Positions 1 through 64,000 of a stretch of 64,000 nt of DNA are shown piece after piece (the stretch's first letter is position 1; the number at the start of each line of letters is the position of its first letter). The notes under the pieces are model-generated. The model made no database searches. It saw nothing but the letters and a program-made list of their open reading frames with translations, and was not told the DNA's origin. The DNA is taken from NCBI RefSeq assembly GCF_965363235.1, contig NC_134849.1, positions 49,050,122-49,114,121 on the forward strand, written 5' to 3'. The translations under genes were made by a program, and so were the position numbers. This DNA comes from Mytilus galloprovincialis (Eukaryota > Mollusca > Bivalvia > Mytilida > Mytilidae).

Positions 1-495
1 GAGGCAGCGGCTGACGCGATAACCACTGTGTGGGCAGTATGAGAAACTTGTACTAACTCAACAAAGAGGAAACCAATGCTTTTAAAAACTTCCTCATAGT
101 TGACACTGATATGTAATGGTAGTTTTATTGCTCTTTTGGTGGAAATGACACCACAAAATGAGATTTGTCTCTGGATTAGTACTTATGATAGACAGCGATA
201 TACATAAACTTTACCACCCTTTGTACTTGCTAACTTACAAATAAAGCGTATCGTGTGTGTCATAAATTGTGCATTAGTATGTAATCAGTATTGTTCATAG
301 ATTTAATATCCAGTAGTTGAAGGGTTAAGGATATGTATTTTCATTTTGCTGTATGGCAACAACCTGTATGTATTTGCTAAAAAATATTGCAAAAGAGGGC
401 AAAGATGTCACACATTTCCCCAAAATTTTACCATAGTAGAATTTCTATCCCCTGGAGTGATACCTTTTCTGAAACTGTTTACAACTTGACATATA
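1..495. repeat. dispersed repeat family B, copy 1 (cut by window edge)
   Basis: About 490 bp that aligns by eye, in the same orientation and at roughly 85% identity, with 7730-8225. Shared landmarks include TGGTAGTTTTATTGCTCTTT, TAGTACTTATG and CCCCTGGAGTGATACC. A more diverged piece with the same last landmark lies at 46570-46720. It has no coding capacity that I can see. The left end is outside the window, so family type and termini are unknown; a non-autonomous DNA element is my guess. Confidence 0.6.
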
Positions 496-830
496 TCTAT
501 CAAGAGATCAAGAGTGCATTTCTTTCTAACCAAAGTTTGGTAAACGTTGTGTGCCGTTTGTTATAGTTTGTTAAACGTAGAAGTAGAAGTAGAAACAAAT
601 GCATCGTTTAATCAGAGTTTGCTGACCCTGTTTAAACTTGTCAAAAACGCATGCACATTTTGCTGTTATTTGAACTTATTAAGCGGAGAAAATAGCCTCC
701 GTAGAAGATGTTATAGACACAGAGGACATCGCTCCTCTATGCATATTTAATTTGATTGGCAGTTCTTCATCTTAATCAGATGGCTGTATGAAGATAGTGA
801 TGATAAAGCCTTTTCTTTTTTTTAAAGAGG

Positions 831-973
831 TATGCTCTTGCTTGTAATAACTCAAAATATGTCTAAATTACTCAAATTTTCTTTCATAGCTGTTATTTCA
901 ATGAAAGAAAGCAAGGTGATACGTAAATTTCAGTAATTTTAGACATTGTTTTGAGTTATAACAAGCAAGAACA
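831..973. repeat. inverted repeat, ~40-bp arms
   Basis: The left arm (about 834-873, GCTCTTGCTTGTAATAACTC onward) is the near-exact reverse complement of about 932-972 (ending GAGTTATAACAAGCAAGAAC), with a short AT-rich loop. A weaker outer match (GCATTTCTTTCTAAC at 513-527 and its complement near 1001-1015) suggests the arms belong to a larger snapback element of roughly 500-1050. Open frames here are incidental. Confidence 0.55.
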
Positions 974-1189
974 CGTTTAGATAATTGATTTAATGTTAAA
1001 GTTAGAAAGAAATGCATTTCAACTAACAAACGACGAAAGACAAACTGTAGACGCTTTTGCAGCGAGTGTATAGTTTGCTTTCGTCTCATTTTTGTGTGAA
1101 ATTACATAAAAAATTCCAATGAAAAATAAAAATGAATGTCATGTGACTTATAGTAGTTACTAATAATTTCTGTGTGTTGTTTGGTGTTC

Positions 1190-1650
1190 TGTGACGAGCT
1201 GTCTCGTTGGCAATTGTACCACATCTTCTTTTTTTATACTACAAACAGTTCTGGACAAACGGAAAATACCGACAGACAAAACAGACAATAGTCCATAAAA
1301 CAGGTAAAATATAATCCTGATGTTCTTATAAACCAACTTTGAAAGTTAATTCAGTCATCAGCAGTCTAATAATGAATGTTATTTCACACTTACTTTCATA
1401 TTTGAAAAATCCACCGATGCCAAAATTGCAGGATTTTCTTCCCTTCCGGAACATTTGAGATCTTCCCAGGTTTTGTTTGGTTACGTGTTGCTAAGTTTTT
1501 AGTTTTCTATGTTATGTTACATTTTAGTGTTGTGGCGTTGTTCTCCTTTTATATTTAATGCGTTTCCCTCGGTTTTAGTTTGTTACCCCGATTTTGTTTT
1601 TTGTCCATGGATGTATGAGTTTTGAACAGCGGTATACTACTGTTGCTTTT
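1190..1650 (+). repeat. fragments of common mussel interspersed repeats
   Basis: 1197-1238 carries the GTTGGCAATTGTACCACATC tail typical of the window's most frequent repeat family. 1495-1650 carries TTTTAGTTTGTTACCCCGAT and AGCGGTATACTACTGTTGC, which recur at 12960-13060. The frame at 1594-1944 runs through this repeat and is not taken as a gene. Confidence 0.5.
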
Positions 1651-1929
1651 ATTTATGTGGACTGCTGTTTGTCTTCTCGTCGGTTTACGTGTTTTGCTAT
1701 GGCTGTGTCGGTTTGTTTTCGACCTTTGAGTTTGATTGGTCTTTTGGTGTCTTTTGACTCTCTTTTAAAATGTTACCGCTCCTTGCAAAAGTTAAGATAC
1801 GTACTGTACTGGAATTTTTGTACAGTTAAAAAAATGATGCCAATATATTTTTGCGAAAGCAGAGTTATGAGAGTTAACTTCAGATCTGCACACACTTTTA
1901 TAGAATCGTGTAGCAGCTATGTGTTCTCG

Positions 1930-2720
1930 TGTATGGCCGAGTAGAGATCGAAGAGTGGTCGAATGTGGTCGCGAAGGGATCAGGTATTCGTCGAATTGGT
2001 GTGGGATAAAATAAATATAGAAGTCGAAGTGATCTAGAAGCGATCGGGAGTTGGTCGAGCTAATCAGGAAATGATCGGAAATTAGTCGAGCAAAGGTCGA
2101 AATGATCGAGTACTGATCGGTAAAAATTTTGTATTCCAATCAAACTCGATCTCTACACGATCCTTTCCCGATCAATTCGACCATTACTCGACGAATTCTC
2201 GATCTCTTCTCGAGTGAATTGCTTCTCAATCCTTACTCGAATGTTTTTGACATGTCAAAAACTCTCGGGTAGAAAGTCAGATCGATGAAGAGCAAGGTAG
2301 ACTATCCCGAGCATGCTTGTCGATTGAGTCAGACCAGTCTCCCGATCACGTAATTTGTCATGATCGGGCTTGATCGAGTTGATCTGATAGGCAGTGTAAA
2401 CCTAGCTATTGACAAATTTCCACCACCAAGCTCAACTCAATTCTTGATCGGGCCTGTTTACGACTTCTACCCGACCACCATCTGACTGTACATGACCTTA
2501 ACTCGACCATTCACGACTCCTTAATGACTTCATCACAACTCCATCCCGACAACAAAATGAATACTTATTAGATAATTCCGATCAATTCACGATCTTTACA
2601 CGATCTTTACTCGACTAGCTAGACCAAGTAAACTATTCACGATCTCAGCCTGATCTGGACCATACCAGATCAACCTGATCGTATATGGGTCGTCGGGAAA
2701 TTCGGGAAATGGTCGGGTAT
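1930..2720. repeat. GATCG/CGATC-rich palindromic element
   Basis: The left part (1930-2120) is dense in GATCG, GGTCG and GTCGAG words. The right part (2140-2710) is dense in their complements CGATC, CGACC and CTCGA, so the segment folds on itself at many places. GGCAGTGTAAACCTAGC near 2391 looks like an element-terminus motif. I could not fix clean termini or a target duplication. It resembles, in style but not sequence, the elements at 48456-51170. Confidence 0.4.
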
Positions 2721-2744
2721 GCACATTTTTTAGCATAAAAACGT

Positions 2745-2905
2745 CCGCATTTTTTTATTCCCGCCGCTTCGGAGTGGGCATTAAGTGTTACCCTTGTCCG
2801 TCCGTACGCACGTACGTCCCAACATGACCCTTTATAATGTTATATATGCTAGCTGGGGCATTATCAGTGTCCCATGGACACATTTTCCGTTTATTTAGTT
2901 ATATT
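2745..2905 (+). repeat. fragment of a GTCCGTCCGT-bearing repeat
   Basis: GGGCATTAAGTGTTACCCTT followed by GTCCGTCCGTACG resembles 5585-5640 (GGGGGCATAGTGTTTAACAT, then GTCCGTCCGTC). It is a shared interspersed repeat, here truncated. Confidence 0.4.
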
Positions 2906-3049
2906 CAGTAGAAGATCCGATGAAATTCATACGTTTAAGATATCTTCATAATAATAAAGCAATTGGATTTGCTGGCAAGGTGCATCTTCGCTAGCCAAAG
3001 GTTACGATCCACTTTTATGGAACGCCGCAGCTGTCTTATGTGGAACTCT

Positions 3050-3550
3050 GATATTACTTTATGTTGTTTTATCATTACTTAATAATAGTTTGTCTTTATT
3101 TGATATGGTTTTGACATTACGTAATGATGTTTTAATATAACTCAATATGAATAGTCATTACTTAATGCTATTTCGATATTACACGATATGATTTCGTATT
3201 GACTTGATATAAATTGTCATTACTCAATATGGTTTTGTCATTACTCGATGTGGTTTCACCATTATTTAATATGGTTGTGTCATTAGTCAATGTGGTTTTA
3301 CCATTACTTGATTTGTATGTGACTTAACGTAATGTAGTTGTTTCATTACATGATGTGGTTTTGTTATTTCGTAATGATGATTTGTCTATTCTTTATATGG
3401 TTTTAACATTACGTAATGATGTTTCAAAATTTGACCATTTTACACTACTTGATGTGTTTGTTTCATTATTTGATGTGGTCTTGTCATTCTTTGATGTGGT
3501 CCTGTCATTCTTTGATGTGGTTATCCCCTTACTTGATGAGGTAAAACCAC
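3050..3550. repeat. degenerate minisatellite, TCATTACTTGATGTGGTTTT-like unit
   Basis: Loose repetition of words such as TCATTACTTAATATGG, TCATTACTCGATGTGGTTT and TTGATGTGGTCCTGTCATTC at a spacing of roughly 20-40 bp. Units are strongly diverged. Both strands stay open at 3355-3626 because of this repetition; I do not accept either frame as a protein. Confidence 0.55.
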
Positions 3551-4688
3551 GTGACCAATTCGGAAAACCCTGTTCTATTTTTAGATAGATTTCCATATTG
3601 TATGTGCCTTGAATGCGTTTGGCCATCCATCTAATTAGTGTTCAAATTAAAGTTCGGGTTACTGTTTGAGTTAAACTTTTAGTTAGTTTTCGAATTCAAG
3701 TCAATACATACTTATAATTAAAGTTCTAGATAGCATTGAGTTTCGAGTTGGACTTCGAGTTCGAGTCACATTTAAAGGCAGAGTTCTAGTTGCAACTTTG
3801 AATTTGAGTTACTTCTTGAGGTAGAGTTTGAGTAGGATTCGAATTTAAGTCTAATTTTTATTAATTAAGATTTCGAGCTGAAATTCGAGCTATTTTATAT
3901 GTCTTTTTGAGTTTGTAATTGAATTTTCTATCGCCGGGAACAAGGGCTTTTGCTCGGGCTTCCGAAAAGAGGGCTCCGGGATATGCGTACTAAATAAACA
4001 ATGTTGCAGTATACAAAACGCAACATAGGAGTTGAAACAAAGTTAGATGTGGTGTGATTGCCAATGAGACAACTATCCACCAGAGTTTTACTTAAATGCA
4101 GTGGATGTAAGAAATCATATATCGGCAACCGTACAGCCTTCAACACTCCGTATAGTCAGCTACAAAAGGCCACCGTGCACAATGTGAAAAAAAATATATT
4201 TTTTAACAGGATTTCAATATGTCGTTTGTTTAATGTGCTTTGGATGGGTATCACCAAAGTTAAAAATCAAATTAAAGTTCGAGTGGTTGTCAGAGTTATT
4301 TGGTGTGAAAAAAGGGAACGGCAGACAATAATAAAAAAAAATAAAATCCTAAAAATTTTACAGTATTTCGGACATAATTGGGATATCCCAAACCACTTGG
4401 TCCTGTAATTTGATCTATAAGTTTTCAAATAGAAGCAGTATTATAATAAATTTATATAAAAGTCCACGGAACGCTGTGTCTCGCCTGATATTGCTGCTTT
4501 CAGTGTAAAAGCGTAATGTTGATGAGCTGTACATTCATCGGTCAAAAAATATAAAAAAAAAAAGTTTTTCTGTAGATGCTTTTTCTAGATATTGAAGAAA
4601 TTCTCCTATACAAGTTTTAAAACACTTCATGGATGTAATAAATTTATCAGGTCAAAACAGTTTAATTCGGTTTTATTTTACTAAAACA

Positions 4689-4778
4689 AAACTCTATGGT
4701 TTTCAACAATGAGCAAAACCCATACCCCATAGTAAGCTATAAAAGGTCCCGAAATGACGCCACTTTCGATGACGTTGT
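4689..4778 (-). repeat. common mussel repeat fragment
   Basis: TTCAACAATGAGCAAAACCC followed by CATAGTAAGCTATAAAAGG matches, as I remember it, the interior of the same frequent mussel repeat whose other end carries GGTATGATTGCCAATGAGAC. Only this part is present. Confidence 0.5.
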
Positions 4779-4954
4779 TGTGTCTCACTGCCGCTACGTT
4801 TATGTCGCAGGCTCGACACAAATCAAAAGACTAATACGTTTTCGTTAAAAAAAAAAACAACTCACACTTAAGTCACAGTAAAATCGGAGGAGGGGGGCTC
4901 GGACTAAGCGATAAAGCATCAATACTATAAAATAAGAAGTCTCTAAAAAAAAAT

Positions 4955-5235
4955 AATGATCATTTGAACATATAAAATTGAGAATGGAAATTGGGAATGT
5001 GTCAAAGAGACAACAACCCGACCAAATAAAAAACAACAGCAGAGGGTCACCAACAGGTCTTCAATGTAGCGAGAAATTCCCGCACCCGGAGGCGTCCTTC
5101 AGCTGGCCCCTAAACAAATATATACTAGTCTAGTGATAATAAACGCCATACTAATTTCCAAATTGTACACAAGAAACTAAAACTAAAATAATACAAGACT
5201 AACAAAGGCCAGAGGCTCCTGACTTGGGACAGGCG
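4955..5235 (-). repeat. interspersed repeat family G, copy 1
   Basis: Reverse-complement match to 63540-63860: GTGTCAAAGAGACAACAACC, GGGGCCAGCTGA-type and AGAGGCTCCTGAC-type words occur in matching order. A short third piece is at 26108-26175. It lies inside the spacer of the 3629-7362 inverted-repeat element. Confidence 0.6.
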
Positions 5236-5579
5236 CAAAATATACGAATATCAATCTTTTTAGTTTTAATCAATTGAATTCTCTGATCTACCTCGCACTA
5301 ATTGAAAAATAAACTTTTTGGAATATCTGTTTCACATGTGACGGCGATCATGTTCCTTCATCTTTAACTCGAATGTGAATTTCCAAATAATACCACATCA
5401 CTCGGTTTGTAATTTCGCAAATAACACGACGGATGCCACACGTTGAGAATAATCTCCTTACCTTTCTAGGGAACCCGAGATCACCCCGATGGATTTAAAT
5501 TACCCAGTCATACCACCTATTGAGCCAGCCAATTGAAATGTTTTTTTAAGCCACCGCAACTTTACAGCAATTGCAAGTT

Positions 5580-5960
5580 GGGGGCATAGTGTTTAACATT
5601 TGTCCGTCCGTCTTTCCGTCCCATTATGGGTATATACATGTAGTTATTCCGCATAACTCCTACAACAGTTTGAATCCTAGGAAGTTTTCTCTTTACTGTC
5701 TGTTTGTACATATATGTTGAAGGTGTGCTGTATGTGGTCAGGGTTTAATTTTTATTAATATGTGCTCTTCGGGAGAAAGTTGAACTTTGTTATTTTTGGG
5801 AAATTTTTCTTGCATAAGTAGGGCGTTTCCAGATAACTCCTACTACAAATTGAATGCTAGGAATTTATCACTCTGCTAGCTGTTTGTACATGTATTGATG
5901 GTGTGCATGTGGTCAGGGTTTTTTTCTTTTCATTATTTTTCCTTTTATGGGAGAAAAATA
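5580..5960 (+). repeat. imperfect tandem duplication (~190 bp unit)
   Basis: Two successive units share CATAACTCCTACAACAGTTT / GATAACTCCTACTACAAATT, GAATCCTAGGAA / GAATGCTAGGAA, CTGTTTGTACAT, GGTGTGC and GTGGTCAGGGTTT. The preceding GTCCGTCCGTCTTTCCGTCC is a bivalve repeat hallmark. No coding content. Confidence 0.5.
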
Positions 5961-6299
5961 ATGAACTTTGTCCTTTTTGGGGTACAAGCGGTTCAATGAG
6001 TGGAGTGCGGGGCATCGATTTGTCTAGTTTACATTTTTTTCTCATGTTGTGCTGTTACACTACTGTTACAGTTCGATGTTCTCTCACATACATGTTAAAC
6101 TCCGCCACGTGCACTTTCTTTATGTACCTGACCCAAGTCAGGAGCATGAAGTTCAATTTTTGTCGTTGTATACATATGTGTCATATTTGTTTTTTTTTGT
6201 AAAATAGACCGTTAGTTTTTTCGTTTGAATTTTTTTCACATAGTGCATGGTGGCCTTTTTGTAGCTGACTATACGGATTTTGGAAGGCTGTACGGTTGC

Positions 6300-6846
6300 A
6301 TACCTGCCAAGTTTTGAAAGTGCCCATGGGGGTTTTAGTGTGCGACAACAATTTCAAAGGTTACAATTCTTTGCGACGACTATTTTGCGTGTGCTGTTTT
6401 GTGGTCTAGAAAAAGTGTCATATTTGTAAGATGAGCTTACATGCCTTTTTTTTAAGTTTATTTGCATGATTCTAGTTATTATATATTAGTAGAAGAGATG
6501 AACATGTAGCTGCAAGACCAGGAATTAATTTCATGTGTAAGGATATTAAATAATTGTTGACTTTTCCAATTTAAAATAATGCACAAAGAAAGACCTTTAT
6601 CAGGTTGGTATCCCCTCAATGTAAGGACATTAAAAACCACTTTTTACGTAAAAATGAGCACATATTCATATTATTTGAAGAAACTTTTCCCAAAGAATTA
6701 TACATCTTATGATTATCTGGTACATGTATAATATAGTCAACACATGTCAAGAGATTTGGGTATGTTCTTGGCCTAATATATCAGGTATATCTTCTTTATT
6801 TTTCAAAATAATTGGTCCCTGCATTTAGAAAAGTAGTTCTAAATAT
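6300..6846. mobile_element. insertion interrupting the right inverted arm
   Basis: The left arm of the surrounding element is continuous where the right arm jumps from TGTACGGTTGC (6290-6300) to CGATATATGATTTC (about 6877 after GGGTTGT). The intervening sequence begins ATACCTGCCAAGTTTTGAA and has no counterpart in the left arm. GGTTG occurs at both edges and may be the target duplication. The family is not recognised. Confidence 0.45.
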
Positions 6847-7729
6847 AATGTCGGAATTTCCATTTTTTTCGGGTTGTCGATATATGATTTCTTACATCCA
6901 CTGCATTTAAACTCTGGTGGATAGTTGTCTCATTGGCAATCACACCACATCTAACTTTATTTCAACTCCTAGGTTGCGTTTTGCATACTGCAACATTGTT
7001 TATTTAGTACGCATATCCCGGAGACCTCTTTTCGGAAGCCCAAGCAAAAGCCCTTGTTCCGCGATAGAAAATTTAATTACGAACTCAAAAACACATATAA
7101 AATAGCTCGAATTTCAACTCGAAATCTTAATAATTTCTAAATGAGACTTAAATTCGAATCCAACTCAAACTCTACCTCAAGAAGTGACTCAAATTCAAAG
7201 TTGTAACTAGAACTCTGGCTTTAAATGTGACTCAAACTCGAAGTCCAATTCGAAAATCAATTCTAACTAGAACTTTAATTATAAGTATGACTTTCATTCG
7301 AAAACTCACTCAAAGTTTAACTTAAACAATAACCCGAACTTTAGTTTGAATAATAATTAGATCACAGGCACTTGGCTCAGAAAATGTTTTTCCTATATAC
7401 CTTAATGTATTAAAAGTCGATTAAAAAACATTCAAATTGTCACTAAATATAGTCGTATGTAAAGACTTTTAACAGTTGCACAATAAGTACGTGGTAAACT
7501 TTCTACATTTACACGTGATCATGTTATAGGCGCTTTTTGATTGGATGCACTGAGTTTCGACTGCAACCAATGAAAATCATTACCTTGTGTCTCCGAAATT
7601 ATATTTTAGTCCGCCAAGGATGGAGAGGAGGGAAGTGGATTGTAAGAGAGACAGGTTAATAGCTGTGACGGAGCTTGTAGAGTGCATAGAAGACGAACAA
7701 GATGGTGTAGACAGCAACGGGTGCAGAGA

Positions 7730-8225
7730 AATTTGGCTGACACGACGACCACTGCATGGGTAGTACGAGAGACTTGTGCTAACTCAACAAAGAGGAATCC
7801 AATGCTTATAAAAACTTTCTCATAGTGGACACTGATATGTAATGGTAGTTTTATTGCTCTTTAATCTTTGGAAATGACACCACAAAATGTGATTTTTCAC
7901 TGGATTAGTACTTATGTTAGATAGCAATCAATATAAACTTTGCCCTCCCCATTTCCTTGCTTTCTTACAAAAAAAGCGCACTGTTTGTCAAATATATGTG
8001 CATAAGTATGTAATCAGTATTTTTCATAGATTTGATATCCAGTAGTTGAATGGTTAAAGATAATTATTTTCTTTTTTGCTGTATGGCAACAACCCGTATG
8101 TATTTGCCAAAAAATATTTCAAAAAGAGGGCAAAGATGTCACATATTTCCCCAAATTTGACCCAAAGTAGAATTTCGATCCCCTGGAGTGATACCTTTTC
8201 TGACACAGTTTACAATTTACATATA
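7730..8225. repeat. dispersed repeat family B, copy 2
   Basis: Full-length counterpart of 1-495 in the same orientation. At its right end it passes directly into sequence of the family found at 23219-25671, so the two families are fused or nested here. A frame at 8076-8318 crosses the junction and is not a gene. Confidence 0.6.
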
Positions 8226-8720
8226 TCTACAAAAGTGTCTGACAAAATGATATCTATCATAGAAAATTTTCCACCTGTAAAAACATTTCAAGGTCTGCGC
8301 AGTTTTCAGCAAAACTAAAAGGCGTCGCGCAGGTATTTAGTATTTATGCTTATACGCATAGCAATTGTTTTAATAAAAGGCGAAACAAACAATTTTAGAT
8401 ATCATTTAAAAAACAGAAAATAGTACTTAGGTTCTAAAAAATAAATTGACATTAGTAGATATTTCATAATTGTAGTATAACGTGAATTAACGAAAATTAT
8501 GGGAAAAAAGTCTGTTAATGGGTTGGACAATTAAAATTGTGTCAGTTAAGAGTTATTTAGCCACGACAATAGTTGTGCTACCTTTTTGTTTTCCCATTGA
8601 AAAAGTTAAGAATGAGATGTTCTTGAATAAAAAAAACAAATGACAATACGGTGCAACAGTATCCTTCTAGTAAGAGCACTTTTATTTTGACTTTCTTTGC
8701 ATTTTATTGAAAGGTGATAG
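8226..8720 (+). repeat. fragment of the 23-25 kb TIR element family
   Basis: Reverse complement of 25030-25530. Shared words include AAAACTAAAAGGCGTCGCGC, TATGCTTATACGCATA, GTCTGTTAATGGGTTGGACA and AATGAGATGTTC. It lacks the GGCCGACACTCGG terminus seen at 23219/25671, so it is a truncated or internal copy. Confidence 0.65.
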
Positions 8721-9283
8721 TTCTACCCAAGATTGCATGAGGTCTTCACTATAAGAAAACAAAGTAATATAGTATGTATGAGTTTTTAGGTATTAGTCAA
8801 ATTCTTTGATCATTATGAAGCTGTCATTTTGAAATCAACTACAATTTATAACTGTCATTGTGTGAGTTATAACTCAATTGTAAACATATATATACGTTTC
8901 AATATGAAATGAAACGTCAGAGTATTCAAACGATGAACAATCATATATTTTCATCCACTTCCGTGTACAAAATCAACTCTTCCGATTAACTTTATTATAC
9001 AAAATCCGATAATCTAAAAAAGTTCCAGGGCATGCGTCAACCTGAGTGCACGGACATTTTACGAGGTGATCAAAAAGAATTTTTTCGGCTATCTATCCTT
9101 ATACTGTCAACTCTAAAATTACAAAAGGTGGTAAATTACACACATATACACCAAGGAAGTATTCAAAAACATCGATCTCGAGAAATAGACAAAAATTGGT
9201 ATTTCTTCATTTGGAAACACTGGTCAGCTGTGCTGACCATCCGCCATGTTTGATCATATAGCAACATATAAACAACCTAGATA

Positions 9284-10789
9284 ATGACCGAGTTAAAAAG
9301 TTTACACTTTTTCATGGTCTGCTATAAACTACTTACCATCATCTTCATCATAAATACATATAAAAGACAAAATGACCAATATAGCGATGAGATTAGAAAT
9401 ATAGAGTCAACATTATTCCAGACAACGACTATCTGGCTAGACCAAGATCCCATTTTAGAATGGTACATGTCAATTGGCCTTCATAAAAAGAGCAACTTAA
9501 AATACTTCATCTCGAAAACATCAACACAGTCATTTGGACTGTTTTCATTGATTATTCTCTCTGGGGATATCCAACAGAACCCTGGACCCATACGATACCC
9601 ATGTGCCATTTGTAGTAAACCTGTAGCCAAAAATCACCAAGGACTACAATGCGATGAATGCGATACATGGGTACATGCAAAATGTGACGGTCTCACAAAA
9701 GAGGACTACAAGAAATTCCAGAACAGCCATAGCTTAGTATTTCAATGTCCCCAATGCAGACTCCTGACATTCACAGATTCTTTTTTCATGAATGAATCAA
9801 ACACAGTGAGTACCAGCAACTCATTCGAAACACTATCTGACTCTGAGATTGAGAATGAAATTCCAGCTGAAAACACCACCCACCAACATACAACTTATTA
9901 TAATCGCAACCAAATGAAAATCAAGGTTATAAACTGCAGAAGCCTAATTAGCGACAGGAAAAAAGTAGAACTTCAAAACCTGATTGAAACACACAAACCA
10001 GACATCATACTTGGGACAAAATCTCACCTGGACAACACTATAGCCAGTAGCGAAGTATTTCCAGAACAATTCCAGAATCATTACAGAAAAGACAGAAAAC
10101 TAGGAGAAGGAGGAGTATTTATAGCTGTTGATAACAACTACATCACAACAGAAATATTGACTGGAAGTGATTGCGAAACAGCATGGTGTACGAACAACAC
10201 CCAGGGACGACAACCCCTATACATAGGTACCTTCTATAGACAGCCATGCAGCGACATAGAAAAACTTGAAGAACTTGAAAAATCTACTAACTGCATTATG
10301 GATACAAGCCAAAACCTTCCAAATGTCATACTAGGAGGAGATTTTAACCTGCCACATATCAACTGGCAAACAACCAGTGTAAATCCTAACCCACAGTATG
10401 GAAAAGCATTAAATGAAAAGCTTATTGAAATCTCGAATAACAACGACATGAACCAAATGGTAAATGAACCAACTAGAGGACAAAACAAACTAGACCTACT
10501 CATGACAACCAATCCAGGACTTGTAAGTAAAATCGAAGTACATCCTGGAATGAGTGACCACCAGGTAGTCATAGCACATATAGATATGAAAGCCAAAACA
10601 TCAAAAAAGAAACCAAGAATGGTGCACCTCTTTAAAAAGGGCGATATGAATGGACTCAAAGAAAACATCCGAGACAACTTTGAAAACAGAATGAACAACA
10701 TGGAAGAAAACACTGTAGAAGAAAACTGGAATACTTCAAAAACATCATACTACAAGCAACTAAAGAATTCATCCCACAGAAAACCATAG
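9284..10789 (+). pseudogene. LINE ORF, N-terminal part: 2A-like motif, PHD finger, endonuclease
   Basis: 501 residues are open. Residues 1-25 include a hydrophobic stretch. GDIQQNPGP at 94-102 matches the 2A ribosome-skipping consensus (DxExNPGP) except that Q replaces E. C107-x2-C110 ... C123-x2-C126 ... H131-x2-C134 ... C155-x2-C158 is a PHD/zinc-finger pattern. The endonuclease starts near residue 212 (KIKVINCRSL), and carries GGDFNLPHINW and GMSDHQVV, the D-N and SDH motifs of the exonuclease-endonuclease-phosphatase fold. In the usual G-T-E-S motif the residue is K here (ILGTKSHLD), so the catalytic glutamate appears lost. The next LINE segment continues in another frame from 10804. Confidence 0.85.
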
Positions 10790-10803
10790 GTAGTAAACAA
10801 CAT

Positions 10804-12715
10804 GTGCCATGGATATCCACACATATCAAAAGACTGATACGACGCAGACAGCGAAGATACAATGCTGCTAAAAAACACAACACAAAGAAAAATTGGAACA
10901 AATATAAACAGATGAGAGACCTTGTTAAGAAGACAATGAACGAGGCCCACGACAACTACGTTCGACAAATCCTAAATCAAGAGGACGAAGAAAACACTAA
11001 ACCAAACCTTGGCAAAAAATTCTGGAAATACATAAAATCAAGGAAAAAAGACGTGATGGGAATATCACCACTCCAGAACAACCTCGGAGAGCATGTTATC
11101 GACAGCAAAGGAAAATCAGAAATATTGAACACTCAATACAATAGTGTATTCACGACAGAGGATACCAAAAATATGCCAAATATGGGAACCAGTATAACTC
11201 CAAACATCAAGAAGGGGGTTGAGAAACAGCTGAAACTCCTAGACCCAACAAAAGCAAACGGTCCAGATGAAATACCAACAAGAATCCTGAAAGAAGCACA
11301 CTGCGAGATTGTGCCTTCCTCACAAAAATCTATGAACAGTCCTATAACAGTGGAGAAGTTCCAGAAGATTGGCCACAAGCAAATATCACAGCCATGTACA
11401 AAAAGGGGGACAGAAGTCAAGCAGTGAACTACCGCCCTGTATCGTTAACCACAATATGTTGCAAAGTCATGGAACACATAATCTATAAGCATATCATGGA
11501 ACATCTTGAAGACATCAAATCTTATCCGACTTCCAACACGGATTCAGACATAATCGATCATGTGAAATACAACTTATCAACACCATCGAAATAGTTGCAA
11601 GAGAACTGGACAGTCGAGGACAAATAGACATGCTAATCCTTGATTTCTCGAAAGCGTTTGATACAGTTCCTCACCAAAGACTCCTAATGAAAATGTCATA
11701 CTATGGGATAACATCCAACACCCTACTATGGATTTCGGCATGGCTCACTCGGCGACACCAGAGAGTATGTCTAGATGGAGAAGCCAGTGAGAACAAACCA
11801 GTACGATCAGGAGTTCCATAGGGTACAGTATTGGGACCACTTTGTTTCCTTATATATATAAACGATATTGGAGAAACAATCTCATCAAAATCAACCCTAT
11901 GTCTATTCGCTGACGACTCACTACTATATAGATCCATCAAGGGTGGTGAGGACAGTTTACAACTTCAACACGATCTGACGGAACTAACCAAATGGGCGGA
12001 GAGATGGCAGATGACATTCCATCCAGCTAAATGCTACACACTTAGAGTATCGAGAAAGAAAAACCCAACAATAGAAGAGTATGAAATGATGGGACAACAA
12101 CTATCCACAGTCCACCAATATCCATACCTCGGAGTCGAATTATCAGAAGATCTCAGTTGGGATCCTCACATCAAAAAAGTCATCACAAAATCCAACAGAG
12201 TACTAGGATTCCTAAGACGCAACATCTAGAAGTGTCCACAAGACATCAAAGTGCAGGCCTATACATCGCTAGTGCGCCCACATATTGAGTATGCCTCCAC
12301 AGATTGGGACCCATATCGAAAACACCACATTGACTCACTAGAAATGGTCCAAAGAAGAGCTGCCAGATTTGCGACATCAACATACAGTCGGGAACCAGGG
12401 ACAGTTACAAACATCATGACAACCCTAGAATGGCAAACGCTAGAATCTAGACGGAAATCTAGTAGACTGAGCATGTTCTACAAAGCCACACATGGAAAGG
12501 CGGCAGTCAACATACCATCATACGTGAGAAGACCATCTACCTCAACTATACAATACCATCCAGAAAAATTTACTCCGATCAGTATCTCCACAGATGCCTA
12601 CAAATACAGCTATATACCACGCACCATCACCGACTGCAACAGTCTGCCTCCTGAAGCCTTCCTAGCTACATCTCTGGAATGCTTCAAGCAGCAGCTTCGG
12701 AGACTACAGCTGTAA
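10804..12715 (+). pseudogene. LINE ORF, reverse transcriptase part, several frame breaks
   Basis: Four pieces in shifting frames. 10804-11427 has the RT entry motif DPTKANGPDEIPTRILKEA. 11394-11594 has KKGDRSQAVNYRPVSLT. 11630-11821 has ILDFSKAFDTVPHQRL and SGVP, with the Q of GVPQG replaced by a TAG stop. 11831-12229 has GPLCFLIYINDIGE and the catalytic LFADDSLLY box, then WQMTFHPAKC and a TAG. 12251-12715 has RPHIEYASTDWDPY and VQRRAARFATSTYSRE, the C-terminal region of CR1/L2/Rex-type enzymes, and ends in a natural-looking TAA. The YADD-type active site survives as FADD. Confidence 0.85.
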
Positions 12716-12949
12716 ACAGAAACCACCTGATTTTATCCAATTTTAAATCGCACTTGTAAATGCTGAGCACGCAGGTTGACGTTTGCAAAGCAGTATCTGT
12801 GTTATGGATTTCCACTGCAGATCAATAGTATAGATGTAGATGTAACCTAACAAAGTGTCAGTAACAGATATATGATCTTACAAAATGACGTAATGAATCG
12901 AAGCACGACTTATTGTGTGTTTGTTGCACTTCTGTATTTCTGTTGTTTC

Positions 12950-13420
12950 GTTGTTTTCCTCTTATTGTTGATGTTCAGTTTTAGTTTGTAACCCGGATTT
13001 GTTTTCTCTCAATCGATTTATGACTTTCGAGCAGCAGTATACTACTGTTGCCTTTATTTACGAAATGACAAATAAAATAGTAGCCTTATCTTTTGATTGA
13101 GTTAAGCCATTTCAATGGATATTTTATAGTGTGTTTTTCTATGTTGTGTTGTTAAACTTTTGTTTCAGGTAAGGGTGTGGTTGGTGTCTATTAAAACGAA
13201 TAAACACGCTGCACTTGTTAGCACTTGTCCCGAGTCAGGAATCTAATGGTCAGTAGTTATCGTTTGTTCATGTGGTGCATAAGTGTTTCTCGTTTCTCGT
13301 TTTTTATATAGAAGAGACCGTTGGTTTTCCCGTTTGAATGGTTTACAGTAGTCATTGTTGGAGCCCTTTGTAGCTTGCTGTTCGGAGTGAGGCAAATTTT
13401 ATTATCAAATGGGATCCAGT
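12950..13420 (+). repeat. common mussel interspersed repeat, composite copy
   Basis: 12960-13060 matches 1500-1650 (TTTAGTTTGTAACCCGGATT, GCAGTATACTACTGTTGCC). 13310-13395 carries GAGACCGTTGGTTTTCCCGT and TAGCTTGCTGTTCGGAGTG, the head of the repeat whose fuller copies are at 49067-49258, 50523-50714 and 58297-58489. Confidence 0.6.
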
Positions 13421-13773
13421 AATTTCTAATTTAACACTGCAAAGGTGTGATAGTACGGTTCCCGAACAGAAAATTTGCATTGGTGATTTGTTGGAAATAT
13501 ATGATAGTGTCCTTCACTTAATTACAGTTATAAACCAGAAAAAAGTCAGGATTTTAATGTCAAAAATACCTTTTTCTTTTTAAAATTTTCTTTAAAAACC
13601 TGGACCGCTGTTGAAAAACCAGGTCGGTTTCACAGTGCTCTAGGGAAAAAAAACGGACAATAGAAAACACTGATTAAATTTGATTAAATACATGGAAACT
13701 GTGCTTCCTTGTTTCTCAAAACATGCATAGTAATCCAAATAAGATGTGTAGTCATGTAAAAAAAAAACTAGTA

Positions 13774-14135
13774 TAATAGACCACTTTCGAGTTCATCCGT
13801 CACCGTGAAAAACTCGTCAATTATGCGCGTCATTTACCAGATAGAGGGGATCGCCTGTGTACCTGCACTATTAACGTTCATCAAGTGATCGTCATTGTGC
13901 AGGATAACGTAGAATTAATATTTGCTATGTAAGTACTTAATAACAATTCCCTAATGACAGCAGTACTGATTATCAATTTAATTTGCCGATTAATTCGTGC
14001 AATATAGCATACAAGTTTTCTAACCACTCGCTCAACATTGGAACGGAAGTGACGATGCCCCTAAAAAGAACAAATGATGTTCACTAAAACCAGAGTTTTT
14101 GGCGGAAATGCTTTGAACTCGAAAGTTGTCTATTA
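13774..14135. mobile_element. ~360-bp MITE with 22-bp terminal inverted repeats
   Basis: 13774-13795 (TAATAGACCACTTTCGAG plus TTCA) is the reverse complement, with one mismatch, of 14114-14135. A TA dinucleotide at each extreme could be a Tc1/mariner-like target duplication, or simply part of the repeat. There is no coding frame. It lies about 0.7 kb upstream of the start codon of claudin-like gene A and may therefore sit in its promoter region. Confidence 0.7.
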
Positions 14136-14810
14136 CGAAATAGGAGCTAATTGATCTTATCGCAGTTTTATCAGTCGAAAAAAAAGGACCGATTCACTCG
14201 AAATCCACGATCCTAGTCGGTCACTTTACCTACCATGATATATATTTTTGCAAATCAGATATAGTTTGAAATACGTTTGACTTTGAATTCAGGTTTGCTC
14301 CAAGAGGTACCTCCTCCTAAGATGATCTGCATACTTTCTTCTGAGTATACACCTTACATTAATTCATAAGATATATATATATCAAAAGGCCGAATAAATC
14401 AAACAACTTTTTAACTGAGTCCATTGAAGCATCACCATCTACAAACTAATAGTGACAATAACGTTTTGTTATGGTGTATTCGCTTCATTAGACATGCATA
14501 CGTTGGGTTTAACTTTTTAGAACGACTTTCAATACACAAAATCCATTTATTGAAATTTGGAAATTTAAAACATTCTATTATAATATTCGATAGTCAGAAG
14601 GAATGACATCACCATTGAATACTCCATATATTTATATTATATATATATATATATATCATTATATTATTATCAAACAGAACTTGTCAATTGTGACATTATT
14701 GAATAGTAATGGAGATAGAATATTCTCAACTATTTTGGACTAAATTTCGAGAATCGAGTCACAGTGACATTAAGTAAATCTATAGCGAATAATTCAAAAT
14801 ACTATAGAAA
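14136..14810 (+). promoter_or_regulatory. 5' flank of claudin-like gene A
   Basis: AT-rich sequence with an AT dinucleotide tract near 14630-14660. I cannot identify a TATA box or a transcription start with confidence. The start codon context is AAAATGT, with A at -3, which is acceptable for animal initiation. Confidence 0.3.
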
Positions 14811-17800
14811 ATGTATGGAACTTATGCATATTCGAATGGCGCCAAGGTTCTTGGAATATTAGTTCCGTTGTTTCTGACTATAGCGTTAGTTATGATATGT
14901 GTTGGTATAGGATTGCCATACTGGATCATTTTGGGAGAGACAAATTATGGGTTATTCCAAGTGTGTAACAGTACCATGTTTACACAGTGTTTCACCTCGG
15001 TGTCATATTTTTCGAACTATACAAACAACAGTAAGTACTTGTAAACTACTGATACAAATACGGGGTTTTCTTAACAGAATTAACAACACGTCACAAAGGA
15101 GGAAGACAATAATTTCTATAAGCAGATACATGTACGGAAGGGAAATAGAATAGTATCGATCATTTAAAACATATAGATAAAGAAACGTACCAGCCATTCA
15201 CTACGTATTAAGCCTGCTTCTCATTCCTTAACTTTTATGCTATATGTATGTTTTAAATATTTGAATTTTCTTTACATCGCAAATGGATATTTGTCACTCG
15301 TACCATTTTGAGGAGAATTTGCGTCGTATGAATTGTTCGCTTTTTACAGTAAGATAAGTCTGTTAACCAATTACCGATTTCATTCTGCTTCTCTGCACTT
15401 AATACAAGTTGTTATCCTTAGCCGATTGTTGATTGGAACTATAGAATAATATCCGTCCGGGGTTTAAAGAATAAAGAATAATAGGCAAAATGTACAAAAT
15501 AAATGGCAGAGAATAAAGAAGAGAAACATATGAAAATTATAATAGAGAATGATGGGTGATAAGAATATAAAGAATACAGAATAATCATGGCCAAAAAATA
15601 CAAAATGTTTACACCGAAAACTATACACGACAAAAGGAACCATTTTTCGTTGACTATTTAATAGTTCATTTTCCTGTCTGTTATGACGATGTAGATTTTA
15701 AAGTCATAAGAAACCTCAAATTAAAAAAAATAATGCAGATGTTTTTTTTATAACTCAATGGATAGTTTTCATTATAAAACTTATGTACATATACTTTTTT
15801 CTGACGAAAATTCTTTAATTTGTTCATATTTAGAAGAATTTTAATTGCTTCCTTCCAGGAAGGAATTCCCGGACATATTTTCCGTATGCAAAGTGACCTC
15901 AGTGTGACCCTTCTCGTAAAAATCCGGTGATTGCAACACGCATGGATGTCCTTAAAATAAACTATTATCTGATTGTACATTTTAAACACGTGCTAGATAC
16001 CCATGCTTTTTTGTTGATTGTTGACAAACAGGTGACAATCGTTAAACTTCGGCTTCAAAACACGAACTTTTTAATTACCTGCCATATTTTCAAAACAACA
16101 CTGACCGATTGAAAAACCAATTATGTGTGTCTGTAATTCAGTGGTTGGTGTTTTTAGCTGTATTGCGTTGATTTCGGGGCCTTTTATAACTGACTGCGGT
16201 ATGGGTTTTGCTTATTTTTGAAGGCCGTACGGTGATCTGTAGCTGTTAATGTCTATGGCACGCCGTTATTATATTTGTTCAATTTCGAGATATCTTATTT
16301 AGTTAAATAAGATATCTTATAAACTAATTGAGATATCTCATAAACTTTTAGAGATATCTTATTTATTAATTGAGATATCTGATTTATTAAATTAGATATC
16401 TGATTTATTAAATAAGATATCTTATATATTAAATAAGATATCTTATTAAAATGTTTATAAAGATATCTTATTAAATATATAAGATATCTTATTTAAAATA
16501 TAAGATATCTCTATTAATTTATAAGATATCTCTATTAATTTATAAGATATCTTATTAACTATATAAGATATCTTTTATATAGTTTATAATAGAGATATCA
16601 TATTTACTTAATAAGATATCTCCATAAGTTAATAAGATATCTCTATTAGTTTATAAGATATCTCTATTAATTAATAAGATATCTCCATTAGTTTATAAGA
16701 TATCTCTATTAATTAATAAGATATCTTATAAAGTATGTATTTAAAAGATATCTTTATAAAGAAGTAAGATATCTTATATACTTTATAAGATATCTTATTA
16801 ATTAATAGAGATATCTTATTAACTTATAGAGATATCTTATTAACTTATAGAGATATCTTATAAACTAATAGAGATATCTTATAAACCAATAGAGATATCT
16901 TATTTACTTTCAAATTAAATAAGATATCTTATAAAAATTAAAGATATCTTAATACTTAATAAGATATCTTGTTAAATAAGTAAGATATCTTCAAATTTGA
17001 ATAAATATAAAAACGGCGTGCCATAAATGTCTGTATCATTAGGTTTCTTGTTGAGAGTTGTTTCGTGGGCAATCATACCACATGTTCTTATTAACATTTC
17101 ATTTTTAATGATTTTGTGATCTATAACAATAGACCGCTGATACCTTGTCATGATTTTCAAAAAGCCTTGTTGTTGTCTGTGTATGGTACATTATAAATCG
17201 GTTTCTATTATTTGTGTTAGGATCTGGTTATCGTTTTGATACTAGTATTGAATCATCTCTGTTATTCTCAGATATCTTCTGAGAAATGGTCAAACATTTA
17301 TAAAAAGGGTACCAAGAAAATTTTCAGTTGAAATAAAACCTTGTATACACTGTATACATTTTAACTATAAATAGCATGTAGTTGTTATACATAATGTATC
17401 TTTTGATTAAACAAGTTGACACATACCAGCAGCTTAATTGTATCCTTAAGACATAGAGAGAAAGAATATTGATCTTAATAATATGCGGATTTTTTTTGTA
17501 TATTTCTCCCCCGGCTATACTGTTCCTGAATAGAAATCTTATAAAGAATTAGTTTGGAAACACTCAGTGCACTCAGACGGAATGAGTCTATTGGATTGAC
17601 CTTATAAATCTTAAAATAAAACGAAAAAAGATTAGAATACTTGAACTTTGTGATAATTACCAAAGTGTTCATGTATCCTCTAACCGACATTGATTGAATT
17701 CAGGAATTGATCAATACCATCAGTTGATTTCTATTGAAGGAATGGATATAACACAGATATAAACAAGTCATGCTTAAGTGTTACTTGGCTAAGTTGTCCA

Positions 17801-19823
17801 CATATGCTTGATATAAGTAATTATGCAAAGTATTAAAAACAAATCAATAAATTCGTCAATTATAATGAATTAAAGTTTGTATTGCAGGTTTAACGTTTTG
17901 GTACACGATGATTTTCCTCGCATGTTTTGGAGCATTGTTTATGCTAATATCTGAGATTTGTGTGTTCATCTACCCCTGCTATAAAGTCATTACAACACAG
18001 AAAATCATCGTAGGAGTGGTTTTAGTTATATTCTTGCTACTTGGGTGTAAGTAATAATATATGATATATAATGTCTTTTTTGACAAACCACCATGTCCAG
18101 TAACCTAAGGTGAACAAAATACTACACTGGCATGAGAAATGACCAACCATGTCTGATAACATATGGGGAAAAATCATACACAGATATGAGTAACGACCAA
18201 CAATGTCTGGGAACATTTGGGGAACAAAAACATACACAGAATATATGGGGAACAAAAAACATACACAGATATAAGTAACGACCAACCATGTCTGGGAACA
18301 TATGGGGAACAAAAAACATACACAGATATGATTAACGACCAACCATGTCTGGGAACATATGGGGAACAAAAAACATAAACAGATATGAGTAACGACAAAC
18401 CCTGTCTGGGAACATATGGGGAACAAAAAACATAAACAGATATATGTAATGACAAACCCTGTCTGGGAACATATGGGGAACAAAAAACATACACAGATAT
18501 GAGTAATGACAAACCCTGTCTGGGAACATATGGGGAACAAAAAACATACACAGATATGAGTAACGACAAACCCTGTCTAGGAACATATGAGGAACCAAAC
18601 ATGTCTGGGAACATATGGGGAACAAAAAACATACACAGATATGAGTAACGACAAACCCTGTCTAGGAAAATATGGGGAACAAAACATGTCTGGGAACATA
18701 TGGGGAACAAAAAACATACACAGATATGAGTAACGACAAACCCTGTCTGGGAACATATGGGGAACAAAACATGTCTGGGAACATATGGGGAACAAAACAA
18801 TACATGGACATGAAATGCCTCTGACTCTATTTATCACAGGTTGAATACAAAGCGATGGTAAACGCTCATACACTTCTATACGATCATAGCACGCAAACAT
18901 TGTTCGTCTGACGTAAAAAAAAAAAAAAAAAAAGTAAAAATATGATGAATTTTCATTTATCTCCATGAGTTAGAGTGGAAAAAAAAATTTACTCAATTTC
19001 GATAGTTATGATATATGTATGCACGTTTTGGTATGTGTACAGTAAATAAACATTTAGAAATATCCTGTTAACATAAAGATACATCGGAGGCAAGAGGAAG
19101 GCAACCCGTATAACGTTTATATTACACTTGTGTGTAAGGTTACAGACAACACATGAGTTAGAGGAAGGCAATCCCGTATAACGTGTATACGCTTGTGTAT
19201 AAGGTTACAGACAACACATGAGTTAGAGGAAGGCAATCCCGTATAACGTGTATACGCTTGTGTGTAAGGTTACAGACAACACATGAGTCAGAGGAAGGCA
19301 ATCCCGTATAACGTGTATACGCTTGTGTGTAAGGTTACAGACAACACATGAGTTAGAGGAAGGCAATCCCGTATAACGTGTATACGCTTGTGTGTAAGGT
19401 TACAGACAACACATGAGTTAGAGGAAGGCAATTCCGTATAACCTGTATACGCTTGTGTGTAAGGTTACAGACAACACATGAGTAAAAAAAGCTAATTTCT
19501 TTATTTTTGTTCTTTTAGCACAACATATTTGTTTAATTTCTACATTTGTTTTACATCTTTGATCATTTTGTTATCTTACATTTTTTAGCCATTATAGAAG
19601 GTGATAATTATATAGAACATTAAATTTTTCAGCTTTCTTCATCTTATCAGTAAATGGACTTATGATAGGAGTTGCAGTAGAGTCTGCGCTGACAAAAACA
19701 ACAGCCAGTCAGGCTTTCAATTACGTGGGATGGACATTTTACTTATGTGGAGTAGGGGGAATACTTGCTCTTGTAACGTCTATTATGTTTATAATTCATC
19801 TCTATCTGGCTGTTTACCATTAG
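14811..19823 (+). CDS. claudin/PMP22-superfamily tetraspan membrane protein, gene A (3 exons)
   Basis: Exons are 14811-15030, 17888-18046 and 19633-19823, joined at GT-AG sites (A|GTAAGT, GCAG|GT, T|GTAAGT, TTTTTCAG|CT), giving 189 residues. Both introns are phase 1. Membrane segments are at about residues 11-36, 79-103, 113-135 and 157-184. The first extracellular loop carries the superfamily signature W38, GLF 47-49, C52 and C60 (claudins have W-GLW-C-C). It also has N-glycosylation sequons at N53, N69 and N72. Claudin relatives act at the plasma membrane in epithelial junctions or as channel or receptor subunits; which role applies here cannot be told. The C-terminus is only a few residues past helix 4 and shows no PDZ-binding motif. 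Introns are swollen by a palindromic element and two minisatellites. It is paralogous to gene B at 28883-37788. Confidence 0.82.
15440..15640. repeat. purine-rich AAAGAATA repeat in intron 1 of gene A
   Basis: Loose repetition of AGAATAAAGAA, AGAGAATGATGG and AAAGAATACAGAATAA. Similar sequence occurs at 24115-24320 (AAAGAATACAGAAATAA), so this is a dispersed family rather than chance low complexity. Confidence 0.45.
16130..17090 (+). repeat. common mussel repeat, split by an insertion
   Basis: 16130-16253 (GGGGCCTTTTATAACTGACT, GAAGGCCGTACGGTGATC, GTTAATGTC) continues at 17026-17085 (AATGTCTGTATCATT, GTGGGCAATCATACCACATG). The same sequence is uninterrupted at 38985-39070. This defines the empty site of the inserted element at 16254-17025. 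Confidence 0.75.
16254..17025. mobile_element. 772-bp element: 12-14-bp TIRs around an AAGATATCTT palindrome array
   Basis: The termini are TATGGCACGCCGTT and its inverse AACGGCGTGCCATA. The flanks are AATGTC(T) at 16248-16253 and 17026-17031, and the host repeat reads through correctly if one copy is removed. The interior is about 33 copies of AGATATCT, each inside an imperfect palindrome such as AATAAGATATCTTAT, at a mean spacing near 21-22 bp. Nothing is coding. It lies in intron 1 of gene A. The GATATC core suggests hairpin or cruciform potential, or a protein-binding array; that is inference. Confidence 0.8.
18075..18812. repeat. 57-bp minisatellite in intron 2 of gene A (~12 copies)
   Basis: Unit about 57 bp: ACATATGGGGAACAAAAAAC, then ATACACAGATATGAG, then TAACGACAAACCCTGTCTGGGA. 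Several shortened units occur at 18590-18790. Because 57 is divisible by three, several minus-strand frames stay open (18037-18966) with a repeating PHMFPDRVCRYSYLC pattern; these are by-products of the repeat. Confidence 0.9.
19092..19485. repeat. 65-bp minisatellite in intron 2 of gene A (~6 copies)
   Basis: Unit of 65 bp: ACATGAGTTAGAGGAAGGCA, ATCCCGTATAACGTGTATAC, GCTTGTGTGTAAGGTTACAG. The first unit (19092-19150) is the most diverged; the later ones differ by one to three bases, implying recent expansion. Confidence 0.9.
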
Positions 19824-20059
19824 TTATATTACGTGTATTTTTTTTAGAATGCAATATTAATCGACCGATAAAGGAGCGAAACAACAAATCTACGATTCAC
19901 CTCAAGATGTTCTTCAGGAAATGTTGACATTTGAAATAGGAAACAAATATGATTGCAATACTACTAAATTAAATTTAATGCATGTTAGGGAAGGGGTATT
20001 TTCAGTACAATAATTCATCTATAAATATTGGTTATGTAGGCCGTGTGAACATATAATTA

Positions 20060-20262
20060 TAAAGACAACACATTTTAGCTTTTCTACCTCAGGAATAGAT
20101 TACCTTAGCTGTATTTGGCAAAACTTTTAGGAATTTTGGTCCCCAATGCTCTTCAACTTAGTACTTTATTTGGCTTTTTAAATCGAGTGTCACTGATGAG
20201 TCTTTTGTAGACGAAACGCGCGTCTGGCGTAAATAAAAAATTTAATCCTGGTATCTATGATG
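20060..20262 (+). repeat. ACGAAACGCGCGTCTGG-family repeat, single copy
   Basis: GATTACCTTAGCTGTATTTG, CCCAATGCTCTTCAACTTAG, GTCACTGATGAGTCTTTTGT and AGACGAAACGCGCGTCTGGC in the order seen in the tandem units at 32950-34190. It lies 240 bp beyond the stop of gene A and contains AATAAA (about 20231-20236), which could serve as a polyadenylation signal for that gene. Confidence 0.7.
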
Positions 20263-20289
20263 AGTTTATTTGATGAATTAATTGCAGTA

Positions 20290-20445
20290 TTTCAGAAAAA
20301 AGACGAAATAGATCAGTAAAAATGTCTACGGGATAAAAAGGTAAAATCACAAAAAATACCGAACTCCGAGGAAAATTCAAAACGGAAAGAAAGCCCCTAA
20401 ATGGAAAAATCAAAAGATATAACACATCAAACAAATGTATACTAT
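20290..20445 (-). repeat. interspersed repeat family F, minus copy
   Basis: AAATCACAAAAAATACCGAA, CTCCGAGGAAAATTCAAAAC and AACACATCAAAC match, reverse-complemented, the family at 22085-22260. A minus-strand frame at 20255-20539 runs through it and is not a gene. Confidence 0.6.
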
Positions 20446-20573
20446 ACAGATATATCGCTTTAAAGCTCCGCCCACTGCCGGACTGAGTATCATGTATGAA
20501 CCTGCGTGACCTCAGACAGAATGTGTATTGCAGTCGCATTCTAACGACGTATCAATGGCGAATTAACGATTAG

Positions 20574-20700
20574 GAGATAACTGTATTGTATTTTAAGCTC
20601 CGACGGCATCAATTGGGGATTTGATGGTCGCAAATTAAGTTTACTGGCGACGCGTTTTCAATTGATGCCGTCGGAGCTTAAAATACAATATTGTTATCTT
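20574..20700. repeat. strong palindrome, ~42-bp arms
   Basis: GAGATAACTGTATTGTATTT at 20574 runs on to CGGCATCAATTG at 20614 and is matched in reverse by 20659-20700 with about three mismatches. The loop is near 44 bp. A second, short palindrome AGCATCAATTGTCAATTGATGC lies at about 20788-20809 and repeats part of the same arm. Likely a snapback MITE. Confidence 0.75.
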
Positions 20701-21372
20701 CATTCTAATGAAACTGACAGAAAACTACGTTAAAACATGTATTAAAAATCTGTCACACGTTGTCTGCGCTTGCGCGTAAGTCCCATAGCATCAATTGTCA
20801 ATTGATGCCATGTAAATAAGTGACGTTATCCAATCAAAATGAACGTTACAAACGTTGTTGCATTAGAATTACTTTTTTACGTTCTGTTTGTTTTTAAACA
20901 TTTCTTTAGAGTAATAAGAATCACACCAATTTTCTGATAACATACACACCTGAACAGCAGTCTTTTCTACGATGACAACTATCGATTTCAAAACTTGAAT
21001 ATGTATGATTTTGTAACAAAAACAACCATGTCAATTTCAGCATGCATGTTTGGTGAATGTCGAGTCTGAAGCGTAGTGAATGGTGGAAAATTCGTACACT
21101 TCTGTTTCAAGTTGGACAATGTTTTGTTATTTGTTTTTACTGTTGAAATTAGTTGTTATGTTAAAATAGATAATTATTCACCTTGAGCGATGTATTATTG
21201 TTGACCATTCGAGATTCTTTTTATGCGAACCGGTCTTCAGCTGAATGTGTGAATACTGTATCGTATTACTACACGGGCCTCAAGGGATTTCAAATCGAAA
21301 ATAAATGCAAAACATGTGTTTTTGTGTCTTTCAAAACACAAATAATATACAGAATTAATTGCAGGATAAAAC

Positions 21373-21517
21373 CAATAACTGTTTAGTGTCTTTAAATATA
21401 AGCTGTATTTGTACTCGGCTCGAAACAGGTGTAATAGCTCGCTAAAAGCTCGCATACACCTTGTTTCCTAGCCTCGTACAAATACAGCTGATATTTAAAG
21501 ACACTAAACAGTTATTG
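21373..21517. repeat. 145-bp hairpin element, ~45-bp arms
   Basis: CAATAACTGTTTAGTGTCTT at the left end and its inverse AAGACACTAAACAGTTATTG at the right end continue inward (AGCTGTATTTGTAC against GTACAAATACAGCT) to a centre of TAGCTCGCTAAAAGCTCGC. No clear target duplication. A transcript would fold into a long stem. Confidence 0.75.
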
Positions 21518-23218
21518 TATATGTCATATACAGTCATTGACCTGATATCACTTTTCCTCATGAATATCTAAATAGAAATTGCCGAAATTATGATTAATTA
21601 TTCATACGACCTATTCAACCTGTTCTTGTTTCCAATGTATACAACGACTCAAACTTATTTCTATTGCAATTTTTAGAGAAAAAAAACGTATTTCACTTGT
21701 TAATATTTTTGGTTTGCAAACTATAAATCATTATGTTTTATGCTTATTGTTGATATTTGAGTTCATTTTCAAACAAATTCGTTCACCATCGATTGCGGGT
21801 TTCAACAGGTAATGTATATTTCATTGTTTTGTATATTTCTCCGCCTGCATGATATGAGGCACTTTTTATAAAAGGGGGAAGTTTCCCAATATTTAAATCA
21901 AATAATAACATTAACACATTGAACAACATTTGAATATGTGTTTTGTTAGATTGCAGTATAAAGACAATAATAGTGCATTGACTTGACATATCAACGATAC
22001 AAGGATTCGGCCCGAAACGTGGAAAAGCTATTTATTCGTATTATTTGATTGCGTTTAAAACGCCTCAGTTTAAAAGTGTATAACACCATTTTCTACATTT
22101 GAAAATGCCTGTACCAAGTCAGGATTATGACAGTTGTTGTCCATTCGTTTTTGATGTGTTTTGTCATTTGATTTTGCCATGTAATTAGGGACTTTACGAT
22201 TTGATTTTCCTCTGAGTTCAGTATTTTTGTGATTTTACTTTTGACAAGTGGGCGTTACAGACGAACGTACACATAATCTGACCCAGTCAATTGATAACCT
22301 GAACGGACCAAGAAATGTTCTTTTACACGCTGCTTTGAAAATGATTCTATGTCAATCAGTAAAAAAAATATAAATTAAAAAAATGTAAACCCCATCATTA
22401 TGAAAAATGGTATTTATTTAAGATACTGTACGCTCGTATGGCTGATTATGCATAATTTGGTTGTTCAATTTCTTCTCAACTAAAAGATGATAGAAAAAAT
22501 CTTCAACTATATTGAGTTGAAACAGATAACATTAATTTGGACAATTGTTTTAACGTCGTATGAATGCAATAACAGTAACCATCTGTATATGTTAAAAACA
22601 CGCTAAATTTAAGCATTAAAAGTTTTTAAAAAATCTGTTTAATGTCAAGTTTAATAAATCTAGTGTGTTCGCTTTCTGTAGACTCGCGTATTTCACTGAT
22701 TCGTCTATTTTAATCCACAACAATGATGATGTCGCATAACAGTAAGTCATGTGATTTCCCGTATATATACCAGATTGGTTACAGTTTTAATCATCAGAAT
22801 TTATATGCCAACCAGTACCATTACTTACCCTAAAGATTCACAGGATACACGCACTAGGATTGAATCAATGTATTGTGTCCAGATGTATTTTCCGAATAGT
22901 TTCTGTTATAAGTAAAAATTATTACTACGACGTGTGGCTTGGTTGAATTAGTACGCTTTTACAAAGACGCATTCATATAATTTCCCCTTGAATTCATTTA
23001 GAAATCTAGCTTTTTTGGAACCATAAATATACTTAATAAATTGGTAAATTTTAATATTGTCTTTGGCTGCAAAAGAGTGTGTGTCTTAAAATTTAATTCC
23101 TTCATGCCACCCTTTATAATTCAGTGAATTTCAATGATTTATAGCTTAGAAAAGACATACCTACACAATTGTTACACTATATTATATTGAAAGATAATTA
23201 TGACAATTTAGAAACAAC
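21518..23218. other. intergenic; one repeat fragment, otherwise nothing recognised
   Basis: 22085-22260 is a plus-strand copy of family F (ACAGTTGTTGTCCATTCGTT, GTATTTTTGTGATTTTACTT). The remainder is AT-rich unique-looking sequence with no protein-like frame. Confidence 0.5.
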
Positions 23219-24114
23219 ACGGCCGACACTCGGCTAACCGAGAGATTGGTCGGTTAATCTCTATTGAGTATGCGGCTATATCGGCGGTTGGTCTGTTAAT
23301 CGGGTTGGCTAAAGTCTGTTAATCAGGTGTTATCGAGAAAATCATTGAAAGTTCAGCATGTTTCATTGTATAAATTTCTAAATATACTTTCCTCATAAAA
23401 AGTATTCATGTCTAACAAAACAATTCAATGTACTGAATTCAATGGTGTAATTATAATTTTTCTTGCTTCGATGTACGATCTATAAAATGAAAAGGCGGGT
23501 TACTCATCAATAAATTTATACACATTTAACACACATAAAATGTACACACAATGACACATTGGTTAAATTTACTTGCATTCAATATTTTAAACATAAAAAA
23601 AACAAAGGCATTATATTATGTTTGTTAACCATATTGATATCATTGTGTGAAAAATCTACACGAAAATCTGTATTTTGGTGACATAAATCAATCTTTATTT
23701 AAAACCTGGTCTGTTAATGGGTCGGATGTATAAAATCCGGTCTGTGAATTGGTCTGTTAAGAGTTATGAATGGCAATAAAAGTATAATTTTATTGCTATA
23801 TGGGGTGTTATCGGATCAAATGAGTAGGCTCAAGACGAGCGGCTAAAATATACGAAAACAACACATAAGCAATGAAACATAAGATATACGGAAACAACAC
23901 ATGAAATTGAAAATTGATAAAAATGGTTTCAAAAAGTGTAATATTAAAGTAATATTAATTTCATCCAAGAATGATCGCATATATCATGTTGATTCTGTTT
24001 AATTGTCATGAATGACACAAATTTGTCAACTTCATTGGTAACCAGTATATAAATCAGAGATAAACGTCGTAATGTAACTAAACATCAGTAAGTAAAATAT
24101 ATTGGGATGACAAA

Positions 24115-24320
24115 ATATGAAAAATAAAGAAAGAATAATGAGTAAGATAAATAAAATGTAGAAAAAAATGACATAACAATTTAAAGAATACAGAAATAAA
24201 CAATACCCCCAATCTGGACTCTCATGGTATACACGAGAATCTGGATGGAAACGCAGAATATAGAATAATATATAAGGACAGTAGAGAGTGATACATTGCT
24301 AAAAACGAGAGAAAAATAAT
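24115..24320. repeat. purine-rich AAAGAATA repeat, second copy
   Basis: AAAATAAAGAAAGAATAATG, TTTAAAGAATACAGAAATAA and CGCAGAATATAGAATAATAT resemble 15440-15640. It lies within the 23-25 kb element. Confidence 0.45.
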
Positions 24321-24426
24321 ACTTGTTTAAGAATACACACGTGAAACACCAATGGCTGTTGAAACAGTAACGGATTGCGATGTACTTATATTGGTGACAA
24401 ATTTTAGAAGTTTACATGCGGACAAC

Positions 24427-24650
24427 TATGGTGGCAGGTTAATGCCAATTTGCGTTTTAGCGCTTTAGCGTTTTCGCCTTACATATTCTATATGGCGAAA
24501 ACGAATTGCGAAGTCAAAAACGCGAAAACGCGAAACCGATTTCTCGTTTCGACTTCGCGATTTCGCCTTTTCGCGATTTCGTGTTTTCGCCCTATAGAAT
24601 ATGAAAGGCGAAATCGCGAAAACGCGAAATGGACTTCACCGGCCACCATA
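24427..24650. mobile_element. 224-bp MITE rich in GCGAAAACGCGAAA, nested
   Basis: The termini TATGGTGGC and GCCACCATA are flanked by GACAAC(T) at 24421-24426 and 24651-24656. Inside, TTTCGCCTTACATATTCTAT is matched in reverse by ATAGAATATGAAAGGCGAAA, and short GCGAAAACGCG words alternate on both strands. A frame at 24450-24707 is incidental. Its ends and its 6-7-bp target duplication have the same geometry as the elements at 16254-17025 and 45517-48021. Confidence 0.78.
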
Positions 24651-25671
24651 GACAACTGTAGTTCTCCTCTGCACTTATGTAGAAAGGAACTAAACGGAAT
24701 AAAATGAATTGAAACTTAAAATAACCAAATGTAGCTGCATTCGCTCCTTTCCGTTAATTCTTTAGAGTGATTTGTAAACAACATATGATTAAGTTATAGA
24801 AGAAAAGAACCAATTGGATGATGCTGACGAATTAGGGTTTAACGTTCAGTGACAAATATCATGTTCATATGTGAACGAGAACACGTTATATGTACCCTGT
24901 GTTGTATTAGAAAGACACTTTCAGTCGGAATTGAGAACGTGCTACTTCGAACATACACCAATATTAAGGCTGATTGAAAACGTCAATAAAAAATTCATGC
25001 AAATTCGAGAGGCCAATCAATATCACGCTATTTTGAAATGACACACCCTTCAATAAAATGCAAAGAAAGTCGAAATAAAAATGCTCTTCTTAGGATACTG
25101 TGGCACCGTATTGTCATTTTTGTTTACTCAGGAACATCTCATTCTTAAATTTTTCAAGGGGAAAATATAAAGGTAGCAAAATTATTGTCGTGGCTAAATA
25201 ACTCTTAACTGACACAATTTCAATTGTCCAACCCATTAACAGACTGTATTCCCATAATTTTCACTAAAACGTGGTATTATTCACGTTATTTTATAATTAT
25301 GAAATATTTACTAATGTCAATTTATTTTTTAGAACCACAGTACTATTTTTTGTCCTTTAAATGATATCTAAATTTGTTTGTTTCGCCTTTTATTAAAAAA
25401 ATTGTTATGCGTATAAGCATAAATACTACATACTTGCGCGACGCCTTTTAGTTTTACTGAAAACTGCGCAGACTAAGAAATGTTTTTACAAGTACAAAAT
25501 GTTGTATGATAGATATCATTTTCTCAGACACTTTTATTTTTTTGATTTGGTTCTTATAACATGCCATTAACAGACATATAACCAACCCGATTAACAGACC
25601 AATCGCCCATATAGCCGCATACTCAATATAGATTAACCGACCAATCTCTCGGTTAGCCGAGTGTCGGCCGT

Positions 25672-26788
25672 GAACAAATCTTAAAGATATAGCAGAGATG
25701 TACAATAAATGTTATGTTGAGTGTTGGTTAATTTAATTGTTGAACATGTTTCAAGAGATTATATATATGTGTGAGTTGAACTTAAGAGACTCTAAAAACG
25801 CATGACTTTGTGATTTGATGTTAATCCGGTTACTTGTCATTATAAATAATTTTGCTTTTTGCAGTTTGACATATTGTGTTTTGGAAACGACCGGGACTTA
25901 ACCTTTACGATAAATAGTTTTGATAGCTCTAAACGAGTTTCGATACTTACACATCCTTGGCGTTCACATATTTTCGCTTTGAATGTTCCTCATGAAATAA
26001 ATCAAGAAAATCATTTTGGACGCATAAGGTGTTAAACAACCATTGATCATGGATTTTCCCTTTTTAGTCATTGTTAAATTTGCACGTTTCAAAGCATTTT
26101 GCAGAATAAAATTGAGAAAGAAAATGGGGTATGTGTCAAAGCGACAACAACCCGACCATAGAGCAGACAACATCCGACTGTATCTTTATTTCAAATTAAG
26201 AAATACTTGGCATGAGTAAAGTTTTATCTTGTCCAATACTATAGACAAAAGTTCATATACAAGCGGTTTCTAAAATACTTCATTGGAAGATACCAACCCT
26301 TGATGATAATTCCATTTTAGCTTCATAAATAATGATCTGGAAGTATAGATTCTAGGTACTGACGTTGTTTTTCATCTTAATTACGTGTTCAAGCTCACCC
26401 TCATAACGTGAATCGGTGTACTAACATTAATTCAAATTGAAAACTCTCTACCAAAAAATCTCACAACAATACTTATTTATCAGAATAAAAGCCTAAAAGA
26501 AATCATTGCATAAACTCTTAAAGGTTCTTTTTAAAGAATTGAAAACAAGAATCTTATTATTTCCATCTTACTCTTTATGGGTTTTTTCTGAAATGAAATG
26601 TCTTAAACTTGTTTGAAACTTTTCTGATAACGAATTTGAAGTATTTCGGAATACTATAAATGTAATGTTTAGTAGTTAATCATTCAAAAATTCAAGATTG
26701 TATATTTAGTCAACATCTTACTGTATGTATATTTGTCAATGAAAGTTCACAATTTCTGCCTTAAATAGTCAGTTTAGAAATCTTATCA
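25672..26788. other. intergenic; short family G fragment only
   Basis: 26108-26175 (GTGTCAAAGCGACAACAACC, GACCATAGAGCAGACAAC) is a truncated copy of the family at 4955-5235 and 63540-63860. The rest shows nothing I can name. Confidence 0.45.
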
Positions 26789-27803
26789 CAACAGTATCAT
26801 CTCTAACCTGTATCATCTCTAACCTGTATCATCTCTAACCTGTATCATCTCTTACCTGTATCATCTCTAACCTGTATCATCTCTAACCTGTACCATCTCT
26901 AACCTGTATCATCTCTATCCATTTATTATCTCTAACCTGTATCATCTCTAACCTGTATCATCTCTAACCATGTATTATCTCTAACCTGTATCATCTCTAA
27001 CCTGTATCATCTCTAACCTGTATCATCTCTAACAATGTATTATCTCTAACGTGTATCATCTCTAACCATGTATTATCTCTAACCTGTATCATCTCTAACC
27101 TGTATCATCTCTAACCATGTATTATCTCTAACCTGTATCATCTCTAACCATGTATTACCTCTAACCATGTATTATCTCTAACCTGTATCATCTCTAACCT
27201 GTATCATCTCTAACCTGTATCATCTCTAACCATGTATTATCTCTAACCTGTATCATCTCTAACCTGTATCATCTCTAATCTGTATCATCTCTAACCATGT
27301 ATTATCTCTAACCTGTATCATCTCTAACCTGTATCATCTCTTACCTGTATCATCTCTAACCATGTATTATCTCTAACCTGTATCATCTCTAACCATGTAT
27401 TTTCTCTAACCTGTATCATCTCTAACCTGTATCATCTCTAACCATGTATTATCTCTAACCTGTATCATCTCTAACCATGTATTACCTCTAACCATGTATT
27501 ATCTCTAACCTGTATCATCTCTAACCATGTATTATCTCTAATCTGTATCATCTCTAACCTGTATCATCTCTAACCATGTATTATCTCTAACCTGTATCAT
27601 CTCTAATCTGTATCATCTCTAACCATGTATTATCTCTAACCTGTATCATCTCTAACCATGTATTATCTCTAACCATGTATTATCTCTAACCTGTATCATC
27701 TCTAACCATGTATTATCTCTAACCATGTATTATCTCTAACCTGTATCATCTCTAACCATGTATTATCTCTAACCTGTATCATCTCTAACCTGTATCATTT
27801 CTA
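26789..27803. repeat. 16/17-bp minisatellite (~60 copies)
   Basis: Two interleaved unit types, ACCTGTATCATCTCTA (16 bp) and ACCATGTATTATCTCTA (17 bp), fill about 1 kb. The first 150 bp is nearly pure type 1; the rest alternates irregularly. It lies between the convergent 3' ends of genes A and B. Confidence 0.95.
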
Positions 27804-28882
27804 TATTCGATGTGTTGCCGACATCCTTTTTCAATTTTTTTAAAAATAAGACGTTTTTCGACCATAATGACGGATATTTGTGAGTAACAAGTATTTTCCC
27901 GAGTACAATAAAGAATTCGGACATGTTCATTTGTTGATAAAGTAGGCGGTTCTTGATAATCAAGATGTTGTTATGAAAAATTTTACCGATATCCTGCATG
28001 TTGACCCAATTCCTAAAATTGGTGTCGAAGTGTTTGCAAAATTGAGATAACCAATAATATTGAGCGATGGCTCATTTATTTTCCTACTTTATATAGTCTT
28101 TGGTGGACTATTTTGTATAATCATAACCCTCATATAACTGGCATAATAAGTAAAATTCTTACCTTGAAGCGACAAAATGGTGGTCCAATTTCAATCGCCG
28201 ACACCCTGCGTGATGACGTAGATTCCCCCCCTTGAACTATTCACTCATTCTTTACTCTCCGAAAATTAGTGCTCGATTGATTTGTTAATCAATTTGAAAT
28301 GGATACATGTTAAGTGAGTAAATATGTTGGGTTTTTTTTTTTTCAATCGAATTTTTCCGACTCAGGAATCAGGACGCAAATTGTAAGAGTAGACTGGGAG
28401 AGTACATGAAGGTATGATCTAGTTTCCCAATTCTTTGACAGGGGCTAAACTAGATCGCAATGTGAAACGAATAGGTTTGTTTTGTTTTTATGGCGGGGAT
28501 TACTTTTTCACTACAGGGTCATTATAAATATTTGAATAGAATTGGTTTCTTTTGCATGAGATGTCAATTAGGTTGTCGTGATTGGAACAACTTCATTGGT
28601 GGTTTTGAGTGAGTGTAAAAGGGATGTAAGATATATACAAGATACATATTTGTCACAAAGGGGGTTAAGTTATATTCAATTCGACAATGTTCATTACTTT
28701 CGAGACAAATAATCAAGGACAATCATATTCATCAACATAAAAAGAGTTATGTGCTGTTTTTCATCGCTCCAGTTTGAACTTTGATGTTTTAAAGATTGAA
28801 TATCATTTTTGTTTTAGTATTATTAAACATAGAATTGATGATCAATTAATGGTATACCATAATATGATCTTTTAAGGCAATA
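27804..28882. other. 3' flank of claudin-like gene B, nothing recognised
   Basis: AT-rich unique-looking DNA downstream (on the minus strand) of gene B's stop codon. A minus-strand frame at 27769-27999 starts inside the minisatellite and has no features of a protein family. Confidence 0.4.
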
Positions 28883-31800
28883 TCATTCAAACGCCAGTAC
28901 AAATATATAAACAATCATAATACAGAAAGTTATGAAAGCAAGGCCACCACCAGACGCCGCTACATAGAAAGACCAGTCCAATGAGTATGTTTTATCAATG
29001 TCAAAATAGTACAACACCATAACTGCCATTCCACTTAGAATTGCTCCAGCTGAAAAGATAAAAAGTACAAGTCTACATAAAGGCTGCATAAAAAGACAAT
29101 AAATCTTGGGGACCGGAATTGTTTATTACAACTTTTAACACCCTAAAAACAATTGATAAAATAGAATGTAACAAAACAGTTACACAAATAGTATTTTTTT
29201 CTTTAGTTTTGAAATGGATCTCCATGGATAAAAATTGAAAGATAGAGGAACTTTCACCATGACATAAGACTCATCAGTGACCCTCATATCAAAACAATTG
29301 AAAATCCAAACAAGTACAAAGTTGAAGAGCATTGAGGACCCAAAATTCCAAAAAAGTTGTGCTAAATACGGCTAAGGTAATCTACTCCTAAAAAAAAAGA
29401 AAATCCTTAATAAAAAACATTTTATTCGTTTATTTTCATGTAAGGAATGGTGAACAGGCTGATATATTGCTTATTTTATTTATTTTAATATACATGATAA
29501 AGAATAACAAATATTTTTATTAGTTGTCATTTGTAGCAATTCCAATGGCAAGCCTGTATTGCTCCCAGAAATGGCGTGCTGTCCTTGTGGTTCCCATTTC
29601 GTTTACTAGCTAACTTTGTAATTGAATAGGGCTTAAAAATCGGTTGGATATTTATTTATCACTGTCAAAGTCAAAACTGGAATCTACGATTTGCAGCATC
29701 AACTACCAGAAGTTCCGTACTCTTTTTTGTAAAACGCTGAAGAAGATATTATACAACTTCATTTTTTTAAGGACTTTAGATAGCTAATTTCATAGTTATA
29801 TACACAGGCACTTGTCTCAGAAAAAAAATCCTATGTACCTTATTATCTTACCTCGTATAAATTTATACTATAGAGATATGATTGGTTAAAGGACTACACA
29901 TGATGCAACTATAGTTATGAGGCGAAGTCGATGGAAATAGTTGTATCCGAGGGGACAATAAACTTACTATTCCAAAAATATCCAGTCAGTAAGTCTTTTA
30001 TTATATGGACACAGACAACAGACAATAAATGGCTGTGATGAATCAACTATCGAACTAGAAAATAAACAGAAACCCAACCATAACGTTGTCCATAATTATT
30101 CAGAAAAATAAGGCTACGCCTTACACTGCTGTCAACCCTCATCTGATGAATGTTTCAGTCACTATAAAGTGTTACAACTTAAATTTAGACGCAACACATA
30201 AATAGTAATTGGAAAGGTACTGCCATTGCCATTAAAACTATTTAAAAAAAAATGTTTGAGTTTAAAATGATACAACTATCCATAGGGGGCAAATTACTAA
30301 AGAACGCAGATTTGCACAATCACAGAATGCATATGCCTGGTTCGGGATTAAAATTGAATGACAGTTAACAAAACATGAGAAGCAAAAGTAAACAGTAAAA
30401 TTATGTACCATCGTGAAATTAAATATAAGGTCGTCAAGAAATGAACTTTGTGATGATCTACTCCGTACTCGTTCCCAAAACCTGAGTTCATTCCATCGTC
30501 TGCTTTCAAAATGCTATTTAAATGAATGTGACCGTCTTACGCCTGAAATATATGCTAAACTGGAAGCATCAGCATGTATATGGTGAGAAAATGAAAACTG
30601 CGTCTTCCAAACAACTGTTTACTTTAAGTTTGTGTTTATCGTGACTTTCGATCTAAAAACTAGAGACGTTCCGAAATCCTGTATTGGCCGGATCAAAACT
30701 CGGCCAATACAGAAAAAATCTATATTGGCCGAGTTATTCTGTATTGGCCAAGTTGACACCTTATATTGCATAAGCAGTTTTCATCATATTAAGTCCAATA
30801 ACAGTGAAGTTAATTAAAAACACGTTATATTAAGGTATATATATGGGGAAAATATCTGAGACAAGTGATTTTGGAAGACCAGATGTATCAATTTCATTGT
30901 AAACTACGGAAGGAATTCGGAATTACGATAAAAAAAATTCTTCAGATATTATCAAGTTGCTATTAATATTCATGTATTGACTTTTAAACTTGTAACGATA
31001 TTAGATATTAGCGATAATTGCTGTGGTCGTGTTATACTGCATGAATAATGTTCAGATTAACGTCTTATTTTGTACTCGTTTAAAAAAGGGGGTACTGATT
31101 GCGTAAGTCGTCAATCATAAGCACGTGTTCGACTTGTAAAACTTTTTTTTCTTTATTACTGGATTGAACAGTACAGTCAACATATGAACAAACTATAAAA
31201 CTCAGTTGAAAAAGGCTAAACTTATCAGATGGAATGGAATAGAAATACATCTTACAAAAACAGTTGATGTGGACTTGTACTTATACATCCCCACGAAAAA
31301 TTGATACTAAGTACAGATCTGAGATCCCTCGCAGTTACTAACAGCAAGTTCAAAACCAATAACAACTAGTAAAACAGATCATCAATAAGAGTATTGATGA
31401 GTGTCAGAGAACGTTCTTCTTGTCTCAACAACTTTATCATTCTGAAGATCTCTGGTGAGGTGCATTGACTAATTCTTCAGTTTACTATGTCATCCTTCTT
31501 AATGATTTGTTGTTCTAGGACCTTCTTTTTTTATTTATTTTTTTTATTTAAATAATGAATTAATTAAATCTTTGAAGCTAAAGTTGAAAGTGTTGGTTAC
31601 TATTAAATGCTTTAACTACCTTTTCTTTTAAACAGTTTGTTTATCAAACAACAACAAAACACTACATTTTTTTACATAAATTTCATTTAAATAATGATTT
31701 TTCTTTAATTTCCACATGTTAAGTCACCTGTCACCTCATTAGACTCTAATGACTAAAACAACATACTTTGCAATATCTATTGTTCTTCCCATAATCTGCA

Positions 31801-34800
31801 ATTTAGGAATACCCAGAATATTTCTAGGTTTACACTTCAATAAATCATGTTGCGAAACGGGGAGAAACTACTACTGTTGCCACTGTGTAAAATGTTTCAA
31901 GGCACGACATACATTAATGATATTCAACGCTCTAAAAGACTTTAAATAAAAGAGAAGGATTAAAAATATATCGGTCAAGGAATATGAGGATTAGACACAT
32001 TTTTTCTAGAGAGTTTTGGTGTGAAACCCGGGTCGCCAGCTAATAAACTTACATATCAGTTTTTGAGTTAACCCACCCATTTACACAAAAAGTTCTAGGT
32101 ATACGGTGCTTTTTTGTTTATACTTGTACATTGAAAAGTCACTAATGTTGTTCAGTTTGTGTCCAATTTGTTTTGCTAATTTGGCAAATAAAATGTGTTA
32201 AAATTAAACTGATTGTGGTCAAGTTTGTTTTATTTTGGCCTCAGTGAAGAAGATTTTTGTAAAAGTAATGGACAGCGACGGCGCAAAGTCGAGAGAAAAG
32301 CTCATACAGTCCTGTTGGCCAGGTGATCTTAAAATCTGTGATAATGAATTTTAATCTGAAATTACAAATTACAATACAAACTGTGATAACAAATTCCACA
32401 AATTCATCACGTACATAATCCGTTATAACCAATTATACAATTCGTTATAACGATATTAAATCGTTATCACAAATAACAAAAATTTGTGATAACGAATTTA
32501 ATTCGTAATAACGAATTACAATATCTGTTATAACGATTTCCACCAATTCGTTATCACAAATTTAATCTGTTATAACGAATTATAGAATTCGTGATAACGA
32601 TTTTAAAAAAATCGTGATTTCGAATTCAAAATATATTTTTGGGAGGTCCTAAATGGGTTTCCGTAAAAAGCATTGACAAATTTGGTGAAATAAAAAATAT
32701 TATTACATCTCTGACAAGTCGAGTTATTACAAATTTAATGAAAAGGCTAACAAACATATCAAGGCAAAATTACCGAACTTGAAAATAAAAAAACAAAGAG
32801 TAGGGAATTTATTCTATAACCTATGTGATGAAAACAAGAGCCTCAATGATAAATTCTGTTTTAGAATAGAGCTAGCATCCTTTTTAAAACAGTTTAAAGA
32901 ACTTAGAACAGTGGACTCTTGAAATATTTACTTTTATTATGTATATTAATTATCCTACTGATATGAGTATTTGGCACAACTTTTTAGGATTTGGGTCCTT
33001 AATGCTCTTAAACTTTGTACTTGTTTCGCTTTTTAGCTATTTTGATCTGAGTGTCACTGATGAGTCTTATGTAGACGAAACGCGCGTCTGGCGTATTAAA
33101 TTATAATCCTGGTACCTTTGATAACTATCTATACCACTGGGTCGATATCACTGCTGGTGGACGTTTCGTCCCCGAGGGTAGCACCAGCTCAATAGTCAGA
33201 ACTTCCGTGTTGACATGAATATCAATCATAGGGTTATTTTAATAAATTTCCTGTTACAAAACTTTGAATTTTTCGATAAACTAAGGATGTTCTTATCCCA
33301 GGAATAGATTACCTTAGCCGTGAGTGGCACAACTTTTTGGAATTTTGGGTTGTTAATGCTCTTCAACTTTGTACTTGTTTGGCTTTATACCTTTTTGATC
33401 TGAGCGTCACTGATGAGTCTTATGTATACGAAACGCGCGTCTGACGTATTAAATTATAATCCTGGTACCTTTGATAACTATTTATACCACTGGGTCAATG
33501 CCACTGCTGGTGGACGTTTCGTCCCCGGGGGTACACCAGCTCAGTAGTCAACACTTCGGTGTTGATATAAATATCAATTATAGGGTCATTTTGATCAATT
33601 TCCTGTTACAAAACTTTGAATTTTTTGATAAACTAAAGATTTTCTTATCCCGGGAATCGATTACCTTAGCTGTTTTTGGCACAACTTTTTTGAATTTTGG
33701 ATCCTTAATCCTCTTCAACTTTGTACTTGTTTGGCTTTATAACTATTTTGATCTGAGCGTCACTGGTCAGTCTTATGTAGACGAAACGCGCGTCTGACGT
33801 ATTAAATTATAATCCTGGTACCTTTGATAACTATTTACACCACTGGGTCGATGCCTCTGCTGGAGGACGTTTCGTCCCAAAGAGTATCACAAGCCCAGTA
33901 GTCAACACTTCGGTGTTGATATGAATATCAATTATATGATTTTTAATTTTAAATTTCCTGTTACAAAACTTTGGATTTTCCCGATAAACTAAGGATTTTC
34001 TTATTCCAGAATAGATTACCGTAGCCGTATTTGGCACAACTTTTTGGAGTTTCGGGTCCTTTATGCTCTTCAAATTTGTACTTGTTTGGCTTTAAAACTA
34101 TTTTGATCTGAGCGTCACTGGTGAGACTTATGTAGATGAAACGCGCGCCTGGCGTATTAAATTATAATCATGGTACCTTTGATAACTATTATGGCAATAA
34201 AGAATTGAATTGAAAAAAAAAGATTATAATTATGCAAACAAGTGGATAAGAAAAAAACTTATATGTAAATCATTTTTATAATTATGTCCAGAAGGAAAAC
34301 AAATGATATAGACAGTAACTGTAGATTAGTAGATTAAAACATTAATTTCCCTTGGCTTATTGAGGTTCGAAGTTTAGTTCGCCCTCGAAAAGTCATATTT
34401 TTTAGAGTGATGCACTCTGGTAAGATGAGTTTTTCTCTAGGTGAACAACTCTTCACATCTCCGTCAAGCGTGGGAATTAAAAGTATCGTATGTCCCACTG
34501 ACTATGATGAACTCAGGTGTCTGTTGATATGGTTAATTTCTTCGTGATTAAATGCTTTAACTTGTTAATATTTGTACTCTGAAGCTGATAACGTACGTGT
34601 TATATTACAGGGGCATACATGATAGGTTAATTCATAGATATATGATCATGCCATTTTTTGTAATAAATAGGTATAGAGAATATATATTTACAACTAAACT
34701 AAATGATGTATGTTTTCTCTTCATTTTTTCTGCAAAAAAATATTAAATTGTATTCTATTTTAGTTCTTCACTTCAAAGACACAATGTGGCCTTCAACATG

Positions 34801-36303
34801 GAGCAAAACATCTCTCACTTTTTGTAAGTTTAAGCCATGTACCAGTTAAAGCGGATTTGTTTTTTGCATACTGGCCATGATCAAGTCGTTTATGATAGAA
34901 AACAATCAAGATGGATGTATCGAATTAACGCTTTCTGAAAGTACAATGTAGTTGTAATTCATAGACAATTAAAAGGATTATATGAAAACTGGTTTCATAT
35001 AAATAATATTCCTATGAAATCTATTAAGCGTGAACCTTTGTTGTTGTTAACTCACATACATTAGTGGCTTTTGTAGTATTTCCTAATTGCAACCTTTCGG
35101 AACATATCTGAATATTCTACAGTGAACAGGCACATTCGGAATACGGCTTCATTCGATGTTTGTATGGTTAAACAAAAGACTTGGAAAGATCGTCATTTGC
35201 TAAGAAAACGAAAAGGGCTTTCAAATGGGTAGTATTAGAACTGTTGGAATAGAGTCAATGTAATGTGTAAATAAAACGTCTACAGTTCCAAGTATTTTAC
35301 GAAAGTGGGTACATTTGAAACAGACCATACAAGTGTTTGATTGCGGGAAACGAAGAATGTTACTATGTATATGCATTAACCAATTAGTTCAAATGAAACT
35401 TCTCAACTGCAAACACATGATCATGGATTGAGACTTTACCAAGTAACCAAGACTCTTAACAGATGGTATTCAATTGTACCAGTGTTCTCTTATTAAATGT
35501 TCTGTATGTAACTAATATTCTATATGTTACAAATTAATTTTATTTGCTATCTTTTCGTTCATCAAACATGCATTAATCTAAGAGGAAAGTGTTTCTATTT
35601 TTTCTCGTATTATTTGAGTAAACATTATTCGTTTTTACTTACCACTCAGCATCACAAATATACACAATAATACACCACAACTGACTTTCCGATAATCCAA
35701 AACAGTGCAATGAACAAATATACAATAGAATATAAGACACAGCAGCAACATACAACATCCTGATATGTCCAGACCAGTTACTATTCTCCATGTGATAGGC
35801 GCTGTAATGAAATGGAATAAAAACTAGCATTTCTTGTTGTTTGCTTTTCGTCAACTTGCATTAATTGCATTCCTGTTCAGTACAAAATTAATGTAATATT
35901 TTAACTTTAAATTCAGATTCGTTATATCTGCTAGGGATGTACAATGCATATTGAAAATTACAAATAAGAGGCTGTCAAAATGTCATTTCCCAATCATTCA
36001 AGGAGCATAACTTCTTCACGGCATAAAAGAATAGTTATCAAAGGTACCAGGATTATAATTTAGTACGCCAGACGCGCGTTTCGTCTACATAACCTCATCA
36101 GTGACGCTCATATCAAAATATTTATAAAGCCAAACAATAACAAAGTTGAAGAGCATTGAGGATCCAAAATTCCAAAACAATGTGCCAAAAATCGTCCATA
36201 TCAAACTTGACCTTGTCATCAACCACACCAGATCAGATTTGGAAACCAATAGTTAAACACCTCTCATGTAAAAATGCACGATTTTTTCCAATCAATCGCT
36301 CAA

Positions 36304-36343
<40 letters not shown>

Positions 36344-37788
36344 TGAAGAGTCTATTCTAAATTGAGGTAAATTATATGGCCTTCCAAATACCGTTTCTAT
36401 TCCTAACATCAATGAAGAGAAAAAAAATATTTTAGTTTGTGTTCATCATCATAAATAGTTATCAAAGGTACCAGGATTATAATTCAGTACGCCATAACTT
36501 ACTAACTCGCCAGTAGTATGACTTATTATCCCTCTCTCATGTTAACAACACGCTGGCTTATAATTTCCTTTCCAGTTTTAGGTAGCAATACACAGTTAGG
36601 AAAACACTTGACACTCATAATTTTTAGACACCCTCTTTCCCTTCCTTTCTGACAAATGTCACAAAAGTCTTAAAAATTTGGTCAAAAAAAGTTCAATCTA
36701 ATAGAGTGAAACCTTTCCTGAAACCATAGACTTATATCTATAAAGAGGTTCAATAAAAAAAAAAATCTGCTCGTTTTTCCATAAAATTGAATGGAAAAGA
36801 TCGAGCGTTAAATCTTTGTTGAAAAACATTACAATAATTTCTGGACCTAGGGGCAGTACGGATAGGAAAATACGGACTGTCAAACAGAATAATGACCTAT
36901 GAAACATGCTATTTAAAACAATCTAAATGTTCATATAAACCCATTTAGAAGGCTTTATTATTCTTCAATTATCTAAAAATCAATTTTATTGTACAAAAAC
37001 TTTCATATTTAAAATTTTCACCATGGCCATAATGCAAAACTAAATTTCTAACTATGTATTGCTACCTTAGTACATTTTTCGAGATTTTAAATCAAACACA
37101 AATGCACCAACAAAATATGAAGCTTATTAGGTAGCATCTGTTTCATATTAAATATTGAGTCTCCTTGACACCAACGCATCTCGTTACTTTTTTGTTTATT
37201 CTATATTTTGATTTGTTTGTTCGTGAGCTCGATGACATAAGCAAAATTTGTGTTGTGTTTAAATGAGATCTCGAATTTGTTCACACTCGTATGGATCATG
37301 TTTTCATCCCTTTTTATACGAAACAACTTATGTATAACTTAGAAATGAATTGTATCATGAAACTTACTTGTTGCGAACGCAGATTCCGTAAAGGATGAAA
37401 CAGGGTCACAGGTTGAAGATTTTGTGCAGACCTTGAATAATCCAACATTTAGGGTACCAGTATCGAGCCAATATGACGTTGTTGTACCAACAGTAGACAG
37501 GATAAGCGATATCAATAGGAATATCCCTATGATATAGTTTGTAGCTTTTAAACAGCAACTTACATCCTTCATTCTTTTGTTAGTATTTAACAATTGACTG
37601 TCGTCTTCCCTTTGATGTGGCAATGATGGGGAATCGTATTCACGATATGATGGTGGTTGTGTCGGATAACCGTTTTTAAGACTGAAATTGGTGAAGCTAC
37701 TATTTTTAAGCTTATCCACCGCTTCCCTCCATCGAGATTTCTGCCAGATTGTTTCCATTGAGTTCTGTCCAATTCTGTTTTTTGACAT
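28883..37788 (-). CDS. claudin/PMP22-superfamily tetraspan membrane protein, gene B (3 exons)
   Basis: Exons, in transcript order, are 37788-37368, 35801-35643 and 29049-28883, at GT-AG sites (ACAA|GTAAGT, TTACAG|CG, AGTG|GTAAGT, CTTTTCAG|CT), giving 248 residues. I start at the first ATG after an in-frame stop (about 37878). The middle exon's true frame differs from the longest open frame there. Residues 1-83 are a hydrophilic cytoplasmic extension with PPSY at 45-48, a possible WW-domain ligand. Helix 1 is about 84-104. The loop signature is W107, GLF 116-118, C121 and C127. Exon 2 codes two hydrophobic stretches (CCMLLLCLIFYCIFV and CGVLLCIFVML), and exon 3 the end of helix 3 and helix 4 (GGGLAFITFCIMIVYIFVL). 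It shares with gene A two phase-1 introns and a 159-nt middle exon. An upstream non-coding or coding exon cannot be excluded. Confidence 0.8.
29275..29395 (-). repeat. ACGAAACGCGCGTCTGG-family fragment in intron 2 of gene B
   Basis: AGACTCATCAGTGACCCTCA, CAAGTACAAAGTTGAAGAGC and TACGGCTAAGGTAATCTACT are the reverse complement of words in the 32950-34190 units. The CGCGCGT end itself is missing. Confidence 0.6.
30679..30755. repeat. TATTGGCCGAG palindromes
   Basis: CTGTATTGGCCGGATCAAAA followed by CTCGGCCAATACAG forms a 14-bp-arm hairpin (30679-30712). Two further TATTGGCC words follow (about 30722 and 30742). Possibly a remnant of a MITE in intron 2 of gene B. Confidence 0.45.
32330..32640. 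repeat. array of ATTCGTTATAACGAAT-type palindromes
   Basis: Repeated near-palindromes such as AATTCGTTATAACGAT, TTTGTGATAACGAATTT and AATCTGTTATAACGAATT at about 20-30-bp spacing, roughly a dozen in 300 bp. The design parallels the GATATC array at 16254-17025, but the core word differs (TTATAA/TTATCA). I could not find matching terminal inverted repeats. It lies in intron 2 of gene B. Confidence 0.65.
32950..34190 (+). repeat. ~354-bp tandem repeat, ~3.4 units, ACGAAACGCGCGTCTGG family
   Basis: CGAAACGCGCG recurs at about 33076, 33429, 33782 and 34136, a period near 354 bp. Each unit has TATACCACTGGGTCGATGCC-like, GGTGGACGTTTCGTCCCC, CGGTGTTGATATGAATATCA, TTCCTGTTACAAAACTTTG and TAGATTACCTTAGCCG. 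GGACGTTTCGTCC is a perfect small palindrome. Frames at 33471-33797 and 33831-34073 are incidental. It lies in intron 2 of gene B. Confidence 0.85.
34200..35640. other. rest of gene B intron 2, nothing recognised
   Basis: AT-rich, unique-looking intronic sequence with no strong repeat or protein-like frame that I can see. Confidence 0.4.
36015..36200 (-). repeat. ACGAAACGCGCGTCTGG-family repeat, single minus copy
   Basis: TAGTACGCCAGACGCGCGTT, TCGTCTACATAACCTCATCA, AAGTTGAAGAGCATTGAGGA. A short stub (TTATCAAAGGTACCAGGATT) recurs at 36459-36490. It lies in intron 1 of gene B. A (TA)n tract follows at 36307-36341. Confidence 0.7.
36581..37066. mobile_element. 486-bp MITE, Harbinger-like, TTA target duplication
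   Basis: The left end GGTAGCAATACACAGTTAG and the right end CTAACTATGTATTGCTACC are inverted repeats with one mismatch. TTA flanks both (36578-36580 and 37067-37069), as expected for PIF/Harbinger elements. The interior has no transposase. A diverged relative occupies about 46640-47060, inside the foldback element, with the end CTAACTGTGGAGTGCTACC. It lies in intron 1 of gene B. A minus-strand frame at 36698-36907 is incidental. Confidence 0.78.
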
Positions 37789-37842
37789 TCTTTCTCTTTC
37801 CTTTATTCCTTTCGCTAAATTAAGACTGTACACGTTTTTCAC

Positions 37843-38966
37843 ACAGAGTGCCGATGGAACATAGTAGAATTCATATCAACAGTAATATCGGTGCAATATC
37901 TCCATTTGGAAGCAATTATGATAACAAATAGAACCAAACTTTTATTCAATATTGGATAATCATAATAGGTTTTGGAAATATTTATCGATCGGTTATTAAA
38001 GGTAACGCGAAAATGTATCTCCAAAGAGGATAAATAAATCAAATTAGATTTTACTTGTCCTGTATATGTTAGTAGTCGTGTGAGTATTCAAAACAAATTT
38101 CGTTTTACCTATCCTTTCATACTACAGTTTATTCAGTAAAGTGAACAGTGAAATGTATTGAATATAATAGTTCCTATTCATTACATTCATCAAAAGATAT
38201 AGTAAAGCTATGATTCATATGCGTCACAGAATGAACTCCATTCATTTCGAGTATGAATTTAAACATCAAAATAAATGAATGTCAAACTTTAACATAATGT
38301 TATCAAAATCAGTTTAAAATGATTTCGGAAAATAACAAACTTAATGATTTTTGTTCAATTTTTGATAATACAAAAGTTATTTCATATCAACTTTATTGTC
38401 ATGAAACATAAACAAAATAACAACGAAACAGAAAAAAAGATATGTGATAGATTTACAATATAACAATATTCAATAGCCATGTTACGATGAAACCTATGTT
38501 TATGCCCAGTTCTAGTAACCTGGAAGACCATAATTTCAATGTGTCAAAAGAAGGCGTGGTTAAATATATAAAACAATTTCTGTTCGTCAGGGAAATGAAT
38601 GGAATGTTCATCAACTAGTTGTATATCTTAAGTTGATTTTGTCCGATGTTCTGGTTAACCTTAAAATTCAGAATTAAAATAGATTCATCTTCGATGAATT
38701 TGTAGGTCTTGCACATGTTCTCGGGGAATTTTAATGTAACTACCATTTTCTATTTCAAGACCATAGTCACTTATGCGAACTGTGTTAGATTAATGCGATG
38801 TACTGTATCAAACTTTAAAACATATTGACATCAAGTGAGGCATTAATTAAATGACCAATCAACCTAAGTAGTAAAACAATAAGTTTATGTCGATAACACA
38901 TATATAAAGATGGTTGCTACTCTATTCGTTCAAGAGATTAAATGTTTGAACTAAAAAAGGCAACAA
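37843..38966. other. 5' flank of claudin-like gene B, nothing recognised
   Basis: AT-rich sequence that should contain gene B's promoter and any upstream exon. I see no recognisable TATA box, repeat or protein-like frame. Confidence 0.35.
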
Positions 38967-39074
38967 ACCCATGCGTACCCCACCGTACGGTGACCTATAG
39001 TTGTTAATGTCTGTGTCATTCTGGTCTTTTGTGGATAGTTGTCTCATTGGCAATCATACCACATCTTCTTTTTT
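38967..39074 (+). repeat. common mussel repeat, 3' part
   Basis: CCACCGTACGGTGACCTATA, GTTGTTAATGTCTGTGTCAT and TTGTCTCATTGGCAATCATA. It ends directly at the Helitron-like element. It also serves as the intact reference for the site interrupted at 16254. Confidence 0.7.
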
Positions 39075-41371
39075 AGCTCACCTGGCCCGAAGGGCCAAGT
39101 GAGCTTTTCCCATCACTTTGCGTCCGGCGTCCGGCGTCGTCGTCGTCCGTCGTCGTCCGTCGTCCGTCGTCGTCCGTCGTCGTTAACTTTTACAAAAATC
39201 TTCTCCTCTGAAACTGCTGGGCCAAATTAAAAAAAACTTGGCCACAATCATCATTGGGGTATCTAGTTTAAAAAATGTGTGGCGTGACCCCGCCTACCAA
39301 CCAAGATGGCCGCCATGGCTAAAAATAGAACATAGGGGTAAAATGCAGTTTTTGGCTTGTAACTCAAAAACTGAAGCATTTAGAGCAAATCTGACAGGGT
39401 AAAATTGTTTATCAGGTCAAGATCTATCTGCCCTGAAATTTTCAGATGAATCGGACAACCTGTTGTTTGGTTGCTGCCCCTGAATTGATAATTTTAAGGA
39501 AATTTTGCCGTTTTTGGTTATTATCTTGAATATTATTATAGATAGAGATAAACTGTAAACAGCAATAATGTTCAGCAAAGTAAGATTTACAAATAAGTCA
39601 ACATGACTGAAATGGTCAGTTGACCCTTTTAGGAGTTATTGCCCTTTTTAGTCCATTTTTAACAATTTTTCGTAAATCTTAGTTATCTTTTACAAAAATC
39701 TTCTCCTCTGAAACTACTGGGACAAATTAATCCAAACTTGGCCACAATCATCATTGGGGTATCTAGTTTAAAAAATGTGTGGCGTGACCCGGCCAACCAA
39801 CCAAGATGGCCGCCATGGCTAAAAATAGAACATAGGGGTAAAATGCAGTTTTTGGCTTATAACTCAAAAACCAAAGCATTTAGAGCAAATCTGACAGAGG
39901 TAATATTGTTCATCAGGTCAAGATCTATCTGCCCTGAAATTGTCAGATGAATCGAACAACTAGTTGTTGGGTTGCTGCCCCTGAATTGATAATTTTAAGG
40001 AAATTTTGCTGTTTTTGGTTATTATCTTGAATATTATTATAGATAGAGATAAACTGTAAACAACAATAATGTTCAGCAAAGTAAGATCTACAAATAAGTC
40101 AACATGACCAAAATGGTCAGTTGACCACTTTAGGAGTTATTGCCCTTTATAGTCAATTTTTAACCATTTTTCGTAAATCTTAGTAATCTTTTAGAAAAAT
40201 CTTCTCCTCTGAAACTACTGGGCCAAATTTAACCAAACTTAGCCATAATTGGGGTATCTAGTTAAAAAAATGTGTCCGGTAACTTGGCGAACAAACCAAG
40301 ATGGCCGCCATGGCTAAAAATAGAACATAGGGGTAAAATGCAGTTTTTGGCTTATAACTCAAAAACCAAAGCATTAAGAGCAAATCTGACAGGGTAAAAA
40401 TTGTTTATCAGGTCAAGATCTATCTGCCCTTAAATTTTCAGATGAATCGGACATTCCGTTGTTGGGTTACTGCCCCTGAAATGGTAATTTTAAGGAAATT
40501 TTGCTGTTTTTGGTTATTATCTTGAAAATTATTATAGATAGAGATAAACTGTAAATAGCAATAATGTTCAGAAAAGTAAGATCTACAAATAAGTCAACAT
40601 GACCAAAATGGTCAGTTGACCACTTTGGGAGTTATTGCCCTTTATAGTCAATTTTTAACCATTTTTCGTAAATCTTAGTAATCTTTTAGAAAAATCTTCT
40701 CCTCTGAAACTACTGGGCCAAATTTAACCAAACTTAGCCATAATTGGGGTATCTAGTTAAAAAAAATGTGTCCGGTAACTCGGCCAACAAACCAAGATGG
40801 CCGCCATGGCTAAAAATAGAACATGGGAGTAAAATGCAGTTTTTTGCTTATAACTCAAAAACCAAAGCATTAAGAGCAAATCTGACAGGAAGTAAAATTG
40901 TTGATTAGGTCACGATCTATCTGCCCTGGAATTTTCAGATGAATCGGATAATCGGTTGTTAGGTTGCTGCCCCTGAATTGGTAATTTTGAGGAAATTTTG
41001 CTGTTTTTTTTTGTTATCTTGAATATTATTATAGATAGAGATAAACTGTTAACAGCAATAATGAACAGCAAAGTAAGAACTAAAAACAAGTCACTATGAC
41101 CAAAATAGTCAATTGACCCCCTAAGTAGTTATTGCCCTTCATAGTCAATTTTTAACAATTTTCTTAAAATTTGAAGATTTTCAATAACATTTTCCACAGA
41201 AAGTACTGTTATAGATAGAGATAATTGTAAGCAGCAAGAATGTTTAGTAAAGTAAGATCTACAAACACATCACCATCACCAAAACACTATTTTGTCATGA
41301 ATCCATCTGTGTCCATTGTTTAATATTCACATAGCCTAAGGTGAGCGACACAGGCTCTTTAGAGCCTCTAG
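39075..41371 (+). mobile_element. Helitron-like non-autonomous element with ~500-bp internal tandem units
   Basis: It opens with AGCTCACCTGGCCCGAAGGG, whose CTGGCCCGAAGGGCCAAGTGAG region folds as a hairpin, then a GTCGTCCGTCGTC tract. The ~500-bp unit follows with starts near 39189, 39689, 40191 and 40685 (marker ATCTTCTCCTCTGAAACT; also CCAAGATGGCCGCCATGG), and a diverged tail. It closes with GGCTCTTTAGAGCC, a hairpin, then T and CTAG followed by T, the 3' end expected for Helitrons and their non-autonomous relatives. No Rep/helicase frame is present. The family is abundant in bivalves as I recall. Confidence 0.7.
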
Positions 41372-42276
41372 TTATATTTTAAAAAGCATATAGAAGAAGT
41401 TCATTGTATAGAAGGAAACAGTGATGATGAAACAAGTTTCTTCCTCCCAAACAGAATTCTTCACTCAATATTTATTTTGCAATTATTCGTAAGGACACTA
41501 TTGACTATTGAATCACGACTTTTGTTCTGGAAAATTTATAGTTATTAAATAAACAGACAGTGAAGATTTAATGTTATCATTAATCATTATATTGCATACT
41601 TAAGAAACAAGAATTTAAAGATTTTGCGTAAATAAGAAAGCAAAGTCCAAATACAAGTACCTCCTTTTGTTTGTCTACTAACTTATATCTCACACAAACA
41701 CACCATTACTGCTGTCAACACTAAGCTACACAAGAGTAGATCAAGAAAGGAAAACAAAAAAATAGAAAAATATTCAGCCAAGCCTTTAAAATTAAGTCAC
41801 TGGGGCAAACTAAATGTGCGTTATTTGGTATTATTATACTTCATGTTGAAATGCCAGATTTTAATTGGCTAATACGAGCTCGAGGGCGAAATTTACTCTA
41901 TCCCATAGCTGAGCAAATATATATTTCTTTTGAATGTCACCCTCTCGTCCAGACCAATCAAAAATCTATAATTTAAAGGACAATGAATTGGATTAACTTC
42001 AATTTATTGAAGACAATGCTTAAGTTGTACGTGTTGATTCAGATTCTATTACTTGGCTGTCAATGTTTTATCGAAGTAGCATCTGAATCGGCTCTATCAA
42101 CCTCTCCACTATGTGGGATTTATATAATGCATGTTAAATGCGATTAAAATTATAAAGAGATTGTACATAGGCATGAATGTCCAAAAACCGCGACATGATA
42201 TAGATAATGTGAGAATAAAATTATTGTTATGTCTTCAAACGAATTATCATATTTTTTTTAATGATTTCCCTTCATT
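41372..42276. other. nothing recognised
   Basis: AT-rich sequence without a convincing frame or repeat. Confidence 0.35.
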
Positions 42277-42500
42277 TTCAAGCTGAACCCCCTGTTATTT
42301 CAAGCTGAACCCCCTGTTATTTCAAGCTGAACCCCTTGTTATTTCAAGCTGAACCCCCTGTTATTTCAAGCTGAACCCCTTGTTATTTCAAGCTGAACCC
42401 CTTGTTATTTCAAGCTGAACCCCCTGTTATTTCAAGCTGAACTCCTTGTTATTTCAAGCTGAACCCCCTGTTATTTCAAGCTGAACCCCCTGTTATTTCT
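42277..42500. repeat. 22-bp minisatellite (~10 copies)
   Basis: Unit AAGCTGAACCCCCTGTTATTTC, 22 bp, with a CCCC-to-CCTT (GAACCCCTTG) alternative. Nearly identical units imply recent origin. Confidence 0.93.
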
Positions 42501-44590
42501 TAATTCATGTAAGGATTTGACTAAAATCCTTGATTCGTGAAACAAAAATATGATTTCAATGGTAGATCAAAACTAGAATATCAGTTTCAATTCCCTTGCA
42601 CTGGATGTCATAGTACAATAATTACTAACTAATGTAGCGATTAAACTGATTATTGTCATTTCCTTGATTTGTTGCCATTTTATTCAGCTTGCAAGACGTC
42701 AAACTTATGTTATGGACAAACGATATACCAGAAAAACGTGCCGTCTCTATTGAAATAAGTTTATATGTTTAAAGTACATGTGATCTACATCTGTTACTCA
42801 ATAAGATCGTCCTAATATTAATAAACGAAGAAAGTTTTTGTATCATTTAGGTCTATACATACTGATTTTCATAATCGTATTTCAAAATGTAGTTAGAAAA
42901 TCGAATGTTTGTCATGAAGGGCAATACAGTAGAAAGTAAAAGCATTCAAATAAAAATGAATTCAAGTTGTGAGATTTAAAGAGTTTTTGAGTGTTTCAGG
43001 AAAATGAAATAAAAAAGTGTGAATTTCAAAGCAATATGTAGAATCTAGCACCTTATATTGGCGTATTGATTCAGGTTTATATGAAGATGAATAAACTATA
43101 CAAAGAATGTACAAACTGCACGTGTTCTAAGTTTGTACGATGAAACCCCAAACAATCGGTAAATAACTGCTAGATTATTATATTTCACAATTGACCAATA
43201 CAACAAGGACAATGGACAAATGACTGACAAAAACATCGTAGCATAAGGTATCTGTAAAAAAAATCTGAAATATAAATCTGTATACAAATAGTTGCCTCTG
43301 CTGTCGGATTGTTAGCTACGTGTTCGTGTCTCGCATTATGTGTTTTCCGTCGCAGGCGAGACAAATACTATAAAATCAATGTTTATTATGTGCATTTTAT
43401 AATAGCGCTTATGTCCCTACACCTGTCTAACATGAAACTTTTACCACTTCTGATCGTCTAACCGTACAAACAGAGAAATTCTATAAAAAAAAAACCTTTT
43501 CTTTTCGCAAACCTACCTAATTATCTATTTTATGGTGTTTTCACATATATGTGCGTCACTCAAGTTTTAAAAGTGATAAAGCTCATACATTATGAATTCA
43601 ACAATTGTAGTTGTGACGCAGTTATAACCAAACAAGATTTTGTGCATATTGCCTTTTAAATCCCCCACCCATTGATATCTTTTATGACGAATATTTTCCT
43701 AATAACAAACACCGATTGATCTCATATGCAAACAATAAAGGTAATAACACGTATACATCTTTAACGGTGGTTTAATTTAATTAAAATCGATTTAAAGATC
43801 GAATCGCAGATGTTATCAAGTTACTATGTAATGTGTTTTATGCCTTACAACTGCAGAGCAAAATAAAGGTTCACTTTTTCTATCTCGATCAAATCAAATT
43901 AATATTGGAAGTTCAAAAGAAATTCAGAAGGCATTTACATACTAAAGTACTTAAGCAAATAGTAAAAGATATCTGGAGGGAATCATCAAAATAGAGAAGG
44001 AAACAATCACATCGGTAAACCATAGACAGCATTGTGTAAGCTAAAAGTACATATATCTCCATGTAATTTCAGTTCACATTCAACAAAGTACTTTGCATCA
44101 CATTACAAAAAATAATTTTCCAAGTGTTCACCTTCAAAAACCACATGTGTGTGTAATACAGTTATAGGCAAAACTAAACGATCAATCATTATATTGAAAT
44201 ATATTATAATTTTGAACACAGCAATATTTAACAATGGTTCCTAAAAAGCTTCAGGAAGACAAAACTAGATAATATTTAATTTTGAAAAAGTTTATCATAG
44301 AATAAGATTTGAATACAGCAAAAACAAACCAATGGCACAGACATCAGACAGAAAGACGGCTGAACCTTTTAAAACGTTTTAGTTTAATTTGACAAACTAA
44401 TCAAATTATTATCTTTTTATAGTTCTACAAATGTGATTTGAATTTTAAAAGAATGCTGTTCGTTTCAACCTTTGAGTGGAACTTACTTTTGGAAAGCCGA
44501 AGCGGTATATAAATATGGCATAAAGTTGTCATTACTTTTTATTAAAGTTTTTAGATATGCATTGCATGGTATTACATGTAACATTGTCGT
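42501..44590. other. nothing recognised
   Basis: About 2 kb of AT-rich DNA. The short minus-strand frame at 43096-43287 has no family signature. I see no element termini. Confidence 0.35.
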
Positions 44591-44594
44591 TATG

Positions 44595-44770
44595 TTTAGT
44601 TTCTTTTGTTACCTATTCTAACATCGTACTCGGACTTCTTTTAAACTGAGTTTTACTGTGGTTAATTTTGTGTGTTTGTATTTTTCTACACCGCCTAGTG
44701 GTATAGAAGGGGGGGGGGTTGAGACCTCATAAAACATGTTTAACTATCCGGGATTTTTACCAAACTTGGA
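44595..44770 (+). repeat. interspersed repeat fragment shared with 63430-63570
   Basis: TCTTTTGTTACCTATTCTAA, CATCGTACTCGGACTTCTTT, TAAACTGAGTTTTACTGTG and GGGTTGAGACCTCATAAAAC recur in the same order and orientation at 63437-63575. Confidence 0.6.
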
Positions 44771-44780
44771 CAGAAGCTTC

Positions 44781-45074
44781 TTACGCGGAACCCTTACAAA
44801 GACTGTAAATTGTGACTGCCTCTAGAATAGGAGGATAATTTGGACAGGGACAAAAAACTAAGTCTTGCGCACAACATGCGGTCCATTCTAAGAGTTGAAG
44901 CAAGGGTTCGTAGTGTGTAGATAGCATGCCAATCTCTTTACGCAAGATATCATATATAGGTTTTAACTTGACAAGGCTACATATATACACATGCAATCCA
45001 TCTAAACTGGTGTCACACTCTGGTAATGATTTAACTGCCTGCTGGGAGGAGACCACGAGTGACCATATGTGCAT
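44781..45074 (-). CDS. unrecognised open frame, possible exon or element fragment
   Basis: 97 residues that read more like a real protein than its surroundings: mixed composition, six cysteines including CCAQDLVFCPCPNYPP, and a helical stretch LVKLKPIYDILRKEIGMLS. I do not recognise a family. The start is arbitrary: in-frame sequence upstream could extend it, and no splice sites were established. It abuts a dispersed repeat at 44595-44770, so it may belong to a transposable element rather than a host gene. Confidence 0.28.
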   Translation of the reverse strand: MHIWSLVVSSQQAVKSLPECDTSLDGLHVYICSLVKLKPIYDILRKEIGMLSTHYEPLLQLLEWTACCAQDLVFCPCPNYPPILEAVTIYSLCKGSA

Positions 45075-45555
45075 TTCCCAGTAACCCTTGGGGGTTCCTC
45101 ATCGATAAATGGTGTCCTCTGTATTAACTTGAGTATTAGGTAGACGAAATAGATCTGTGTGACCCCACCCAACACTGTAAATTACATTTTTATCCTACAT
45201 TAATCTGTTGATGTGGTCCCTTAATGGGTTGTCTAATTAATTTAGAAAATATGTTTTATTTTTATTGTGAGGTATGTTATCTATTTCTCGCAAAAAGATA
45301 CATTTTTTCGTATCACACAGCTAGAAATGCTTTACGAAAAATTAGTTTATTCAGCATTTTGAGACAATATTACGGAATTTTCATTGGTTATTGGTTAGGT
45401 GAATTTCAAAGGTATAATAATGAATAATTGTTTCACTGATTATGGTTTCATGTTTGTCAGCTCTTTTTGTCTCAATAACTTTATCTACATGTTTGAATGT
45501 TGTTTGATCATAATTGTACGGTGGCAGAATGCGGCCATGAAAGAAAAAAAAATAT

Positions 45556-46120
45556 GTTGTTCCCTCAAGATACTATGTCGTTCCCTCAAGATGCTATGTC
45601 GTTCCCACATGATAGTTATCTCGTTCCCTCAAGATACTATGTCGTTCCCTTAAGATAGTTATTTCGTTCCCTCAAGATACTATGTCGTTCCCTCAAGATA
45701 GTTATCTCGTTCCCTCAAGATAATTATCTCGTTCCCTCAAAATACTATGTCGATCCCTCAAGATGTTATGTTGTTCCCTCAAGATACTATGTCGTTCCCT
45801 CAAGATGATATGTCGTTACCACAAGATAGTTATCTCGTTCCCTCAAGATACTATGTCGTTCCCTCAAGATAGTTATCTCGTTCCCTCAAGATACTATGTC
45901 GTTCCCTCAAGATAGTTATCTCGTTCCCTCAAGATAATTATCTCGTTCCCTCAAGATACTATGTCGTTCCCTCAAGATACTATGTCGTTCCCTCAAGAAT
46001 TCGTTCCCACAAGATAGTTATCTCGTTCCCTCAAGATACTATGTCGTTCCCTCAAGATAGCTATCTCGTTCCCTCAAGATACTATATCGTTCCCTCAAGA
46101 TAGTTATCTCGTTCCCTCAA
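45556..46120. repeat. 21-bp array, left arm of foldback (~26 units)
   Basis: Two main unit variants, ending ATACTATGTCG and ATAGTTATCTCG, alternate irregularly, with rarer ATGTTATGTTG units. Confidence 0.9.
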
Positions 46121-46389
46121 CATAGCAATACAATTATATTGATTTATTCTTTATTTCCAACTTCGAAACGGTGGAGTAAGACGTGGAGTTACTTCCAATT
46201 CACTTTTTAATCAAATGCGGAACAATGCAAGAACGAGAAATTAAGACCACCGACACGAAACACGGAAAATAAATAAGGGGAAATACGAAGCACGCACATC
46301 GAACCAAACACGAGAAAACGAGAAATAAAACACCAAATCACGAAAACACGTAAAATGAAAAGGCCGAAAACGTTGCACGAAAATAACCC

Positions 46390-47060
46390 TTTACCACCCT
46401 TAGAAAATAAAATTAAAAATGAGCCACAAAATGTTTTATCATCTCCTATTCCTGGATTTCTAATACATTAACCTAACTGTTTGTGTTGTACATGTGCATA
46501 TGTATGTAATCAGTATCTTCCTTAGATTTAATTTTCAAATGTTAAAAGGGTGAAAAATAATTCCTTTTCTGTGTATCCATGGCAACATTCTTCATTTATT
46601 TACCATAACATATTGCAAAAAGGGGGTAAACATGCATGTCACATATCCCCCAAAATTTGGATCAAACTAAAATTTCAATGCCTTTGAGTGATACCTTTTT
46701 AGACACTGTTTTCATAAATCTTCCTAATGATCAAATAAAAAATGGGTGTCTTTCGCCTATTTTTTTCGTAAAATCTAATCACAAAGTTCGTGCGACAAAA
46801 ATTTGGAAAAAAACATTACAAAAATTGCCGGACCAATGTATGGTATGGACATACATGTACAAATACGGACTCTCATACAGAAAACAGCCTATATTACATG
46901 CATTATATGATCTTGATGTTCATATAAACCCAATACGAAGGCTATTTTAATACTCAGCTATCCAAAAATGAATTTTATTGCACACTAGCTCTTATATTTG
47001 AAAAATCCTCAGGGGCCAAAATGCGAAACTACACATCTAACTGTGGAGTGCTACCTTTAC
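46390..47060. repeat. family B/Harbinger-MITE-related core of the foldback
   Basis: 46570-46720 resembles 340-500 and 8070-8220 (ATGGCAACA, TTGAGTGATACC). 46855-47060 resembles 36880-37066 (AATACGGACT, GTTCATATAAACCCA, GTGCTACC end). So the two dispersed families share sequence and may be one lineage. A plus-strand frame at 46636-46950 is incidental. Confidence 0.5.
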
Positions 47061-47061
47061 T

Positions 47062-47225
47062 GGGACTCCGGGATCGGGTGTTTTTAAGCTCGGGATTTCG
47101 GGATTGACCCTTTCGGATCCGGGAATTCTTTTTTTCGGATTACGGGACGTCGGGATTTACTTTATTTAAATTCGGGATTTCGAGATTTCGTGTTTTTAAG
47201 CCCGGGATTTCTGGATCAGGAACCC
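47062..47225 (+). repeat. CGGGATTTCGGGATT low-complexity tract
   Basis: Repeated CGGGATTTCGGG, TTTTTAAGCTCGGGATTT and TTTTTAAGCCCGGGATTT words over about 160 bp, much more GC-rich than the surroundings. Confidence 0.55.
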
Positions 47226-47370
47226 TCCTATCCCCTCTCAGTTATTCTCTTTAAATACAGAATTATTATATCATTATTATTATGTAAATATTCTACTTTT
47301 GGGATCTGGCCACGTCTACAGTTCCGCTTCGAAGGGCGAAATGAATCATATATCAATACAAATTTAAAAT

Positions 47371-47985
47371 CTTGAGGGAACGAGATAACTATCTTGAGGG
47401 AACAACATAGTATCTTGAGGGAACGACATAGCATCTTGAGGGAACAACATAACATCTTGAGGGAACGACATAGTATCTTGAGGGAACGACATAGTATCTT
47501 GAGGGAACGAGATAACTATCTTGAGGGAACAACATAACATCTTGAGGGAACGACATAGTATCTTGAGGGAACGAGATAACTATCTTGAGGGAACGACATA
47601 GTATCTTGAGGGAACGAGATAACTATCTTGAGGGAACAACATAACATCTTGAGGGAACGACATAGTATCTTGAGGGAACGACATAGCATCTTGAGGGAAC
47701 GAGATAACTATCTTGAGGGAACAACATAACATCTTGAGGGAACGACATAGTATCTTGAGGGAACGAGATAACTATCTTGAAGGAACGACATAGTATCTTG
47801 AGGGAACGAGATAACTATCTTGAGGGAACAACATAACATCTTGAGGGAACGACATAGTATCTTGAGGGAACGAGATAACTATCTTGAAGGAACGACATAG
47901 TATCTTGAGGGAACGAGATAACTATCTTGTGGGAACGACATAGCATCTTGAGGGAACGACATAGTATCTTGAGGGAACAACATAA
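47371..47985. repeat. 21-bp array, right arm of foldback (~29 units)
   Basis: Complement of the left array. Here a three-unit pattern (AACTATC, AACATC, AGTATC types) recurs, so the right arm shows more regular higher-order repetition than the left. Confidence 0.9.
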
Positions 47986-48455
47986 TTTTTTTTTATTTCA
48001 TGGCCGCATTCTGCCACCGTATAATTGTCATTTCTTTAGAAGCTTTTGTTATTTTTAAATTCAAGAAAAATAGGTTTAAAAATGAGAATTAAATATAGCT
48101 TGATATTTATTTATTATTATTACAAGTATTATTGTTCAAATAAATATACAAAGTTGATTTCCGTTGCTTTATGGATCTTATATAATTTATTTCATTTATG
48201 TCAGTTAAAAGATTTAACAATTTTAAGGTGATCTCCAACTTATTTTATTATTTATCAGATAGTTTCCTCAAATAACCAGGTCAAATCTAAATAGTCCATC
48301 AAAGAATAAACCAGAAACAGATTTTTACTCTAACGGCCATCATTTTTTCTTTTTTTATATTTAGAAATGAAATTAATTAAAATTATTTTATGCAAGTTTG
48401 TCCATATTGTATATGATTATTAATTTAATGATTCTTTATTAAAAGAGAGTTAATA

Positions 48456-49912
48456 TCCCAGTCCCACTAGGCCACGATCGCACTACGATCTGTGAAAAAA
48501 ATGCAAATGTTGATGATCGTAGTACGATCGTGTAGATCACAGTAAGGTCGTATCACGGTCGTGGTGAGGTCTTCAAGATCGTGATGATCGTGGTGCGGTC
48601 GTGGTGAAATCAGGTCGTAGTAGAAGCGCGTAGTGAGAGCGCAGTAAGGTCGTGGTAAGATCGCAAAGGTCGCTGTACCTTCGTAGTGAGAGCGTAGCGA
48701 AAGCGTAGCGAAAGCGTAGCGAAAGCGTGATTCTATTCGGAGAGACTGCGCTACGATCTCACAGCGACGTTATTACGACCTCACTACGACCATTACGTTC
48801 TCACCGTGACCCAACTACGCTTCCACTACAACATACCACGTTTACACCACGCTATTCAAGACCACAGTACGATTCTAGCACGCCCTTGCCGTCCTCATCA
48901 CGCTCTTCTTACGACCTCACTACGTTCATACTACGACCATCATTCTCACTGTCATTTTCACATAAAATATATCAAATCTCTCCAGGTTTTGTTTCTCTGT
49001 ATGTAATTAGTACTTCTTGTCCATTTTCTCTAACGGCTCAACCATGCTTCTCGTTTTTATAAAGATTAGACCGTTGGTTTTCCCGTTTGAATGGTTTTAC
49101 ACTAGTAATTTATTGGGGCCCATTATATAGCTTGCTGTTCGATGTGAGTCTAGGCTCCATGTTGAAGACCGTACCTTGACCTATAACGGTTTACTTTTAT
49201 AAATTGTTACTTAGATGGAGAGTTGTCTTATTGGCACTCATACCACATCTTCCTATATTTATTGACACATCTGTGTCATCTCTGCTATCGTTCACTAAAA
49301 TATCGTCATTTGAGCTTGATGGACCAGCAATAGGTTGTAATTTAGGTTGGATTGGTCGGTCCGACATCTCTGCTGGATCAGGATTCGTTACTATCAGAGC
49401 TCAATTTGCCTATCATCAACTCCTACCACCACGCCCACGTGTTTTAGTAGATTTAGATGGCATGGCTGTTTTGTTTCAGAGAAATCTACGTATTAATCAG
49501 AAATAGAAGGAATGGAACTGTGTTAATATGGAACACGATGTTGACGTTTTTGCTGAAAACGTAGAAAGATCGCGGTATGAACGAAGTATAATCGTGGTAA
49601 GAACGTGCTATAATCGCAGTAGAAGCGTGGTAAGATCGTGTTGCAATCGGTTAACTCGTGGTATGGTCGTAGTGAGAACGTGATGAGCGTAGAAAGATCT
49701 TGATAAGCGTAGTGAGGTCGCAGAATAAGCGCAGTGAGAACGTCGTATAATCATAGCGGGATCGTTGTAGAAGCGTAATGAAGACGTAGTAGCATCGTGA
49801 AAGCAACGAAAATTTGTATTTTCATGCCGCTCATACCGCGACCTCACCACGATCTGAATTTATTTTAGATCGCGGTGAGCGTGGTGCGATCGTGGTCTAG
49901 TGGGACTGGGGC
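48456..49912. mobile_element. CCCAGTCCCACTAGG element, full copy
   Basis: It opens TCCCAGTCCCACTAGGCCAC and closes with the inverse GTGGTCTAGTGGGACTGGGG. TTAATA flanks both ends (48450-48455 and 49913-49918), which could include a TTAA target. The arms are rich in GATCGTAGT/GAAAGCGTAGC on the left and the complementary TACGACC/CACGATC words further in, so much of it can fold. It contains a copy of the common mussel repeat at 49067-49258. Frames at 48727-49062, 49204-49506 and 49608-49850 are incidental. No transposase. Confidence 0.78.
49067..49258 (+). repeat. common mussel repeat inside the 48.5 kb element
   Basis: ATTAGACCGTTGGTTTTCCC, TTTGAATGGTTTTACACTAG, GAGTTGTCTTATTGGCACTC and CCACATCTTCC, nearly identical in layout to 50523-50714 and 58297-58489. 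Confidence 0.7.
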
Positions 49913-49918
49913 TTAATA

Positions 49919-51170
49919 CCCCAGTCCCACTAGGCCACGATCGCACTACGATCTGTGAAAAAAATGCAAATTTTGATGATCGTAGTACGATTGTGTAGAT
50001 CGCAGTAAGGTCGTATCACGGTCGTGGTGAGGTCTTCAAGATCGTGATGAGCGTGGCAAACTTTGAACATGTTCAAAACAATCGTTGTGCGGTCGTGGCG
50101 AAATCAGGTCATAGTAGAAGCGTAGTGAGAGCGCACTAAGATCGTAGTAAGATCGCAAAGGTCGCTGTACCATCGTAGTGAGAGCGTAGCGAAAGCGTGA
50201 TTCTATTCGGAGAAACTGCGCTACGATCTCATTGCGACGTTATTACGACCTCACTACGATCATCACGTTCTCACCGCGACCAAACTACGCTTCCACTACG
50301 ACTATACCACGCTGTTCACGACCATAGCACGATTGTAGCACGCCCTTGCCGTCCTCATCACGCTCTTCTTACGACCTGACTACGTTCATACTACGACCAT
50401 TATTCTCATTGTCATTTTCCTATAAAATATATTAATTATCTCCAGGTTTTGTTTGTTTGTGTGTAATTGGGACTTCTTGTCCATTTTCTCTAACGGCTCA
50501 ACCATGCTTCTTGTTTTTATATAGATTAGACCGTTGGTTTTCCCGTTTGAATGGTTTTACACTAGTAATTTTGGGGGCCTTTTATATCTTGCTGTTCGGT
50601 GTAAGCCAAGGCTCCGTGTTGAAGGCCTTATCTTAGCCTATAATTGTTACTTTTAAAAATTGTAACTTGGATTGAGAGTTGTCTCATTGGCACTCATACC
50701 ACATCTTCCTATATCTATTGACACATCTGTTTCATATCTGCTATCGTTCACTAAAATATAGTCATTTCAGCTTTATGGACCAGCAATAGGTTGTAATTTA
50801 GGTCAGATTGGTCGGTCCGACATCTCTACTTGAACAAGATTCGTTACTATCAGAGATCCATCTGCCTCTACATCAACCCTAACACCATGCCCACGTGTTC
50901 TAGTAGATTTTGGTGGCATGACTGTATTTTTTTCGAGAAATCTACGTATTAATCAGAAATAGAACTGAAGGAATGATACTGTATTGATATGGAACACGAT
51001 GTTGACGTTATTGCTGAGAGCGTACTAAGATCGCGGTTTGAACGTAGTGTAATCGTGGTAAGAACGTGCTATAATCGCAGTAGAAGCGTGGTAAGATCGT
51101 GTTACAATCGGATAACTCGTGGTATGGTCGTAGTGATAACGTGTTGAGCGTAGAAAGATCTTGATAAACG
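49919..51170. mobile_element. CCCAGTCCCACTAGG element, second head-to-tail copy, right end missing
   Basis: It starts CCCCAGTCCCACTAGGCCAC one target-site length after the first copy and follows it closely through the internal mussel repeat (50523-50714) and the GAACGTAGTGTAATCGTGGT region, then stops near 51170 (AAGATCTTGATAAACG) without the closing terminus. It carries a segment near 50053-50080 (GGCAAACTTTGAACATGTTC) that the first copy lacks. Confidence 0.75.
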
Positions 51171-51779
51171 TATGAGAAAAAGCTTTGTTTATGTATATCC
51201 CATGATGATGGAAGTGTTTAACCACCTTGACTGGCTTTTCAGCCTTCGCATGGTCGGCTCGGTGCCCGAAGGCGTTTGGTGAGCTTTTACATATTTTCTG
51301 CGGTGGGTCAGGAACAGCGAGGACGCCATGTCGGTTTTCTCAAGTTTTTTTTGTTGTACTATTTTTATGTTTCTTTACTTCACAACGGCTGCTTTCAGGG
51401 CCAGATGACCTCGATGATTGAGTAGTCAGTACTGGTAGATGATGAGTCTTGGACGTAGTATTAAAGATAAGCATTATCAGGACCAAAGTCGTGAGACAGT
51501 GAAATGATGGTCAATTATTCAACACTCTCGGTTGTCAGCCGACATAACACTTCCCCATCCATAATGGGTTTTGGAGTTTATGCCTGGCGTATTCCGACTC
51601 TGTACAGCGTTGGATTGGTTTCTGTAATCTAAAGTAGTAAGTCGTTGATCCATCTATCAGTAAACCCTCCTCGAAGATAGTGGGTAAAGGAGAGCTGACC
51701 CAGCACGTCCGTTCAGCTGTAATGACTGAGACGTAACTGAGTAATGATAATGGTATATCCCATAGTTTTATTCTAAACT

Positions 51780-52145
51780 GTGTCTAGTGGTGTTAGCCAT
51801 CTTTAATTTGGAGTGTCTACACAGGTAGGCACTTAAAGTTAACCATCGAGAGACGTTAACCACCGAGAGTCGGTTTTTAGACCCGCCCAGTGCACCTAAG
51901 CACGCCTACTTTTGGAGCTCTTTAGTATGAAGATAAGAAAAATATACGAAATTACGGAACTGTATACCCTGTTTTATCCTTGTTGTTGGTGTTTCTTGCG
52001 CATGCGCACAAAGCACGGTTATAGTTACGGTTACTGACTCAGGAACCTTGTATATTATATACGTTTAATAAACTGGATCCTTGTTGTGTTCAGTTATCGA
52101 TACACTACGATGGAATTACGGACCAGTTTAACATAAACATGGTAA
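51780..52145 (+). mobile_element. possible solo LTR of a retrotransposon
   Basis: A GC-richer stretch with AATAAA near 52068 followed by a GT-rich TTGTTGTGTTCAG and ending ...AAACA before TGGTAA, the layout expected of an LTR. No flanking direct repeat or coding region was established. Family unknown; Gypsy-like is a guess. Confidence 0.22.
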
Positions 52146-53680
52146 ATAGATAGACAGCTGATTATCATAATTGATTAAGAAATAACCTGGAAGAAGAAAT
52201 GAGTTAACTATTGATTACAACAGAGACGAGAATGCCATCGTGTTTGTTCTGCTAAAAAAAGCAGGAACATTGGAGTTTATGGTTAGATTTTAAATATTTA
52301 TTGTCTCCAAAATGGGTAAATTTGATATAGTACCACCCCCCCCCCTTTTTTTTTTAAATAACTGGAGAACCACACATCTCGCTCGCTTAACAAAGTAACA
52401 ATAAGAAATAATTATTGTTAGTTTCAAGAATAATTAATCGTCAAAACTTATCCCCTCCCCGACATCAAAGGAAGTTAAATGTATTATCCCAAAATTAGAC
52501 CAAATTTTTATGATTTATATAAGGACGTCTTGACAGGCTATTATTTTATTTTGTTTTGTTGGGGTTTTTTTTTGCTTTGACGTCTTCCTCCTGTATGAAA
52601 AAAAACATAATAGACCCCCCCCTTTTTTTTCCCCATAATATAGCTTTTTAAGAAGTCATAATTATTTGGACTACCCCTGAATATATTTCAGACAGACTCT
52701 TCTCTAAAAAAATGTAAACATGATTTGAGAGAAATCTTTGGAATAGTTTTTTAAATGATTTAATTATTATGTCATGTATATAATTGACATTAACATAGTT
52801 ATAAACTGAGATTACTAGTATAACACATAGTGTTATAGTAGTCTCAGATATAAACTTTCCATTGTATTGACCAATATGACTAACTCATATGATCTTTCCC
52901 ATAAATGTCACAATATCAATATATTACAGTAAAACTGATAGTTTGATGACATTGTTTAAGACTATTGACCTCAGGTCAGCCTAAACTGAGTTTAAAACTG
53001 TAATTTATTCATTAAAACAGTTCAAGACATGTACCTTCTGAAATGTGATTGCAGCAAAATTAAACCTAAGGCATAACATACTTAGTGTGCAGGAAGTGCC
53101 ACTAAATAAATACTGATTTGTAAAATTAGATGATGATATTTGTGAAGTCAAAGATATTATAGCTAGTTATAACTGGTTTTAGATATAAATCTGAGTAAAA
53201 GGTTGATTTATATGTGCTCTTTCATGTTTAGATTATAATTTAAATTTAATCTTTTGAAGTTTTTTTTATAATATTAAGACATTAAAATCACAATTATTTA
53301 TTTATACACAAAAAAATAATTTTTGTCCTTTTTTAGTTGAATGACTGTACACAAACATTATACACACATAACTGTAATGTTTTTTTTCTATAGCCCCAGA
53401 ATGTGACAAAAGACTTATTAATCCAGATTTACAATAAATAGAAATAGTTCAGCTACCATAAGACTGCTATGACAAAAATTTTGCAGTTTCCAGAATTTGA
53501 GGTAGAGTATAGTTAGGAATAGTTTGATTATGCAGATGCTTAGTTTGCCATAAACAATTATGCCCTTGATACAAAAGCAGAGGAAACAAAAAAGTATGAA
53601 AATAGTTGAAAAAAGTAATCATTATTACCTAGTCATATACTGTAAATAGAAAAAGAGAAAAGCACTGGTTATGATTTGGT
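52146..53680. other. nothing recognised
   Basis: AT-rich DNA with homopolymer runs of C and T near 52337-52360 and 52614-52632. No protein-like frame. Confidence 0.35.
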
Positions 53681-53689
53681 ATTTTTAAT

Positions 53690-54581
53690 AGCATTATCAT
53701 TTGTCCATAACTTGGAATATATACTGGATTGAGCTTGACATTTATTTAATATCATTGACACATGGTTGCAAGAAATGAAAGATGGTAATTTAAACCTAGC
53801 AATTTTATTAAGATTTAAAAAAAAGCTTTTGATTTGGTAGAATATGACTTTCTTTGTTTAAAGCTCGACATGTATGGATTTAGTGAGACTACTGTTAGTT
53901 TTTTTAAGTCGTACCTGAATAACAAAAGGTATACATTTGTAATGTTAACTCTGAACAACAACATGTAAAATTTGGTGTTCCCCAATGTTCTATACCTTGT
54001 CCTCTATTGTTTGTGCTATTTATAAATGACCTTCCCTTATGCATTAAAAAATGTGAAACAGACTTATTTCGTTGTATATGCTGATGACACCACTATTCAT
54101 AAATAAGGGGGAAACATCTAGAAAATATAAATGATGATGTTCAAGAAGATTTATACAGGGTTGAAGAGTGGTGTAAAATGAATAACATGTTCATAGATGC
54201 AAATGAAACAAAATGTTTGATTACTGGAACAAAGCAGAAACTATTCAGACTTTTCAACCAAACTTGATAATAAATTAATGTATTACAAAATTCTTCATGT
54301 GAAAAAATATTAGTTTCAAAATTGACAGCCCACTAAGTAACTGGAGAAATCAAATTGACCAAGGTTGTGCTAATATATCATCCAGAATATACCGTCTTTC
54401 TTAAATACATTTTCTTTTATATAACTACAAGAAAACATAATACAATGGGTGTTCTGCCCCTAATTGACTACTGATGTATTATTTGGGATGAATGTAAAAA
54501 TTGAGGGATAACAAGAATTTTGAAAATCCAAAAAAAAGGGCAGCATGATAAATTCTAGATGCAGATCCGTTATCCCTCTTG
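53690..54581 (+). pseudogene. decayed LINE reverse transcriptase fragment
   Basis: Scattered frames spell RT motifs in order: TWLQEMKDGNLNLAILL (about 53761), an AFDLVEYDFL-like box, MYGFSETTVSFFKSYLNNKR (about 53871), FGVPQCSIPCPLLFVLFIND (about 53970; the usual GVPQGSILGPLLF is altered), YADDTTIH with the catalytic dinucleotide DD (about 54077), and VEEWCKMNNMFIDANETK (about 54160). Several frame changes and stops mean it is long dead. It ends abruptly at the first unit of the 68-bp array. It belongs to a different LINE clade from 9284-12842, judging by the motif wording. Confidence 0.7.
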
Positions 54582-57500
54582 GTATATAGGAGCACTATAT
54601 TCTATGTTAACCTCCGACAGTAGGTATAAACAAATACTGTTGATAGACGGTATATATGAGCACTATATTCCATGTTAACCACTGACGGTAGATATAGCCA
54701 AATACTGTTGATAGACGGTATATAGGAGCACTATATCTTATGTTAACCACCGACGGTAGGTATAGACAAATACTGGTGATAGACGGTATATAGGATCACT
54801 ATATTGTTTGTTAACCACCGACGGTAGGTATAAACAAATACTGTTAATAGGCGGTATATACATGTAGGAGCACTATATTGTATGTTAACCACCGACAGTA
54901 GGTATAGACAAATACTGTTGATAGGTGGTATATAGGAGCACTATATTGTATATTAACTACCCACAGTAGGTATACATTAATACTGTTGATAGACGGTATA
55001 TAGGAGCACTATATTGTATGTTAACCACCGACGGTAGGTATAAACAAATACTGTTGATAGACGGTATATAGGAGCACTATATTGTATGTTAACTATCGAC
55101 AGTAGGTATAGACAAATACTGTTGATAGACGGTATATAGGAGCACTATATTGTATGTTAACTACCGACAGTAGGTATAGACAGATACTTTTGATAGACGG
55201 TATGTAGGAGCACTATATTGTATGTTAACCACCGACGGTAGTTATAGACAAATACTGTTGATAGATGGTATATAGGAGCACTATATTGTATGTTAACTAC
55301 CAACGGTAGGTATAGACAAATACTGTTGATAGACGGTATATAGGAGCACTATATTGTATGTTAACCACCGACGGTAGGTATAGACAAACACTGTTGATAG
55401 ATGGTATATAGGAGCACTATATTGTATGTTAACTACCGATGGTAGGTATAGACAAATACTGTTGATAGACGGTATATAGGAGCACTATATTGTATGTTAA
55501 CTACCGACAGTAGGTATAGACACATACTGTTGATAGACGGTATATAGGAGCACTATATTGTATGTTAACCACCGACGGTAGGTATAGACAAATACTGTTG
55601 ATAGACGGTATATGGGAGCACTATATTGTATGTTAACCAACGACGGTAGGTATAGACATATACTGTTGATAGATGGTATATAGGAGCACTATATTGTATG
55701 CTAACTACCGACAGTAGGTATAGACAAATACTGTTGATAGACATCAACGGTATATGGGAGCACTATATTGTATGTTAACCACTGACGGTAGGTATAGACA
55801 AATACTGTTGATAGACAGTATATAGGAGCACTATATTGTATGTTAACCACCAACGGTAGGTATAGACAAATACTGTTGATAGACGGTATATAGGAGCACT
55901 ATATTGTATGTTAACTACCTACGGTAGGTATAGACAAATACTGTTGATAGACGGTATATAGGAGCACTATATTGTATGTTAACTACCGACGGTAGGTATA
56001 GACAAATACTGTTTATAGACGGTATATAGGAGCACTATATTGTATGTTAACTACCGACGGTAGGTATAGACAAATACTGTTGATAGACGGTTTATGGGAG
56101 CATTATATTGTATGTTAACCACCGACGGTAGGTATAGACATATACTGTTGATAGATGGTATATAGGAGCACTATATTGTATGTTAACTACCGACAGTAGG
56201 TAAAGACAAATACTGTTGATAGACGGTATATGGGAGCACTATATTGTATGTTAACCACCGACGGTAGGTATAGACAAATACTGTTGATAGACGGTATATA
56301 CATTGTAGGAGCACTATATTGTATGTTAACCACCAACGGTAGGTATAGACAAATACTGTTGATAGACGGTATATAGAAGCACTATATTGTATGTTAACTA
56401 ACGACAGTAGGTATAGACAAATACTGTTGATAGACGGTATATGGGAGCATTATATTGTATGTTAACCACCGACGGTAGGTATAGAAATATACTGTTGATA
56501 GATGGTATATAGGAGCACTATGTTGTATGTTAACTACCGACAGTAGGTATAGACAAATACTGTTGATAGACGGTATATGGGAGCACTATATTGTATGTTA
56601 ACCACCGACGGTAGGTATAGACAGATACTGTTGATAAACGGTATATAGGAGCACTATAGTGTATGTTAACCACCGACGGTAGGTATAGACAAATACTGTT
56701 GATAGACGGTATATAGGAGCACTATATTGTATGTTAACTACCGACAGTAGGTATAGACAGATACTGTTGATAAACGGTATATAGGAGCACTATAGTGTAT
56801 GTTAACCACCGACGGTAGGTATAGACAAATACTGTTGATAGATGGTATATAGGAGCACTATATTGTATGTTAACTACCGACGGTATGTATAGACAAATAC
56901 TGTTGATAGACGGTATATAGGAGCACTATATTGTATGTTAACCACCGACGGTAGGTATAGACAAATACTGTTGATAGATGGTATATAGGAGCACTATATT
57001 GTATGTTAACTACCGATGGTAGGTATAGACAAATACTGTTGATAGACGGTATATAGGAGCACTATATTGTATGTTAACTACCGACAGTAGGTATAGACAC
57101 ATACTGTTGATAGACGGTATATAGGAGGACGATATTGTATGTTAACCACCGACGGTAGGTATAGACAAATACTGTTGATAGACGGTATATGGGAGCACTA
57201 TATTGTATGTTAACCAACGACGGTAGGTATAGACATATACTGTTGATAGATGGTATATAGGAGCACTATATTGTATGCTAACTACCGACAGTAGGTATAG
57301 ACAAATACTGTTGATAGACATCAACGGTATATGGGAGCACTATATTGTATGTTAACCACCGACGGTAGGTATAGACAAATACTGTTGATAGACAGTATAT
57401 AGGAGCACTATATTGTATGTTAACCACCAACGGTAGGTATAGACAAATACTGTTGATAGGCGGTATATAGGAGCACTATATTGTATGTTAACTACCGACG

Positions 57501-60500
57501 GTAGGTATAGACAAATACTGTTGATAGATGGTATATAGGAGCACTATATTTTATGTTAACTACCGACAGTAGGTATAGACAAATACTGTTGATAGACGGT
57601 ATATGGGAGCACTATATTGTATGTTAACCACCGACGGTAGGTATAGACAAATACTGTTGATAGATGGTATATAGGAGCACTATATTGTATGTTAACTACC
57701 GACGGTAGGTATAGACAAATACTGTTGATAGACGGTTTATGGGAGCATTATATTGTATGTTAACCACCGACGGTAGGTATAGACATATACTGTTGATAGA
57801 TGGTATATAGGAGCACTATATTGTATGTTAACTACCGACAGTAGGTATAGACAAATACTGTTGATAGACGGTATATGGGAGCACTATATTGTATGTTAAC
57901 CACCGACGGTAGGTATAGACAAATAATGTTGATAGACGGTATATAGAAGCACTATATTGTATGTTAACTACCGACAGTAGGTATAGACAAATACTGTTGA
58001 TAGACGGTATATGGGAGCACTATATTGTATGTTAACCACCGACGGTAGATATAGACAAATACTGTTGATAGACGGTATATAGGAGCACTATATTGTATGT
58101 TAACCACCGACGGTAGGTATAGACAAATACTGTTGATAAACGGTATATAGGAGCACATTATTGTATGTTAACCACCGACGGTAGGTATAGACAAATACTG
58201 TTAATAAACGGTATAAAGGAGCACTATATTGTATGTTAACTACCGACAGTAGGTATAGACAAATACTGTGGATAGACGGTATATGGGAGCATTATAGATT
58301 AGACCGTTGGTTTTCCCGTTTGAATGGTTTTACACTAGTAATTTTGGGGCCCTTTATAGCTTGTTGTTCGGTGTGAGCCAAGGCTCCGTGTTGAAGGCCG
58401 TACTTTAACCTATAATAGTTTACTTTTTAAATTGTTATTTGTATGGAGAGTTGTCTCATTGACACTCACACCACATCTTCCTATATCTATAGACATATAC
58501 TGTTGATAGATGGTATATAGGAGCACTATATTGTATGTTAACTACCGACAGTAGGTATAGACAAATACTGTTAATAGACGGTATATGGGAGCACTATATT
58601 GTATGTTAACCACCGACGGTAGGTAAAGACAAATACTGTTGATAGACGGTATATACATTGTAGGAGCACTATATTGTATGTTAACCACCGACGGTAGGTA
58701 TAGACAAATACTGTTGATAGACGGTATATAGAAGCACTATATTGTATGTTAACTACCGACAGTAGGTATAGACAAATACTGTTGATAGACGGTATATGGG
58801 AGCATTATATTGTATGTTAACCACCGACGGTAGGTATAGACATATACTGTTGATAGATGATATATAGGAGCACTATATTGTATGTTAACTACCGACAGTA
58901 GGTATAGACAAATACTGTTGATAGACGGTATATGGGAGCACTATATTGTATGTTAACCACCGACGGTAGGTATAGACAAATACTGTTGATAGATGGTATA
59001 TAGGAGCACTATATTGTATGTTAACTACCGACGGTAGGTATAGACAAATACTGTTGATAGACAGTATATAGGAGCACTATATTGTATGTTAACTACCGAC
59101 AGTAGGTATAGACACATACTGTTGATACACGGTATATAGGAGCACTATATTGTATGTTAACTACCGACAGTAGGTATAGACACATACTGTTGATAGACGG
59201 TTGATGGGAGCACTATATTGTATGTTAACCACCGACGGTAGGTATAGACATATACTGTTGATAGACGGTATATAGGAGCACTATATTGTATGTTAACTAC
59301 CGACAGTAGGTATAGACACATACTGTTGATAGACGGTTGATGGGAGCACTATATTGTATGTTAACCACCGACGGTAGGTATAGACATATACTGTTGATAG
59401 ACGGTATATAGGAGCACTATATTGTATGTTAACCACCGACGGTAGGTATAGACAAATACTGTTGATATACAGTATATGGGAGCATTATATTGTATGTTAA
59501 CCACCGACGGTAGGTATAGACATATACTGTTGATAGATAATATATAGGAGCACTATATTGTATGTTAACCACCGACGGTAGATATAGACAAATACTGTTG
59601 ATAGACGGTATATAGAAGCACTATATTGCATTTTAACCACCGACGGTAGGTATAGACATATACTGTTGATAGATGGTATATTGGAGCACTATATTGTATG
59701 TTAACTACCGACAGTAGGTATAGACAAATACTGTTGATAGACGGTATATAGGAGCACATTATTGTATGTTAACCACCGACGGTAGGTATAGACAAAAACT
59801 GTTGATAAACGGTATATAGGAGCACTATATTGTATGTTAACTACCGACAGTAGGTATAGACAAATACTGTTGATAGACGGTATATAGGAGCACATTATTG
59901 TATGTTAACTACCGACAGTAGGTATAGACAAATACTGTTGATAGACGGTATATGGGAGCATTATATTGTATGTTAACCACCGACGGTAGGTTTAGACATA
60001 TACTGTTGATAGATGGTATATAGGAGCACTATATTGTATGTTAACTACCGACAGTAGGTATAGACAAATACTGTTGATAGACGGTATATACATTGTAGGA
60101 GCACTATATTGTATGTTAACCACCGACGGTAGGTATAGACCAATACTGTTGATAGACGGTATATAGGAGCACTATATTGTATGTTAACTACCGACGGTAG
60201 GTATAGACAAATACTGTTGATAGACGGTATATAGGAGCACTATATTGTAAGTTAACTACCGACAGTAGGTATAGACAAATACTGTTGATAGACGGTATAT
60301 GGGAGCACTATATTGTATGTTAACCACCGACGGTAGGTATAGACAAATACTGTTGATAGACGGTATATGGGAGCATTATATTGTATGTTAACCACCGACG
60401 GTAGGTATAGACATATACTGTTGATAGATGATATATAGGAGCACTATATTGTATGTTAACTACCGACAGTAGGTATAGACAAATACTGTTGATAGACGGT

Positions 60501-61920
60501 ATATGGGAGCACTATATTGTATGTTAACCACCGACGGTAGATATAGACAAATACTGTTGATAGACGGTATATAGGAGCACTATATTGTATGTTAACTACC
60601 GACAGTAGGTATGGACACATACTGTTGATAGACGGTATATAGGAGCACTATATTGCATTTTAACCACCGACGGTAGGTATAGACATATACTGTTGATAGA
60701 TGGTATATAGGAGCACTATATTGTATGTTAACTACCGACAGTAGGTATAGACAAATACTGTTGATAGACGGTATATAGGAGTACATTATTGTATGTTAAC
60801 CACCGACGGTAGGTATATACAAATACTGTTGATAAACGGTATATAGGAGCACTATATTGTATGTTAACTACCGACAGTAGGTATAGACAAATACTGTTGA
60901 TAGACGGTATATAGGACCACTATATTGTATGTTAACCACCGACGGTAGGTATAGACAAATACTGTTGATAGATGGTATATAGGAGCACTATATTGTATGT
61001 TAACTACCGACGGTAGGTATAGACAAATACTGATGATAGACAGTATATAGGAGCACTATAGTGTATGTTAACTACCGACAGTAGGTATAGACAAATACTG
61101 TTGATAGACGGTATATAGGAGTACTATATCGTATGTTAACCACCGACGGTAGGTGTAGACAAATAATGTTGAAAGGCTGTGTAAAGGAGTACTTTATCGT
61201 ATGTTAACCATCGACGGTAGGTATATACAAATACTGTTGATAGACTGTGTTAAGGAGCACTATATCGTATGTTAACCACCGGCGGTAGGTATAGACAAAT
61301 AATGTTGAAAGGCTATGTAAAGGAGTACTTTATCGTATGTTAACCACCGACGGTAGGTATAGACAAAAACTGTTGATAGACTGTGTAAAGAAGTACTATA
61401 TCGTATGTAAATCACCGACAGCAGGTTAAGACAAATACTGTTGATAGACTGTGTAAAGGAGTACTAGTCTATATCGTATGTTAACCACCGACGGTAGGTA
61501 TAGACAAATACTGTTGATGGACGGTGCAAAGGAGTACTATATCGTATGTTAAACACTGACGGTAGGTATAGACAAATACTGTTGATAGACGGTATATAGG
61601 AGCACTTTATTGCATGTTAACCACCGACGGTAGGTATAGACAAATACTGTTGATGAGCGGTGCAAAGGAGTACTATATGGTATGTTAACCACTGACGGTA
61701 GGTATAGACAAATACTGTTGATATACGGTATATAGGAGGACTGTATTGTATGTTAACCACCGACGGTAGGTATAGACAAATACTGTTGATATACGGTATA
61801 TAGGAGTATTGTATTTTATGTCAAACATCGACGATAGGTATGGACAAAATCCGACAAATACTGTATACAGACAGGGTACAGAAGAACTGTATTGTATGGT
61901 AAACACTGTCGGTTGGTATG
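54582..61920. repeat. ~7.3 kb tandem array of a 68-bp unit (~100 copies)
   Basis: Unit: GGTATATAGGAGCACTATAT, TGTATGTTAACCACCGACGG, TAGGTATAGACAAATACTGT, TGATAGAC. Two main variants, CCACCGACGG and CTACCGACAG, often alternate, giving 136-bp dimers. Some units carry 7-bp insertions (ATATACATTGTAGG; AGACATCAACGG). The array frays after about 61130, where unit ends become TGTGTAAAGGAGTACT. The array is interrupted at 58297-58489. Identical short minus-strand frames (for example 55565-55747 and 57142-57324) are products of the repeat. Confidence 0.95.
58297..58489 (+). mobile_element. common mussel repeat inserted in the 68-bp array
   Basis: A full ~190-bp copy: GATTAGACCGTTGGTTTTCC, TTGAAGGCCGTACTTTAACC, GAGTTGTCTCATTGACACTC, CCACATCTTCCTATATCTA. 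The array unit breaks off after GGGAGCATTATA and resumes at TATAGACATATACTG, so about 30 bp of one unit is absent and no clean target duplication is seen. Confidence 0.8.
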
Positions 61921-61994
61921 GACAATTTCTGTATCATGCATCAATTGTAAATAAAAGTATCATGTGAATGACACAGGCTCATTGAAGCCTCTAG
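61921..61994 (+). mobile_element. Helitron-type 3' terminus closing the 68-bp array
   Basis: GACACAGGCTCATTGAAGCC forms a hairpin with one mismatch, followed by T, CTAG and then T. This 30-bp tail matches the end of the 39075-41371 element (GACACAGGCTCTTTAGAGCC, T, CTAG) at all but about four positions, so both end in the same family's 3' terminus. Confidence 0.65.
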
Positions 61995-63090
61995 TTTTGA
62001 TATTTTTAATGTGGAGATCTGGTCTAATTTATCATTTTCTCTATTACATGCATGATAACTGCAACAATTGAATTGAAATAAAAGTGATAATATTTCTGTT
62101 GTAGGTTATCAAGATTTAGTGTTTCCATACAAGTGACAAAGATTGAACAACAAAAACATCTCAAACTTTACAGGACAGAGTAGACTTTTTTCACTGTGCT
62201 TAGTTTTGTCTTTATGTCTAAATTATGATACCTTTAAAAAAACCAATAAAATATGGAATAACATTTATTTCTATCTTATAAAGTGGAGTGAAGAAATAAG
62301 GGGTCATTGAAAACATAAGAATATATTGCTATCATATATGCAGATCAGCAGCCCATACATTTGCTATAGCACATAAATATGGGACCAATAATTTCAAGTT
62401 GCCTTTTAAAAAAGACCTTATTAATGTTATGCGAGATACCACCAAAGACCACTAGGTGTTGATCAAATGATATTGTAAATAAGAGGGTTGTCCAAAATAT
62501 TTCCAACAGCTGTTTGATATACACTACCTTAATCAAACCACAATGGTAAAAAAACAGTTTTGGTCAGTCTTAAAAGAAGCAAATATAATTTAGAAAAAGT
62601 GCAAGCTGTTGATGAAAACTACAAATAACTGCCAGTCCTAAATGTGGGTGGAGATTACCATTTAGCACAAATGAGTTTCTGGACTAAAGAAAGTAATTTC
62701 GGCACAAACCGATTATACCCTTTCAAAAACTATGTGTAGTCCCTTTTATAAAAGTGGCAGATTATCTTTCTATCTAGAGTATCTATGACAACTAACTGCT
62801 GCTCCTAGTGACGTTAGTCTTTGGTTTTTGAAAAGATTGGATATATTGTCACAATTCTTTTCTAAGGTACCGGTCTGATAAACAGGAACTAGTCAGATTA
62901 GCTACTAAATATATGCACACTGAAATATAGTCCCTTAAAATTCCCTGGCTGTGTACATGTTCAGATACGAACTATGCAAATTTTGTTTATATCTTTAGAG
63001 AAGTAAAATCAAGTATGTATGTCTTTAGTTTTGTCAAATTGCTGTCTTGTTTTGTCCTGTTATTAGGTAACAGTACTGATACAATACTGT
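61995..63090. other. AT-rich flank; holds one copy of a 39-bp duplication
   Basis: 62453-62491 (TAGGTGTTGATCAAATGATA, TTGTAAATAAGAGGGTTGT) is repeated exactly at 63233-63271. No gene-like frame; the minus-strand frame at 62345-62536 has no family signature. Confidence 0.5.
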
Positions 63091-63095
63091 AAAAA

Positions 63096-63215
63096 TACGG
63101 AGATGTGGTATGATTGCCAATGAGACACCTACATGTATCCACTCAAGTTCAAATAAAGTGGATGTAAGCAGTTATATGCAACCATACAGCCGTCAACAAT
63201 GAGAAAAATCATATC
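63096..63215 (-). repeat. common mussel repeat, minus copy
   Basis: GAGATGTGGTATGATTGCCA, ATGAGACACCTACATGTATC, AGTGGATGTAAGCAG and CATACAGCCGTCAACAATGA, the same order as in 4045-4160. Confidence 0.65.
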
Positions 63216-63429
63216 AAATAGACCCTTGTAAATAGGTGTTGATCAAATGATATTGTAAATAAGAGGGTTGTATATTTCATGACGGTATAATACTAAACCC
63301 CTAACAGGAGGGATTGTGCCTGATATTCATATGATGAAGACATAATCTTTCAATCAGTTTAATTGAGGTCTGGTTCTGGCATGTCAATAACTGCTAGTAG
63401 TCTGTTGTTATTTATGTATTATTGTCATT

Positions 63430-63865
63430 TTGTTTATTTTCTTTTGTTTCATATTCTGACATCGGACTCGGACTTCTCTTAAACTGAGTTTTACTGTGCG
63501 TATTGTTTCGCGTTTGTTTTTTCTACATTGGCTACAGGTATAGGGGAGGGTTGAGATCTCAAAAAACATGTTTAATCCCGCCGCAATTTTGCGCCTGTTC
63601 CAAGTTAGGAGCCTCTGACCTTTGTTAGTCTTGTATGATTTATAATTTTAGTTTCTTGTGTATAATTCGGAGCTTAGTATGACGTCCATTATCACTGAAC
63701 TAGTATACATATTTGTTTAGGGGCCAGCTGACGGACACCTCCGTGTGCGGGAGTTTCTCGCTACATTGAAGATCTATCGGTGGCCTTCGGCTGTTGTCTG
63801 CTCTATGGTCGGGTTGTTGTCTCCTTGACACATTCCCCATTTCCATACTCAATTTTATAGTATGA
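63430..63865 (+). repeat. interspersed repeat family G, longest copy
   Basis: 63437-63575 matches 44595-44770. 63590-63860 matches the reverse complement of 4955-5235 (AGTTAGGAGCCTCTGACC, GGGGCCAGCTGACGGACACC, GGTCGGGTTGTTGTCTCC). The two parts are contiguous here, showing they form one family of at least 430 bp. A minus-strand frame at 63700-63885 is incidental. Confidence 0.65.
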
Positions 63866-64000
63866 TTTACATCTGCAATAATCACGAAACAATCAGAGAC
63901 AAGTTTGGGTCTAAATCTGAATGTCCCACATAATCAAATTGACCGAAGAGAGAGGCGAAAGATACTAAAGGCTTATTCAAACACATAAGTCAATAATAAA

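Follow-up and report, generated by a model that had tools for sequence, protein, structure and literature searches.

The IS3EU superfamily is among the less studied superfamilies of DNA transposons. Its rust-fungal members are described as having TAYGG..CCRTA ends and 6-bp target duplications, and the same account gives inverted ends of more than 30 bp for fungal IS3EU (PMC12730594). According to a second source, TA..TA ends are constant in complete IS3EU families and 6-bp duplications are usual, and IS3EU and GingerRoot form one lineage (PMC10045372). Long and short forms are described in these two accounts, together with a DDE transposase with similarity to IS481/IS3 (PMC12730594, PMC10045372). 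In another system, the non-autonomous Tetris/foldback elements of Drosophila, inverted ends contain tandem repeats, with tips which are common to another short element (PMC4079207).

The elements presented here share with IS3EU the tips, the 6-bp duplications, the occurrence of long and short forms and the kind of transposase. They differ in having subterminal arrays with a period of 21-22 bp, which the consulted parts of PMC12730594 and PMC10045372 do not mention. With Tetris they have in common the inverted ends with tandem repeats and the tips shared between elements; the Tetris repeats are about 220 bp (PMC4079207). The kind of element is an ordinary one and the novelty lies in the member families: in the literature covered, mostly titles and the first lines of abstracts, we found no description of any of the three.

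Three elements with common tips and 6-bp duplications

The window is the whole 64,000-bp stretch of Mytilus galloprovincialis DNA that was analysed, C12:49050122-49114121 of a 1.385-Gb assembly in 331 contigs. A preliminary description had placed in it three elements with unrelated interiors, each bounded by TAYGG..CCRTA ends and flanked by a perfect 6-bp duplication. Its coordinates and the duplications AATGTC, GACAAC and TAATTG proved exact (Table 1). A scan of the window gave 2487 TAYGG/CCRTA pairs lying 30-20000 bp apart, and exactly three of them, these elements and no others, have identical 6-bp flanks. In all three pairs the inverted ends also agree for 9 bp or more, and over the first 30 bp the two ends agree at 27, 24 and 29 positions in elements 1, 2 and 3, respectively. 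When the right ends were shuffled in 2000 permutations, the three true combinations being excluded, a mean of 1.5 chance 6-bp flanks was obtained, and the combination of a flank with a 9-bp end was seen in 0 of the 2000. The interiors are unrelated as described, and so are the inner parts of the end sequences.

Table 1. Features of the three elements and of the carrier of element 2; positions refer to the window.
Feature	Position	Strand	Remark
Left target duplication of element 1, AATGTC	16248..16253	.	6 bp
Element 1, very probably non-autonomous IS3EU-type, ends TATGGCACGCCGTT..AACGGCGTGCCATA	16254..17025	+	Judged from ends and duplications of the family
GATATC array of element 1	16289..16989	.	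33 palindromes; spacing exactly 21 bp in 25/32
Right target duplication of element 1, AATGTC	17026..17031	.	6 bp
Left target duplication of carrier, AACAA	23213..23217	.	5 bp
Carrier, non-autonomous, CACGG..CCGTG inverted ends (about 105 bp), holds element 2	23218..25672	+	
Left GACAAC duplication of element 2, on the simplest reading arisen once in an ancestral carrier	24421..24426	.	6 bp
Element 2, very probably short non-autonomous IS3EU-type, TATGGTGGC..GCCACCATA, nested in carrier	24427..24650	+	
Right GACAAC duplication of element 2	24651..24656	.	6 bp
Right target duplication of carrier, AACAA	25673..25677	.	5 bp
Left target duplication of element 3, TAATTG	45511..45516	.	6 bp
Element 3, very probably non-autonomous IS3EU-type, ends TACGGTGGCAGAATGCGGCCATGAAA and inverse	45517..48021	+	
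Left subterminal array of element 3	45559..46116	+	GTTCC[CT] words, 21-22 bp apart in 21/24 spacings
Repeat unrelated to family 3, within element 3	46394..47057	.	CCTTTAC direct repeats at borders
Right subterminal array of element 3, inverted	47376..47978	-	GGGAAC words, 21-22 bp apart in 24/26 spacings
Right target duplication of element 3, TAATTG	48022..48027	.	6 bp

Elements 1 and 3 belong to families dispersed over the genome. The 14-base end of family 1 occurs at 218 sites (113 + 105) and the 18-base end of family 3, TAYGGTGGCAGAATGCGG, at 91 (45 + 46), with 0 sites for the reversed-pattern control of either. Family-3 ends are found on contigs C1 and C3-C14; family-1 ends are also on C2. 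A comparison of duplication lengths between families, proposed in the preliminary description, was run on samples of these two, and the length is 6 bp in both. For family 1 we took 20 of the about 35 end pairs visible among 100 matches listed. The duplication is exact over 6 bp in 19 of them and has 3 mismatches in the remaining one, no 7-bp duplication occurs among the 20, and it is likewise exact in the window copy and in a 13-kb copy treated below. For family 3, 18 of 27 distinct pairs are exact (window copy included), 3 have a single mismatch and 6 have between three and five; some of these 6 may combine ends of different copies. An exact duplication is thus absent from 9 of 27 family-3 pairs and from 1 of 20 in family 1. 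At C13:45011850-45014043 a family-3 copy is nested in another family-3 end with GCATTC duplicated, and the uninterrupted form of the end that was hit is present in element 3 of the window, which thereby serves as the empty site.

Forty insertion sites with exact duplications could be reconstructed (21 of family 1, 18 of family 3 and that of element 2). The duplicated bases follow the bias nAHDTn: A stands at position 2 in 23 sites and T at position 5 in 27, G is found at position 3 in 0 and C at position 4 in 1. This near-palindromic target preference, read from 40 insertions nearly all of two families, is common to families 1 and 3 when these are taken separately, with A at position 2 in 13/21 and 9/18 and T at position 5 in 14/21 and 13/18, respectively. 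A T following the duplication in all three elements had led to the suggestion that the duplication might be 7 bp. Over the 40 sites this T is present in only 19 (7/21 in family 1, 11/18 in family 3 and 1/1 for element 2; with the T frequency assumed to be 0.33, p = 0.04). It is therefore at best a weak bias and the duplication is 6 bp.

The transposase and the probable assignment to IS3EU

The preliminary description had asked for a long copy encoding a transposase, and for element 1 such a copy was found at C5:75429127-75442214. It is 13,088 bp long, has the ends of element 1 and the perfect duplication TACGTT, and contains between its ends a match to PF24764 (rva_4, integrase core). The reading frame of this transposase is broken by a stop. 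At locus L081, of which the sequence covers the left end only, there is an uninterrupted frame of 421 aa at a distance of 3.6 kb from another element-1 end; it shares 96% identity with the frame of the C5 copy. Contig C5 also has a second such PF24764 match, at C5:54381059, which is 4.1 kb from an element-1 end (C5:54385172). The L081 protein matches PF24764 with E 6.2e-33; its matches to the NCBI models for IS481 (3.7e-5) and IS3 (1.1e-4) are far below both curated cut-offs. It is 57% identical to another transposase of the genome, at L083, and D158, D217 and E258, which from the alignment are candidate catalytic residues, are invariant between the two. A structure search with a profile of both transposases returned nothing relevant (one lysozyme match, E 0.31). 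PF24764 has 154 matches in the genome, which differ in score and frame length (150 of 394 candidates scored), and 0 matches in 14 control genomes. Of the remaining frames in the 13-kb copy, ten of 76-156 aa have no Pfam match over the cut-off; the TET/JBP and alpha-kinase genes present in fungal IS3EU members were not found among these ten.

In the 13-kb copy the left end contains a GATATC array about 610 bp long and the right end another of about 420 bp, and further inverted repeats adjoin both. The repeat-rich interiors had been viewed as cargo. For element 1 this view has to be given up, since its GATATC arrays correspond to the ends of the long copy, and the best interpretation of element 1 is that it derives from the 13-kb element by reduction to tip and array. 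A short derivative is in this way tied to a transposase-bearing relative, in addition to a 6-bp duplication demonstrated with empty sites.

Two further arrangements were noted in the genome. At C3:82857717-82867478 two element-1 ends 9.8 kb apart are flanked by the perfect duplication GTTTAC; none of the 144 PF24764 places compared is within 25 kb of them. At nine places, among the matches listed, two convergent PF24764 matches are about 12.7-13.4 kb apart, most of them in 436-aa frames: C1:105984419/105997440, C3:9676723/9689920, C3:37033467/37046500, C3:95786237/95799066, C7:45159916/45172665, C7:51844549/51857910, C10:3153130/3166158, C11:27453703/27466771 and C11:65001695/65014742. They look as if one large element had a transposase near each end.

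IS3EU and Dada had both been named as superfamilies to which the elements could belong. The first guess is supported by the agreement with the published IS3EU ends and 6-bp duplications as well as by PF24764 in the long copy; the second has been dropped (see below). We consider it very likely that all three are non-autonomous DNA transposons of the IS3EU superfamily (IS3EU/GingerRoot), with an origin of the kind outlined in the last section. Elements 2 and 3 would then use a transposase of the IS3EU superfamily, and for these we looked for a partner. The 144 listed PF24764 places were compared, within 25 kb, with the 91 TAYGGTGGCAGAATGCGG sites, with 34 further sites of the 15-base TAYGGTGGCAGAATG and with 87 further sites of the 11-base TAYGGTGGCAG, the last two sets being taken from the matches listed (100 places each). 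TAYGGTGGCAG has 626 sites in the genome against 280 for its reversed-pattern control. The same comparison recovered C5:54385172 and both ends of the 13-kb copy for family 1, and no transposase-bearing copy with TAYGGTGGC ends near the listed sites. One of the 91 TAYGGTGGCAGAATGCGG sites, C12:68294501, is near a PF24764 match, and the transposase there is apparently part of another element; the 34 TAYGGTGGCAGAATG sites gave 0, and one of the 87 listed TAYGGTGGCAG sites, C2:80335848, is 19 kb away in the wrong orientation from a partial match. A search with the middle of element 3 gave, among the 40 scored of 5277 candidates, matches only to family-3 copies and to a nested repeat. The partner of the TAYGGTGGC ends may be lost, divergent or beyond the matches listed; alternatively, these ends may be served in trans by another transposase of the IS3EU superfamily.

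On C12 a transposase at L082, at a distance of 4.7 kb from a family-3 end, was considered as partner and rejected, because comparison with L083 points to a separate element which apparently begins with TACGGAAGCG, at about L082:2148 and about L083:2150. The right end and the duplication of that element were not found in L083:2150-9901 or L082:2148-7709. These two stretches are 97% identical over 4.3 kb, and L083 has an uninterrupted frame of 420 aa.

The single transposase of the 13-kb family-1 element could be thought to mobilise all three elements in trans, reading little beyond the TAYGG tip. Families 1 and 3 do agree in tip, duplication length and target bias, and no separate partner of the TAYGGTGGC ends turned up among the matches listed. 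We nevertheless find this improbable. The bases past TAYGG differ between the elements (CACGCCGTT, TGGCAGAATGCGG and TGGCAGGTTAATG) and so do the words of the arrays, the 154 PF24764 matches vary in score and frame length, and the transposase at L083 belongs to an element that apparently starts with the other end TACGGAAGCG. The earlier idea of one transposase family moving all three elements can be kept in the form of one superfamily; the inner ends differ and a partner was found for element 1 only.

That the elements come from three unrelated superfamilies, with tips that are alike by chance or convergence, would agree with their unrelated interiors and inner end sequences. Tip, duplication length and target bias all agree, and this makes such an origin very unlikely, the bias common to families 1 and 3 counting strongly against it. 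Against it is also the result that 0 of the 2000 permutations gave both flank and end match.

Dada elements make duplications of 6-7 bp, and this length is what they have in common with the present elements. Since Dada has tRNA or snRNA genes as its specific targets (PMC8869645) and carries a C/DxxH motif between the second D and the last E (PMC10045372), whereas here the flanks of the sampled copies differ from copy to copy, the transposase matches PF24764 and by eye the stretch from D217 to E258 of L081 and the corresponding part of L083 lack such a motif, membership of that superfamily is scarcely credible.

Element 2 was probably spread by a carrier

The preliminary description treated element 2 as an insertion of its own at this place. 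It is, however, located inside a carrier of 2.46 kb with 5-bp duplications. The best 30 of 40 scored loci (602 candidates) all have element 2 at the identical place of the same carrier; the GACAAC duplication is exact in 20 and mutated in the others. Both ends could be located in 21 carrier copies, and in 18 of these the 5-bp duplication is exact, its sequence mostly differing between copies. A 27-base flank joined across a single GACAAC, as it would be before the insertion, has 307 matches in the genome at no more than 3 mismatches (148 + 159), counting the 27 bases irrespective of their surroundings, against 0 for the control. Among 100 matches listed 3 are exact, and nearly all of the others have C where the insert-bearing carriers have T (TGCAG versus TGTAG).

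These data are explained most simply by a single insertion of element 2 into one lineage of the carrier, which afterwards spread it. A direct jump of element 2 into the window from elsewhere would account for the perfect GACAAC duplication found here, and can be practically dismissed in view of the 30/30 loci at the same place in a carrier with 5-bp duplications of its own, the 307 joined flanks, and the finding that none of the 30 loci shows element 2 at an unrelated site with another 6-bp duplication. Element 2 is a clean case of a transposon spread by a transposon of another kind, and it is a warning that a duplication seen in a window need not correspond to an insertion event there.

Transib and RAG-like elements have CAC.. 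ends and 5-bp duplications. The carrier is like them in both respects, and we take it to be Transib- or RAG-like by its ends and duplication length only, as a lead and not as a classification. Two carrier copies (L057 and L065) have the same deletion immediately after element 2, by which GACAAC abuts CAATTGG; this shared deletion is a marker of a carrier sub-lineage.

Subterminal arrays and a possible mechanism

A feature absent from the preliminary description is that the repeats of elements 1 and 3 have the same period, 21-22 bp, with unrelated words. In element 3 the GTTCC[CT]/GGGAAC words are in inverted orientation at the two ends. The period of element 2 is 8 bp and not 21 bp, and in the first 850 bp of the transposase-bearing element at L083 there is no 21-bp array, so the arrays are not universal. 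A 193-bp family-3 copy (L033) with a perfect duplication has an array at one end only, so that an array at each end is perhaps not required, unless one was lost after insertion. A period of two helix turns thus recurs in two families with unrelated words and is not found in every element seen.

The course of events which we propose is as follows. A DDE transposase related to the bacterial IS481/IS3 transposases would bind the ends of the element, excise it, presumably by cut-and-paste chemistry, and join it to the strands of a target with a 6-bp stagger, with a preference for nAHDTn; repair of the gaps would produce the 6-bp duplication. Element 1 would have originated from the 13-kb transposase-bearing element by loss of everything except the TAYGG tip and the GATATC array. 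Element 3 would be of similar design, each end having a tip and an array with a period of 21-22 bp; the words of its arrays differ, and its middle part contains a further repeat. Element 2 would be a short relative which made one insertion into an ancestral carrier of the 5-bp-duplication kind, and the carrier would later have brought it to this window among other places.

The arrays may bind the transposase. The further proposition, that unrelated words repeated every two helix turns inside both ends are transposase docking arrays gained independently in two IS3EU families, is put forward tentatively, and we regard it as rather doubtful. The common period does give a simple and testable idea of how a transposase could keep its grip on long repeat-rich ends. 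If the arrays were docking sites, non-autonomous copies would succeed by retaining tip and array, and IS3EU ends would keep on supplying such genomes with short satellite-like DNA.

The middle of element 3 contains another, nested repeat. Window positions 46150-47340 have 19 other full-length matches with 93-98% identity, all at listed family-3 end places, and family 3 looks young. For about 46394-47057 there are in addition 14 scored matches outside family 3, at 93% (40 scored of 5277 candidates). Four of these outside matches stand in a row about 1.4 kb apart at C1:77586979-77591859, an arrangement resembling a tandem array.
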